Positions 1-64,000 of a stretch of 64,000 nt of DNA are shown in pieces. The notes beneath the pieces were generated by a model that saw only the letters and a list, made by a program, of their open reading frames with translations, was not told the DNA's origin and made no database searches. Made by a program: the position numbers and the translations under genes. This stretch comes from Globisporangium splendens (lineage: Eukaryota; Oomycota; Peronosporomycetes; Pythiales; Pythiaceae). How positions within the stretch are numbered: position 1 is the stretch's first letter; each line of letters opens with the position of its first letter. The stretch covers positions 20,797 through 84,796 of the forward strand of contig VFIW01000153.1 of assembly GCA_006386115.1 (NCBI GenBank), written 5' to 3'.

Positions 1-52
1 CGGCATTGAAGGCATTGCTTCTTTTGCCCTTCTTGAAATGACCATGGTGGAG

Positions 53-1146
53 CTAGTTGTACGGCTGAAAGCGCTTCTTTTGAGCCTTCTTCTGGGGCTT
101 CATCTGGGGTGGCGTAACCTTGAAGATCTCAGTGATGACAGTACCGGGCTTGGCGGCCCCGGCGAGAAGGTGGCGGCCGAGTGTTTTGCATTCTCGGGTC
201 TCATGACCAGCGCGTTCACAATAGCCACAGAGACTGCTGGAGGGAGTAGCATTTGATTGACCAATGGTAGCCAAACCCTTCTCCTCGCGAGTTTCACGCG
301 ATTCTGGAGTACCGAATCTGTGCGTTTACTTGCTCTTGGCAGCATCGTCGCGCACTTTTTGCTCAATGTGCTGTTTCAATTCCTCATACGGAATGAAATT
401 GCGATTGCCTTTCCAGATGTTGAGAGACATCTTCCACTCCGCGGGCATGGAGTGATACAAGTAAATCGACTTTTGTTCGTCGTTCATGATGCTACTTGTA
501 GCGTCAGACGTGTTTCGCATGGCTTCCTCCAGGTCCAGGAAGTACCGTGTCACGTCGGACCTTCCTCGTACCTGATTTCCATCAAGTAGTGTTGGATCCA
601 ATACGGGTCACCATGGGCTTTGGTGCCCTGGTACCGATGGCAGAGTGTTTGGAACACATCATACGCAGTCGGCTGGTCATCGACAATGAGAACGTGCATG
701 TCATCGATTGTCTTGAACACGAATGCGCGGGTGCGCGCTTCCATCTTGCGAAGCTTTCTTGCGCTCGGCTTTCGGTTCTTCACCTTGGCTTTCATGGCGC
801 GCTTCTCTTCTTCTTCGCGCTTTCTCGCAGCGAATGAGATGATCTTCGGCGGCACGGAGTCTTCAGCGGAGCTTTCGTTATCGCTGTCATCACTTTCAGA
901 TGAGTTCGCACCTGACTTCGACGGCGGCGGAGCAAGGTCTTCCATGTCAACATCCATCGAGGCTACAGGGTCGAGGTCTCCCCAATCGCTTGAGTTGGAT
1001 TCAGTGTCGCTTTCATAGTTGCGCTTTTCAATGAATCCGTAGAGACCTTTCCCCTTGAGAGACGTGGTCACATGGGCTTTCCATATTAGAAAGGTTGTTC
1101 CGTTGAGGCGAGGGAAGCTGTCGGATGAGGATTGGGTTGGGCTCAT
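53..1146 (-). pseudogene. Copia-type gag, frameshifted
   Basis: Gag of a Ty1/Copia retrotransposon, read leftwards from the ATG at 1146. The N-terminus has the usual Copia gag opening (LNGTTFLIWKAHV, then GKGLYGFIE), followed by an acidic insert and the UBN2-like helical region. The reading frame is broken near 565, where the line continues in another frame to 326, and again before a third segment (274-53). That last segment carries the zinc knuckle CGYCERAGHETREC (C-x2-C-x4-H-x4-C) at about 188-229. Protease, integrase and RT would lie left of the window. I could not place its LTR or primer-binding site with confidence in 1147-1410. Two frameshifts make this copy non-functional as it stands. 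Confidence 0.8.
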
Positions 1147-1418
1147 AACTTGTCAAGGAACAGCATGAGGGATGTAGATGGAAGAAGAACAAAAGTGATG
1201 GTGCGTGGCAAAACGACAAGTGCCGTAGGGTTCTATGCGTGCGTGTGTGTATATTATAGGGATTAGAATGATTGGTTGAGGACCTAGGTCATATCATAGT
1301 GTGGGACACACTACGTAAGGTGTATTGCCTTTGACTAACTTAAAACCTGTATTACCCAATGGCACTGTATGGATTCATCGAGACAGTGGGTGACAAATGA
1401 TGGGCTTATTCCAATTTG
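1147..1418. other. Short gap, possible Copia 5' flank
   Basis: No gene seen. This stretch lies upstream of the minus-strand Copia gag and may include its leader or LTR. A short piece near 1365-1390 on the plus strand reads LYGFIET, like the gag opening motif, so a second gag scrap may be present. Confidence 0.3.
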
Positions 1419-1940
1419 TCAAACGTAACTCTGCATGAGCCATTTCAAGGAGCCGGATGGGATTATTCTCTGTACACACACGTTCCCGATTGGCATTCTC
1501 AGTTTGGTGGGTTGAGTCTTGAACGACCGTCCGCAGACGGTGAGTTGCAGATTACCCAGCTTCGTGCAGATCTCTCGATCGGTGCACGTGAAGCTCACTC
1601 CCTTTCCTCGGATCACTTTGAAGTCCCGAAGGTGCACAATGCTGTTGGCCCACAATGTGGACTTTTGGTCACCACCCAACGACGTCATGATCTCCGTGTC
1701 CGAAAACGTGGAGGTCAAGTCTCTCGCGGGGATCCACATCGGGTAGCACTGGTCGCTGTTCACTGGCGTGGGAACGCCTCGCAACGCAGCTGCCTTCCGT
1801 TCAGCAGCTGTGCGGTCTTCGTCTTGGAACGCCCTTTCTGCTTCCGCAAAAGTTGCGTCCGTGGGGATGGTCACTTGTTGGCGTGATGAGTTGGCACGCC
1901 ATTGCTTGCGCCACTCGGTGTTGGCAGCTGAGGTCTTCAT
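1419..1940 (-). CDS. Unrecognised ORF, probably transposon-derived
   Basis: A 173-residue ORF from the ATG at 1940. I do not recognise the family. The N-terminal half is charged and low in complexity (TEWRKQWRANSS, then EAERAFQDEDRTAAERKAAAL). The C-terminal half looks globular, with hydrophobic strands around KVIRGKGVSFTCTDR and LGNLQLTVCGRSFKTQ. The C-terminal half is repeated almost exactly at 2,947-3,196. Dispersed copies among retroelement pieces suggest that it belongs to a mobile element, perhaps a gag-like or ORF1 product with an RRM-like fold. That assignment is inference. Confidence 0.45.
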   Translation of the reverse strand: MKTSAANTEWRKQWRANSSRQQVTIPTDATFAEAERAFQDEDRTAAERKAAALRGVPTPVNSDQCYPMWIPARDLTSTFSDTEIMTSLGGDQKSTLWANSIVHLRDFKVIRGKGVSFTCTDREICTKLGNLQLTVCGRSFKTQPTKLRMPIGNVCVQRIIPSGSLKWLMQSYV

Positions 1941-2946
1941 GATGCAGGGGTAGGTCAAACTTGATATTTTTCTGGATTTTCTTGGGTGGGTTCAAAGTGC
2001 AGTTTTTTTTTGTGATTTCTTGTTTTCTTGGGTTGCAGGGGTCGACTGCTTGGTCGAGAACCGAGGGAAAGTCAAACTCTCAAGCTGACCTAAAGATTCC
2101 CAGGGACCACTCGCTATGAGGCAGTGTGGGAAGCAGTAGGCAGCACCTGAAGAGTCAAAATCAGAGTGCAAAGCGAACCTCAATTTGCGGCAGCTCCGAT
2201 CAGCACACTTCGGGAGAGCAATAGCACTCACTGATGAGTTTCAAAAATTCGATCCCACCAACAAGCGTGGCAGACGAGACTGATCACTAACCACGTCGTG
2301 GAAAGCACCGGGTCTCTGACCAAAATTTCAGAGGTTCACCCGTGTGAACTAAGGGACGGTCGGGGTTGGGGGTCGGCAGTCGCTTGGGTCCAGCTGGCGA
2401 GGAAAGTCGATAGCAAGCGTGGGCTTGTCTATTCGACTTGTGGGGTAGCTGGCAAATTGGAAAGTGCTCAACTTCGCAGATAAATAAGTTACATTACACT
2501 CTTACGGGGTGCCTTCCTATTCTCCGCTACCTATACTTATGTGTGGAATATGCAAATTTGCACTTTTTATGTGAGTTCCACTATTCGGTTAGGCGAGTAT
2601 AGTGAAATCAAGTCAAAATGCAACACCGGTATGACCAGGTTGGACAGTTGCGCCCTGTGTTGTTGGGTGTATGGTGGTGCTAGGGTTTGGGCTTGGGATC
2701 GTGGAGGTCGCTGGATCACGAGGTTTTATTAGCTTGCGTAGGTCACAGCCCTAGAACAATTGCCTCGGGAAAGTTCGGAACCCAAAAGGACCGAAAGTTG
2801 CTGTAGCTGGGTAAATGTCGTGTGCAAGCGCTTCTTGGGACTCGAGGCATAATGAAGGAACTGGCATATTCCGCTCTACCTTCGGGTAAATCTCAATAGA
2901 GTCAGGCTTGGGGTTTGATGGGTGGAACTTGCCACCACCCATGTAT
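1941..2946. other. About 1 kb without a recognisable gene
   Basis: Several short open frames on both strands, none with a recognisable motif or composition that sets it apart. Probably decayed retroelement or intergenic DNA. Confidence 0.4.
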
Positions 2947-3196
2947 AACTCTGCATGAGCCATTTCAAGGAGCCGGATGGGATTATTCTCTGTACACACA
3001 CGTTCCCGATTGGCATTCTCAGTTTGGTGGGTTGAGTCTTGAACGACCGTCCGCAGACGGTGAGTTGCAGATTACCCAGCTTCGTGCAGATCTCTCGATC
3101 GGTGCACGTGAAGCTCACTCCCTTTCCTCGGATCACTTTGACGTCCCGAAGGTGCACAATGCTGTTGGCCCACAATGTGGACTTTTGGTCACCACC
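2947..3196 (-). pseudogene. Second, partial copy of the 1419-1940 ORF
   Basis: Near-identical to 1,425-1,675 (for example DFKV against DVKV in the protein) and encoding only the C-terminal half. The match ends exactly where the LTR begins at 3,197 (…TCACCACC). The copy is therefore truncated, either by insertion of the LTR-bearing element or by recombination with it. Confidence 0.75.
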
Positions 3197-3805
3197 TGTA
3201 AGAGGCTATCCGAGACAGCCTCAAACACGGCACGCACGCTTGCGCTTGAAGAGGAAGACTTGAGGGGAACTTGGCAAAATGCAACTGAATTGAAATGAGC
3301 TTATGGTTCCTGACACTACATGTAAAACACCACTAGGGATTCCTAGAGGTTTTATAACTAAAACCTAAACATGCACAATAAAACCTATGAACCTGATATA
3401 TAAAACCTTGGGTACACTGAGGTTGAACCCAGGGTATCTTCGAGAAACTTGAACTTGAAGTCCCGTGGAAAATTCCCTGCAAAGTGATTGGCTACGGCCA
3501 CTCACTTTAGGTGGCAGAGACACGTCGGTCTCATCACCAGTGCAGTTTCCCAAGTAGGAACCATCACTCACGTGTCTAGAGTACTGTTGTGCGTAATCAC
3601 GCCGAATCTCAATGATTGCGAGCGACCAACACTCAACTCAGACACAGATTGCTCTGACGTCAGACGATGACGTCACCTGTGCATGTGGGGATCACTTTTA
3701 TGTGCTTCACCCAATATCTTCGCACCCACAATGCACTTCCACAAGGTGGTGTGTGACACACACAAAGAGCCACCTTGCATGTAATGGCAGCCTTAGCCCA
3801 TTACA
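3197..3805 (-). repeat. Solo-type chromovirus LTR, subfamily 2
   Basis: Starts TGTAAGAGG and ends CCCATTACA. It shares the long internal block (TTTTATAACTAAAACC … CAGTGCAGTTTCCCAAGTAGGAACC) with the LTRs at 10,013, 16,995 and 62,927, but its outer end differs (TGTAAGAGGCTATCCGAG). The same outer end reappears at 63,911. Flanking pentamers differ (CCACC left, CAAAG right), so there is no target-site duplication. It joins two unrelated element fragments, which suggests recombination after insertion. Strand is given to match the full element. Confidence 0.8.
3655..3675. promoter_or_regulatory. Paired CRE-type sites in the LTR
   Basis: Two perfect TGACGTCA palindromes (3655-3662 and 3668-3675), the classic CREB/ATF-type bZIP binding site. 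They are kept at the same place in the other LTRs of the window. A role in LTR transcription is inferred. Confidence 0.55.
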
Positions 3806-4629
3806 CAAAGGCACTCGGTCGTGTGACTGATATGCTCCGCTCGCCAACGACATCCAGGGTTCACCTAAACAAACTACTAGGATCATTACGGCATGTGGTC
3901 ACGTGTATCCAACCTGCGGCGCCGTTCTTCCAGCAACTTGCGGCCCTCCAGCGTATGACAACTCGACACAGCCAAGTTGTGGTACATGAAGATGCTCGCG
4001 GCGATCTCCTTTGGTTTCGCGCCATTTTGCAAGCGCAATACCTGAACCGATTACCGCTTGCGCGATTTGCACGGTCTCAATCCCTGACAATCGAAATATG
4101 GATGGATGCGAGTGATCTCGGTCTATGCGCAGTTTTCCCCGCAAGGAAAGAGTACCTCCAAGTGAAATTCGACGACGATGAACGCCGCCAGATCTCCGCG
4201 TGCAAGGACGGTCTCAAGAGTGACTTTGGTATCAATGTTCGTGAGCTGATGAGCACCGTGTTTGCTGCAATTGTCTGGGGTTCCCTATGGAAGAGCCCCT
4301 GTTCTTTCCCAGAAGCCCATGTCCGCATGTGGATCGACAACACATCCGCAGCCGCCTGGAACAACAAGCGCTTTACCCGCAACCCGTTCGCCCAGCTTTT
4401 GCTTCGACTTCTCGCCTTGTTGGAAGTGAAACACCAGTTCTACGTCACCGCGTCCCATATTCCTGGAGCTGGGAACGTGATGGCGGATGGGGGCAGTAGG
4501 GCGTGGGAGTCTCCTACTATGCGCAGGGTATTTGCTAATTTATGTGATGGATGGACGCAGGTCACAGTCCCGCTGATCTCGCGGAAACTCTCCGCAGTCT
4601 GGGCGCGATGCTCTGTACAGGAGCTTTAG
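3806..4629 (+). pseudogene. DIRS retroelement, RT C-terminus and RNase H
   Basis: The open frame enters from the LTR at 3,806 and has lost the N-terminal part of the reverse transcriptase. What remains is the connection region (LNKLLGSLRHVVTCIQPAAPF) and a DIRS-type RNase H. The likely acidic residues are in IWMDASDLGL, ELMSTVFAAI, VRMWIDNTSAAAWNNKR and NVMADGGSR. It overlaps the recombinase frame by about 80 bp, the arrangement usual for DIRS elements. The element is 5'-truncated at the LTR border, so it cannot be autonomous. Confidence 0.8.
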
Positions 4630-5593
4630 CAGAGTTGTCACGGTTACCTTACCAGCGAGCTTGGCGGCAGTGGGAAGACTGGTGTGTGTACATGAATTAC
4701 TCACCCTGGCTTCCCAGGAAGGTAACCGGGGCATCAACGGCTCAGCTCGGGTCATTTGCAGTGTACTTATGGCTATTCGGGATGAACCAAGCGAATCAAG
4801 GCAATACGTACAGTACGATATGCTCCAAGCTCTGTGCGGTACGATGGCGCCACCGGTATGCGCTAGGGTACGACCCTGGAGTCAACGAGCGGCACGCGCT
4901 TTTGTTACGTGGCATTAGGCTTTTACAAATCCCGTTTTGAAGCAGCAACCTCTCACGCCAAGCCTCCTCCGACGGGTCCACGCCTCATGCGATCTTTACC
5001 AGCCGAGCCAACAACTGTTATGGGGCGGGCTGCTGCTGGCATATTTCTTTATGTTTCGGCGGTCTGAGTACCTCTATATCGGCAAGCGGTGCCAGCCGTA
5101 CATATTGAAACTTGGCGACATCAAGTTGTGCGATGCTGCCGGGTGTTCAACAAAAGCAAAGAAAGCTGTTATTGTGGGTATCGTGCTGCACGGGGCAAAG
5201 AACAATCAATTTGGTCGAGAGGAAGTGCGGTATCAACATCAGTCGCTCGATCCGATTTTATGTCCAGTACGAGCAGCCCGATGGATACACAAAGGAGCTC
5301 GAGCTATCGGAACAAACGTGAGCGAGCCGGCGATGCAGTTGCGAACGGGTGGAGGAGTTTCATCCAGCCAAGTCGCTAAGATCATCAAGACAGCCGCTGC
5401 AGAGGAAGGTCTCGATCCAACACGCTTTTCAACACATTCCGTGCGTGTGGGGGGAGCAACAAAGCTTCTCAATGCAGGCGCTGATCGGCTGGCGATCAAG
5501 GTCCTCGGCAGGTGGATGTCGTCGTGCTTCGAAGACTGCCCAGTGCTGACCATGGATGGCACCAAGGGATTGTCGCAGATGATGAGCTCGTGA
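4551..5593 (+). pseudogene. DIRS tyrosine recombinase, frameshifted, Tyr replaced
   Basis: Tyrosine recombinase (integrase) of the DIRS element. The N-terminal helical part reads from 4,551 to 4,940. After a one-base slip in a T-run at about 4,933, the catalytic part continues from 4,937 to 5,593. Catalytic landmarks are the first Arg (FMFRRSEYL), HSVRVGGAT (H-x-x-R) and LGRWMSSCFED. The position expected to hold the nucleophilic Tyr reads CFEDCPVLT, with Cys in its place, so the enzyme should be dead even if the frame were open. Related protist DIRS recombinases usually have FE(E/D)YPVLT here, from memory. Confidence 0.8.
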
Positions 5594-5683
5594 GCGTCTT
5601 GAAGGTATTCAAGTGGGGCGCCTCCACTCCACTCCCCAGGAGAAAATGTATCCATCTTTCCCCACACGTGATGATCATTGGAA

Positions 5684-6430
5684 ATGAAAATAACTGACTA
5701 TTTCACTGAAGTACAACGCATGCAATGTATGGTAAATTCAAATCAATCTCCGTATGGATTATATCAAAACAAGCATTATCTACGTAAAATCTTAGCAAAC
5801 CAAAAATCAGCTTCATCATCTATTATTCGCGAAGCAATATGGAAAGCATCAAAAGAGTGTACGTTGTTCAAGAATGCACTTGTTGTAGACATTTGTAAAT
5901 ATTATAATGCGAAATTATATTTAGATATATCGGCTGGGTGGGGCGATCGTTTAATTGGAGCATTGGCAGCTGGTGTTACTAAATATGTTGGTTATGATCC
6001 AAACACTGCTCTAATGGAAGGACATCGTCATATTCAAAACATGTTTGACAAGAAAAGCATATCTACAATTCACTATGAACCATTTCAAACTGCTACAATA
6101 CCAGCCAATTCGTTTGATCTGGTTTTCAGCAGTCCGCCATACTTTGACTTTGAAACATATACATTGTCAAAAACGCAATCAGACAAAACGTTTCGATCGC
6201 TTGATTCATGGTTAAATGGATTTTTATTTGTTTCTTTACGCAAGGCGTGGATTGGTTTGAAACCTGGTGGCAACATGATAATTCACATTGGCGATGTAAA
6301 AGGCTATAATATCATTACACCAATGATTTCTTATATGAAAACTTTACCTAAATCATCTAACGTAAGCACAATATACGTCGATGGCCATAATGGAAAACTC
6401 AGACCAATGTTTCATATTCGCAAATTGTAG
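5684..6430 (+). CDS. SAM-dependent DNA methyltransferase, NCLDV-like
   Basis: A 248-residue protein from the ATG at 5684. Motif I for AdoMet binding is LDISAGWGDRLIGALA, followed by the acidic-strand motif YVGYDPN. The catalytic loop is SSPPYFDFE, an (S/N/D)PPY motif typical of amino-methyltransferases acting on adenine N6 or cytosine N4 in DNA. The closest architecture I know is in giant viruses and some bacteriophages. The gene is intact, AT-rich and uses A/T-ending codons, unlike the roughly 50% GC neighbourhood. That supports recent transfer or integration. It begins about 90 bp after the DIRS recombinase ends and heads the AT-rich island. Confidence 0.75.
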   Translation: MKITDYFTEVQRMQCMVNSNQSPYGLYQNKHYLRKILANQKSASSSIIREAIWKASKECTLFKNALVVDICKYYNAKLYLDISAGWGDRLIGALAAGVTKYVGYDPNTALMEGHRHIQNMFDKKSISTIHYEPFQTATIPANSFDLVFSSPPYFDFETYTLSKTQSDKTFRSLDSWLNGFLFVSLRKAWIGLKPGGNMIIHIGDVKGYNIITPMISYMKTLPKSSNVSTIYVDGHNGKLRPMFHIRKL

Positions 6431-6460
6431 TTACCCTTTGATCATAAAAAAACAATTCAT

Positions 6461-6517
6461 GTCATGTCTGTTGAGGTCATGTTTGTTAAAGCCATGTTTG
6501 TTGAAGTCATGTCTTTT
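6461..6517. repeat. 15-bp tandem repeat
   Basis: Three complete units and one partial unit of GTCATGTYTGTTRAR (6461, 6476, 6491, 6506). They lie between the methyltransferase stop and the convergent ORF at 6516-6911, overlapping its stop by two bases. Confidence 0.7.
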
Positions 6518-6911
6518 ATTCGCGAAACCCATTATATCCAGCTTGATTGTAAAGCGTGCGTAGCTCATCTTCGTTACATTGAGACGCATATTTGAACCCA
6601 GCTTTTTGAAACGCTCTTTTCAACAACCAATTTCCCACACTATCACAATGCTCGAACTCATCCATAATAGCTATGAATTGACCACTGCAGTAAGAACCTT
6701 CAGCTTCAATGATAGTTAATCCATTGAGTGCTTTAAACGATTGTGCAACCTCATAAGCTGCCCTTATAGGATTAGCTGCATCTTGCACATCCCAGAAGTA
6801 TTGAGTAAAGCACCATGGTTGGGCTTCACTTTTAAGATCGACAGTCGACATACGGGCGATACGATCGTCGAGGTTTTGGATAGAAGCGATGATGTCGTGT
6901 TCGGCTTGCAT
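6516..6911 (-). CDS. Unrecognised 131-residue ORF in the AT-rich island
   Basis: ATG at 6911, stop at 6516. I do not recognise it. It has an N-terminal amphipathic stretch (HDIIASIQNLDDRIARM) and a compact C-terminal half with Cys and aromatic residues (EGSYCSGQFIAIMDEFEHCDS). There is no membrane segment or signal peptide. It is convergent with the methyltransferase, has the same low GC, and probably shares its origin. The absence of stops over 131 codons in AT-rich DNA supports a real gene. Confidence 0.5.
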   Translation of the reverse strand: MQAEHDIIASIQNLDDRIARMSTVDLKSEAQPWCFTQYFWDVQDAANPIRAAYEVAQSFKALNGLTIIEAEGSYCSGQFIAIMDEFEHCDSVGNWLLKRAFQKAGFKYASQCNEDELRTLYNQAGYNGFRE

Positions 6912-7069
6912 TGTGATGTATTGTTTACTTGGTTAGTATATTTTATAAAGCAATGTATCAATTTTATGCTCAGATTGAGGGTTGCGTTGTTTGCTATTGA
7001 TTGATATATTCACAACACACGGACGTCAATTTTTATGCTTAAATAAAAAAATGAAGTTGAGTACTCATC

Positions 7070-7447
7070 TCAGTTCATGTAGTCTTCAATCTCATTTCCA
7101 TCATCGAGCCACTTTTGAATGAAACGTGGATGGTAGAAATATTCGTGTATCTCGCGATTGAGTTCGAATCGGTTGCGCTTGATACGATCATAGTCATATT
7201 CTAGAAATGGGGTTTGGCAAAAGCTTGCCCATTTGATTTTGTCTTGATTAGCAGTCAACAACTCGATTGCTGCAGGGTTTCGAGAAAACTTAATCCAATC
7301 GATTTTGTCTTGATTCGCAGTCAACTACTCAATTGCTGCAGGATTATTGGAAAGACACTTCCAATTAATCTTGTCTGGATTAGCAGTCAGTATAGCTTCG
7401 TAAGTAGAGTGAATCTTAACATATTTGTCGCCATATTGAAGTGCCAT
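7070..7447 (-). pseudogene. Giant-virus-type short-repeat protein with one nonsense codon
   Basis: Read from the ATG at 7447 this is a tandem repeat protein with units of the form LTANQDKIDW.....NPAAIEL, about 22-23 residues each. Repeats of this kind are known from pitho-, cedrat- and marseilleviruses. The frame is interrupted once, at 7325-7327, where TAG stands at the place of the second Leu of the repeat (TTG in the next unit). Downstream the frame stays open to 7070 through two more units and a C-terminal tail rich in aromatic and acidic residues. One substitution explains the break, so decay looks recent. Confidence 0.65.
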
Positions 7448-7685
7448 GATGTGTGTGGGTTACTTGTTATTTTAATGCTACAATCGCTCAATTTTACACC
7501 ATTTTGCGAAAGCATAAAAAAACAGTACTTTGAGAGTAGATTACCATCTGACAGTGACTACTTCAACAGTCTCAACCTTAACGATCTTGCAAACATGCAT
7601 ACTGTCATATAAACGAGCCGACTTTATGATATGAGTATATTTTGTATGATGGCATTCTCAATGAAACACTACATTAAATTAACAT

Positions 7686-9425
7686 TTACGATGAACTATT
7701 GTTACTCATTACGTTGCTCGCCATACTACGAAAGTGTTGTGATAACTGAGCAGCGACCTCAGCAGCGATGTTTCGTTGTAGAGACTCTTCTAGTCCCTCG
7801 CAGCTTGCCACGCGCTCACTCGACTCGTTTGACGAGTTGTTCTGGTACTGTTGTAGTTTGATGATATCCGCACGTAGCTTGGTGACCTCGTCTTCAAGTC
7901 GGTCGATTGCTTCATGTTCGATAGACGCCGGAGTCTTAGTTCGCTTTTGCTTGAGAAGATCTTGTAGCCGAGCATGTAAAACAGCGAGACTCGAAGGTGG
8001 GTGCGCTCCGATAACTGCTCTCCCCGACACGCCGTAGCATGACGGACACTCAACGTCGACAGGCACCGTGCACGGCATTCGGATCTTTATCGACGCCTCA
8101 TGAATCTTCATAGCGACACCAGGAACGGATAATCTGTAGAAGCGCTCTTCACGATCTTGAAGAGACTTTTCGTACGCATTCGGATCTCGGCTGTTTGTAC
8201 CAGCATACTTGTTGACAAAATTGCACCATGCAATATAGAGGGGCTTGGGACCAGTATAAGATCGACGCTTACCGAAAGTTTCGTAGAACTTGGATCGGAA
8301 GAACAGGTCCGCGTAATAGAGCTCTTCGTACACGACTGGGAACTGAGCACGATAGATGTGGTCGACATAGTACATGTCGATGCCGAACATAGCTTCACCA
8401 TCGCCATGATATCCGCGTTGATCAGCGTGGTAGTCGTCGAGCCACGCCCGTCGGAACTCAGACAGGTTTCCATGCCGCGCCTCCATTTCTTGATAGCCGA
8501 ACCGTCGCACTGTGAACTCAGCGTCTGGATACTTGACGACCACGAGCGCATCAGACGAATCGCCACCGCGCTTTGCAGGATACTCGTGTTGATGTTTGTA
8601 ATTGGATCTTCGTTTGTTGAAAAGTCGTGCTCGTTGGACACAGTATAGTACTTGAGGTCGGCAGTCGTCTTCAGAGGACAGTGATCTAGACACAGTTTCT
8701 TCATCGCCGGACGCTTGTTCATACGCGTTGATTGAATCTTGTAAGCGTTTTCGTGCTGCACACTCGTCCTCTTCGACAATTTGTATGGCTGCACATTCGT
8801 CCATCAATTGTAGAGCACGCTCTTCGTGACGCAGCTGGATGTCTTGCTCGATAAGCTGGTCGATGTCATGTGCAGGCGAGTCTGGAGCTGGAAGCGCGAC
8901 ACGTGGAGTAGGCGAGACTGGTGCCGGAAGCACGACACGCGCGGGCGAGCCTGACGACGTCATGGAGAGCGTGTCGGGCAGAGCAGGCGAGCGCGTATCA
9001 TCCCGTCCATTCAATGAATCCACACCGAAGGATCGGGGTTCAACACGCCGCACTGGCACAGGACATGGAGTAGCCTCTAGATCACCATCGACATCATTCA
9101 AAGGGGAACCCTGCATCCACAGCGTTTCCTCGTCATTATCTGTCATGGCAAAAAGACCCCCACGCCCGCGCCGGTGTGCCTGGACTGCTTGCGCTCTGGG
9201 CGGCGATATGGAGAACGGCGCGGGTGGATGAGCGGCCGCAAGATCACCAGCGTCGTCAATTAGAGGGGAACCCTGCATCCACAGCGTTTCCTCTTTTTGC
9301 TCAGCAAGTGACCCCGGACCCCTCACGCCTGCGCCGGTGTGCCTGGACTGCTTGCGCTCTGGACGACGGATGAAGAATGGCGGTTGAACTGGCTTGGGCG
9401 GCAAATGGCGGACGCCTTTTATCAC
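7686..9425 (-). CDS. Family E protein, copy 1 (E1), unrecognised
   Basis: An open frame of 579 codons. The first codon of the frame is not ATG. The first in-frame ATG is at 9278, so either translation starts there or an upstream exon is missing. The N-terminal third is Pro/Arg-rich and contains a direct tandem duplication (copies end in ETLWMQGSPL, about 165 bp apart). The conserved core (about residues 300-470) matches E2 at 18,138-18,700. Shared landmarks are the RFGYQEMEARHG against KFNHREMESKHG stretch, W-L-D-[DE]-Y, YADLFF against YIDLFF, and C-T-V-P…C-P/L-S-C-Y. The C-terminus is coiled coil. I do not recognise the domain. The pair of Cys motifs could bind metal. E1 is divergent from E2 across a 358-bp gap. 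Confidence 0.6.
   Translation of the reverse strand: MIKGVRHLPPKPVQPPFFIRRPERKQSRHTGAGVRGPGSLAEQKEETLWMQGSPLIDDAGDLAAAHPPAPFSISPPRAQAVQAHRRGRGGLFAMTDNDEETLWMQGSPLNDVDGDLEATPCPVPVRRVEPRSFGVDSLNGRDDTRSPALPDTLSMTSSGSPARVVLPAPVSPTPRVALPAPDSPAHDIDQLIEQDIQLRHEERALQLMDECAAIQIVEEDECAARKRLQDSINAYEQASGDEETVSRSLSSEDDCRPQVLYCVQRARLFNKRRSNYKHQHEYPAKRGGDSSDALVVVKYPDAEFTVRRFGYQEMEARHGNLSEFRRAWLDDYHADQRGYHGDGEAMFGIDMYYVDHIYRAQFPVVYEELYYADLFFRSKFYETFGKRRSYTGPKPLYIAWCNFVNKYAGTNSRDPNAYEKSLQDREERFYRLSVPGVAMKIHEASIKIRMPCTVPVDVECPSCYGVSGRAVIGAHPPSSLAVLHARLQDLLKQKRTKTPASIEHEAIDRLEDEVTKLRADIIKLQQYQNNSSNESSERVASCEGLEESLQRNIAAEVAAQLSQHFRSMASNVMSNNSSS
9078..9405. repeat. Direct tandem duplication inside E1
   Basis: Two units of about 165 bp, each containing GGGGAACCCTGCATCCAC (at about 9103 and 9266). 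The units are diverged, and the repeat lengthens the Pro-rich N-terminal region of E1. Confidence 0.65.
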
Positions 9426-9783
9426 CTCATCTTCGACCGCTTAAAACCTTAAAACCTTACTTTAGTCTTAATCTGTCTATAGTCAATTGCAAGTACAGCT
9501 TCGAAAAACCTCAAAATAAGTCAGTGGTTCACAAAAGGTGCCGGCACACATGCATGCAATCTGATGAGTTCGCGTGAGGTTTTACCTTACTGCCAATAAT
9601 TTTGTTAAGGTTATTATATTGTTACTGTTGTGTATACAAAGATCAAATGAATATAAAAACCTAAGGTTTTTTGTATTTTCAAGAACGATGAAAGAAGGCT
9701 GCTCAGTTTCAAACATCGCCCGTACGACTCACACGAGCTGCTGCTGTGCGAGCGAGAGACGCCTTCGATGAGAATTCATTGAC
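9426..9783. promoter_or_regulatory. Divergent intergenic region between E1 and E2
   Basis: 358 bp between two head-to-head paralogues, AT-rich, with runs such as TTAAAACCTTAAAACCTTAC. It probably holds both promoters. No specific factor site is recognised. Confidence 0.4.
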
Positions 9784-10012
9784 ATGGCCGACTCGATTGC
9801 AAATACGCGCTCCCCTGATTTGTATAGCGATGTCCGACTCAACGATGCTTATGACTCAGATACTGCGCAGTCTCTAGACGACTATGACGAGCGCGACTAC
9901 GAAGGATCTGACGATGACCCGAACGCGTACGACTACGAAGAACAATATCAGTACGACGATCGCGATGAAGAGCATCATTCTGACTACGACTACCACACGC
10001 AGACGTCCCAGA
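9784..10012 (+). pseudogene. Family E protein, copy 2 (E2), 5' part
   Basis: ATG at 9784. It encodes 76 residues, very acidic and Tyr-rich (repeated D/E/Y runs), and is then cut by the chromovirus LTR at 10,013. If the insertion and one copy of the CCAGA duplication are removed, the frame continues directly at 17,650. The retrotransposon therefore landed inside an open coding frame. The acidic N-terminus has no counterpart in E1. Confidence 0.75.
10008..10012. repeat. Target-site duplication, left copy (CCAGA)
   Basis: The 5-bp CCAGA next to the left LTR, repeated at 17,645-17,649. Five bp is the normal duplication size for Ty3-type integrases. Confidence 0.9.
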
Positions 10013-10667
10013 TGTAATGGGGCGCTGTTCCAAACAGTCCCCAAAACACGGCACACACGCTTGTGCGACTTGAGGAAGCGATCTCCCGACTTGGAGGGAG
10101 AGAAGACGACTTGAGGGCTTGGTGGTAAAATTGCAACTGAATTAAAAATGCTTATGGTTCCTGTCGCTACATGTAAATGAACCCCAAGGGCTCCTAGAGG
10201 TTTTATAACTAAAACCTAAACATACACAATAAAACCTATGAATCTGATATATAAAACCTTGGGTACACTGAGGTTGAACCCAGGGGATCTTCGAGAAGCT
10301 TGAACTTGAAGTCCCGTGGAAAATTCCCGGCAAAGTGATTGGCTACAGCCACTCACTTTAGGTGGCAGAGACACGTTGGTCTCATCACCAGTGCAGTTTC
10401 CCAAGTAGGAACCATCACTCAGTACTTGATTAGTACATGGATACCATCACTCTGTACTGATTAGTACATGTGAACAACATTCTGCACTGATCAGCACAGA
10501 GAGCGCTCGTGACGTCATGGGATGACGTCACATGTGCATGTGGGGACTGTCGTACTGTAATCCCTTTGTTATTTGTCTCTCCACAGTGCACACTGAAGGT
10601 GGTGTGTGGCACACTAGATCTGGGAACAGATCCACCTTCATGTAATGGCTAGGTATAGCCCATTACA
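10013..10667 (-). repeat. Chromovirus 3' LTR
   Basis: TGTAATGGGCTATACC…GCGCCCCATTACA on the minus strand. It contains inverted motifs such as GTACTGATTAGTAC and a pair of TGACGTCA sites at 10,510-10,517 and 10,523-10,530. The end next to the interior carries a local inverted repeat (TGTAATGGCTA … TAGCCCATTACA). Confidence 0.9.
10510..10530. promoter_or_regulatory. Paired CRE-type TGACGTCA sites
   Basis: Two perfect 8-bp palindromes separated by 5 bp, at the same place in every LTR of this family here. The 17.5-kb and 63-kb LTRs each keep one perfect site, with the other mutated by one base. Confidence 0.55.
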
Positions 10668-10684
10668 TCATCCCCTCCTTAAAG
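10668..10684 (-). other. Polypurine tract of the chromovirus
   Basis: Minus strand CTTTAAGGAGGGGATGA immediately before the 3' LTR. The same tract precedes the LTR at 62,927. It is the expected primer site for plus-strand DNA synthesis. Confidence 0.75.
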
Positions 10685-10743
10685 TCACAAGTACCTTGCG
10701 TACTTTTGCAGACCTTTCGGAGCAGTTCACTTTCCAATCGGCC

Positions 10744-11814
10744 ATGAAGCGACCAAGTGACCAAGTAAACCAAGGTGAAGAACGTCCGTTGTCCAAGCGA
10801 CAGCAGACAGCTCCAGAACTCTTCGACATATCTCCCATTCTGAAGAAGAAGGGGGATCTCGAGTTCTACAAGGAGCGGTTCTTCAGTTGGCGTCGGATCA
10901 ACGATCGTGATGATCCGAACCAACACATCGCAGCTCAGAGAGACTCATGGCGAACATTCGTTCGTCTTGAGAACGAGAACAAGATGGAGCGTCTTCTTCG
11001 TCGTGGCAATGCTCGTGCCCAAAGAAGAACTCCTGCTGACGACAGAGCGAATCCCAGCTCTGGTCGTCGTAGTGTCGCCCCTGGCGACGCTACAAGCGGT
11101 TCTCGTAGCTGCGGACCACGTCGGGAACATCAGACTCCATCGTCTGCCGTGGTTCCCACGTGTCCGAGCTCGGTGGATATCCACGCCACCGAACTCTGTA
11201 GAAGTGTTGATGGTTCAACCGCTTCTTTCCTCGACGATGAGTCGGTCGATCTTCATGATCAACAATCGACTGAACCACCCAGCGATGCTCTCCCTGAGAG
11301 TCTAACAACGGGGGTGGGGCTGAACGAGAAAACGATTGAGCGACTCTGGAAGTGGAAGAGTGCTCATCGTGGGCAAATCGAGGCTTTGCAGCAGCGTTGT
11401 TCGACACTTGAGGAGCGCTGCGAGAGTCTCGAGAACCTTGTCGCCGATCATGAGTCAAAGATCGATGTCCCGACAGAAGGTTGTGCCCAGTGTTCGGCTT
11501 TGGAGTCCGGTTTCGAGGAACGGTTCCAGCAAGTTCAGGGCGAACTTGTCCGACTCCAGAAGAACGAGAAGTCTCGTGAGTTGGCTCACGATCGCCTTTT
11601 GCGCTCTGTGGAAGAGGCAGGTTCGGCTTTTGAGGTACTTCGTGGTGAGTACCATTCTCGTCTTCAAGCGCTGGAGTCGGTGAAGGACCAGTCCTTCGAC
11701 GTCCTGCAACTCTTGTACGCCGAGAGGAATCTCCAGAGCGACGAGCTGTTTGCTCTTCGCAATCAAGTGGAGAAGCTTCAAGATCAGCTCGACCGTTTGC
11801 GGAAGATCTCGTAG
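10744..11814 (+). CDS. Antisense coiled-coil ORF of the chromovirus
   Basis: A 356-residue ORF on the strand opposite to gag-pol, from the ATG at 10744 (an in-frame ATG at 10645 lies inside the LTR). The N-terminal region is basic (MKRPSDQVN, then LSKRQQTAPELFDI and YKERFFSWRRIND). The middle is Ser/Pro-rich where it overlaps the chromodomain, and the last 150 residues form a long coiled coil (SLENLVADHESKID … KLQDQLDRLRK). The copy at 61.9-62.85 kb keeps this frame open, and its changes in the coil are conservative (E/D, K/R, L/V). Selection on this strand is therefore likely. Antisense extra ORFs near the 3' LTR are known in some plant Ty3 elements. I recognise no domain. Confidence 0.65.
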   Translation: MKRPSDQVNQGEERPLSKRQQTAPELFDISPILKKKGDLEFYKERFFSWRRINDRDDPNQHIAAQRDSWRTFVRLENENKMERLLRRGNARAQRRTPADDRANPSSGRRSVAPGDATSGSRSCGPRREHQTPSSAVVPTCPSSVDIHATELCRSVDGSTASFLDDESVDLHDQQSTEPPSDALPESLTTGVGLNEKTIERLWKWKSAHRGQIEALQQRCSTLEERCESLENLVADHESKIDVPTEGCAQCSALESGFEERFQQVQGELVRLQKNEKSRELAHDRLLRSVEEAGSAFEVLRGEYHSRLQALESVKDQSFDVLQLLYAERNLQSDELFALRNQVEKLQDQLDRLRKIS

Positions 11815-12721
11815 GATCCGCTGATCCGCTTGGAAGGTAAGGCTTCAGTCTACCCACATAAAATGTAGGGTGTAGACGCATGCGTGTAGGTATGTCTAGC
11901 GTATAGGCATCACCATTGCATTTCAACACCTTGAACGGTCCAATGAACCTTGGCAGAAGCTTCGAGCTTCCCAAGTTGGACACTGCATGTTCAGGCAGAT
12001 TTGCCGCACTAAGCAATACAAGATCATTGATCTTATAAACTTGCTTGTTCTTCCTTCCGCTCTTATCTGCTTGTTCTTTTTGCAGATCCTGAGCCTTCGC
12101 GATTGCGTCTCGAACAAACCTCACAACGGCTTGTCTCCTCACAACAAAGTCATCGACTTGCTGTTCCTCACGACTTGTTAGGTCGTTGAGGGGTTTCATC
12201 GAGTCAAAATTGGCTTTTAACTCGGCAACAGCATTCAGGTCATACGACGACTGCGGCTTGTTTCCATGAGCCGTAGTCCCTCCCCCACTTAAGGTAGAGA
12301 CCTCACCCATTATGGAAGCAGGCACTCGAGGATGAATGCCATAGTTCACATAGAATGGAGAGTGACCCGTCGAGACATGCGTGGAGTTGTTCAACGCAAA
12401 CTCGGCAAGAGGGAGAAACTCACTCCACTCTTTGAAAGACGTCGCATAACTGCGCAACACGTCTTCAAGGACACGATTCACTCGCTCTGTTTGACCATCC
12501 GTTTCAGGATGTGCCGCTGTTGACATGGACAACTTGGTGTCCAGAAGTCCGAACAGTGCACGCCAAAACTTGGACGTAAACCGAGTGTCACGGTCAGACA
12601 CGATCTCAACGGGCAGGCCATGCAGACGGAATACGACGTCTACAAAGACCTTGGCCGTCATTTCTGGCTGAGATCTTGTCCGAAACCGGCGCAGATGGAC
12701 CTCTTTGCTGAATCGGTCCAC
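11090..12721 (-). pseudogene. Chromovirus integrase core end and chromodomain
   Basis: Frame from about 12,721 with VDRFSKEVHL, then the second integrase Asp (IVSDRDTRFTSKFW) and the Glu (HPETDGQTERVNR). A variable linker follows, and then a chromodomain (FYRVRWRGYPPSSDTWEPRQ) that ends at 11,090. The chromodomain places the element among the chromoviruses and is expected to guide integration to marked chromatin. The upstream part of integrase lies in other frames (12,606-13,174), so this is a broken piece of one polyprotein. Confidence 0.85.
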
Positions 12722-13174
12722 AACACAAGGATGCCATTGCGTCCGTGTTTGTCACGCGGAAGTCCGATATGAAATCCCTACTCAGACTTCCAACTGTCCG
12801 ATGGACAGCCAATGACCGAAGTGGTGCCTGAGTGGAACCAGAAGGTTTCACTCGTTGGCAGATCTCGCAAGTCCTCACATACTTGCGCACCCCTTGTACA
12901 TGTGTGGCCAGTAGTCCCGGGAAAGACTGAGAAACGTTTTCTCACGTCCGAGATGGCCACCCGAAGGACTGTCATGGTACTCGTACCAAGAGTCGATGAC
13001 GCAGACCTTCGTCGTTGGGAACAACAACCCTTGCTGTATCCCCTTGTTCAACCGCGTAGTACAACAACCCATTGTGTACTCGGAAGCGGTGAACTCGCGA
13101 CCTTGTGCGCGACGGCAAGACCTTGCAGTGCTTTGTCCGAAGGGTCCTTGAAATACTTCAACAAGTCCTGACAT
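12606..13174 (-). pseudogene. Chromovirus integrase N-terminal zinc domain, frameshifted
   Basis: Two overlapping frames carry the HHCC zinc domain: H…GGHLGREKTF in one and YVRTCEICQRVKPSG in the next. The first catalytic Asp region is garbled near 12,740-12,800. At least two frameshifts fall in this 570-bp stretch. Confidence 0.75.
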
Positions 13175-13705
13175 GTTTCGTCAGACTTGTACCCTTCGAT
13201 AATGTCTTCTCGCACTGTAGTCGTGCTTGCACCACGATCGCTTGAACATCTTCACAGAGTCGACACGCTCCGTCCGTGTCTTCACTCTTGGTCTTCGGAT
13301 CGTAATCCGGACGTCTTGACAGCGCATCGGCTAAGATGTTCGTCTTGCCTGGCTTGTAGTGTACAACAAAGTTGTACTCTGCAAAGAAGGAGAACCATCT
13401 CGCCATTCTTTGCGACAAATGAGGAGTCTTCACTGCCGTACGCAGCGACGCATGATCTGTGTAGATCGCAAAGCGCTCCTCTCCAAGCAGGTAGACACGG
13501 AACTTGACCAAAGAATACTTCATCGCAAGAAGTTCTTTGTCATGAACTGGGTAGTTCCGTTCTGCGGGTCGGAGTTGTCGTGATTGATACGACACAACTC
13601 GCTCATGACCCTCATCATCGTGTTGCATCAATGCGCAACCGATGGCATAATCGCTTGCATCGCAAACCACATGAAAAGGCTTGTCGTGGTTTGCAATTGC
13701 CAGCA
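13158..13705 (-). pseudogene. Chromovirus RNase H
   Basis: RT-type RNase H with FHVVCDASDYAIG, NYPVHDKELLAM, IYTDHASLR and TNILADALSR, the expected acidic residues of the Ty3 family. It is offset by one base from the RT frame at about 13,705 (KLPC… against PVLAIANHDKP). Confidence 0.85.
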
Positions 13706-15834
13706 CGGGAGCTTCTCGCAGACTCCTCTTACTTCGGCAAACGCTGCTTGGTGGTCACTGGACCACTCCCACTCAATGTCCTTCTTCAGGAGCTGTGTGA
13801 GGGGTTGCACCAACGCTGCATAATTGCGCGTGTACTTGTGCAAGTAATTGGCCAAACCCAACCATTGTCTCAGCTGTTTGACGTTCTGAGGCACAGGCCA
13901 ATCGTCAATAGCTTTGACCTTCTCCGGATCAACTCGAACGCCATGCTTTCCCACAAAGCAGCCGAGAACGGGGATCTCTGGTGCAAAGAATATGCACTTC
14001 TTCAGGTTAGCGTAGAGCTTGTTCTCTCGCATGACCTGAAAGACTTGACGGAGATGGTCAAGATGAACATCAACGTCAGACTTTTCACCCGTGGTTTTAC
14101 TATGAACGAAAATATCGTCAAAGTAACTCGGTGCAAACCCTCTCAATGGACGAAGTAAATTCGTGACCATCCTATTGAAAGTCGCAGGAGCGTTCTTCAA
14201 ACCCTGTGGCATCACTAACCATTCCCACAGCATACCACTCGGGGTACTCACTGCGGTTAGTGGTACATCGTCTTCGCGCATTCGAATCTGATAGAACCCA
14301 TCTTTCAGATCGATAGCACTGAAGACAGTACTGCCAACCATTCCATCAAGGATCATGTCCTTGCGTGGAACCGGAGTTTGGGCTGGAATGGTAGCGTCGT
14401 TCAGCTTGTTGAAAGCGTGAACGATGCGCCAACCACCAGTTGCCTTCTTCACACAGAAGGTTGGGCTACAATGTGGAGACTTGCTCTCTCGCACATGCCC
14501 AGCTTTAGCGCGTTGCGCAAAGAACTCGTCGATCGCAACGACTTGTTCTCTTGGCAACGGCCACTGCCGTGTGATGCAGTACTTCGTGCCAGGAAGTATG
14601 TCAATCTCATGACGAACGCCTCTATCGAATGGCAGTTCGTCCGGCACCTTGTCTGGGAATATGTCCTCATATTCCTTGACAAGTTCATACACGGGGTTCG
14701 TTTTGAGAGCGTCCCATGACTGCTCCTCGAACCTTTCCTTCCGTGTCTTCTCATCGAACACTTCCGCAGTGTTGATGACATCGTCGGCAACTTCATCGAC
14801 GATCGCACAAATTTGCGAAATTTCGCCTTTCGCTAGGCTACGCTTCAGCGTCTTCTTGCTCATCCACGGCAAGGAAATCAACTCTTCGACTGAGCTTGGA
14901 GGATTTTCGACTTCAATGTGACGCATTACGTTGCTGTCACCATCTTCATTGTAGACCAATACGTTCACGTATTCACTCGAAGTGACTCTTGCTTGGACAC
15001 TTCCTTCGTCACCTTGACTTGTACCTTGATCAGGGGCACACGTTGCGCTTGCAACAATTGACGATAATTTCTTCTTTTTCTTGGTCGTCTTGTCTCGGGA
15101 TGGCTCTTCGGCTCTTTTCCCATTCATTTCTTCCACGCACATCGCCTCATCCATGGGGTCGATGGCAAAGGAGACAGTCTTTTTCTGGCGCCTGACTGCT
15201 CCACCTCCAGTAGTCTTCTTCAAGATGGGTGCCGCTCGTGAACATGGGGGGCCATCGCACACCGCAATATCACGAGGGTCATCCGGGATCTCTTCCACAG
15301 ATGTGTACACCCATACCACTTCATCCGTTGTCACACAGCTCAAGTCAGCATCGTGTGACTTGTCAACGGAGATCTTCATCTTCATCCAGTCAATGCTAGG
15401 TTGATAACGCTTCAACCATGGCATGCCCAGAATCAGATCAAACTTGTCATCGAGGTCGAGTAAAATGAACTCGTCTTCACCTCGGAAATCTTCACACTTC
15501 ATTGCCAAGCGCACCACGCGCTTTGGCATCTTCACAGTTGACCCGTTGGCCAACCGGATAACCATCGTCTTGTCTTCATTCGCATCAGGCACGAAGACAC
15601 CATGCCTGACGATCACTTCACTTCGAACAAAGTTGTTCGACGCGCCAGTGTCAACCAAAGCACGTAGAGGCGTTGCAATACCGTCTACATGAACTTTGAG
15701 AACGATCAAACTTGACGTCTGACTGACACTGTTCTCCCTCGTGGAAACTGCATGTGCATCATGCACATTGGGGCCAGAGTCCTGTGTTTCCACAAACACA
15801 GTCCTCTTTTCGAGCCCAGTAGGAGGCCCCGCCC
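13706..15834 (-). CDS. Chromovirus protease and reverse transcriptase
   Basis: An open frame of more than 700 codons in the -1 frame relative to gag. The aspartic protease has the active site LVDTGASNNFV. A Lys-rich linker (KTTKKKKKLSS) follows, then the RT with WRIVHAFNKLND, FSAIDLKDGFYQIRM, MPQGLKNAPATFNRM and the catalytic YFDDIFVHS, and the thumb GVRVDPEKVKAIDDWP. No ATG stands at the start. Expression is expected by -1 frameshift from gag at the slip site 15,850-15,856. The frame is lost at about 13,705, before RNase H. Confidence 0.88.
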
Positions 15835-16878
15835 CTACTGGTCGTTCCCGTTTTTTGAACGTTGGGAACGATCGAACCCACGGCCGCGACCGTAGTTGTT
15901 CGAGCGCGAACCCTGTGTCGTTTGCCGGTCAGGCAAGGACACTTTGCAGTTCCGAGCGAAGTGACCCGACTTCCCACAACGGAAACATTTTCCATCGTTG
16001 CGAGGACGTTCATTTCCAGGCGTGGAAATGTACGAGATGTCCATCGGCTCTGGGCCATCGTGCGCGACATTTGATTGCCGCATAGGTCTCGACGCAAACC
16101 CTTGGAACTTGGCTTGCTTGATGCTGAACTCTTCTTGCATCGCACGGCTGATGGCTTCGTCCAGCGTCTTGGGATACTCACGGAACAATTGGTTCCGGAT
16201 TGGCCCGTCGTTCAGACCCGTCATGAACGTCACAACTTGCGTTGGAACATCAATCGGCTCGTCAACGATGCTTGAGACCAGGAAGCGCGCTCGTTGTGCA
16301 TACGAATGCAGATCGAAACGGCCTTGGCGAAGCTTGAGGAACTCGGCACGCGCACGGAACTCGCTCTGCGGTGGTTCAAACGCTGCCTTGAGCTCCGCCT
16401 TGAAGTCTTCGTAGCTGTAGAAGCAGTTTGGATCCGACAAACGCTTCCCATAAGCCCAGCTCTTTGCACGACCCGCAAGGTTGGACATCGCGAACAACAC
16501 TCGCTGCATTGGGTCTCGCAGTTGTCTTGCAGTGATAGCTGCATCCAACTCGACGAACCATCTCGAAAGAGGTTCGTTCTCTCCGCCACGATACGGAGAG
16601 ACATCCAGCTTCAGCGGCACCGTCCTGAAGGACGAAACAGGGGTTGCGACCTGCTTTCGAGATTCAATAATCTCGTGGTGCATGAAACTGACCGCGGCGT
16701 TCTTCTGGCCTTCAGGAGACGCCGATCGTAGCAGGCTGATTACAGCAGCCTCCCCGATGACGTTTCGCATCCGCTCCAGCGCCGACCACTCATAAGAAGA
16801 CAAATGAGGAAAATACTCATTCGTCAACTCGACAGTTTCCGGTACTGCTGGACCGAGTGGCACATCTACTCCTTCCAT
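15835..16878 (-). CDS. Chromovirus Gag
   Basis: Gag of 347 residues from the ATG at 16878. The capsid-type helical region contains RWFVELDAAI, NLAGRAKSWAYG and FLKLRQG…YAQRARFLV. The nucleocapsid zinc knuckle CFRCGKSGHFARNC lies near the C-terminus and is followed by a basic RG-rich tail. The stop (TAG, 15,835-15,837) comes 15 bases after a slippery heptamer, so a fraction of ribosomes would continue into protease. Confidence 0.88.
   Translation of the reverse strand: MEGVDVPLGPAVPETVELTNEYFPHLSSYEWSALERMRNVIGEAAVISLLRSASPEGQKNAAVSFMHHEIIESRKQVATPVSSFRTVPLKLDVSPYRGGENEPLSRWFVELDAAITARQLRDPMQRVLFAMSNLAGRAKSWAYGKRLSDPNCFYSYEDFKAELKAAFEPPQSEFRARAEFLKLRQGRFDLHSYAQRARFLVSSIVDEPIDVPTQVVTFMTGLNDGPIRNQLFREYPKTLDEAISRAMQEEFSIKQAKFQGFASRPMRQSNVAHDGPEPMDISYISTPGNERPRNDGKCFRCGKSGHFARNCKVSLPDRQTTQGSRSNNYGRGRGFDRSQRSKNGNDQ
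15850..15856 (-). promoter_or_regulatory. -1 ribosomal frameshift site A_AAA_AAC
   Basis: In the gag frame the codons read TCA AAA AAC, giving the canonical X_XXY_YYZ heptamer in the correct phase. Slipping back one base enters the protease frame directly and bypasses the gag stop four codons later. A stimulatory structure downstream was not modelled. Confidence 0.75.
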
Positions 16879-16984
16879 GTTCTCAGACACAGACGGAAGT
16901 AGGTCTTGGACAGGAATGCGCGAAGTGCTCAAAGCCGCGTCGTCAAACCTTTCTTGGCTTGGTCGCTGGAAGGACCGCTCGAAG

Positions 16985-16992
16985 TGCTACCA
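16985..16992 (-). other. Primer-binding site, initiator Met tRNA type
   Basis: Minus strand TGGTAGCA, starting two bases inside the 5' LTR (after CC). It is complementary to the TGCTACCA 3' end usual for eukaryotic initiator Met tRNA. Pairing beyond 8 bases is not expected from the generic tRNA sequence. Confidence 0.6.
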
Positions 16993-16994
16993 GG

Positions 16995-17644
16995 TGTAAT
17001 GGGGCGCTGTTCCAAACAGTCCCTTAAACACGGCACACACGCTTGTGCCAGAGGAAGCGTCTCCCGACTTGGAGGGAGAGAAGACGACTTGAGTACTTGA
17101 GGGTAAAATTGCAACTGAATTGAAATGCTTATGGTTCCTGTCGCTACTTGTAAATGAACCCCAAGGGATCCTACAGGTTTTATAACTAAAACCTAAACAT
17201 GCACAATAAAACCTATGAATCTGATATATAAAACCTTGGGTACACTGAGGTTGAACCCACGAGATCTTCGATAAACTTGAACTTGAAGTCCCGTGGAAAA
17301 CTCCCTGCAAAGTGATTGGCTACAGCCACTCACTTTAGGTGGCAGACACACGTCGGTCTCATCACCAGTGCAGTTTCCCAAGTAGGAACCATCACTCAGT
17401 ACTTGATTAGTACATGGATATCATCACTCTGTACTGATTAGTACATGTGAACAACATTCTGCACTGATCAGCACAGAGAGCGCTCGTGACGCCATGGGAT
17501 GACGTCACATGTGCATGTGGGGACTGTCGTACTGTAATCCCTTTGTTATTTGTCTCTCCACAATGCACACTGAAGGTGGTGTGTGGCACACTAGATCTGG
17601 GAACAGATCCACCTTCATGTAATGGCTAGGTATAGCCCATTACA
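16995..17644 (-). repeat. Chromovirus 5' LTR
   Basis: 650 bp, the partner of 10,013-10,667, with scattered substitutions and short indels. One TGACGTCA is intact (17,500-17,507) and the other reads TGACGCCA. Confidence 0.9.
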
Positions 17645-17649
17645 CCAGA
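17645..17649. repeat. Target-site duplication, right copy (CCAGA)
   Basis: Matches 10,008-10,012 exactly. Confidence 0.9.
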
Positions 17650-18998
17650 TCATCGAGTCTGTGTTCGAGTCTGAACGTGTTCAACATGCTGAATACGTCG
17701 ATTGCGCCCAGCAAGCTGAAGAAGCGCAGTTCGACGAGATCGCAAAACACGCCGAAGAAGCGGAACGCTCGATCGTATCGAATTCGATTTTGCCCCCTGA
17801 GCTGTATCCAGTGCCTCTAGGTCGCAAGCAATTGAAAAAGCCTTCGACGGGAATCCGTGGAATGTGTTTTGATCAAAATGCGAGCGATTTGAAGAGCGCC
17901 AGTGCTGGCCAGTGGGCATTGATCGATCGATTCGGTGTTGTGATTCCAATTGTCAATCGACCACCACTGCCTATCAATCGACCATCAGCGTTGATAGCCA
18001 CCAACCGTTCATCATCGGTATCTACCAATGGATTGCCTCCTCCATCAACTAATCGTCATCGAGCTTCGCCATCTTCAAGTCAACCGAACAAACGACGCGC
18101 CGCTAATGCAATAAAACCGCAGATTTGACCTGAGTCAATGAAGGTCATGTATCCAGGATGGAATCAAGCGTTCCATGTCAAGAAGTTCAATCACCGCGAG
18201 ATGGAGTCCAAGCACGGTCCGTTGCAGCGTACAAGGCGTCCATGGCTGGACGAGTATGACCCAAGAGCAAATGGATATCCATGGACCAGCGGCACGTTCA
18301 ATGGTGAGGCGCTCATCCATCTGTACCACCCTGCCTATATTTATCACCACCTGCCAGAGGAGCGTGAGTGTGAAATGCACTATATTGATTTGTTTTTCCA
18401 GAATCGATTCTTTTCGTCCAAGTCGAGACCAAGTGACTCAAGGTCTCCGAAGCCGATGTTACAAGCCTGGATCAACTTCGTCAAAGAGTATGTCACCAAC
18501 CCTCTTGGCTACACAAAGAAGATCAAGACTGAGCGTGAGAAGTTTTACGCCAATACATCGGACGGTATCGCCATGGACATCCACCGCCTGTCAATCTCCG
18601 CCGGTCTCAACTGCACCGTTCCGAAGATGTACAAGTGTTTATCGTGCTACTCCGACTCGCCAAGATCTGAGTTCGTCGAAGTTCCCAACGATCCATCAAC
18701 AATGATCCGGCTCCATCAGATTCATAACAAGCTGATCAACCGATTGAACTTTTCGATGATCAAGAAGAGTGACGATACGAAAGCCGAGATGGCGCGATTC
18801 GAACGCGTTGCAATCAAGCTTCAAATGGAGAACGCTGAGCTCCTCACAAATACGCCCCAGAATGACAACGAGCTGCAAACATTCAGGAACTGGCGTTCAG
18901 ACCATACCAAGGAAACCATTACACTTCAATCGCAATTGCGCCTCAGAAAATCACAAACTTATCATGAGATACCAAAGTACCACATGACTCATTTGTAA
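17650..18998 (+). pseudogene. Family E protein, copy 2 (E2), 3' part
   Basis: Continuation of E2 after the retrotransposon. The frame is open from 17,650 to a TGA at 18,126-18,128, then open again in the same frame to 18,998. The first part is hydrophilic with a Pro/Ser-rich end (RPPLPINRPSAL). The second part is the conserved core shared with E1: KFNHREMESKHG, RPWLDEYDPRANGYPW, YIDLFFQNRFF, LQAWINFVKEYV, then CTVP and CLSCYS. The last residues overlap the Fanzor right end, so the original C-terminus may have been replaced when that element inserted. With one LTR element, one internal stop and a replaced tail, E2 is very probably dead. Confidence 0.65.
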
Positions 18999-20459
18999 TC
19001 TTCTGTTTTTTGTTTCGGGTCGATGCTCCAAGCGGACTTAAAGTACCTGACGACCTCGGAGTAGCCATCTCCGGGCACCCAAACTCGAGAGTCCGGGTGA
19101 GTAAGTGTTCGTTCTTGAGATAGATGTTCCGAGCAGCGTTCACATCGCGATCCATTGTCAAATCACAGCTTGAGCAATGGAAGACTTTCTCTCGTGTGAT
19201 GTTGTGGTTCTCCCACAACGAGAGCATGTCTTCGTGGTGTAATGTTCTTCGCACTCGACCATCTTCCCGCCAGATCGCTTCACCTTGTACTCCAACATCA
19301 TCTTGAACTTGTAGTGAGACCACGTCAGCATTGCTCTCGATGTCTTACTTGAGATTCTTTTTTGCTTGGATGTCATGTCGGATGTTTTGAATGATGGAAG
19401 CAGGACTTCTTTGTAGTTCTTTGAAAGCCAGCTTGACACCTTCTGATGCATGTCCGCAATCATTGCTTTCACTCGTTGGAACATCTTGAACACCCTCTTG
19501 TTCATGCGGTATCGCTTTCGCTTCGAAGCCTCCTTGGTCTTTCTTGAAATCGCTCTATCGATCGTGAGACATCTTCGAAAGATCTCTTCATTCGTGTCAT
19601 CGACACCCAGTGTTAGTCCTTCAGGATCATACATCGTGATGAAGCTGCGAACGCCTGGATCAATCGCGCACGCCCGACTGGAAGACGTTTGCTCGAACTC
19701 TTTCACGCGAGGAATGCAGAGGTAGAACTTTTCATATCGCGTTCGTTGGAGACGGACAGCAAATTCACGCTCAGGAAGCTCTTCCTTGATCTTAATTCCT
19801 TCGGTTTTCGAGAAGCCAAAGTATCTGGGAAAGAATCGCACGACTCCATCGCTTGACTTGATATCTCTCGAACGAAGCTCGATCGACGATGAGTTGTGCT
19901 TCCTGGACTTGAATTTGAGCTCCGGGAACGATGTCTTCTTGTCTCTCTTCTTGAGAGCCTTGAACAACGCCATCGAAGACTTCAACGCCTTGGTGTAATC
20001 GCGAAAGGTTGAGTCCATTACTCCTTCTGGAACTTCCAAATGATACTCAGGGAGGTAATTTGCCAGCGAGTGTTTTTGTGAGATCGGACGATATTTCGCA
20101 GTCAGCTCGGATGCCTTCAGCTTGCGGCAGTCTTCACGAGAGCACTCGACGAGCTTGTTGTAGATCGCTCGATGAGTTCCAAACATCTTGTTGAGTAGTT
20201 TCGCTTGAAGGTTGGTTGGATACAGTCGTACTTTCAACATGCTGTTTGGAGTCTTCTCGGAGTCGACTGTAGTAGGAGATGATGACTGACTGGCGGTCTT
20301 TGCTGCTGGTGTCTCGATTGCACTATTGAGCGTGAACCACGATTTGCCCTTGAGTCTCTTCGAGAGTACGGGAGAAGACTTGTCTTGATCCGACGGCAAC
20401 CATATCTCCTTGGCGCGCGCCCCTACCAGCCACTCCCACCAATCGGGAACGTCTTTCAT
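18943..20459 (-). pseudogene. Fanzor (eukaryotic TnpB-type RNA-guided nuclease), one frameshift
   Basis: ATG at 20459. Residues 1-73 are an extension. The TnpB-like core begins at about M74 (LKVRLYPTNLQAKLLNKMF). RuvC-I is CAIDPGVRSF with Asp267. The strand normally carrying the RuvC-II Glu reads EVLLPSFKTSDM, as in Fanzors with a rearranged active site. An alternative Glu may be E404/E405 just before the zinc finger. The zinc finger starts with CSRCG (412-416). Its second half (FHCSSCDLTMDRDVNAARN), which includes the RuvC-III Asp, lies in another frame, so one base has been gained or lost near 19,200. The frame then runs to 18,943. Such enzymes cut DNA guided by an omega-RNA made from the element's 3' end. 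Confidence 0.85.
18946..19080 (-). ncRNA. Presumed Fanzor omega-RNA scaffold / right end
   Basis: The last ~130 bp of the Fanzor gene overlaps a sequence that recurs without the nuclease at 36.06, 46.7, 57.3 and (in part) 63.7 kb. Shared blocks are CCCGGAGAT, CGAAACAAAAAACAGAAG (or close) and GGTATCTCATGATAAGTTTG. A small hairpin CGGAG…CTCCG (19,057-19,061 with 19,069-19,073) is kept in the remnants as CGGAGA…TCTCCG. Overlap of the guide RNA with the 3' coding end is known for TnpB/Fanzor systems. The exact RNA ends are not determined here. Confidence 0.55.
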
Positions 20460-20597
20460 CGAGAGACGAAATCAAAGAATGAATGATGTCAAGTCTTGTT
20501 GGAAGTGTTCAATGAGTGGGTTTTATATTAAACCTCATCATCATTCGAGAGAGAGAGAGAGAAGGTAATTCTATTGAACTTATGATCTACATACAGT

Positions 20598-21572
20598 TTA
20601 AGAACTCCCGAGGCTCATTAACACTGCTGACAGTGAGGTGTTTCTAAGTCTTGACGGGGTGGCACCGATATCATTGTCGAGTAGAGCTGCGACTTGGGAC
20701 ATAACAACTTGATCATTTCCCCGCGATTCGTCGGTGAGTATCTTCGCACTCTTGGAGTTCATTGCCATATTGGCGAGAAGATCGGCCATCTTGTTTTGTT
20801 CCCGTTTTGTGTGATTCCAGGAGGTCCACACAAAGTTGCCGATGATTTGATTTACCCGAACTGCTAGTGGCTGCAACTTGGTCTGGCGTATTGAGGCGAA
20901 CCCGTTCTGGGCTGCGATAATCATTTGGCTGTCTCCGAAGACTTCCAACTTGACTTCATAGTGTTGTAGGCAGTGTGCACTGTATGCCAGACCATCTTTC
21001 AGTGCGCTGTATTCGCACCAATTGTTCGTGACCTCAGGTCTCATGTACGCATAACCGCATGCTTTGAGTTCCCATTGATTGCTGCGTTCATTCAGGAAGA
21101 TGAGTGCCCAACCGCTGCCTCCTGGACCTGGGTTGCCGCGTGCACCTCCATCGAAATACAAACGCGCCGTCGCCCATGCGTCCGGTTGGCGCGACAAATC
21201 TTGTCTCTCCAGTACGCTGAGCAGTTGGCTCAGGCAAGTTGCATCGATCTTTTCTCCTTTGAGCGTTCTCATCCGATGAGCCACAGCCCGCACTTGCATC
21301 ACACATGCTGTCCGCACTCGATGGGTGGTTTCTTCGATAATGAGGTGTTGCTGTTCATGCACTATTTCTACTCTCGTTCTCCATAGCAAAATTGGGATGC
21401 TTGATGTGACGATAAACCAGAGTTTCTGTAGTGCTGTCGAGTGTTCCGGAGTAATGAACCCGAAGCGCTTTTCCAATTCCCGGAGCAAAGATCGTTGACC
21501 TGGCGGTGCTGTGCGGCTAGCAATATGAGGCAAGAAGAGGTTGAGTGCTTGCTCCGTCAATGTTCGGCCCAT
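20598..21572 (-). pseudogene. LINE L1 RNase H region
   Basis: C-terminal RNase H of ORF2: LYFDGGARGNPGPGGSGW (first Asp), NNWCEYSALKDGL (Glu), EVFGDSQM (Asp) and KMADLLANMAM (Asp). All four catalytic acids are present. The frame is closed upstream at about 21,572, where the connector lies in another frame. Confidence 0.88.
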
Positions 21573-23673
21573 CCATCGTCCGAGGAAGGCCGTCCACGCG
21601 GCTTGTGCTCACTTGCAACTCCACACTATGTGTGAGATAGTTTCTTTTGTCTCCCCACATCCGGCATTGCTTGGTCACGCCGAAGACTCGATCCTTCCGG
21701 ATGGAACAGGTTGAGCTGCATCGTAGAGATCCGGTATGTCGTCCACATCTGATACGGCGTAAGACATCCTCGTTGTTCCCACAGATGTGCTGGCAGCCGA
21801 TACTGCACATGGCTGTACCACTGGTCAGTTTTCGCGACTTCGTTGAGCTTGTCTATGAGTCCTCCGAGACCTTGATACAACTTGCTGTGCAACCTCCGTG
21901 TTCGTGCTCGGTCAATTGTCTTCTGGATACTATTTGGGGGAGTGCGTTCGTGCACCAGCCACGGACAGTGAGTCGTGAGCGGGTGCGGTTTGAATGTCCA
22001 CCCTGTAGTCTTTATTTCTTCTTCGATCGTTGCCACGTCTTGTTGACAGATAGCACCCCCAGCCCAGTCGGTCACTGTCCAGAGAACTCCGTCTGCTTGC
22101 CGTTGCATCTGGATGTAGTCCGTGTGGCTCCCCTCCGATACTGGCACCGCGATGATGGTTCCCATGCCATTGCTGATCCACTTGTACTCTCGTTTGGTGT
22201 GTTTCCTGCTCCACGGCTCCTGGTGACTGTTCAACTGGTTGCCTGCATCGATTTCTATCTCCGGTGAGCATAGAATGATGCTGGTTACGAGTTTTCGCAA
22301 GGCGGTCATTCGTTTGAACGTGAGAGTCGCCGTCATGGTTGGTAGCCGCACAGAGAACACCCGCTCTTCTTCCCGTCTCGCGTTGAAGCTGGCCAAATTG
22401 CATTCCTTCAGGAAAGGAACCGTTTTGACTGTACACTGCTCGCCTTGACTGTCGATTATCCAGGGGTTGTCGTTCCACTGAAAGGATGGCCAGAAGGCTC
22501 AAGTCTCTTCCGATAGTTGATGAATCGTCTGCTCAGGTTTTCTCCCAAATACACACCTACACGTCTGTCTGATCTCCACTCGAGGTCCAGGGTCGGTAGC
22601 AAGGATTGCATTTGCTGCTTCAGATCGTCTTTCCACGCAGGATTGCGTCCTTCTGCAACCACCAAGTCTTCACAGAGATACTCCCACCCGAGTTTGTGGA
22701 TATTGTTCGTCTGGTACAGCCCTGTCTGTGCGTGCCGGCTTCGCTCCTTGGGTGAAACCGCGCAGCATCCCCAGTTTTGACTTTTGTCCTGATGAACCTG
22801 GTCATGCCAAGCTTCTGTATACTTGTCTCGCGCTCGCTGTAGCCATTAAGTTGTCGGCCGCATCGCTTGTCGCTTTATTGCAAGAGGTATTGAATAGAGA
22901 CCTATGCCTCCTTCCTTAACCGGCAGGTAGAGCAGGGAAGGACTCACCTTGTGCCTCGTGCCGTCTGTGCCGAGTGTTGATTGCCACAAAAATTGCTTTT
23001 GTAGATTCACTAGCTGATCCACGACCTTCGCTGGGGGCTTGATGTAGCCGGCAATGAACAGAATCGACGGCAGTAAGACCGAACTCAGTAGAAGCACTCT
23101 CCCCACCACACTGTTGGAGACTTTGGCCGCGATGATCAATCTGGTTCGGAGCTTTTGCAGGCGGTCCTCCCAATTAGCTTGTGTGATGTTCCCGGTACCT
23201 ATTTGGATGCCAAGGTACCTTACCGTCTCTCCATGCTTCAGGACCGGAATGCCGCATCTTTGTTCATGGACTACTGCTGTGTTGAGACAGATATAGCTGC
23301 TTTTCGTTCGTTGCACGTGCAGACCTGATTGCTGGCCGAACTCGGACAGCAGCTGCATCAGTCGAGGCAGCTGTTTCCCTTGTTTCAAAAAGACGGCGGA
23401 GTCGTCGACGAAGGTCGAAATAAGATGGGGTTCCGCTCCGGATCTGGTCACGCGAATTCCTTCCAGATGGGGGTCTTGCTGAACTGCTAGTGCGAGAATC
23501 TCCGCGGCAACGATAAACAGGAGAGGGGAGAGGGGGCAACCTTGACGAATTCCCGACTTGACCTCCCATTCTCTCGACACTTCACCGTTCACCAGGTACT
23601 GCGCTGTAGTGTCCGAGTGCATTCGACGTACTAAATCCACAAATTGTCGCCCAAAACCGAACTTGCTCAGCAC
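21517..23673 (-). pseudogene. LINE L1 RT palm end, thumb and connector
   Basis: RT motif B (GIRQGCPLSPLLFIVAAE), motif C (STFVDDSAVFLK) and thumb (YLGIQIGTGNITQANWEDRL) lie at 22,846-23,673. The connector follows at 21,626-22,502 in shifted frames. At least three frameshifts are needed to join these pieces to the RNase H and endonuclease parts. Confidence 0.85.
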
Positions 23674-25184
23674 AAGGTACAGAAGTCTCTGTCCAATGTG
23701 TCGTAAGCCTTCATGAAGTCAAACATCGCAATTCCCGGAGCGTCATCCAACCCTTCAGCACTGTTGTGGTACGCTTTGTCCAACGCAGCTTGCATGATGA
23801 GGATTGCCTCTCGTACTTCTTTTTCAGTGATGGGTGCCATCAAGTCTTGGTTTTGCGCTTCCGTGACTTTTCGAGTTCCCGGAATGTACACCAGTGCATC
23901 AAATCGCTGTTCAGCCTTCTGCGGAGGGACCGCAGCATGGCTCTGGCCAGTGATTTGGTTCCATTCTGCCCCCATGATGTCCGCCAGACTCGCGTTTGGT
24001 GGGTGGTACCTTCCGGGAGTCGGTTCCAATCGCGAAATTGTTTGATCCCGCTGCCAGTTGGCGATCCTCCGAAAGAAGTGACGAACATCCCCCTGCGTTG
24101 CTTGCATATACTTGCCGAATTTAAACTCTGCTGCCTCACTTGCCGCGTTTGCTTGCTCTTCGATCAGCTGACGCCTTGTGCGGTTTGCCGGTCGGTGCTG
24201 CTGATCCTCCAATTTTTGCCGATATCTTCGTACTTGCCGCTTCTCTGTTCGACTTACTCTCAGTATTGCTTTGATGATACGCTGCTCCAGGTTGCTCCAT
24301 ACGATTGACCCTTCACTCTGCATCAGCTCCAGATCGTGAGCGATTGCCTTTTGCACCTCAGTCCGCACCAAGTCAGGACGCGAGGTTCGCATCGGGTACC
24401 TGCACTTGTTCACCTTCCTTGGTCTCTGCGGTTGACTCGTCCATTTCATATGCAGCACCACTGCTTGGTGATCCGAGTAGCGCTTGGGTAGCTCTATGGC
24501 CTCCCATTGCACGGCGCTGCCCAGGTTTCCTGCGATATAGAATCGGTCGAGTCGACTGGCTGAGTTTTTCCTCCAGTATGTGAAATGCTCCGTCGGTTCC
24601 CTCTGAACTGGCCACTCCGGATCCTCCACTAGCTCCCGTGCGTCGTAAATGCTCCACTCCGTCACTAGTCGTCTCAGTTCTGCACTTTCGCACTGCACAG
24701 ATAGCCGAACTCCTCTTTGGTACCGGTCCCGTTGCTTGTCGAGCACACAATTGAAGTCACCTCCGAGCACTGCTGCTTCTTGATGAGTCCCGAACTCTTT
24801 GTTTAGGCGTCGGAAGAAGTGTTCTCGCTCTGATTTCTTGTTGGGTGCGTACACATTAATCCACACCACTCCCTTGGACTTGATAGCGACTGTGCGATTT
24901 GTCCACTTGGATTCCTCGATCAGTTGTGTTTCGCTAATCGTCTTCGGATTTGTGAGTATTGCCACTCCGCCGGTCGCGTCAGGATGGATGGACCAAAAGG
25001 ATGTTGGTTCGTCCAGGTTTGCAACCCCCGATATTCGGTTCCAGTAATGTCGGAGTCTGCTTTCTTCTTTGGCTGTGGTGATCCTCGTCTCCTGTAAATA
25101 AATGATATCATACTTTTCTGCGGTTAGTGCCCCCTTGAGGTCCTCTAACCATTTTGTTCGTTCTTTCTTTTTGAATCCGCACAC
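23667..25184 (-). pseudogene. LINE L1 endonuclease and first part of RT
   Basis: APE-type endonuclease: NVCGFKKKERTKWLEDL, YLQETRI (catalytic Glu), VWINVYAPN, LGGDFNCVLD (Asp and Asn), RLDRFYI and YSDHQAVVLHM (SDH). A TAG stands three codons before the VCGF opening in an otherwise conserved LQVLT.NVCGF start. The same TAG is in copy L2. The RT part lacks about 110 residues between EVREAI and LIMQAALDKAY that L3 and L4 retain. Confidence 0.88.
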
Positions 25185-25332
25185 GTTCTAAGTTAATACC
25201 TGTAGCGTGTTTGGACATGGTCTTTTTTCCTTTTTTTGGTTTTTGTAAAATGCATTCTTGAGGGCATGTAGCGCGGCGTACATTTCTGTGCCTGGGCTAC
25301 TGCCACCTTGGTTACCTGTTGGTGTTGCGCCT

Positions 25333-27845
25333 TTAGTACCTTGAAGGCTCGACCGAGTCCACTTCCATGGTGACTTGAGCCATGATCACCGAAAGAGCTG
25401 ACCATTCGCTGAGCTCCTCTCCACTCTTGAAGGCTGCTTTGAGTTCTCTGGTTTGTTTCAACATCGCACACAAGTCTTCAATCGCCTCGTACAGGATGTC
25501 TGGGTCTTCGGCGTCACTGGACCCGAACGTCTGCAGCTCCTCCTCATACACCACTGTGCAGATGATGTAGCGGCTGAGCTTCTCTAGCTGGGTCGGGTGA
25601 CAAAGTCGCAGAACTTCGAGGCCACCATACTTTATTTTTTCTAGCGTCAACCAGTCTTCCTTGGAGTTGAGCAGTGCCACCCGTTGTTGCTTCGTGGTTG
25701 CCGTTGCAATCCTGTCAAACCAACCTGTGATCCATACCCTGGTTTCTGCTTGATCGGTGCGGTATGAAAGACGTTTGAGTCCTTCCTCAATCACCTGTCC
25801 GCGCAGAACTTGCGTCAAGTCCACTGGCGTTGGCCCGCTGAGATGGTTCAGCACATGATGCGGCCCTGGCGACGTCTTCAACATCGCTAGAATTCGCTCC
25901 CACTCATTGAGAGCTGCCTGCGTCCATACATCACGATTGGACGAGAGCAGAGGAAAGGGGCACTTGGTTTCTTGCTTCCATTGCTCCTGGAACCCTTCCC
26001 AATGCTCCTGCAGCGTGCGCTCGAGGTCTCTGCGTTTCTGCATGGAGTCTCCTTCGATCACCAAACGTCTCGAGAGCGTTTTGGTTTTCTTGAGGGGGAT
26101 ATTGGGGCTGTTCAGGTTTATCGCGACGTCACCATCTATTGCTGTGAGCATCAGGGTTTCGTCTCTCTCTCGCTTCCTGGGTTGTTGAGGTAACTCGGTT
26201 GTGGGCGAGTGATATACCACAAGCTGGTTCTCCTGCGATGCGAACGACCAGCCGTGTTGTCCGCTGAGCTGGTTTGGCTCGAACTTTTCTCGCTCGTCCA
26301 GCGATGGAGTCCACACTGACTCTCCCAAACTGGAATTGTCGCTGTCCTCCATTGAATCGTCTGTTTCTCGATCGTCTTCGAATTGACCAGATCGGTCCGT
26401 CTTGAACTCCGCCTTGCTCCTCACGGATCCTTGGAGATGCTTCGCTAGTGATGAGCTCGTCATATTCGCCAGTGGCGTTGGGTCGTTCAGGGTTCTGAAA
26501 TGCAGACTGTTGTAGTGTTCGTTTGCGAATTTCATCACAATTGGTAGCGGACTGCTCGTGGCCACTGCTTCGTTTGTGTCTTGACGGAGCTCGTCTTCCC
26601 ATTGCTTCCCTGTGCACACATGTTCTTTGGCTGGCAAAAACTGGCCGCCTCCATGGACTCTGGATTGCGGCTTGTAAATTGCAAAGCCCTTACGGTCTCC
26701 GTACGTTGTCTCGATCAGCACGAAGATTTTTCTCTGCAAAGCCTTGGCAGCCATCCGCAAGGACTCCGGGCCACCCCACAGGGATCCTGGCAGCGTGGAA
26801 GATCGGCTGGAGGAGCTGCTTGCGATATCGCTGAAATAGTCGAGAACATCTGCTCTCCTTTCTTTTGGGCTCATTTTCCGATCCCCTCTCCCCAGTGCTT
26901 CGAGTATTCCCAAATGAGTTCCTTCAGGAAATTCGAGATCGAAGTTGAGCCGTGCTGCCGCGTTCATGCTTTGCTTGATTCTGCTCGCCGTGGCCTCGAG
27001 CAGCTTCTCATTGGCCATGTTGTCATGCACGATTTGGAGTATCGCTTCCGCCACTGCATAAAATTGGCAATTTCCGGTAGGTGGTGTTGTTGCTTCTGCA
27101 AGTCCGTTGGCGTCCATCACGTCTTGAATCGTGTACTCCCCATCCCAGTCCATGATGTCGTTACGATTCGGGTTGAGCTCGGTTTGTCTTTCCACGTGCA
27201 CCTTCATTAACTCGTCCCTATCTCGTCGGAAGCGCATCAGCTCTTTTGCCCACCGGATGTCATCCTTATAAATTTGTCTTGGACCGTTTTTCTGGCTTGC
27301 CTTTGACGCGGGTCCTTTTGTGTTCGCTGCTCCCCCGTTTAGTTTCGCCTTCGCCTGCTCTTTGAGATTGCCGGTTTGTTGTCCTGAAGTTCCTGTTTTC
27401 ACTGTAAACGACACATTTTTTGTTAGATTATTTGGGTTGGGGTTCGGTTGTGGGCTGGACGTGTTGGTCTCGTCAGGCGTCACGGGATTCGTGTTCTCGC
27501 TCGGCTTGTTTTCCCCCCTGGCGTGAGGATCCTCTGTTGCGGGTTGAAGTGGCTGTTTCTGTTTGTCGATGCCATCTGAGACAGACTCCTTAATTTCCGC
27601 TGCACTGGTGAAAGTGGCTGGCTTTCTCGGGAGTTTACTCACGATCTCATCGTCTGCGTGAATACAGTTGTTAGTTTTTAGTTCCTGTTCTGTTGCCTTA
27701 CACGCTCGCGCGAAATGTCCCGCTGCCCCGCAGATTAAACAAGGAGCCATTCTGTACTTGGATGCGTGGTGAAGGATGATCGTTTGCCCTCTCCAAATAA
27801 TTCGTCTGACATCGATAAGCGCTTTGGACACAATTCCTCTTCAAA
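25333..27845 (-). CDS. LINE ORF1 with zinc knuckle and OTU-type protease
   Basis: An open frame of over 830 codons. The start is unclear, because the frame is continued upstream to about 28,050 only after a one-base shift near 27,842. Near the N-terminus is a knuckle CLICGAAGHFARAC (C-x2-C-x4-H-x4-C). A low-complexity, Asn/Pro-rich linker follows. The middle carries an OTU-like fold: PTGNCQFYAVAEAIL with the presumed catalytic Cys (codon 27,067-27,069) and NEHYNSLHF with the presumed catalytic His (codon 26,515-26,517). The C-terminus is helical and unrecognised. OTU enzymes cleave ubiquitin chains. In a LINE the target is unknown. Only L1 of the four copies keeps this ORF. Confidence 0.75.
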
Positions 27846-28069
27846 GAGTACCTCCCACAACTGCGATTGGTGGGATATTGGGCCGTATTTATCGAGTGGG
27901 TAGGCGTAGAATCGCTTGCCTGTCGTCTGCTTCAAGTATTCTAAAAACAGGGACATATTCATTGAGCGAGCAGTGTTCAACAGTTGAATTTTGTACCTGG
28001 ATCTCGATTCTGCATTCTGTAGCCCGTCAGCTCCCAATTGCCTGTTCCACACGCAGTCATTATGTATAG

Positions 28070-28109
28070 TGACTCATCTCTCTGGTGAGTCATTTAGTGT
28101 AGTGACTCA
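28070..28109. promoter_or_regulatory. Cluster of three AP-1/GCN4-type sites
   Basis: TGACTCA at 28,070-28,076, TGAGTCA at 28,086-28,092 and TGACTCA at 28,103-28,109, just beyond the probable 5' end of L1. Related GTCAT repeats continue to 28,145. A role as LINE or host promoter is inference. Confidence 0.45.
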
Positions 28110-28315
28110 TTTGGTGGTAGCTAGTCATTTCGAAGTAATTAGTCATCTGCATTCGTTGCTGTCGAAGCAAAAGGTAGGCAGCAACTTTCATTTCAATCAC
28201 AATTCAATTGGCATCCTCAGCAAGAAGCACGATTCGCTACACAGCTAGTATTTTCTCGTTTCTGATTATATTCTGGATTTGGAGAGTTGTTGGTCAGATA
28301 AAGATTGCAAGAGCG

Positions 28316-28402
28316 ACCAACGGATATACTCATATACTTGGTATCAAGATCGCGCGCGGACCGACGGGTATACTCATGGACTTGGTATCAGGATCAAAGA
28401 GT
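28316..28402. repeat. Two-unit tandem repeat after gene C
   Basis: Two diverged units of the type GGTATACTCATGGACTTGGTATCA. They lie downstream of the gene C stop and are also found after copy 2 (41,720-41,800). Confidence 0.6.
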
Positions 28403-28415
28403 AACGATACCTCTA

Positions 28416-29398
28416 CTATTGTGCTTCGACAAGAAAGCGAGCTACCGGTACGGCCTCAATCGGATACGCCTCTCGGCCATACTCCACAGGCATACGCACC
28501 GCTTCATCTACGATCATGTCGAAGTAACCTAAGAATCTCTCCGCATCGAAACCGCAGTCGGGATTGAACCCGTACACAGCGATTTTGATGAACGACGCGA
28601 CTTCTTTTGCGCGGGCTCCGCACTGGGCTTGACGAGAGAGGAGAACGTGTCTGTTAGTTCAAGCGTAGCATTTCACGTCACAAACCATGGTCATACCTGC
28701 TCTTGAAGCCAATCGTCCAGGTTGCGCTTGAGGTTGTCGCGGTGTGTGATGCCATTCGGGTAGTACTGCCAACTTCGGACAACGAAGCCTCCTTCTTTTT
28801 CCAGCTCTTTGATTGTAGGATTCACATGCTTGTCTCGCTGTCCCTCGATCATCTTGTACAGACGCGGCCATTCACTGCCGTAAATGCAGCGCTGCTTAGG
28901 ACACGCGGACACATCAAGCACAGCAATCCCCGGCTGGAATTTTCGCCCGCGTGGATTGACGATTGATTTGGGATGGCTGTGTGAGAGTGCATTGAAGAGC
29001 TGGGATGACTTGTCCACAGCGGCCGTGAGCGTGTTGTGTGTCCTGCGTGCATAGCTGTGCACTTGACGGAGCTCGTCTCTAATCTCTGTCAGTGTGGTCT
29101 CCATGCGGTCTCCGCGCGCATCAGCAGCACTGGCACGCTCTTCAGCAGCACTTGCACGCTCTTCAGCAGCACTGGCACGCACTTCAGCAGCACTTGCACG
29201 CTCTTCAGCAGTACTGGCACGCACTTCAGCAGCATCTGCATGTTGGCGTTCCTGCGCGAGGGCGTTCTCCGCGGTCTGTGCGCGCTGCTGCTCATGCTGG
29301 AGAGAGCGAAGTGCGGCTAAGAACACCTCACGACTACGAAGGTCCTCATTGTGAAGAATTTCGTGCTCCAGCGATCGAAGCGTGTCCACGGTGGCCAT
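28416..29398 (-). CDS. Coiled-coil DUF3627-like gene C, copy 1 (two exons)
   Basis: Exon 1 runs 29,398-28,697 (ATG at 29,398). The intron is 28,696-28,623 (74 bp, GTATGA…CCCAG). Exon 2 runs 28,622-28,416 (TAG). The product is about 302 residues. Residues ~1-150 form a coiled coil with a perfect heptad series (ASAAEER and ASAAEVR units). It then leads into a globular domain with IEGQRDKHVNPTIKELEK and YYPNGITHRDNLK. The G-Q and P-N-G-I positions match DUF3627, the domain following MSV199 in iridovirus and ascovirus proteins. Exon 2 encodes a hydrophobic/acidic tail (FDMIVDEAVRMPVE). Its function is unknown. Genes A and B share the plan. Confidence 0.7.
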
Positions 29399-29513
29399 GG
29401 CGTTCAAAATTCTGAATGGCGGTATTGTTTCTTGTGTTCAGTTTAGGGAACTCCTGGTTTGGTGTGTACCACACTACTATATTTGGTCTGCCTTCAAGTG
29501 ATGTGGTCCAGTT

Positions 29514-29620
29514 AGTGTAATAGGCTATACCTAACCATTACATGAAAGTGCGGCTGTGCCCTACTTTAGTGTTGACCACACCACCTTCAAATCGTACTTT
29601 GTGGACAAAGGCTGTGTCTT
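29514..29620 (+). repeat. Diverged LTR fragment
   Basis: TGTAATAGGCTATACCTAACCATTACATG matches the start of the chromovirus LTR (TGTAATGGGCTATACCTAGCC on its sense strand). Homology fades after about 100 bp. It lies at the upstream border of gene C copy 1. Confidence 0.6.
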
Positions 29621-30260
29621 AGAGAGAGAGAGAAGATAGAGAGAGAGAAGATAGAGAGAGAGAGAGTGAAGGTGATGATGATGAAAAAGAATCTATTGAA
29701 CTCAGAGTTTAAGATTTCCAGGGGAAGAGAATTGGGGGGTTCTCAGCTATCATATCCTGCCGTAACACAAGCATTCTCACACTTGCGTCCGGGTTTTTCG
29801 TAATTTTCTAGTTTTTCTGGCATTTGGAGTTTCTTCGTTTGCCATTTTGTAAATGGCTTTGTTCGTTGTTGTACGTTTTGGCTGTGCTTTGTCAGCCTCA
29901 CTTGCACTAGTGAACGTCGCGCTTCGATGCTTCGATCACGTCTAGAGTCACAGAGCCGGTAGGCTCTGTTACGGGGTCTTGTGCTGCTCGGTATGGTGGC
30001 CGCAGACAGCGGGGAGTCTTGTGCTGTTCGGTATGGTGGCCGCAGACAGCGGGTAATAGTGCGGCGTCCTGGTGGGCGTCGCAGTTGTGCTTCGTGGCGG
30101 ATTGACCGCGACATAGGGTCCGTAGTCGTGCTCATAGTGATCGTGCATTCCATTCCTCACCACCCCAGGGCCTCCAAGAAGGAGGGATTCTCTCCCTGGG
30201 ATGGTCCGGTCCAAACTGGACCGCTGAGGCTGGAACTGGACCGCTTGAGCTCTACTGGGA
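29621..30260 (-). repeat. LINE 3'-end fragment and tandem duplication
   Basis: AGAGAGAGAGAAG tracts followed by GAATCTATTGAACTCAGAGTTTAAG resemble the 3' end of L1-L4 and probably mark a related LINE tail. At 29,975-30,055 a block of about 40 bp (GGTATGGTGGCCGCAGACAGCGGG) is tandemly duplicated. No gene is recognised here. Confidence 0.45.
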
Positions 30261-30339
30261 AAAATGGAGAATGAGAGAGAGAGAAGGTAATTCTATTGAA
30301 CTTATGGTCTACATACAGTTTAAGAATTCCTGAGTCTCA

Positions 30340-31755
30340 TTAACACTGCTGACAGTGACGTGTTTCTAAGTTTTGACGGTGTGGCACCGATATCATTGTC
30401 GAGTAGAGCTGCGACTTGGGACAGAAGTACTTGATCATTTCCCGCGATTCGTCGGCGAGTATCTTCGCATTCTTGGAGTTCATTGCCATGTTGGCGAGAA
30501 GGTCGGCCATTTTGTTTTGTTCTCGTTTTGTGTGATTCCAGGAGGTCCACGCAAAGTTGGCGATGATTTGATTTACCCGAACTGCTAGTGGCTGCAACTT
30601 GGTCTGGCGTATTGAGGCGAACCCGTTCTGGGATGCGATAATCGTTTGGCTGTCTCCGAAGACTTCCAACTTGACTTCATAATGCTGTAGGTAGTGTGCA
30701 CTGTATGCCAGACCATCTTTCAGCGCGCTGTATTCGCACCAATTGTTCGTGACTTCTGGTCCCATGTACGCATAGCCGCATGCTTTGAGTTCCCATCGAT
30801 TGCTGCGTTCATTCAGGAAGATGAGTGCCCATCCGCTGCCTCCTGGACCTGGGTTGCCGCGTGCACCTCCATCGAAATACAAACGCGCCGTCGCCCATGC
30901 TTCCAGTTGGCGCGACAAGTCTTGTCTCTCCAGTACGCTGAGCAGTTGGCTCAGGCAAGTTGCATCGATCTTTTCTCCTTTGAGCGTTCTCATCCGATGA
31001 GCCACGGCCCGCACTTGCATCACACACGCTGTCCACACTCGCTGGGTACTTTCTTCGATAGTGAGTGTTGCCGTTCATGCACTATTTCCACTCTCGTTCT
31101 CCATAGCAAAACTGGGATGCTTGATGTGACGATAAACCAAAGTTTCTGTAGTGCTACAGAGTGTTCCGGAGTAATGAACCCGAAGTGCTTTTCCAATTCC
31201 CGGAGCAAAGATCGTTGACCTGGCGGGGCTGTGCGACTAGCAATATGAGGCAGGAAGAGGTTGAGTGCTTGCTCTGTCAATGTTCGACCCATCCATCGCC
31301 CGAGAAGGCCGTCCACGCGGCTTGTGCTCGCTTGCAACTCCAGATTATGTGTGAGATAGTTTCTTTTGTCTCCCCACATCCGGCATTGCTTGGGCACGCC
31401 GAAGACTCGATCCTTCCGGATGGAACAGGTTGAGCTGCATCGTAGAAATCCGGTATGTCGTCCACATCTGATACGGCGTAAGACATCCTCGTTGTTTCCA
31501 CAGATCTGCTGGTAGTCGATACTGCACATGGCTGTACCACTGGTCAGTTTTCGCGACTTCGTTGAGCTTGTCTATGAGTCCTCCGAGACCTTGATACAAC
31601 TTGCTGTGCAGCCTCCGTGTTCGTGCTCGGTCAATTGTCTTCTGGATGCTGTTTGGGGGAGTACGTTCGTGCACCAGCCACGGACAGTGAGTCGTGAGCG
31701 GGTGCGGTTTGAATGTCCACCCTACGGTCTTTATTTCTTCTTCGATCATTGCCAC
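30340..31755 (-). pseudogene. LINE L2 connector zinc knuckle and RNase H
   Basis: The connector zf-RVT motif (CPSNAGCGETKETISHI…C) and RNase H (FDGGARGNPG, WCEYSALKDG, FGDSQT, KMADLLANM) are split over three frames. An extra frame change near 30,430 changes the C-terminus relative to L3. Confidence 0.85.
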
Positions 31756-31788
31756 GTCTTGTTGACAGTAGCATCCCCGCCCAGTCGG

Positions 31789-34700
31789 TCACTGTCCAGA
31801 GAACTCCGTTTGCTTGCCGTTGCATCTGAATGTAGTCCGTGTGGCTCCCTCCGATACTGGCACCGCGATGATGGTTCCCATGCCATTGCTGATCCACTTG
31901 TACTCTCGTTTTGTGTGTTTCCTGCTCCACGGCTCCTGGTGACTGTTCAGCTGGTTGCCTGCATCGATTTCTATCTCCGGTGAGCATAGAATGATGCTGG
32001 TTACGAGTTTTCGCAAGGTGGTCATTCGTTTGAACGTGAGAGTCGCCGTCATGGTTGGTAGCCGCACGGAGAACACTCGCTCTTCCTCCCGTCTCACGTT
32101 GAAGCTGGCCAAATTGCATTCCTTCAGGAAAGGAACCGTTTTGACTGAATACTGCTCGCCTTGACTGTCGATTATCCAGGGGTTGTCGTTCCACTGAAAG
32201 GATGGCCAGAAGGCTCGAGTCTCTTCCGATAGTTGATGAATCGTCTGCTCAGGTTTTCTCCCAAAGTACACACCTACACGTCCGTCTGATCTCCACTCGA
32301 GGTCCAGGGTCGGTAGCAAGGATTCCATTTGCCGCTTCAGATCGTCTTTCCACGCGAGATTGCGTCCCTCTGCAGCCACCAGGTCTTCACCGAGATACTC
32401 CCACCCGAGTCTGTGGATATTGTTCGTCTGGTACAGCCTTGTCTGTGCGTTCTGGCTTCGCTCCTTGGGTGAAATCGCGCAGCACCCCCAGTTTTGACTT
32501 ATGTCCTGATGAACCTGTTCATGCCATGCTTCTGTGTACTTGTCTCGCGCTCGCTGTAGCCACCGAGTTGTCCGCCGCATCGCTTGTCGCTTTATTGCAA
32601 GAGGTATTGAATAGAGACCTATGCCTCCTTCCTTGACTGGCAAGTAGAGCAGGGAAGGACTCACCATGTGCCTCGTGCCGTCTGTGCCGAGTGTCGATTT
32701 CCACAAAAACTGCTTTTGTAGATTCACTAGCTGGTCCACGACCTTCGCTGGGGGCTTGATGTAGCTGACAGTGAACAGAATCGACGGCAGTAAGACCGAA
32801 TTCAGTATAAGCACTCTCCCCACCACACTGTTGGAGACTTTGGCTGCGATGATCAATCTGGTTCGGAGCTTTTGCAGGCGGTCCTCCCAATTAGCTTGTG
32901 TGATGTTCCCGGTACCTATTTGGATGCCAAGGTACCTCACCGTCTCTCCATGCTTCAGGACCGGAATGCCGCATCTTTGTTCCTGGACTACTGCTGTGTT
33001 GAGACAGATGTAGCTGCTTTTCGTTGGTTGCACGTGCAGACCTGATTGCTGGCCGAACTCGGACAGCAGCTGCATCAGTCGAGGCAGCTGTTTCCCTTGT
33101 TTCAAAAAGACGGCGGAGTCGTCGACGAAGGTCGAAATGAGATGGGGTTCTGCTCCGGATCTGGTCACGCGAATTCCTTCCAGATGGGGGTCTTGCTGAA
33201 CTGCTAGTGCGAGAATCTCCGCGGCAACGATAAACAGGAGAGGGGAGAGGGGGCAACCTTGACGAATTCCCGACTTGACCTCCCATTCTCTCGACACTTC
33301 ACCGTTCACCAGGTACTGCGCTGTAGTGTCCGAGTGCATTCGACGTACTAAATCCACAAATTGTCGCCCAAAACCGAACTTGCTCAGCACAAGGTACAGA
33401 AAGTCTCTGTCCAATGTGTCGTAAGCCTTCATGAAGTCAAGCATAACAATTCCCGGAGCGTCATCCAACCCTTCAGCACTGTTGTGGTACGCTTTGTCCA
33501 ACGCAGCTTGCATGATGAGGATTGCCTCTCGTACTTCTTTTTCAGTGATGGGTGCCATCAAGTCTTGGTTTTGCGCTTCCGTGACTTTTCGAGTTCCCGG
33601 AATGTACACCAGTGCATCAAATCGCTGTTCAGCCTTCTGCGGAGGGACCGCAGCATGGCTCTGGCCAGTGATTTGGTTCCATTCTGCCCCCATGATGTCC
33701 GCCAGACTCGCGTTTGGTGGGTGGTACCTTCCGGGAGTCGGTTCCAATCGCGAAATTGTTTGATCCCGCTGCCAGTTGGCGATCCTCCGAAAGAAGTGAC
33801 GAACATCCCCCTGCGTTGCTTGCATATACTTGCCGAATTTGAACTCTGCTGCCTCACTTACCGTGTTTGCTTGTTCTTCGATCAGCTGACGCCTTGTGCG
33901 GTTTGCCGGTCGGTGCTGCTGATCCTCCAATTTTTGCCGATATCTTCGTACTTGCCGCTTCTCTGTTCGACTTACTCTCAGTATTGCTTTGATGATACGC
34001 TGCTCCAGGTTGCTCCATACGATTGACCCTTCACTCTGCATCAGCTCCAGATCGTGAGCGATTGCCTTTTGCACCCCAGTCCGCACCAAGTCAGGACGCG
34101 AGGTTCGCATCGGGTACCTGTACTTGTTCACTCTCTTTGGTCTCTGCGGTTGACTCGTCCATTTCATATGCAGCACCACTGCTTGGTGATCCGAGTAGCG
34201 CTTGGGTAGCTCTATGGCCTCCCATTGCACGGCGCTTCCCAGATTCCCTGCTATATAGAATCGGTCGAGTCGACTGGCTGAGTTTTTTCTCCAGTATGTG
34301 AAATGCTCCGTCGGTTCCCTCTGCACTGGCCACTCCGGATCCTCCACTAGCTCCCGTGCGTCGTAAATGCTCCACTCCGTCACTAGTCGTCTCAGTTCTG
34401 CACTTTCGCACTGCACAGATAGCCGAACTCCTCTTTGGTACCGGTCCCGTTGCTTGTCGAGCACACAATTGAAGTCACCTCCGAGCACTGCTGCTGCATC
34501 TTGATGAGTCCCGAACTCCTCGTTTAGGCGTCGGAAGAAGTGTTCTCGCTCTGGTTTCTTGTTGGGTGCGTACACATTAATCCACACCACTCCCTTGGAC
34601 TTGATAGCGACTGTGCGATTCGTCCACTTGGATTCCTCGATCAGTTGTGTTTCGCTAATCGTCTTCGGATTTGTGAGTATTGCCACTCCGCCGGTCGCGT

Positions 34701-34905
34701 CAGGATGGATGGACCAAAAGGATGTTGATTCGTCCAGGTTTGCAACCCCCCATATTCGGTTCCAGTAATGTCGGAGTCTGCGTTCTTCTTTGGCTGTGGT
34801 GATCCTCGTCTCCTGTAAATAAATGATATCATACTTTTCTGCGGTTAGTGCCCCCTTGAGGTCCTCTAACCATTTTGTTCGTTCTTTCTTTTTGAATCCG
34901 CACAC
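31789..34905 (-). pseudogene. LINE L2 endonuclease-RT-thumb, single long frame
   Basis: One uninterrupted frame of 1,038 codons from the endonuclease (NVCGFKKK, ETRI, GGDFNCVLD, SDHQAV) to the connector. RT motifs A to C are present (FMKAYDTLDRDF, GIRQGCPLSPLL, FVDDSA). The ~110 residues holding the earlier RT motifs are missing, precisely as in L1. The frame is long because the deletion is in phase. Catalysis should nevertheless be lost. Confidence 0.88.
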
Positions 34906-35188
34906 GTTCTAAGTTAATACCTGTAGCGTGTTTGGACATGGTCTTTTTTCCTTTTTTTGGTTTTTGTAAAATGCATTCTTGAGGGCATGTAGCGCGGCGT
35001 ACATTTCTGTGCCTGGGCTACTGCCACCTTGGTTACCTGTTGGTGTTGCGCCTTTAGTACCTTGAAGGCTCGACCGAGTCCACTTCCATGGTGACTTGAG
35101 CCATGATCACCGAAAGAGCTAACCACTCGCTGAGCTCCTCTCCACTCTTGAAGGCTGCTTTGAGTTACAAATAAATAAATGCACATAC

Positions 35189-35758
35189 CGTGACACCAAG
35201 AGTCTCAACAAGACGTTGATTCGCTAAGCTCACGAAGTTGTTGCGCATATTGATGCCGTTCCCAACGAGCTTGAACGGCACCAATACTTCGTGATCAAGA
35301 GCTTGTGCAAGCCTGCGCTTCACATACGCTTGCTGTCCGGAAATGAATCGCAACTCGTATTTACCGCTCGACGGACCTTTCTCTCGAAGGAGGACAGCAA
35401 AACCATGATGCATCTTCGAGTTGATCGGGCGGGTCGCAATGCGCTCTTCAATCCTACCCAATATCGCGTGCGTTGTCTCGTGTGCTGTCAAGAGCGAATC
35501 GACTTTGCCATCAATGCCGTCGATGAGACGCATGCGTTCGCGATGGTGAGTTTGGATTAGAAGCGTGATGTGCTCATTCTTCGCGCGCAGTTGGTCTTGC
35601 GCAACGCGCAATTGGTCATCTTTTGCGCGTAGTTGGTCATCCTTCGTGCGCACCAATTGACTGATATGTTCATCCTTCACACGCAGTTGGTCTTGCGCAA
35701 CGCGCAATTGTTCACGGAGCAACGCGTTTTCGGCTTGGAGCACGTCGTCACTTGGCAT
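35189..35758 (-). pseudogene. Coiled-coil DUF3627-like gene A, copy 1, exon 1 only
   Basis: ATG at 35,758. The 190-codon exon is intact to the GTATGTG donor at 35,188. After 22 bp of intron the sequence turns into LINE L2, so exon 2 is missing. The N-terminus is a coiled coil made of short repeats (AQDQLRVKDEHISQL, AKDDQLR). The C-terminal domain has KYELRFISGQQAYVKRRL and KLVGNGINMRNNFVS, aligning with G-Q and N-G-I of genes B and C. Probably dead. Confidence 0.75.
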
Positions 35759-36547
35759 TTTTGCTTTGTTTCTTCTTGTTGAATGAAGGAAGTCGATGTG
35801 AAGGAAAACAGAATGAATGTCAATTTGAAAATTTGTATTGGGTGTGGCAAGTATTTAAAACACTTCATCAGAGTCAGAATCAGAATCAGCATTACCGTCA
35901 ACATTCGGTATTATCGTAAAAACATTGTACTACTGCCATCACACGGTACAATCATCACGACACAGTTCAACATTTCCAAAATTAACTGATAGTTATTTTG
36001 AGTTGTATTTATTATTTGAATATAATATACAAAGTGAATCGAACTTGAACGACATCTTTGCCCGGAGATACCTTCTCCGAGATTGTCAGGCGGTCTAAGT
36101 TCACTCAGAGTATCGGCCCGAATCAAAAAACAGAAGGCCATCTCTGAGTTGTTTGGTGCTATGGTATCTCATGGCAACTTGTAAGATCATTTGAGATGAG
36201 GTGAGGTGAGGGATCAACCAGCACCGAAGCATCAAGAAACACAAAACAAACAGAAAAAAAAGACTGACCAGCACATATTTGCCTTCTCGAGGCTGCGGAC
36301 CTGAGGGTATCTCGCGCCGAGCAATGAGAGTCCTCAGTAGTTTTTCAGCCTGGCTCGAGTATATGAGATCCGTTGTTAGCAGAGTTTTTTCTCGCGCTTT
36401 TCTCGCGCTAACATCACTCAAAATGAATCATTCGACCGAATCTCCCAACGACAAGCAACCATCCGATCTTTGTAGCGAGAATGCAGTAGGCAAGGAGTTG
36501 AGCATCTGTGCATTTTTCACTTACCAAAATAATATACGTGTTTGCAT
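35759..36547. other. Intergenic between genes A and B (unit 1)
   Basis: Divergent upstream side of gene A (AT-rich), then the Fanzor 3'-end remnant (36,058-36,185). A short minus-strand frame (36,270-36,400; EKLLRTLIARREIPSG) looks protein-like but lacks a start. The last part contains GCGCGAGAAAAGCGCGAGAAAA-type repeats. Copy 2 differs here by a roughly 10-bp indel. Confidence 0.5.
36058..36185 (+). repeat. Fanzor right-end (omega-RNA) remnant, unit 1
   Basis: Reads as the C-terminal ~40 codons of a Fanzor (CPEIPSPRLSGGLSSLR, then IKKQKAISELFGAMVSHG, stop) and aligns with the Fanzor tail at 18,946-19,080. Hairpin arms CGGAGA (36,063-36,068) and TCTCCG (36,074-36,079). No nuclease body is left upstream. 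Confidence 0.75.
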
Positions 36548-37539
36548 CTATATCTCTATGTCTGACTCTTCTTCGTCATCATCTCGGATCAGATCGACGA
36601 ACTCGTCATCGATTCTCTCTTCAAGTACGAGGCGAGACCAGTCGTTCGCAGCGAGGAGAGGTGAGAGCTCGTTGAACGCATGGATGGCTTCGTCGATGAA
36701 CCCGCGGAACTCGTCGTAGCTAATGTTTGTTCCCGGTCGCCATGTCCACCAGATTGCTGTGCAGTGGGGGCGCAGATCGCGGCTCTACGTCGTTTCTATA
36801 CCTTAGATTAATACCGCAACTGTAGCATACATCAAATAAAGCAAACACTTACCAGAGGACGATACTCGGGGTCCAGAGAGTCCTTGATGCGCTGATTTGT
36901 GTGTGTTTTTACGTACTGGCGCAAATCGATCCCGTTACCAGACTTGCAAAGGCGAAGCGGGTGCCCACCATCCAATATCAGCTCGGTGCGTTGCTCAACA
37001 CAGTATTGCTTCTGGCCCGACGTGCACCTGATGCTCTTGGACTGCTGTTCGCTGTCAAATTCTGCCAAGAGGTAGTAGTGCTCGAGAGGTCGGCTCGGCG
37101 CAGTCGTCCCTTTCTCTCTCTTTGCTACGCGCTGCAAATCGGTCAGTCGGTTACTGATCTGAGCGTTCGCGCCAAGCACACGGTCGATGCGTCCACAGAT
37201 GTCGCGCCGGTGCTCGCGATTGAGCTGTACGAGCGCATTGCGAAGCGATTCGTGGTGTGCGTCGTTGACGCGTGCGAGCTCTTCGCGGTGTGCGTCGTTG
37301 ACGCGTGCGAGCTCTTCGCGGTGCTCGCGATTGAGTCGAGCGAGCTCTTCGTGTGCGTCTTTGAGTTGTGCGAGCGCTTCGTGGTGTGCGTCGCTTAGGC
37401 GTGCGAGATCCGCCTCAAGGCGCGTGCGGGCTTCGCGCTCACGGTCGAGATCCGCCTCAAGGCGCGTCCGGAGGTCATGTTCGTGCTCGAGGTCGCGCAG
37501 GGCGTTGTCAAGTCGGTGCTGTAGGGCAACGAGCGCCAT
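36548..37539 (-). CDS. Coiled-coil DUF3627-like gene B, copy 1 (two exons)
   Basis: Exon 1 runs 37,539-36,853 (ATG at 37,539; 229 codons). The intron is 36,852-36,785 (68 bp, GTAAGTG…ACGTAG). Exon 2 runs 36,784-36,548 (78 codons and stop). The N-terminus is a long coiled coil built from 11-residue units (HREELARVNDA, HHEALAQLKDA). The C-terminal domain of exon 1 has IRCTSGQKQYCVEQ and CKSGNGIDLRQYVK, the G-Q/N-G-I signature shared with A and C. Exon 2 encodes WWTWRPGTNISYDEF, GFIDEAIHAF and a very acidic end. The splice phase is 0, as in gene C. This is the shortest of three copies. Function is unknown, with possible oligomerisation through the coil. Confidence 0.72.
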
Positions 37540-37737
37540 GATGGTCTCTTCACTTTCAAAATTGCAAACTGTGTGTGCAGAGAGACTCAGGCACCAGTAC
37601 AAAATGCATTGGCTGAATGCATCTGAGTCTGAGGAAACACAGTTTAAAACACTTGCAGTTGCCAAACTCAAACCAAACGATTCTTTGCGCGCGCATTCAT
37701 CAACTTCATCAACTTCATCCACAAGTAGGCAAGCAAC

Positions 37738-37935
37738 ATGCAGAGCAGCAGCGAAGCGAGTGAGAACGAGTTCCTGAAGAAGCACATCACTGAACTAGAA
37801 GCACAGGTCTCGAGACTGACTCTCAGACACACTACTCCGAGCGCATGCAGCTTCATGACGAACGCGGGAGACTGATTCAGGTGCACCACGCTGAACGCGC
37901 CGCTATGAGGACAACTTCCCAATTGAAGCGCTCAA
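37738..37935 (+). pseudogene. Small coiled-coil ORF, frameshifted
   Basis: ATG at 37,738 (MQSSSEASENEFLKKHI, TELEAQVSRL). The frame is then lost and a coil-like continuation (HYSERMQLHDERGRLIQ) is found in another frame, ending about 37,935. It is divergent from gene B across 200 bp. It is present in all three units with the same break, so either a short intron or a shared lesion explains it. Confidence 0.4.
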
Positions 37936-38426
37936 GACATGTTTAATGAGTTGTTTATTAGTTTGATAGCGTGTTTTCGTTCAGGTCTCCACCACAATTC
38001 AAAGTTGGGTGACGCCGCCAACGAATCCGAAAATGACATGAGGTCAGTTGCCATTTATCAACCCCCCCCTATTGCTTTTTCGACACCCCACAGGGTCAAA
38101 ACAGGACATATGCACTGTGTTATGGAAATTCCTCTCTGCCTTATCTGCCAAAAAGATCCATCTCTTCTTGGCTGTTCGCATTCGATAGAATGAGTATGTT
38201 GCTGTCCTTCTCTCTGAAAGTGAATAGAGTGAGAGGTCGAATGCGGCAGCGTCCTTTCTCTTGCTACTGTGATGGATTTAGGCCAATAGAAACGCTGGGA
38301 TTCATCACAGATGAACTTGCACCCAATCAGTGCACCGCACATTGTCAAGTTTCGTCTCACCCAAACATTTGACGACTGAATGCTGTCGTCTTTCGTCTCA
38401 CTCAGGAAGTTGACAACTGGAAGAGA
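37936..38426. other. Upstream of the SET gene
   Basis: No firm gene. A short plus-strand frame (38,110-38,193) reads PLCLICQKDPSLLGCSHS, RING-like but too short to call. Identical in the other units. Confidence 0.35.
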
Positions 38427-39098
38427 ATGGCTGTACTTGTTTTCACTACCGACAACAAGTACGTCTGCCCACAAGAGGGGTGCTCCATTGCGTACGACAA
38501 GCTGAACAGTCTCCGTCAGCACTGCAAACGCCATCATGGCGCGACAGTCACGCTGCGTGCTCAAAAGACTTGCATTGAAGAGAAACGACGCAGGCAACGC
38601 GAATACACCGCTAGGTATCGTGAGAAGAAGAATGCTGCGAGGCGTCCGGTGAAGAAGCATTACAGCTACACAGGCGTGGATGATGCGAATGAGCACGGGG
38701 TATTTGGGTGCCGATCTCCTCTTCTAGCTTATCGTCAGTCCAACATTGAGGGTGCTGGTAATGGCGTATTCGCTCTCCAAGACTTCCAACCTGGCGATAT
38801 CGTAACATGGTATTCGGGTGAGAAGACCGCGTCAATTCCAGACGACCCGTCATATGCAATTGATGTTCGCTCTGGATTTCTCGATGGGATTCGGTCTCCA
38901 AAACAAGGAGAAGGACTTGCGAGCTTTGTCAACAGGGAAGAGAGAACCAAACCAAAATGCCGCAAGAACTGTACAATCATCAAGTGTCCAGGAGAGAAGC
39001 ACTCTCTATATCTGGAGGTAACAAAACCTATCAAAGCAGGTGGAGAACTGTACACTACGTACAGTCGTGGATATAGGATTTACAACAAGTCCCAGTAA
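38427..39098 (+). CDS. C2H2 zinc finger-SET protein, copy 1
   Basis: 223 residues from the ATG at 38,427. The N-terminal C2H2 finger has C14, C19, H32 and H36 (VCPQEGCSIAY … LRQHCKRHHG), and a basic stretch (KRRRQREYTARYREKK) follows. A compact SET domain spans about residues 95-220: IEGAGNGVFALQDFQPGDIV, WYSGE, the region ASFVNREE…CRKNC in place of the usual NHSC, and GGELYTTYSRGYR with the catalytic-type Tyr. Small SET proteins of this kind occur in chloroviruses and other NCLDVs as well as in protists. It probably methylates lysine on a histone or other protein. The substrate cannot be told. The three copies encode the same protein. Confidence 0.8.
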   Translation: MAVLVFTTDNKYVCPQEGCSIAYDKLNSLRQHCKRHHGATVTLRAQKTCIEEKRRRQREYTARYREKKNAARRPVKKHYSYTGVDDANEHGVFGCRSPLLAYRQSNIEGAGNGVFALQDFQPGDIVTWYSGEKTASIPDDPSYAIDVRSGFLDGIRSPKQGEGLASFVNREERTKPKCRKNCTIIKCPGEKHSLYLEVTKPIKAGGELYTTYSRGYRIYNKSQ

Positions 39099-39629
39099 CA
39101 ACAACATATATACAAATCAAGAGACTTCAGAGACAACTGTTTGCGATTCTTTTCTTCACTATATACATTTGACTCTGTGGTAATGATTGCCTAGCCTCGA
39201 ACGCGTGATCAGGCGCATGCTTCGATCTTCCACGTCCTAGGTACACAAACCACGTGACGCGCCACCTCTGCCTATCAACGGTTTTTCAAGTTCATCTCAT
39301 TTCGATCAATCAAGACCCGCGTATTGTATGATTGTCCAAGTGTCGTCCTCCAAGATCAAGAAATATCCCACAGGACGATAAGACCCAACGAAAATTTGTA
39401 TTGCAACGGCATATCATTCGTGCCAGGAACGCGTGACGTCTAAACTCGGCCACATTACGCTTTCGACAGTGCAGTAAACACCCCACCGAAAAGACCACAC
39501 AAGTGCAAGCTCCCTGCTTGCTTGCTTCCTCTCTGCCTTGCTCGTTCAAGACTCTTCCTCGGTTATCACCTCGATAAACAATCACTGACGATGGGACAAT
39601 AATCGACCACAGAAAACACAACATTTGCC
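39099..39629. other. Between the SET gene and the vWA pseudogene
   Basis: No firm gene. A plus-strand stretch (about 39,330-39,440; QEISHRTIRPNENLYC) looks coding-like but is short and closed by a stop. Unit 3 lacks this region, since its homology ends at 60,523. Confidence 0.35.
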
Positions 39630-40406
39630 AGCTCACTCCGTGCCGATGCTCTTCAAGCAGAGCTGGCGAAACTCAGGGCAGAACTGTCTCCTAGCGCATC
39701 GAAGATCTGTCGGTATTACAACGAGAAAGGACGGCGCAAACATGGAGATGCCTGTAAGCGGATCCATTTTGATGACCCGGAGGTGCTGAAGGAAAAACTA
39801 AAGGCAAAGGATAAAAGAGTCGAAGCCATGAAATGATTCAGCAAACGTTGCAGTGAAATGAAATCCGATGTCGAGAAAGTGGGGACTGAAGGAACAGTTG
39901 AAGAAGAGGCACCAGGTGTTTGTATTGGATTGCTCGGGGTCCATGTCAGGTTCGACGTGGGACATGTTGATGGCCGCGTGGCACTAGTACTTGTCCAATC
40001 GCTTCGCTCCAGGCGCCTCGCTCGACTTGGTATCGGTCGTGACGTTTGACAGTGGCGCAAGCATTGAATATGAAATCCAGAATACCATGGACAGGGGAAA
40101 CGCATCGCTTTGGTTTTGCGGAGGGGGGGGGGCACGTGGTACAGCGCTGGTCTGAATGCTGCCAACGGAGTGCTCTCGCGTAACGATTTCAAGACATACA
40201 GACCCATTGTGGTGTTTTTCTCGGGTGGACAGCCCGAAGATCAGGGTCCCGGCGAACAGTTGACCATTTCTCTGCGACAGAGTTGCGGCGAATCTGGGCG
40301 TGAGGCGTTTGCTGTGGGGTTTGGCAGCATCAATCTTCAGGTGCTGCAACGCGTTGCCAAGATGCTGGGCGGCACGTACCACCATGCCTTGACATGCACG
40401 CAATGA
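39630..40406 (+). pseudogene. CCCH finger-von Willebrand A protein, decayed, copy 1
   Basis: The first part is a CCCH-like finger in which the second Cys is Arg (ICRYYNEKGRRKHGDACKRIH), ending at a TGA (39,834). After a frame change comes a vWA domain with the MIDAS motif LDCSGSMSGS, a TAG at 39,985, then VSVVTFDSGASIEY, TWYSAGLNAANGVL and IVVFFSGGQPED. A run of ten G (40,123-40,132) shifts the frame; the inverted copy has eight and stays in frame there. Intact vWA proteins bind ligands through a metal at MIDAS. This one cannot be made. Confidence 0.75.
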
Positions 40407-40689
40407 AGACGACCTTTCACTCGATTTCCACCTTGCGCTCTTCAACGTCTGTGCGAAAAACTAAAAATGTTGCCTGGCTGGGGGTGTCTAGTTATCGCCA
40501 TGACGACTCTACAGACCACTTAGCATCGGGTTTATCTCGAATCGAAGAGACCGAGGACAGCATCGATTCTTTGTCCACTCTTCATGTTTCCGCGCCATAA
40601 ACGGTCGTGTACTGTTTAGGAAACCCTAAACCATAGAGAAGGTGTCCAGATTGAGAATAATTACTAGCGTCCAAAACTCCACACCCACG

Positions 40690-41880
40690 TTCTCCAACTG
40701 GACCACATCACTTGAAGGCAGACCAAATATAGTAGTGTGGTACACACCAAACCAGGAGTTTCCTAAACTAAACACAAGAAACAAAACCGCCATTCAGAAT
40801 TTTGAACGCCATGGCCACCGTGGACACGCTTCGATCGCTGGAGCACGAAATTCTTCACAATGAGGACCTTCGTAGTCGTGAGGTGTTCTTAGCCGCGCTT
40901 CGCTCTCTCCAGCATGAGCAGCAGCGCGCACAGACTGCGGAGAACGCCCTCGCGCAGGAACGCCAACGTGCCAGTGCTGCTGAAGAGCGTGCCAGTGCTG
41001 CTGATGCGCGCGGAGACCGCATGGAGACCACACTGACAGAGATTAGAGACGAGCTCCGTCAAGTGCACAGCTATGCACGCAGGACACACAACACGCTCAC
41101 GGCCGCTGTGGACAAGTCATCCCAGCTCTTCAATGCACTCTCACACAGCCATCCCAAATCAATCGTCAATCCACGCGAGCAAAAACTCCAGCCAGGGATT
41201 GCAGTGCTTGATGTGTCCGCGTGTCCTAAGCAGCGCCGCATTTACGGCAGTGAAAGACCACGTCTGTACAAGATGATCGAGGGACAGCGAGACAAGCATG
41301 TGAATCCTACAATCAAAGAGCTGGAAAAAGAAGGAGGCTTCGTTGTCCGAAGTTGGCAGTACTACCCGAATGGCATCACACACCGCGACAACCTCAAGCG
41401 CAACCTGGACGATTGGCTTCAAGAGCAGGTATGACCATGGTTTATGACGTGAAATACTACGCTTGAACTAACAGACACGTTCTCCTCTCTCGTCAAGCCC
41501 AGTGCGGAGCCCGCGCAAAAGAAGTCGCGTCGTTCATCAAAATCGCTGTGTACGGGTTCAATCCCGACTGCGGTTTCGATGCGGAGAGATTCTTAGGTTA
41601 CTTCGACATGATCGTAGATGAAGCGGTGCGTATGCCTGTGGAGTATGGCCGAGAGGCGTATCCGATTGAGGCCGTACCGGTAGCTCGCTTTCTTGTCGAA
41701 GCACAATAGTAGAGGTATCGTTACTCTTTGGTCCTGATACCAAGTCCATGAGTACACCCGTCGGTCCGCGCGCGATCTTGATACCAAGTATATGAGTATA
41801 CCCGTTGGTCGCTCTTGCAATCTTTATCTGACCAACAACTCCCCAAATCCAGAATACAATCAGAAACGAGAAAGTACTAG
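40690..41880 (+). repeat. Gene C duplication, right copy (loop of P1)
   Basis: Inverted counterpart of 28,241-29,515. It fills most of the loop of palindrome P1. Only one copy exists in the loop, so it is not part of the arms. Confidence 0.85.
40811..41709 (+). CDS. Coiled-coil DUF3627-like gene C, copy 2 (two exons)
   Basis: Exon 1 runs 40,811-41,428, the intron 41,429-41,502 (74 bp) and exon 2 41,503-41,709. The product is about 274 residues, 28 fewer than copy 1. The difference is exactly four heptads of the ASAAEER series. The rest is nearly identical (NPREQKLQ against NPRGRKFQ, RPRLYK against WPRLYK). Frame, splice sites and stop are intact, so it may be expressed. Its upstream 110 bp is also conserved with copy 1 and may hold the promoter. 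Confidence 0.72.
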
Positions 41881-42283
41881 GCTGATGCATCTGAACTGAT
41901 GAGCAAGCATCGAAGGTTCGACAATGGACAACTCCGGAAGACGGACGAGAGCACGAAACATTGTCGAAGAGTGTTCCAGTTCTAGTGAGGTAGCCCGTTG
42001 TGATGCTACTTTCTTCTTTCCAGGTTGACTGGTGCTGAAGGGTCTTTTTCGTCTCTAGAATTTAGGGATCCTAAACAATACACGACCGTTTATGGCGCGG
42101 AAACATGAAGAGTGGACAAAGAATCGATGCTGTCCTCGGTCTCTTCGATTCGAGATAAACCCGATGCTAAGTGGTCTGTAGAGTCGTCATGGCGATAACT
42201 AGACACCCCCAGCCAGGCAACATTTTTAGTTTTTCGCACAGACGTTGAAGAGTGCAAGGTGGAAATCGATTGAAAGGTCGTCT
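41710..42283. other. Loop end of P1
   Basis: Downstream flank of gene C (including its two-unit repeat), about 180 bp of unique sequence, and the beginning of the right arm at about 42,058. No gene seen. Confidence 0.4.
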
Positions 42284-43062
42284 TCATTCCGTGCATGTCA
42301 AGGCATGGTGGTACGTGCCGCCCAGCATCTCGGCAACGCGTTGCAGCACCTGAAGATTGATGCTGCCAAACCCCACAGCAAACGCCTCACGCCCAGATTC
42401 GCCGCAACTCTGTCGCAGAGAAATGGTCAACTGTTCGCCGGGACCCTGATCTTCGGGCTGTCCACCCGAGAAAAACACACAATGGGTCTGTATGTCTTGA
42501 AATCGTTACGCGAGAGCACTCCGTTGGCAGCATTCAGACCAGCGCTGTACCACGTGCCCCCCCCTCCGCAAAACCAAAGCGATGCGTTTCCCCTGTCCAT
42601 GGTATTCTGGATTTCATATTCAATGCTTGCGCCACTGTCAAACGTCACGACCGATACCAAGTCGAGCGAGGCGCCTGGAGCGAAGCGATTGGACAAGTAC
42701 TAGTGCCACGCGGCCATCAACATGTCCCACGTCGAACCTGACATGGACCCCGAGCAATCCAATACAAACACCTGGTGCCTCTTCTTCAACTGTTCCTTCA
42801 GTCCCCACTTTCTCGACATCGGATTTCATTTCACTGCAACGTTTGCTGAATCATTTCATGGCTTCGACTCTTTTATCCTTTGCCTTTAGTTTTTCCTTCA
42901 GCACCTCCGGGTCATCAAAATGGATCCGCTTACAGGCATCTCCATGTTTGCGCCGTCCTTTCTCGTTGTAATACCGACAGATCTTCGATGCGCTAGGAGA
43001 CAGTTCTGCCCTGAGTTTCGCCAGCTCTGCTTGAAGAGCATCGGCACGGAGTGAGCTGGCAA
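42284..43062 (-). pseudogene. CCCH finger-von Willebrand A protein, decayed, copy 2
   Basis: Inverted copy of 39,630-40,406. It has the same Cys-to-Arg change, TGA and TAG. The G-run here is eight (42,557-42,564), which keeps the vWA frame, but a one-base deletion at about 42,477 (ACACACAATGG against ACACCACAATGG) breaks it a little further on. Common lesions predate the duplication and private ones follow it. Confidence 0.75.
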
Positions 43063-43588
43063 ATGTTGTGTTTTCTGTGGTCGATTATTGTCCCATCGTC
43101 AGTGATTGTTTATCGAGGTGATAACCGAGGAAGAGTCTTGAACGAGCAAGGCAGAGAGGAAGCAAGCAAGCAGGGAGCTTGCACTTGTGTGGTCTTTTCG
43201 GTGGGGTGTTTACTGCACTGTCGAAAGCGTAATGTGGCCGAGTTTAGACGTCACGCGTTCCTGGCACGAATGATATGCCGTTGCAATACAAATTTTCGTT
43301 GGGTCTTATCGTCCTGTGGGATATTTCTTGATCTTGGAGGACGACACTTGGACAATCATACAATACGCGGGTCTTGATTGATCGAAATGAGATGAACTTG
43401 AAAAACCGTTGATAGGCAGAGGTGGCGCGTCACGTGGTTTGTGTACCTAGGACGTGGAAGATCGAAGCATGCGCCTGATCACGCGTTCGAGGCTAGGCAA
43501 TCATTACCACAGAGTCAAATGTATATAGTGAAGAAAAGAATCGCAAACAGTTGTCTCTGAAGTCTCTTGATTTGTATATATGCTGTTG
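43063..43588. other. Between the vWA pseudogene and SET copy 2
   Basis: Inverted copy of 39,099-39,629. No firm gene. The left arm of palindrome P2 starts within it, at about 43,557. Confidence 0.35.
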
Positions 43589-44260
43589 TTACTGGGACTT
43601 GTTGTAAATCCTATATCCACGACTGTACGTAGTGTACAGTTCTCCACCTGCTTTGATAGGTTTTGTTACCTCCAGATATAGAGAGTGCTTCTCTCCTGGA
43701 CACTTGATGATTGTACAGTTCTTGCGGCATTTTGGTTTGGTTCTCTCTTCCCTGTTGACAAAGCTCGCAAGTCCTTCTCCTTGTTTTGGAGACCGAATCC
43801 CATCGAGAAATCCAGAGCGAACATCAATTGCATATGACGGGTCGTCTGGAATTGACGCGGTCTTCTCACCCGAATACCATGTTACGATATCGCCAGGTTG
43901 GAAGTCTTGGAGAGCGAATACGCCATTACCAGCACCCTCAATGTTGGACTGACGATAAGCTAGAAGAGGAGATCGGCACCCAAATACCCCGTGCTCATTC
44001 GCATCATCCACGCCTGTGTAGCTGTAATGCTTCTTCACCGGACGCCTCGCAGCATTCTTCTTCTCACGATACCTAGCGGTGTATTCGCGTTGCCTGCGTC
44101 GTTTCTCTTCAATGCAAGTCTTTTGAGCACGCAGCGTGACTGTCGCGCCATGATGGCGTTTGCAGTGCTGACGGAGACTGTTCAGCTTGTCGTACGCAAT
44201 GGAGCACCCCTCTTGTGGGCAGACGTACTTGTTGTCGGTAGTGAAAACAAGTACAGCCAT
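43589..44260 (-). CDS. C2H2 zinc finger-SET protein, copy 2
   Basis: ATG at 44,260. The protein is the same as copies 1 and 3, with the finger at residues 14-36 and the SET domain at about 95-220. It is convergent with the vWA pseudogene copy and divergent from gene B copy 2. Identity at protein level across three copies points to very recent duplication or continuing gene conversion. Confidence 0.8.
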   Translation of the reverse strand: MAVLVFTTDNKYVCPQEGCSIAYDKLNSLRQHCKRHHGATVTLRAQKTCIEEKRRRQREYTARYREKKNAARRPVKKHYSYTGVDDANEHGVFGCRSPLLAYRQSNIEGAGNGVFALQDFQPGDIVTWYSGEKTASIPDDPSYAIDVRSGFLDGIRSPKQGEGLASFVNREERTKPKCRKNCTIIKCPGEKHSLYLEVTKPIKAGGELYTTYSRGYRIYNKSQ

Positions 44261-45148
44261 TCTCTTCCAGTTGTCAACTTCCTGAGTGAGACGAAAGACG
44301 ACAGCATTCAGTCGTCAAATGTTTGGGTGAGACGAAACTTGACAATGTGCGGTGCACTGATTGGGTGCAAGTTCATCTGTGATGAATCCCAGCGTTTCTA
44401 TTGGCCTAAATCCATCACAGTAGCAAGAGAAAGGACGCTGCCGCATTCGACCTCTCACTCTATTCACTTTCAGAGAGAAGGACAGCAACATACTCATTCT
44501 ATCGAATGCGAACAGCCAAGAAGAGATGGATCTTTTTGGCAGATAAGGCAGAGAGGAATTTCCATAACACAGTGCATATGTCCTGTTTTGACCCTGTGGG
44601 GTGTCGAAAAAGCAATAGGGGGGGGGTTGATAAATGGCAACTGACCTCATGTCATTTTCGGATTCGTTGGCGGCGTCACCCAACTTTGAATTGTGGTGGA
44701 GACCTGAACGAAAACACGCTATCAAACTAATAAACAACTCATTAAACATGTCTTGAGCGCTTCAATTGGGAAGTTGTCCTCATAGCGGCGCGTTCAGCGT
44801 GGTGCACCTGAATCAGTCTCCCGCGTTCGTCATGAAGCTGCATGCGCTCGGAGTAGTGTGTCTGAGAGTCAGTCTCGAGACCTGTGCTTCTAGTTCAGTG
44901 ATGTGCTTCTTCAGGAACTCGTTCTCACTCGCTTCGCTGCTGCTCTGCATGTTGCTTGCCTACTTGTGGATGAAGTTGATGAAGTTGATGAATGCGCGCG
45001 CAAAGAATCGTTTGGTTTGAGTTTGGCAACTGCAAGTGTTTTAAACTGTGTTTCCTCAGACTCAGATGCATTCAGCCAATGCATTTTGTACTGGTGCCTG
45101 AGTCTCTCTGCACACACAGTTTGCAATTTTGAAAGTGAAGAGACCATC
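44261..45148. other. Divergent region between SET copy 2 and gene B copy 2
   Basis: Inverted equivalent of 37,540-38,426, with the same small frameshifted coiled-coil ORF on the minus strand (about 44,750-44,950). No other gene. Confidence 0.4.
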
Positions 45149-46239
45149 ATGGCGCTCGTTGCCCTACAGCACCGACTTGACAACGCCCTGCGCGACCTCG
45201 AGCACGAACATGACCTCCGGACGCGCCTTGAGGCGGATCTCGACCGTGAGCGCGAAGCCCGCACGCGCCTTGAGGCGGATCTCGCACGCCTAAGCGACGC
45301 ACACCACGAAGCGCTCGCACAACTCAAAGACGCACACGAAGAGCTCGCTCGACTCAATCGCGAGCACCGCGAAGAGCTCGCACGCCTAAGCGACGCACAC
45401 CACGAAGCGCTCGCACAACTCAAAGACGCACACGAAGAGCTCGCTCGACTCAATCGCGAGCACCGCGAAGAGCTCGCACGCGTCAACGACGCACACCACG
45501 AATCGCTTCGCACGCGTCAACGACGCACACCACGAATCGCTCGTCGCAATGCGCTCGTACAGCTCAATCGCGAGCACCGGCGCGACATCTGTGGACGCAT
45601 CGACCGTGTGCTTGGCGCGAACGCTCAGATCAGTAACCGACTGACCGATTTGCAGCGCGTAGCAAAGAGAGAGAAAGGGACGACTGCGCCGAGCCGACCT
45701 CTCGAGCACTACTACCTCTTGACAGAATTTGACAGCGAACAGCAGTCCAAGAGCATCAGGTGCACGTCGGGCCAGAAGCAATACTGTGTTGAGCAACGCA
45801 CCGAGCTGATATTGGATGGTGGGCACCCGCTTCGCCTTTGCAAGTCTGGTAACGGGATCGATTTGCGCCAGTACGTAAAAACACACACAAATCAGCGCAT
45901 CAAGGACTCTCTGGACCCCGAGTATCGTCCTCTGGTAAGTGTTTGCTTTATTTGATGTATGCTACAGTTGCGGTATTAATCTAAGGTATAGAAACGACGT
46001 AGAGCCGCGATCTGCGCCCCCACTGCACAGCAATCTGGTGGACATGGCGACCGGGAACAAACATTAGCTACGACGAGTTCCGCGGGTTCATCGACGAAGC
46101 CATCCATGCGTTCAACGAGCTCTCACCTCTCCTCGCTGCGAACGACTGGTCTCGCCTCGTACTTGAAGAGAGAATCGATGACGAGTTCGTCGATCTGATC
46201 CGAGACGATGACGAAGAAGAGTCAGACATAGAGATATAG
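45149..46239 (+). CDS. Coiled-coil DUF3627-like gene B, copy 2 (two exons)
   Basis: Exon 1 runs 45,149-45,934 (262 codons), the intron 45,935-46,002 (68 bp) and exon 2 46,003-46,239. The product is about 340 residues, 33 longer than copy 1. The extra length is 11-residue coil units plus a ~36-bp block (about 45,508-45,543). In that block a repeat unit is read in a different frame (TRQRRTPRIARR), giving a basic patch before the normal frame resumes. The C-terminal domain and exon 2 are unchanged. Splice sites are intact. Confidence 0.7.
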
Positions 46240-47039
46240 ATGCAAACACGTATATTATTTTGGTAAGTGAAAAATGCACAGATGCTCAACTCCTTGCCTA
46301 CTGCATTCTCGCTACAAAGACCGGATGGTTGCTTGTCGTTGGGAGATTCGGTCGAATGAATTCATTTTGAGTGATGTTAGCGCGAGAAAAGCGCGAGAAA
46401 AAACTCTGCTAACAACGGATCTCATAAACTACGCAATACTCGGACCAGGCTGAAAAACTACTGAGGACTCTCATTGCTCGGCGCGAGATACCCTCAGGTC
46501 CGCAGCCTCGAGAAGGCAAATATGTGCTGGTCAGTCTTTTTTTTCTGTTTGTTTTGTGTTTCTTGATGCTTCGGTGCTGGTTGATCCCTCACCTCACCTC
46601 ATCTCAAATGATCTTACAAGTTGCCATGAGATACCATAGCACCAAACAACTCAGAGATGGCCTTCTGTTTTTTGATTCGGGCCGATACTCTGAGTGAACT
46701 TAGACCGCCTGACAATCTCGGAGAAGGTATCTCCGGGCAAAGATGTCGTTCAAGTTCGATTCACTTTGTATATTATATTCAAATAATAAATACAACTCAA
46801 AATAACTATCAGTTAATTTTGGAAATGTTGAACTGTGTCGTGATGATTGTACCGTGTGATGGCAGTAGTACAGTGTTTTTACGATAATACCGAATGTTGA
46901 CGGTAATGCTGATTCTGATTCTGACTCTGATGAAGTGTTTTAAATACTTGCCACACCCAATACAAATTTTCAAATTGACATTCATTCTGTTTTCCTTCAC
47001 ATCGACTTCCTTCATTCAACAAGAAGAAACAAAGCAAAA
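46240..47039. other. Intergenic between genes B and A (unit 2)
   Basis: Inverted equivalent of 35,759-36,547. It contains the Fanzor remnant (46,617-46,745) and the AT-rich upstream region of gene A. Confidence 0.5.
46617..46745 (-). repeat. Fanzor right-end remnant, unit 2
   Basis: Reverse-oriented copy of the remnant at 36,058-36,185, with the same open C-terminal frame and hairpin. Confidence 0.75.
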
Positions 47040-47773
47040 ATGCCAAGTGACGACGTGCTCCAAGCCGAAAACGCGTTGCTCCGTGAACAATTGCGCGTTG
47101 CGCAAGACCAACTGCGTGTGAAGGATGAACATATCAGTCAATTGGTGCGCACGAAGGATGACCAACTACGCGCAAAAGATGACCAATTGCGCGTTGCGCA
47201 AGACCAACTGCGCGCGAAGAATGAGCACATCACGCTTCTAATCCAAACTCACCATCGCGAACGCATGCGTCTCATCGACGGCATTGATGGCAAAGTCGAT
47301 TCGCTCTTGACAGCACACGAGACAACGCACGCGATATTGGGTAGGATTGAAGAGCGCATTGCGACCCGCCCGATCAACTCGAAGATGCATCATGGTTTTG
47401 CTGTCCTCCTTCGAGAGAAAGGTCCGTCGAGCGGTAAATACGAGTTGCGATTCATTTCCGGACAGCAAGCGTATGTGAAGCGCAGGCTTGCACAAGCTCT
47501 TGATCACGAAGTATTGGTGCCGTTCAAGCTCGTTGGGAACGGCATCAATATGCGCAACAACTTCGTGAGCTTAGCGAATCAACGTCTTGTTGAGACTCTT
47601 GGTGTCACGGTATGTGCATTTATTTATTTGTTATGTTTTACGTTGTCTAATACGTCTTTTTGCTGCCAGGATAGGAAGCGGAAGCGAGCGATATTTTCTT
47701 CCGATGCTGTCGTTCACAGTGGGTTGACTATGAGCAAGACTTCCCGCCTGAAACAATTAAAGATAGTATAGGC
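47040..47773 (+). pseudogene. Coiled-coil DUF3627-like gene A, copy 2, cut by LINE L3
   Basis: Exon 1 runs 47,040-47,609 and is the same as copy 1. The intron is 65 bp if it ends at the TAG of 47,672-47,674, or 60 bp if it ends at CAG (47,669). The longer choice puts exon 2 in a frame (GFYSQWVDYEQDF-like: R.QWVDYEQDFPPETIKD) that continues after the insertion in copy 3. The shorter choice stops at 47,771. Exon 2 is interrupted after …GATAGTATAGGC at 47,773 by LINE L3. The 3' remainder is not found behind L3, so this copy has lost its end. Confidence 0.7.
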
Positions 47774-47866
47774 ATCGTGTGGAGCAACCTGGAGCAGCGT
47801 ATCATCAAAGCAATACTGAGAGTAAGTTGAGCAGAGAAGCGGCAAGTACGAAGATATCGGCAAAAG

Positions 47867-49963
47867 TTGGAGGATCAGCAGCACCGACCGGCAAACCGCA
47901 CAAGGCGTCAGCTGATCGAAGAACAAGCAAACGCGGCAAGGGAGGCAGCAGAGTTCAAATTCGGCAAGTATATGCAAGCAACGCAGGGGGATGTTCGTCA
48001 CTTCTTTCGGAGGATCGCCAACTGGCAGCGGGATCAAACAATTTCGCGATTGGAACCGACCCCCGGAAGGTACCACCCACCAAACGCGAGTCTAGCGGAC
48101 ATCATGGGGGCTGAGTGGCACCAAGTCACCGGCCAGAGCCATGCTACGGTCCCTCCGCACAAGGCTGAACTGCGATTTGATGCACTGGTGTACATTCCGG
48201 AAACTCGGAAAGTCACGGAAGTGCAAAACCAAGACTTGATGGCACCCATTACCGAAAAAGAAGTACGAGAGGCAATCGCGGCTTTACATCGGCATAAGGC
48301 AGGTGGCGTGGACAGTCTGAACAATGACTTCTACAAGGATTGCGAGGATGCGATGGTCGACGTTTTGGTGCGGAAATTCAACAACATCCAACGCGGGGCA
48401 CCCATGCCAAGATCATTCGGTCAAGGAATCGTTATTCCGTTGCGCAAGAAAGGAGATTCGTCAAATCCCCTCGATTACAGACCGATCACTCTGCTTACGA
48501 CCACATACAAGTTGTTTGCAAAAGTCCTAGCAACAAGGCTGCAAGACATCCTTCTGTGGATCATCGGTGAAGAACAACAAGGATTCGTACGCGACCGACT
48601 GATGGAGAACGCGATCCTCATCATGCAAGCCGCATTGGACAAAGCGTACCACAACAGTGCTGAAGGGTTGGACGACGCTCCGGGAATTGCGATGTTTGAT
48701 TTCATGAAGGCTTACGACACATTGGACAGAGATTTTCTGTACCTTGTGCTGAGCAAGTTCGGCTTTGGTCGACAATTTGTGGATTTAGTACGTCGAATGC
48801 ACTCGGACACTACAGCGCAGTACCTGGTGAACGGTGAAGTGTCGAGAGAATGGGAGGTCAAGTTGGGAATTCGTCAAGGTTGCCCCCTCTCCCCTCTCCT
48901 GTTTATCGTTGCCGCGGAGATTCTCGCACTGGCAATACAACAAGACCCCCATCTAGAAGGTATTCGCGTGACCAGATCCGGAGCAGAACCCCATCTTATT
49001 TCGACATTCGTCGATGACTCCGCCGTCTTTTTGAAACAAGGGAAACAGCTGCCTCGACTGATGCAGCTGCTGTCCGAGTTCGGCCAGCAATCAGGTCTGC
49101 ACGTGCAACGAACGAAAAGCAGCTATATCTGTCTCAACACAGCAGTAGTCCATGAACAAAGATGCGGCATTCCGGTCCTGAAGCATGGAGAGACGGTAAG
49201 GTACCTTGGCATCCAAATAGGTACCGGGAACATCACACAAGCTAATTGGGAGGACCGCCTGCAAAAGCTCCGAACCAGATTGATCATCGCGGCCAAAGTC
49301 TCCAACAGTGTGGCGGGGAGAGTGCTGATACTGAATTCGGTCTTACTGCCGTCGATTCTGTTCACTGCCGGCTACATCAAGCCCCCAGCGAAAGTCGTGG
49401 ATCAGCTAGTGAATCTACAAAAGCAATTTTTGTGGAAATCGACACTCGGCACAGACGGCACGAGGCACAAGGTGAGTCCTTCCCTGCTCTACTTGCCGGT
49501 CAAGGAAGGAGGCATAGGTCTCTATTCAATACCTCTTGCAATAAAGCGACAAGCGATGCGGCGGACAACTCGGTGGATACTGCGAGCGCGAGACAAGTAT
49601 ACAGAGGCTTGGCATGAGCAGGTTCATCAGGACAAAAGTCAACACCGGGGATGTTGCGCGATTTCACCAAAGGAGCGATGCCAGAACGCACAGACAAGGC
49701 TGTACCAGACGAGCAATATCCACAGACTCGGGTGGGAGTATCTCTGTGAAGACTTGGTGGCGGCAGAGAGACGCAATCCCGCGTGGAAAGACGATCTGAA
49801 GCAGCAAATGGAATCCTTGCTACCGACCCTGGACCTCGAGTGGAGATCAGACGGACGTGCAGGTGTGTATTTTGGGAGAAACCTGAGCAGACGATTCATC
49901 AACTATCAGAAGAGACTCGAGCCTTCTGGCCATCCTTTCAGTGGAACGATAACCCCTGGATAA
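47867..49963 (+). pseudogene. LINE L3 reverse transcriptase
   Basis: 698 codons without a stop. RT motifs in order: PLRKKGDSSNPLDYRPITLL, GFVRDRLMENAILIMQAALDKA, FDFMKAYDTLDRDF (A), GIRQGCPLSPLL (B), STFVDDSAVFLK (C, FVDD) and the thumb. The frame ends early because GAGAAACC here has one A fewer than L2 (GAGAAAACC). The endonuclease is absent. Confidence 0.85.
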
Positions 49964-51822
49964 TCGACAGTCAAGGCGAGCAGTATACAGTCAAAACGGT
50001 TCCTTTCCTGAAGGAATGCAATTTGGCCAGCTTCAACGTGAGACGGGAAGAAGAGCGAGTGTTCTCCGTGCGGATACCAACCATGACGGCGACTCTCACG
50101 TTCAAACGAATGACCACCTTGCGAAAACTTGTAACCAGCATCATTCTATGCTCACCGGAGATAGAAATCGATGCAGGCAACCAGTTGAACAGTCACCAGG
50201 AGCCGTGGAGCAGGAAACACACAAAACGAGAGTACAAGTGGATCAGCAATGGCATGGGAACCATCATCGCGGTGCCAGTATCGGAGGGGAGCCACACGGA
50301 CTACATTCAGATGCAACGGCAAGCAGACGGAGTTCTCTGGACAGTGACCGACTGGGCTGGGGGTGCTATCTGTCAACAAGACGTGGCAATGATCGAAGAA
50401 GAAATAAAGACTACAGGGTGGAGATTCAAACCGCACCCGCTCACGACTCACTGTCCGTGGCTGGTGCACGAACGCACTCCCCCAAATAGTATCCAGAAGA
50501 CAATTGACCGAGCACGAACACGGAGGTTGCACAGCAAGTTGTATCAAGGTCTCGGAGGACTCATAGACAAGCTCAACGAAGTCGCGAAAACTGACCAGTG
50601 GTACAGCCATGTGCAGTATCGACTACCAGCAGATCTATGGGAACAACGAGGATGCCTTACGCCGTATCAGATGTGGACGACATACCGGATCTCTACGATG
50701 CAGCTCAACCTATTCCATCCGGGAAGGATCGAGTCTTCGGCGTGCCCAAGCAATGCCGGATGTGGGGAGACAAAAGAAACTATCTCGCACATAGTGTGGA
50801 ATTGCAAGCGAGCGCAAGCCGTGTGGACCGCCTTCCTCGGGCGATGGACGGGTCGAACATTGACGGAGCAAGCACTCAATCTCTTCCTACCTCATATTGC
50901 TAGTCGCACAGTCCCGCCAGGTCAACGATCTTTGCTCCGGGAATTGGAAAAGCACTTCGGGTTCATTACTCCGGAACACTCTGTAGCACTACAGAAACTT
51001 TGGTTTATCGTCACATCAAGCATCCCAGTTTTGCTGTGGAGAACGAGAGTGGAAATAGTGCATGAACGACAACATCTCACTATTGAAGAAAGTACCCAGC
51101 GAGTGTGGACAGCGTGTGTGATGCAAGTGCGGGCCGTGGCTCATCGGATGAGAACGCTCAAAGGAGAAAAGATCAATGCTATCTGCCCGAGCCAACTGCT
51201 CAGCGTACTGGAGAGACAAGACTTGTCGCGCCAACTGGAAGAATGGGCGACGGCGCGTCTGTATTTCGATGGAGGTGCACGCGGCAACCCAGGTCCAGGA
51301 GGCAGCGGATGGGCACTCATCTTCCTGAATGAACGCACCAATCAGTGGGAACTCAAAGCATGCGGCTATGCGTACATGGGACCAGAAGTCACGAACAATT
51401 GGTGCGAATACAGCGCGCTGAAAGATGGTCTGACATACAGTGCACACTACCTACAGCATTATGAAGTCAAGTTGGAAGTCTTCGGAGACAGCCAAACGAT
51501 TATCGCATCCCAGAACGGGTTCTCCTCAATACGCCAGACCAAGTTGCAGCCTCTAGCAGCTCGGGTAAATCAAATCATCGCCAACTTTGCGTGGACCTCC
51601 TGGAATCACACAAGACGAGAACAAAACAAGATGGCCGATCTTCTCGCCAATATGGCAATGAACTCCAAGAGTGCGAAGATACTCACCGACGAATCGCGGG
51701 GAAATGATCAAGTTGTTATGTCCCAAGTCGCAGCTCTACTCGACAATGACATCGGTGCCACACCGTCAAGACTTAGAAACACCTCACTGCCAGCAGTGTT
51801 AATGAGACTCAGGAATTCTTAA
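49880..51822 (+). pseudogene. LINE L3 connector and RNase H
   Basis: Open frame after the one-base deletion: PEQTIHQLSEETRAFWPSF, the connector zinc knuckle (CPSNAGCGETKETISHI), then RNase H with all four acids (FDGGARGNPG, WCEYSALKDG, FGDSQT, KMADLLAN). It ends at 51,822, followed by about 45 bp and the TC tail. Confidence 0.87.
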
Positions 51823-51869
51823 ACTGTGTGTAGATCATAAGTTAAATAGAATCACCTTCTCTCTCTCTC

Positions 51870-52147
51870 ATATGAATGCATTATTTGGGATTTTCACAAT
51901 CAAATCATTGAAGCCATCAAGCGACGCAGACCAGCGCTTCCGACAACGCGCTCGAAACGAAAGAAGCAATATTGAAAGCAGCGATTGAGCGTGAAAGCTT
52001 TGCCTCGCCATCTCCATTTCATGAAGTAAGATTAACTAGCCGCGATCGTTCTCTGCTAATGAGATCTTTCAGCTTTGCGTGCATAGGGTGATATGTATCG
52101 TCTATCTCTCTATCGTAAGTCTCTATTGATTCGCCTATACTATCTTT
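51870..52147. other. Spacer of palindrome P2 with two gene tails
   Basis: The minus strand from 52,147 to a TGA at 52,019-52,021 continues exon 2 of gene A in frame (DTYHPMHAKLKDLISRE), the part beyond LINE L4. The plus strand 51,871-51,975 is open (FHNQIIEAIKRRRPAL) and ends in TGA. It resembles the exon-2 tails of B (EFRGFIDEAI) and may be the end of another family member. Unique sequence lies between them. Confidence 0.55.
52133..52147. repeat. Target-site duplication of LINE L4, 3' side
   Basis: GCCTATACTATCTTT (15 bp), identical to 56,245-56,259 at the 5' side of L4. It proves insertion of L4 into gene A exon 2. Confidence 0.88.
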
Positions 52148-52198
52148 TTTTTAGAGAGAGAGAAGGTAATTCTATTTAACTTATGATCTACACACAGT

Positions 52199-53410
52199 TT
52201 AAGAATTCCTGAGTCTCATTAACACTGCTGGCAGTGAGGTGTTTCTAAGTCTTGACGGTGTGGCACCGATGTCATTGTCGAGTAGAGCTGCGACTTGGGA
52301 CATAACAACTTGATCATTTCCCCGCGATTCGTCGGTGAGTATCTTCGCACTCTTGGAGCTCATTGCCATATTGGCGAGAAGATCGGCCATCTTGTTTTGT
52401 TCTCGTCTTGTGTGATTCCAGGAGGTCCACGCAAAGTTGGCGATGATTTGATTTACCCGAGCTGCTAGAGGCTGCAACTTGGTCTGGCGTATTGAGGAGA
52501 ACCCGTTCTGGGATGCGATAATCGTTTGGCTGTCTCCGAAGACTTCCAACTTGACTTCATAATGCTGTAGGTAGTGTGCACTGTATGTCAGGCCATCTTT
52601 CAGCGCGCTGTATTCGCACCAATTGTTCGTGACTTCTGGTCCCATGTACGCATAGCCGCATGCTTTGAGTTCCCACTGATTGCTGCGTTCATTCAGGAAG
52701 ATGAGTGCCCATCCGCTGCCTCCTGGACCTGGGTTGCCGCGTGCACCTCCATCGAAATACAAACGCGCCGTCGCCCATGCTTCCAGTTGGCGCGACAAGT
52801 CTTGTCTCTCCAGTACGCTGAGCAGTTGGCTCAGGCAAGTTGCATTGATCTTTTCTCCTTTGAGCGTTCTCATCCGATGAGCCACGGCCCGCACTTGCAT
52901 CACACACGCTGTCCACACTCGCTGGGTACTTTCTTCGATAGTGACGTGTTGCCGTTCATGCACTATTTCCACTCTCGTTCTCCACAGCAATACTGGGATG
53001 CTTGATGTGACGATAAACCAAAGTTTCTGTAGTGCTGTCGAGTGTTCCGGAGTAATGAACCCGAAGTGCTTTTCCAATTCCCGGAGCAAAGATCGTTGAC
53101 CTGGCGGGGCTGTGCGGCTAGCAATATGAGGCAGGAAGAGGTTGAGTGCTTGCTCCGTCAATGTTCGACCCATCCATCGCCCGAGAATGGCCGTCCACGC
53201 GGCTTGTGCTCGCTTGCAACTCCAGACTATGTGTGAGATAGTTTCTTTTGTCTCCCCACATCCGGCATTGCTTGGACATGCAAAGACTCGATCCTTCCCG
53301 GATGGACAGGTTGAGCTGCATCGTAGAAATCCGGTATGTCGTCCACATCTGATACGGCGTAAGACATCCTCGTTGTTTCCATAGATCTGCTGGTAGTCGA
53401 TACTGCACAT
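52199..53410 (-). pseudogene. LINE L4 connector zinc knuckle and RNase H
   Basis: Open frame with ACPSNAGCGETKETISHIVW and RNase H motifs FDGGARGNPG, WCEYSALKDG, FGDSQT and KMADLLAN. It overlaps the preceding frame by nearly 300 bp after a frameshift in the BamHI-like GGATCC..-poor stretch near 53,290. Confidence 0.82.
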
Positions 53411-56151
53411 GGCTGTACCACTGGTCAGTTTTCGCGACTTCGTTTAGCTTGTCTATGAGTCCTCCGAGACCTTGATACAACTTGCTGTGCAGCCTCCGCA
53501 TTCGTGCTCGGTCAATTGTCTTCTGGATACTATTTGGGGGAGTGCGTTCGTGCACCAGCCACGGACAGTGAGTCGTGAGCGGGTGCGGTTTGAATCTCCA
53601 CCCTGTAGTCTTTATTTCTTCTTCGATCGTTGCAACGTCTTGTTGACAGATAGCACCCCCAGCCCAGTCGGTCACTGTCCAGAGAACTCCGTCTGCTTTC
53701 CGTTGCATTTGGATGTAGTCCGTGTGGCTCCCCTCCGATACTGGCACCGCGATGATGGTTCCCATGCCATTGCTGATCCACTTGTACTCTCGTTTTGTGT
53801 GTTTCCTGCTCCACGGCTCCTGGTGACTGTTCAACTGGTTGCCTGCATCGATTTCTATCTCCGGTGAGCATAGAATGATGCTGGTTACGAGTTTTCGCAA
53901 GGTGGTCATTCGTTTGAACGTGAGAGTCGCCGTCATGGTTGGTAGCCGCACGGAGAACACTCGCTCTTCCTCCCGTCTCACGTTGAAGCTGGCCAAATTG
54001 CATTCCTTCAGGAAAGGAACCGTTTTGACTGTATACTTCTCGCCTTGACTGTCGATTATCCAGGGGTTGTCGTTCCACTGAAAGGATGGCCAGAAGGCTC
54101 GAGTCTCTTCCGATAGTTGATGAATCGTCTGCTCAGGTTTTCTCCCAAAGTACACACCTACACGTCCGTCTGATCTCCACTCGAGGTCCAGGGTCGGTAG
54201 CAAGGATTCCATTTGCCGCTTCGGATCGTCTTTCCACGCGGGATCGCGTCTCTCTGCCGCCACCAAGTCTTCACAGAGATACTCCCACCCGAGTCTGTGG
54301 ATATTGCTCGTCTGGTACAGCCTTGTCTGTGCGTTCTGGCTTCGCTCCTTTGGTGAAATCGCGCAACATCCCCGGTTTTGACTTTTGTCCCGATGAACCT
54401 GTTCATGCCAAGCCTCTGTATACTTGTCTCGCGCTCGCTGTAGCCACCGAGTTGTCCGCCGCATCGCTTGTCGCTTTACTGCAAGACGTATTGAACAGAG
54501 ACCTATGCCTCCTTCCTTGACTGGCAGGTAGAGCAGGGGAGGACTCACCTTGTGCCTCGTGCCGTCTGTGCCAAGTGTCGATTTCCACAAAAACTGCTTT
54601 TGTAGATTCACTAGCTGATCCACGACCTTCGCTGGGGGCTTGATGTAGCCGACAGTGAACAGAATCGACGGCAGTAAGACCGAATTCAGTATAAGCACTC
54701 TCCCCACCACACTGTTGGAGACTTTGTCCGCGATGATCAATCTGGTTCGGAGCTTTTGCAGGCGGTCCTCCCAATTAGCTTGTGTGATGTTCCCGGTTCC
54801 TATTTGGATGCCAAGGTACCTCACCGTCTCTCCATGCTTCAGAATTGGAATGCCGCATCTTTGTTCCTGGACTACTGCTGTGTTGAGACAGATGTAGCTG
54901 CTTTTCGTTCGTTGCACGTGCAGACCTGATTGCTGGCCGAACTCGGACAACAGCTGCATCAGCCGAGGCAGCTGTTTCCCTTGTTTCAAAAAGACGGCGG
55001 AGTCATCGACGAATGTCGAAATAAGATGGGGTTCTGCTCCGGATCTGGTCACGCGAATTCCTTCCAGATGGGGGTCTTGCTGAACTGCCAGTGCGAGAAT
55101 CTCCGCGGCAACGATAAACAGAAGTGGGGCCAAAGGGCAACCTTGACGAATTCCCAACTTGACCTCCCATTCTCTCGACACTTCATCGTTCACCAGGTAC
55201 TGCGCTGTAGTGTCCGAGTGCATTCGATGTACTAAATCCACAAATTGTCGCCCAAAACCGAACTTTCTCAGCACAAGATACAGAAAATCTCTGTCCAATG
55301 TGTCGTAAGCCTTCATGGAGTCAAACATCGCAATTCCCGGAGCGTCGTCCAACCCTTCAGCACTGTTGTGGTACGCTTTGTCCAACGCAGCTTGCATGAT
55401 GAGGATCGCGTTCTCCATCAGTCGGTCGCGTACGAAGCCTTGTTGTGCTTCCCCGATGATCCACAGAAGGATGTCTTGCAGCCTTGTTGTCAAGACTTTT
55501 GCAAACAACTTGTAGGTGGTCGTAAGCAGAGTGATTGGTCTGTAGTCGAGGGGTTTGGCGAATCTCCTTTCTTGCGCAACGGTATCACGATTCCTTGACC
55601 AAATGATCGTGGCATGGATGCCCCGCGTTGGATGTTGTTGAATTCCTGCACCAAACGCCGACCATCACGTCCTCACAATCCTTGTAGAAGCCATTGTTCA
55701 GACTGTCCACGCCACCTGCCTTATGCCGATGTAAAGCCGCGATTGCCTCTTGTACTTCCTTTTCAGCGATGGGTGCCATCAAGTCTTGGTTTTGCTCTTC
55801 CGTGACTTTTCGAGTTTCCGGAATGTACACCAGTGCATCAAATCGCTGTTCAGCCTTCTGCGGAGGGACCGCAGCATGGCTCTGGCCGGTGATTTGGTGC
55901 CATTCTTCCCCCATGATGTCCGCTAGACTCGCGTTTGGTGAGTGGTACCTTCCGGGGGTCGGTTCCAATCGCGAAATTGTTTGATCCCGCTGCCAGTTGG
56001 CGATCCTCCGAAAGAAGTGACGAACATCCCCCTGCGTTGCTTGCATATACTTACCGAATTTGAACTCTGCTGCCTCCCTTGCCGCGTTTGCTTGTTCTTC
56101 GATCAGCTGACGCCTTGTGCGGTTTGCCGGCCGGTGCTGCTGATCCTCCAA
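53118..56151 (-). pseudogene. LINE L4 reverse transcriptase
   Basis: The first segment (56,151-55,585) holds the region before motif 1 and APIAEKEVQEAIAALHRHKAGGVDSLN. Frameshifts follow near 55,590 and 55,510. The long segment from 55,508 holds FVRDRLMENAIL, motif A (with Ser in place of Phe), motif B, FVDDSA and the thumb. Dead copy. Confidence 0.83.
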
Positions 56152-56244
56152 CTTTTGCCGATATCTTCGTACTTGCCGCTTCTCTGCTCAACTTACTCTC
56201 AGTATTGCTTTGATGATACGCTGCTCCAGGTTGCTCCACACGAT

Positions 56245-56259
56245 GCCTATACTATCTTT
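56245..56259. repeat. Target-site duplication of LINE L4, 5' side
   Basis: GCCTATACTATCTTT, the partner of 52,133-52,147. Confidence 0.88.
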
Positions 56260-56978
56260 AATTGTTTCAGGTGGGAAGTCTTGCTCATAGTCAACCCACT
56301 GTGAACGACAGCATCGGAAGAAAATATCGCTCGCTTCCGCTTCCTATCCTGGCAGCAAAAAGACGTATTAGACAACGTAAAACATAACAAATAAATAAAT
56401 GCACATACCGTGACACCAAGAGTCTCAACAAGACGTTGATTCGCTAAGCTCACGAAGTTGTTGCGCATATTGATGCCGTTCCCAACGAGCTTGAACGGCA
56501 CCAATACTTCGTGATCAAGAGCTTGTGCAAGCCTGCGCTTCACATACGCTTGCTGTCCGGAAATGAATCGCAACTCGTATTTACCGCTCGACGGACCTTT
56601 CTCTCGAAGGAGGACAGCAAAACCATGATGCATCTTCGAGTTGATCGGGCGGGTCGCAATGCGCTCTTCAATCCTACCCAATATCGCGTGCGTTGTCTCG
56701 TGTGCTGTCAAGAGCGAATCGACTTTGCCATCAATGCCGTCGATGAGACGCATGCGTTCGCGATGGTGAGTTTGGATTAGAAGCGTGATGTGCTCATTCT
56801 TCGCGCGCAGTTGGTCTTGCGCAACGCGCAATTGGTCATCTTTTGCGCGTAGTTGGTCATCCTTCGTGCGCACCAATTGACTGATATGTTCATCCTTCAC
56901 ACGCAGTTGGTCTTGCGCAACGCGCAATTGTTCACGGAGCAACGCGTTTTCGGCTTGGAGCACGTCGTCACTTGGCAT
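56245..56978 (-). pseudogene. Coiled-coil DUF3627-like gene A, copy 3, cut by LINE L4
   Basis: ATG at 56,978. Exon 1 runs 56,978-56,409, the intron 56,408-56,344 (65 bp) and the first part of exon 2 56,343-56,245. LINE L4 then intervenes. The rest of exon 2 is found beyond it at 52,132-52,019, in the same frame. This is the only copy in which the whole gene can be traced. Exon 1 is identical in protein sequence to copies 1 and 2 and contains GQQAYV and GNGINMRNN. Confidence 0.75.
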
Positions 56979-57778
56979 TTTTGCTTTGTTTCTTCTTGTT
57001 GAATGAAGGAAGTCGATGTGAAGGAAAACAGAATGAATGTCAATTTGAAAATTTGTATTGGGTGTGGCAAGTATTTAAAACACTTCATCAGAGTCAGAAT
57101 CAGAATCAGCATTACCGTCAACATTCGGTATTATCGTAAAAACACTGTACTACTGCCATCACACGGTACAATCATCACGACACAGTTCAACATTTCCAAA
57201 ATTAACTGATAGTTATTTTGAGTTGTATTTATTATTTGAATATAATATACAAAGTGAATCGAACTTGAACGACATCTTTGCCCGGAGATACCTTCTCCGA
57301 GATTGTCAGGCGGTCTAAGTTCACTCAGAGTATCGGCCCGAATCAAAAAACAGAAGGCCATCTCTGAGTTGTTTGGTGCTATGGTATCTCATGGCAACTT
57401 GTAAGATCATTTGAGATGAGGTGAGGTGAGGGATCAACCAGCACCGAAGCATCAAGAAACACAAAACAAACAGAAAAAAAAGACTGACCAGCACATATTT
57501 GCCTTCTCGAGGCTGCGGACCTGAGGGTATCTCGCGCCGAGCAATGAGAGTCCTCAGTAGTTTTTCAGCCTGGTCCGAGTATTGCGTAGTTTATGAGATC
57601 CGTTGTTAGCAGAGTTTTTTCTCGCGCTTTTCTCGCGCTAACATCACTCAAAATGAATTCATTCGACCGAATCTCCCAACGACAAGCAACCATCCGATCT
57701 TTGTAGCGAGAATGCAGTAGGCAAGGAGTTGAGCATCTGTGCATTTTTCACTTACCAAAATAATATATGTGTTTGCAT
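56979..57778. other. Intergenic between genes A and B (unit 3)
   Basis: Equivalent of 35,759-36,547, with the Fanzor remnant at 57,297-57,405. It agrees with unit 2 in the small indel near 57,585, unlike unit 1. Confidence 0.5.
57297..57405 (+). repeat. Fanzor right-end remnant, unit 3
   Basis: Same sequence as in units 1 and 2. Confidence 0.75.
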
Positions 57779-58932
57779 CTATATCTCTATGTCTGACTCT
57801 TCTTCGTCATCGTCTCGGATCAGATCGACGAACTCGTCATCGATTCTCTCTTCAAGTACGAGGCGAGACCAGTCGTTCGCAGCGAGGAGAGGTGAGAGCT
57901 CGTTGAACGCATGGATGGCTTCGTCGATGAACCCGCGGAACTCGTCGTAGCTAATGTTTGTTCCCGGTCGCCATGTCCACCAGATTGCTGTGCAGTGGGG
58001 GCGCAGATCGCGGCTCTACGTCGTTTCTATACCTTAGATTAATACCGCAACTGTAGCATACATCAAATAAAGCAAACACTTACCAGAGGACGATACTCGG
58101 GGTCCAGAGAGTCCTTGATGCGCTGATTTGTGTGTGTTTTTACGTACTGGCGCAAATCGATCCCGTTACCAGACTTGCAAAGGCGAAGCGGGTGCCCACC
58201 ATCCAATATCAGCTCGGTGCGTTGCTCAACACAGTATTGCTTCTGGCCCGACGTGCACCTGATGCTCTTGGACTGCTGTTCGCTGTCAAATTCTGTCAAG
58301 AGGTAGTAGTGCTCGAGAGGTCGGCTCGGCGCAGTCGTCCCTTTCTCTCTCTTTGCTACGCGCTGCAAATCGGTCAGTCGGTTACTGATCTGAGCGTTCG
58401 CGCCAAGCACACGGTCGATGCGTCCACAGACGTCACGCCGGTGCTCGCGATTGAGCTGTACGAGCGCATTGCGGAGCGATTCGTGGTGTGCGTCGTTGAC
58501 GCGTGCGAGCTCTTCGTGGTGTGCGTCGTTGACGCGTGCGAGCTCTTCGTGGTGTGCGTCGTTGACGCGTGCGAGCGCTTCGTGGTGTGCGTCGTTGACG
58601 CGTGCGAGCTCTTCGCGGTGCTCGCGATTGAGTCGAGCGAGCTCTTCGTGTGCGTCTTTGAGTTGTGCGAGCGCTTTGTGGTGTGCGTCGTTGACGAGTG
58701 CGAGCTCTTCGCGGTGCTCGCGATTGAGTCGAGCGAGCTCTTCGTGTGCGTCTTTGAGTTGTGCGAGCGCTTCGTGGTGTGCGTCGCTTAGGCGTGCGAG
58801 ATCCGCCTCAAGGCGCGTGCGGGCTTCGCGCTCACGGTCGAGATCCGCCTCAAGGCGCGTCCGGAGGTCATGTTCGTGCTCGAGGTCGCGCAGGGCGTTG
58901 TCAAGTCGGTGCTGTAGGGCAACGAGCGCCAT
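57779..58932 (-). CDS. Coiled-coil DUF3627-like gene B, copy 3 (two exons)
   Basis: Exon 1 runs 58,932-58,084 (283 codons), the intron 58,083-58,016 (68 bp) and exon 2 58,015-57,779. The product is about 361 residues, the longest of the three. The additional coil consists of more 11-residue units (VNDAHHEELAR three times over). The C-terminal domain and exon 2 are as in copies 1 and 2. Ordered change in unit number with an otherwise constant sequence suggests slippage or unequal exchange in the repeat. Confidence 0.72.
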
Positions 58933-59819
58933 GATGGTCTCTTCACTTTCAAAATTGCAAACTGTGTGTGCAGAGAGACTCAGGCACCAGTACAAAATGC
59001 ATTGGCTGAATGCATCTGAGTCTGAGGAAACACAGTTTAAAACACTTGCAGTTGCCAAACTCAAACCAAACGATTCTTTGCGCGCGCATTCATCAACTTC
59101 ATCAACTTCATCCACAAGTAGGCAAGCAACATGCAGAGCAGCAGCGAAGCGAGTGAGAACGAGTTCCTGAAGAAGCACATCACTGAACTAGAAGCACAGG
59201 TCTCGAGACTGACTCTCAGACACACTACTCCGAGCGCATGCAGCTTCATGACGAACGCGGGAGACTGATTCAGGTGCACCACGCTGAACGCGCCGCTATG
59301 AGAACAACTTCCCAATTGAAGCGCTCAAGACATGTTTAATGAGTTGTTTATTAGTTTGATAGCGTGTTTTCGTTCAGGTCTCCACCACAATTCAAAGTTG
59401 GGTGACGCCGCCAACGAATCCGAAAATGACATGAGGTCAGTTGCCATTTATCAACCCCCCCCTATTGCTTTTTCGACACCCCACAGGGTCAAAACAGGAC
59501 ATATGCACTGTGTTATGGAAATTCCTCTCTGCCTTATCTGCCAAAAAGATCCATCTCTTCTTGGCTGTTCGCATTCGATAGAATGAGTATGTTGCTGTCC
59601 TTCTCTCTGAAAGTGAATAGAGTGAGAGGTCGAATGCGGCAGCGTCCTTTCTCTTGCTACTGTGATGGATTTAGGCCAATAGAAACGCTGGGATTCATCA
59701 CAGATGAACTTGCACCCAATCAGTGCACCGCACATTGTCAAGTTTCGTCTCACCCAAACATTTGACGACTGAATGCTGTCGTCTTTCGTCTCACTCAGGA
59801 AGTTGACAACTGGAAGAGA
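58933..59819. other. Divergent region between gene B copy 3 and SET copy 3
   Basis: Same as 37,540-38,426, including the frameshifted small coiled-coil ORF on the plus strand (about 59,131-59,330). No other gene. Confidence 0.4.
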
Positions 59820-60491
59820 ATGGCTGTACTTGTTTTCACTACCGACAACAAGTACGTCTGCCCACAAGAGGGGTGCTCCATTGCGTACGACAAGCTGAAC
59901 AGTCTCCGTCAGCACTGCAAACGCCATCATGGCGCGACAGTCACGCTGCGTGCTCAAAAGACTTGCATTGAAGAGAAACGACGCAGGCAACGCGAATACA
60001 CCGCTAGGTATCGTGAGAAGAAGAATGCTGCGAGGCGTCCGGTGAAGAAGCATTACAGCTACACAGGCGTGGATGATGCGAATGAGCACGGGGTATTTGG
60101 GTGCCGATCTCCTCTTCTAGCTTATCGTCAGTCCAACATTGAGGGTGCTGGTAATGGCGTATTCGCTCTCCAAGACTTCCAACCTGGCGATATCGTAACA
60201 TGGTATTCGGGTGAGAAGACCGCGTCAATTCCAGACGACCCGTCATATGCAATTGATGTTCGCTCTGGATTTCTCGATGGGATTCGGTCTCCAAAACAAG
60301 GAGAAGGACTTGCGAGCTTTGTCAACAGGGAAGAGAGAACCAAACCAAAATGCCGCAAGAACTGTACAATCATCAAGTGTCCAGGAGAGAAGCACTCTCT
60401 ATATCTGGAGGTAACAAAACCTATCAAAGCAGGTGGAGAACTGTACACTACGTACAGTCGTGGATATAGGATTTACAACAAGTCCCAGTAA
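59820..60491 (+). CDS. C2H2 zinc finger-SET protein, copy 3
   Basis: ATG at 59,820. Encodes the same 223 residues as copies 1 and 2. Homology with the other units ends 32 bp after the stop, at 60,523 (GAGACTTCAG), so this unit lacks the vWA pseudogene. Confidence 0.8.
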   Translation: MAVLVFTTDNKYVCPQEGCSIAYDKLNSLRQHCKRHHGATVTLRAQKTCIEEKRRRQREYTARYREKKNAARRPVKKHYSYTGVDDANEHGVFGCRSPLLAYRQSNIEGAGNGVFALQDFQPGDIVTWYSGEKTASIPDDPSYAIDVRSGFLDGIRSPKQGEGLASFVNREERTKPKCRKNCTIIKCPGEKHSLYLEVTKPIKAGGELYTTYSRGYRIYNKSQ

Positions 60492-60523
60492 CAACAACAT
60501 ATATACAAATCAAGAGACTTCAG

Positions 60524-61147
60524 AAACTTTCGTTTTCACTTTCTCATTCGGTCGCATACGAGTCGAGTCCAGGAGATGCTGCAATTGATTTGACGGCATC
60601 TGATGGTCCATACGTGTCATCGACAGCACCTACAACATCATGTGAAGGAGTCATCTGTAATGGGGTCAAGTGTATGAACATGCGCAAGAACGCGGTCATA
60701 TTTATCATGTTTGCCAAGGACGACTCGGACGACTTTGTTGCCGATGGTGTCACTCGTTACCACCTCGTGATGCGGTGTCACACAACAAATCCGAAGAACA
60801 AAGAAAGCGTTATTCGACATAAGGACACATGGGAGCCAGGCACTTGAGTGCACCTGCAAGGTTTTGGGGGACATTGCGAATGGGTCGACAGATGGAAAGC
60901 GTCGAACATTGACACGGTTCGAGAGTTTTGCGCAAAAACGCGAGACGAGGACACAGGTGCGTTCCCTGATGGAAGATGTGCTTTTCGAGCGCATCGATTT
61001 GCAACTCTCCACTTTGGCATGACGGATTGGGCAGTGGTCCAATCATGGACGCATCTGTGGCTCAGTGTATCTGAACGGACCGGCCATTTCGATCGACTCG
61101 ATGGTCGACCCGGCGCCGAAGACAAATCCCGTCCGCGCGCGAACTAG
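60524..61147 (+). pseudogene. Unrecognised gene fragment with one internal stop
   Basis: A single frame runs from the border of unit 3 through SHSVAYESSPGDAAIDL and NAVIFIMFAKDDSDDFVADG to a TGA at 60,845-60,847. It then continues in the same frame (HLQGFGGHCEWVDRW … HFGMTDWAVVQSW) to 61,147. I do not recognise it. Trp/Cys content and a hydrophobic pattern suggest a real globular protein rather than a chance frame. Its 5' end is cut off by the duplication border. Confidence 0.45.
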
Positions 61148-61414
61148 CTTACGTGGTACTCAGACACCGAGTACTCAGTCGCCAAGTACCCATCCGACGG
61201 AAGACCGTCGCGAAGTGCACAACAGCGGTCGAGCGCCACCTCCGCGTAATCGCTGGATCCCAATGAAAGACCGTCGCCGACATCGACGTACTACGGATCC
61301 GATCCAGCAAGACCATGATGTCTAGGGTCAAATACAAAACGAAATGACTGATGGATTTATATTCTTAGACGTTATTCATCATAGACACCTTCGCTTCGTA
61401 TCTTTATTGACCAA
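61148..61414. other. Short gap
   Basis: Contains a three-fold ACTCAGTCGCCAAGT-like repetition (61,155-61,195). No gene seen. Confidence 0.35.
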
Positions 61415-61880
61415 CTATTTAACGGTCTCTTCAAGATTCGAAGTTGCATACTTGAGATCATCGTAAGTCTTGGTCAACTCTTTCACTTGCCGCTTAAGCA
61501 AAAAATTGTCGTGCTTCATACGAATGATCTCGAGTTGGGAGGTTGCTGCCATCTGCTTCGTGCTAAGTAGGTCGACCTTCTCCATGTATTCCTCGGTGAC
61601 ATATTCACTTGCTTCTTCTTCCTTCTCTCGCTGTAACGCCAACTCGTCTGAGTGCCGCACGTCCAAGTTCAGTATCAGCAGGCAAAGCTCCTTCGACATC
61701 GGATATTTTGGCGAATCGCCCCTGCGCGCGTAGACGGGTAACTTCTTCGAGTCATGGAAGCAAAACGGACATTGTTGATCTTGACGCACGCTGCAAGCAA
61801 GTCCTTCTTTGATCGATTGCACGTGACTTCCATCTGGATGCCAATGAACTGATATTTGACGAACGACTGTCGAGCCTTCT
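61415..61880 (-). pseudogene. C-terminal part of an unknown coiled-coil gene with CxxC
   Basis: Frame from about 61,880 to the stop at 61,415: VHWHPDGSHVQSIKEG, DQQCPFCFHDSKKLPVY, then a coiled-coil tail (SQLEIIRMKHDNFLLKRQVKEL). The Cys pair may be half of a metal site. The gene is cut at its 5' side by the truncated chromovirus copy at about 61,880. A longer apparent ORF across that border is a chance read-through in another frame. Not recognised. Confidence 0.5.
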
Positions 61881-62850
61881 TCTCGGCATAAAGGCGCTGA
61901 AGCACATCGAAGGACTCCTCCTTCACAGCTTCCAGCACGAGAAGGCGTGAGTTATATTCTTTGCGGAGTACCTCAAGAGCCGTCCCTGCCTCTTCCACAG
62001 AGCGCAGTAGACGTTCGTGATGCATTTCACGAGCCTTCTCAGCCTTTTGGAGTCGCTCAAGTTCGCCCTGGACTTGCTCGAACCGTTGCTCGAAACGGGA
62101 CTCCAAAGCCCGATACTGGGCGGGACCAAAGGTCAGCGAGTCGATCCGCGACTCCTGCTCCTTCACTTGGTCCTCGAGGCTCTCGCACCGATCCGAAAGG
62201 ATCGCATCGCGAACTTCCAGTGTCTCAATCTGAGCGTGATGAGCACTCTTCCACTTCCAGAGTCGCTCAATCGTTTTCGCGTTCAGCCCCACCCCCATTG
62301 ATAGACTCTCAGGGAGATCATCGCTGGGTGGTTGAGTCGATTGTTGATCATGAGGATCGACAGACTCGTGGGAAGAAGCAGTTGAGTCCTCAACGCTTCT
62401 ACAGAGTTCGGTGGCGTGGATATCCACCGAGCTCGGACACGTGGGAACCACGTCAGACGATGGAGTCTGATGTTCCCGACGTGGTCCGCAGCTACGAGAA
62501 CCACTTGTAGCGTCGCCAGGGGCGACACTACGACGACCAGAGCTGGGATTCGCTCTGTCGTCAGCAGGAGTTCTTCTTTGGGCACGAGCATTGCCGCGAC
62601 GAAGAAGACGCTCCATCTTGTTCTCGTTCTCAAGACGAACAAACGTTCGCCATGAGTCTCTCTGGGCTGCGATGGGTTGGTTCGGATCACGGTTGTTGAT
62701 CCGACGCCAACTGAAGAACCGCTCCTTGTAGAACTCGAGATCCCCCTTCTTCTTCAGAATGGAGGAAATATCGAAGAGTTCTGGAGCTGTCTGCTGTCGC
62801 TTGGACAACGGACGTTCTTCACGGTTCACTTGGTCACTTGGTCGCTTCAT
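61880..62850 (-). CDS. Antisense coiled-coil ORF of the chromovirus, second copy
   Basis: ATG at 62,850 (MKRPSDQVN). The frame is open to the truncation point at about 61,880. It aligns along its whole length with 10,744-11,700: YKERFFSWRRINN, SWRTFVRLENENKMERLLRRG, then the coil (LEDQVKEQESRIDSLTF, ALESRFEQRFEQVQGEL, LLRSVEEAGTALEVLRKEY). Many differences are conservative. The C-terminal coil after RLYAEK is lost. Confidence 0.6.
62290..62510 (+). pseudogene. Chromodomain of the truncated chromovirus
   Basis: HRWVVESIVDHEDRQT, then FYRVRWRGYPPSSDTWEPRQ and a final helix ending at 62,510. It is nearly the same as in the full element and is overlapped on the other strand by the antisense ORF. 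Confidence 0.85.
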
Positions 62851-62926
62851 TGCCAATTGGAAAGTGAACTGCTCCGAAAGGTCTGCAAAAGTACGCAAGG
62901 TACTTGTGACTTTAAGGAGGGGATGA

Positions 62927-63580
62927 TGTAATGGGCTATGCCTAGCCATTACATGAAGGTGGATCTGTTCCCAGATCTAGTGTGCCACACACCACCTTCA
63001 CTGTGCATTGTGGAGAGACAAATAACAAAGGGATTACAGTACGACAGTCCCCACATGCACATGTCACGTCATCCCATGACGTCACGAGCGCTCTCTGTGC
63101 TGATCAGTGCAGAATGTTGTTCACATGTACTAATCAGTGCAGAGTGATGACATCCATGTACTAATCAAGTACTGAGTGATGGTTCCTACTTGGGAAACTG
63201 CACTGGCGACGAGACCGACGTGTCTCTGCCACCTGAAGTGAGTGGCGCGAGCCAATCACTTTGCAGGGAATTTTCCATGGGACTTCAAGTTCAAGTTTCC
63301 AGGAGATCCCCTGGTTTCAACCTCAGTGTACCCAAGGTTTTATATATCATATTCATAGGTTTTATTTCTGCATGTTTAGGTTTTAGTTGTAAAACCTCTA
63401 GGAGCCCTAGTGGTGTTTTACATGTAGTGTCAGGAACCATAAGCTCATTTCAATTCAGTTGCAATTTTACCCTCAAGTACTCAAGTCGTCTTCTCTCCCT
63501 CCAAGTCGGGAGATCGCTTCCTCGTCGCACAAGCGTGTGTGCCGTGTTTTGGGGATTGTTGTGAACAGCGCCCCATTACA
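62927..63580 (+). repeat. Chromovirus LTR (3') of the truncated copy
   Basis: TGTAATGGGCTATGCC…GCGCCCCATTACA. Contains one intact TGACGTCA (63,077-63,084) and a mutated partner. Confidence 0.9.
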
Positions 63581-63668
63581 CTACGGAAACCAACTGAAAC
63601 TTATGTAAAACTGCTACAGAGGACGGGATATCATTCACGAGTGACAACAATAGCAGTGTCGTAAGACT

Positions 63669-63745
63669 TCGCAAACTTATCATAAGATACCAAACGACCC
63701 AGATGGTATTCTGTTTTTTGATTCGAGTCATAACTGTGAGCACCT
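63669..63745 (-). repeat. Fanzor right-end remnant, independent locus
   Basis: Minus strand CGAATCAAAAAACAGAAT … TTTGGTATCTTATGATAAGTTTG matches the Fanzor tail at 18,946-19,000, including the terminal GATAAGTTTG. It is diverged from the remnant in units 1-3, so it is a separate insertion. No nuclease is next to it. Confidence 0.65.
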
Positions 63746-63751
63746 CAGAAG

Positions 63752-63782
63752 TGTCACTAATTTAAGCATGAAATTAGTGACA
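63752..63782. other. Perfect 12-bp inverted repeat (hairpin)
   Basis: TGTCACTAATTT, a 7-base loop AAGCATG, then AAATTAGTGACA. It directly adjoins the Fanzor remnant. It could be part of a degenerate guide RNA, the end of another small transposon, or a terminator-like hairpin. Confidence 0.6.
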
Positions 63783-63910
63783 TACAATAGCTTGCTCATG
63801 TCAATTTTTACTGTGTCCGTCAATGCAATGAAAGCCCATACAAATACTTAGTCTGTTGCAGTTGCATTTGTTCATACAAATCCCAATATGTAATGAGATT
63901 TGAGCAAATC

Positions 63911-64000
63911 TGTAAGAGGCTATCCGAGACAGCCTCAAACACAGCACGCACGCTTGCGCTTGAGAGGAAGACTAGAGAGGAACTTGGCAAAAATGCAACT
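63911..64000 (-). repeat. Start of an LTR of subfamily 2, cut by the window end
   Basis: TGTAAGAGGCTATCCGAGACAGCC…, the same as the first 90 bp at 3,197. The rest lies outside the window. Confidence 0.75.

Follow-up and report, generated by a model that had tools for sequence, protein, structure and literature searches.

Three gene types of Globisporangium splendens, an oomycete and plant-pathogenic water mould, appear to form a single family of coiled-coil proteins with a C-terminal domain of the DUF3627 type, known from large DNA viruses, and the last exon of these genes (A, B and C) is open in two reading frames behind two neighbouring predicted splice acceptors. Taken together, a viral-type DUF3627 coiled-coil family, its entry with an asfarvirus-like element and a switch between two acceptors and two tails make up the account towards which we cautiously lean. 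The exon with two frames is new: the sequence-only reading of this DNA had rightly described the long frame, which is mostly acidic and hydrophobic and reads as coding, and had missed the second acceptor and the basic frame. Exon and intron coordinates were rebuilt for eight copies of A, B and C in the window, a stretch of 64,000 nt of contig VFIW01000153.1, and both exons are present in seven of them. The features are as follows, AG1 and AG2 being the first and second acceptor.

56409..56978, minus strand: A third copy, exon 1, coiled coil and DUF3627-like domain, 190 aa (DUF3627 E 3.1e-4, 21.2 bits)
56344..56408, minus strand: A third copy, phase-0 intron (60 nt to AG1, 65 nt to AG2)
56247..56348, minus strand: A third copy, exon 2 from AG1, basic (KRKR) tail, 33 aa
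56188..56343, minus strand: A third copy, exon 2 from AG2, long acidic/hydrophobic tail, 51 aa (homologous tail within Phytophthora nicotianae P0003)
47040..47609, plus strand: A second copy, exon 1
47670..47830, plus strand: A second copy, exon 2, open as the basic tail at 47670-47771 and as the long tail at 47675-47830
35189..35758, minus strand: A first copy, exon 1 only, with loss of exon 2 at a retrotransposon junction (35167)
58084..58932, minus strand: B third copy, exon 1, 283 aa
57779..58026, minus strand: B third copy, exon 2, open as a 68-aa basic tail (57820-58026) and a 78-aa long tail (57779-58015)
45149..45934, plus strand: B second copy, exon 1 (exon 2 at 45992-46239)
36853..37539, minus strand: B first copy, exon 1 (exon 2 at 36548-36795)
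28697..29398, minus strand: C first copy, exon 1, 234 aa
28416..28627, minus strand: C first copy, exon 2, open as a 32-aa basic tail (28529-28627) and a 68-aa long tail (28416-28622)
40811..41428, plus strand: C second copy, exon 1 (exon 2 at 41498-41709)
59820..60491, plus strand: C2H2 zinc finger and SET-domain gene, divergent neighbour of B
38427-39098, plus strand, and 43589-44260, minus strand: further copies of the zinc finger and SET-domain gene

The plan shared by the three genes, a coiled coil followed by a C-terminal domain and then a phase-0 intron, had been proposed from a set of motifs, all of which we found in place, in three copies of A, three of B and two of C. The predicted introns are bordered by GT..AG and measure 60 or 65 nt in A, 57 or 68 nt in B and 69 or 74 nt in C; the 65-74 bp given earlier corresponds to the longer, AG2 lengths (65, 68 and 74 nt). 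Coiled-coil lengths vary among copies in whole repeat units (229, 262 and 283 aa in B; 206 and 234 aa in C), and 11-aa repeats make up the coiled coil of the third B copy. The family has indeed been multiplied, mainly as inverted duplications, with retrotransposons, and not by the tandem amplification first suggested; a second contig, C130, is collinear and carries the same A/B/C module. In the first A copy the intron is interrupted at 35167 by a retrotransposon, and the retrotransposon sequence adjoining this copy is 98.9% identical to a copy at 24979-25445.

What is the C-terminal domain? Exon 1 of A matches DUF3627 (PF12299) above the Pfam gathering cut-off of 20.9 bits, the unspliced reading frame of A scores just under it (20.2 bits), and DUF3627 is matched by three of the seven family domains scanned alone, being the only family matched by more than one member. 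The proposed likeness to DUF3627 thus stands for A, also in fold ranking (at a weak E), whereas B and C have no match of their own: in Pfam, exon 1 of B has none to DUF3627 among the matches listed (best 25 of 27), and exon 1 of C has none in all 13 matches. Their place in the family comes through A. Profile alignment identifies B as a homologue of A, with a score of 49 against a maximum of 20.6 in 60 shuffles, a probability of 94% and an alignment that extends into the tail; C is joined to A marginally, by a weaker alignment (score 28 against a maximum of 20.8 in shuffles; probability 31%), and comparison of B with C gives no match (probability 0.4%). In Foldseek searches of viral folds, the top match of 337 for the A model is a DUF3627 protein of Heterosigma akashiwo virus 01, at a weak E of 0.086, and for the P. 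nicotianae homologue the named matches open with Bro-N and N1R/p28 proteins, also weak (from E 0.019); no match reaches E 0.001, and the domain models have a pLDDT of mostly 50-70. Structure comparison with the PDB brought no gain for this domain. The idea that DUF3627 is a degenerate GIY-YIG/T5orf172 fold was considered and dropped; T5orf172 proteins do occur, with weak scores, among the fold matches of the P. nicotianae homologue.

The earlier label of MSV199-type proteins does not hold, since Pfam scans of A, B and C turned up none of the MSV199, Bro-N and KilA-N domains; the N-termini of the three have only weak matches to unrelated, mostly coiled-coil families. A genome search with PF10553 gave no match, and control genomes were equally silent. 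In the part of the source available to us, NCVOG1424, which we take to be probably the same domain as DUF3627 (PF12299), is described as C-terminal, downstream of KilA, BRO and MSV199 domains (PMC3493329). The domain has the same C-terminal place in A, B and C; these genes differ in having a coiled coil instead of the BRO, KilA or MSV199 head, in their predicted splicing, in their two-frame tail and in that B and C are linked to the domain via A alone. Among the matches listed, the literature on DUF3627 concerns baculoviruses.

In the window, two AGs close every intron that leads into an exon 2, and the first of them opens another frame. The pair is retained in six of seven distinct members (A, A2, A3, A4, B and C), spaced by 5 nt, or 11 nt in B; exon 2 of the seventh, L014 (C41), has no in-phase acceptor pair by eye and is left out of all exon 2 counts. 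In A2 a stop codon precedes the domain in both copies, and the sequence after it alone was used; the alignment rows C58a (C) and B130 (B), which are off-target stretches, were ignored. A nuclear-localisation motif, K[KR]x[KR], is present in 6/6 basic tails and 0/6 long tails, and in five of the six genes the charges of the two tails are opposite, the long tail of A4 being basic (+4). The basic frame stops after 33 codons in A (TAG), A2 (TAG) and A3 (TGA); in exon 2 of C a third frame is longer than the basic one (40 vs 32 codons). A homologue of the family in P. nicotianae (F442_20490; E 1.5e-29) contains the domain followed by the long tail, in keeping with the predicted junction, and its tail alone matches exon 2 of A3 (E 9e-4) and of A2 (E 0.033), over 52 residues in A3, beyond the 33-codon stop of the basic frame. 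This homologue, with a tail that matches A3 exon 2 by itself, argues that the family pattern is more than chance.

Are both tails coding? When only the basic frame was constrained, long-frame similarity was reached in 0/300 runs for each of the six directed pairs among A, A2 and A3, and when only the long frame was constrained, basic-frame similarity had a P of 0.000-0.043 in the same six pairs, although for A-A2 the simulated long-frame identity came to 21.8 and 22.9, short of the 25 observed. Judged from such comparisons, the long tail is coding. Perhaps it alone is real, with AG2 at work and AG1 and the basic frame mere by-products of the E-A-x-A-S codons that start it; we think this doubtful, though a serious contender. 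In its favour, the long frame is conserved as far as Phytophthora, and openness of the basic frame by itself is likely chance (P 0.20-0.77 per gene; the product, 0.013, overstates the case because paralogues have common ancestry). Further upstream AGs lie in three of six introns (B, C and A3; one in B is 6 nt before AG1), so that the pair was chosen partly by eye. Yet the AG 5 nt (11 in B) upstream of AG2 has been kept in six of seven members despite synonymous sites in exon 1 that are close to saturation. The basic-tail motif is also commoner than synonymous recoding of the long tail predicts, the probability of motif plus open frame being 0.045 in A, 0.030 in A2, 0.044 in A3, 0.015 in A4, 0.155 in B and 0.094 in C. 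Substitution rates cut both ways: A-A3 shows extra constraint from the second frame, with third positions of the long frame strongly suppressed (p 0.0008), whereas the other five of the six paralogue pairs lack it (p 0.23-1.0).

NAGNAG-type tandem 3' splice sites yield two isoforms from a pair of acceptors that lie a few nucleotides from each other. The A/B/C family is a candidate for a similar arrangement, with the difference that its acceptors are spaced by 5 or 11 nt, which shifts the frame, and recur across divergent paralogues; the whole terminal exon could therefore be read in two frames.

Regarding origin, an RPB1 fragment lies 0.6 kb from A2 and matches PDB 8q3b at 1.8e-77, against 1.8e-49 for the best cellular Pol II. 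That entry belongs to a paper on the African swine fever virus RNA polymerase, as far as the excerpt available shows (PMC10881513), which makes an asfarvirus-like endogenous element the probable source of the family. The suspected link to viral DNA is strengthened by this neighbour; the converse suggestion, that a virus took the family from such spliced nuclear genes, found no support. Could the family instead belong to the oomycete host, a giant virus merely carrying it too? This seems unlikely to us. The copies have predicted introns, are multiplied and, in the window, lie amid retrotransposons with no viral core gene seen, but the named domain kin are viral, A2 adjoins the fragment nearest African swine fever virus, and the sole named relatives found are in G. 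splendens and P. nicotianae, the latter another oomycete with asfarvirus-like insertions, according to the part of the source consulted (PMC8204020). No NCLDV core gene was seen among the 20 window frames scanned, the genome gave no match to an NCLDV capsid (the control was silent as well), and a scan of viral contigs with the A domain found no relative. Asfarvirus-like insertions occur in oomycetes, among them Phytophthora parasitica and Globisporangium (Hannat 2021, PMC8204020); these too comprise RNA polymerase fragments amid transposable elements in an oomycete host. The genes named in the portion of that paper seen are RNA polymerases, a capsid, a helicase, one T5orf172 protein and hypothetical proteins, with no DUF3627 coiled-coil family or dual-frame exon among them (PMC8204020). 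In the literature on DUF3627, MSV199, oomycete giant-virus elements, the G. splendens genome and tandem acceptors, the A/B/C family is unreported among the matches listed.

The first acceptor of a pair is normally preferred in splicing. Use of the basic tail alone, with the long frame a remnant of an older unspliced viral reading frame, would accord with AG1 being first and with the 60-nt intron of A, which preserves the frame if retained, but is very improbable given the 0/300 simulated runs in six directed pairs and the 52-residue tail match between P. nicotianae and A3.

Our preferred account, of viral entry followed by a two-tail switch, would run as follows. Oomycetes probably gained the family via an asfarvirus-like endogenous element, with later multiplication amid retrotransposons. 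Its proteins, which do not have the DNA-binding N-terminus seen in the described viral proteins with DUF3627, probably form homo- or hetero-oligomers via the coiled coil. Choice of AG1 would add a short tail, basic and bearing a classical nuclear-localisation motif, and choice of AG2 a longer one, mostly acidic, as an extension of the domain; a single piece of exon sequence would in this way serve in two frames, and the splice site chosen might decide entry into the nucleus. It is tempting to go further and posit a splice-switched regulator kept by the host, although we regard this as improbable. A family that had lost the DNA-binding head and retained the coiled coil and DUF3627 domain could, as its basic-tail isoform, hetero-oligomerise in the nucleus with full-length BRO/MSV199-type proteins of incoming giant viruses and so block them, whilst the long-tail isoform would be cytoplasmic or inactive; repeated duplication and in-frame changes in coiled-coil repeat length would then mirror an arms race.

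Endogenous giant-virus DNA is present across many protists. Here we have a defined and multiplied family whose domain is of a viral regulatory type, in oomycetes that attack crops (Globisporangium and Phytophthora), and the candidate switch is unusual in that one terminal exon is open in two frames behind close acceptors. If both acceptors are used, this would be a dual-coding exon conserved across several paralogues, and a handle on how oomycetes make use of giant-virus genes.

Two smaller observations concern relatives and neighbours of B. A degenerate B copy on C162, which was compared and excluded from the gene count, has both exon 2 frames open and 13 differences over the overlap, with neither frame favoured. 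The zinc finger and SET-domain gene has identical translations in 3/3 copies, a Pfam match to the SET domain (PF00856, in the copy at 38427-39098) and zinc-finger matches in the PDB.

The motifs and exon plan claimed by the sequence-only reading are present in the window: we located the G-Q and N-G-I motifs at three places for gene type A, three for B and two for C, and rebuilt exon/intron models for all eight copies. In each, exon 1 encodes a coiled coil with the G-Q/N-G-I domain at its end, and a phase-0 intron with GT..AG borders separates this exon from a short exon 2; the exception is A's first copy, in which a retrotransposon breaks the intron at 35167. Copies vary in length by complete coiled-coil repeats (229, 262 and 283 aa in B; 206 and 234 aa in C). 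A search of the genome (53.3 Mb, 195 contigs, the window being part of contig C63) gave further relatives:

C135, C186: A2, 56-58% identity over the matched stretch
C175: A3, 34% identity
C130, C135: A4, 43% identity
C41: weak member, 28% identity
C162: degenerate B

What goes beyond the earlier reading is a terminal exon with two frames. In six of the seven distinct members (A, A2, A3, A4, B and C) the intron ends in two AGs, spaced by 5 nt in five members and by 11 nt in B; a clear AG pair was not found in the C41 member. Read from the first acceptor (AG1) the exon gives a basic tail, and from the second (AG2) a long tail; the third frame stops after 8-40 codons. Further AGs lie upstream in three of these introns: in B at 6 and 24 nt ahead of AG1, in C at 23 nt and in A3 at 22 nt. 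The introns of B and A3 also have AGs within their first bases. The motif K[KR]x[KR], a classical nuclear-localisation pattern, occurs in 6/6 basic tails and 0/6 long tails, and once in exon 1, in B, among five genes examined.

Reading frames of exon 2: lengths, net charges, and P after recoding of the long tail that the basic frame is open to its own length, alone or jointly with the motif
Gene; basic tail (aa, charge); long tail (aa, charge); third frame stops after (codons); P open; P motif and open
A; 33, +6; 51, -3; 18; 0.77; 0.045
A2; 33, +6; 63, -4; 10; 0.59; 0.030
A3; 33, +7; 72, -3; 18; 0.68; 0.044
A4; 47, +7; 78, +4; 8; 0.20; 0.015
B; 68, +7; 78, -14; 24; 0.32; 0.155
C; 32, +5; 68, -4; 40; 0.67; 0.094

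We take the long tail to be coding, and the basic tail is probably selected too, with the motif giving the clearest sign. In simulations with one frame alone constrained (A, A2 and A3, six directions, 300 runs each), constraint on the basic frame never reached the observed long-frame similarity, and constraint on the long frame reached the observed basic-frame similarity at P 0.043, 0.003, 0.017, 0.000, 0.007 and 0.007; for A-A2 the fit fell short of the data, at the grid edge (simulated identity 21.8 and 22.9 versus 25). When the long tail was recoded with family codon use, the per-gene P for an open basic frame was 0.20-0.77, which makes openness weak evidence by itself (product 0.013); the joint product for motif and openness, about 1e-8 by our own arithmetic, is overstated because the genes share ancestry. 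Synonymous differences in exon 1 are near saturation (pS 0.70-0.84). Long-frame third positions are suppressed in exon 2 of the A-A3 pair (11/32 versus 77/112 in exon 1, p 0.0008), and no such suppression relative to exon 1 was found in the other five pairs (p 0.23-1.0). A2, which has a stop codon upstream of the domain, may be relaxed in constraint.

A profile from four paralogues matched three proteins: one of G. splendens itself, F442_20490 of Phytophthora nicotianae (235 aa, E 1.5e-29) and a fragment (E 2.3e-18). Compared as protein sequence, the P. nicotianae protein is continuous from domain into tail; taken separately, exon 2 of A3 in the long frame matches its residues 169-220 (E 9e-4), and that of A2 matches part of them (E 0.033). 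This tail match is the best evidence here for a real exon 2 and intron. The public gene model of A4 (P0002, C130) links exon 1 to a stretch past both tails, which may mean that exon 2 is misannotated there.

The layout of the window is mainly one of inverted duplications, in which A, B and a zinc-finger/SET gene form modules that alternate in orientation and non-LTR retrotransposons adjoin A:

11090-16932 (-): Ty3-type retrotransposon (gag, protease, RT, integrase core, chromodomain)
19158-20459 (-): TnpB/Fanzor-like RNA-guided nuclease gene, above the NCBIfam guided_TnpB cut-off
20542-25445, 30340-35166, 47867-51822, 52199-55508: non-LTR retrotransposon (endonuclease, RT, RNase H), four copies
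38427-39098 (+), 43589-44260 (-), 59820-60491 (+): C2H2 zinc finger and SET-domain gene, three identical copies, divergent to B

Three of the four non-LTR copies (the first two identified by Pfam, the others by DNA similarity) adjoin gene A, and one severs its exon 2. The zinc-finger/SET gene has eight close copies in the genome; one of them, with 91% identity, lies on C71, where B had no match. The nuclease gene's best PDB match is the TnpB-like protein L79 (E 6.8e-20), and an 832-aa open frame at 25333-27831 (-) had no Pfam match at E 0.01. Contig C130 repeats this gene order at a near-constant offset of about 275.3-275.4 kb (arithmetic from positions), and is therefore probably the other haplotype.

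The likeness of the C-terminal domain to DUF3627 (Pfam PF12299), proposed from sequence alone, stands for A, whose true exon 1 scored 21.2 bits against a cut-off of 20.9 (E 3.1e-4; 20.2 bits for the unspliced frame), but not for B and C, for which the Pfam scan found no DUF3627 match of their own. Scanned singly, 3/7 family domains match DUF3627 (best E 0.0032), and every other family matches at most one member; the P. nicotianae homologue falls under the cut-off (14.2 bits), and DUF3627 is absent from the Pfam scans of P0002 and P0004. In profile alignments B matched the A group at 94% probability (score 49; none of 60 shuffles exceeded 20.6) and C at 31% (score 28; no shuffle exceeded 20.8), and B against C alone gave no match (0.4%). 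AlphaFold models, built from 4 and 6 sequences, had low domain confidence (block means mostly 50-70). With these low-confidence queries, Foldseek against viral models ranked a DUF3627 protein of Heterosigma akashiwo virus 01 first of 337 for A (E 0.086), and returned 546 matches for the P. nicotianae protein, ranks 1-3 nameless and the next named ones mostly Bro-N, N1R/p28, BRO, T5orf172 and DUF3627 proteins (E at least 0.019); nothing reached E 0.001 with either query. The MSV199 label has to be dropped, as domain scans found no MSV199, Bro-N or KilA-N domain in A, B or C; an NCLDV survey places a domain of this kind downstream of KilA, BRO and MSV199 domains (PMC3493329).

From the anatomy of these genes (domain, intron, frames), itself read from sequence, we infer how the proteins might work. 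The coiled coil would form family oligomers displaying the DUF3627-type domain, and the choice of AG1 or AG2 would yield a nuclear or a non-nuclear form; with the DNA-binding head absent, the likeliest role would be that of partner or competitor of full-length proteins sharing the domain. Perhaps the long tail contributes an extra strand to the domain: the low-confidence AlphaFold model of the P. nicotianae protein has a short strand at residues 175-179.

A viral origin of the family is likely, on the basis of neighbours and domain kin rather than a tree. Two of the paralogues lie head to head with the following frames, A2 (on C135 and C186) about 0.6 kb from one that matches RPB1 over its C-terminal half, and A3 beside a frame that is RING-like by eye:

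L052:2781-4709 (C135): truncated RPB1-like frame, 643 aa; second copy on C186
L054:2092-4047 (C175): cysteine-rich frame carrying a Hint (intein-type) domain

The RPB1-like frame best matches 8q3b and its kin in the PDB (E 1.8e-77), cellular Pol II coming next (1.8e-49); 8Q3B appears in PMC10881513, which deals with the RNA polymerase of African swine fever virus, and by this match the frame is nearest to the RPB1 of that virus. Hannat et al. describe asfarvirus-like insertions amid transposable elements in P. parasitica, treated there as a synonym of P. nicotianae, and in Globisporangium species; they are mostly silent, the exceptions being a fragment of an RNA polymerase and its neighbours (PMC8204020).

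Two more frames follow the Hint frame on C175, one with DUF7587 and one DUF5763-like (below cut-off); by eye, look-alikes of these two also accompany the weak C41 member.
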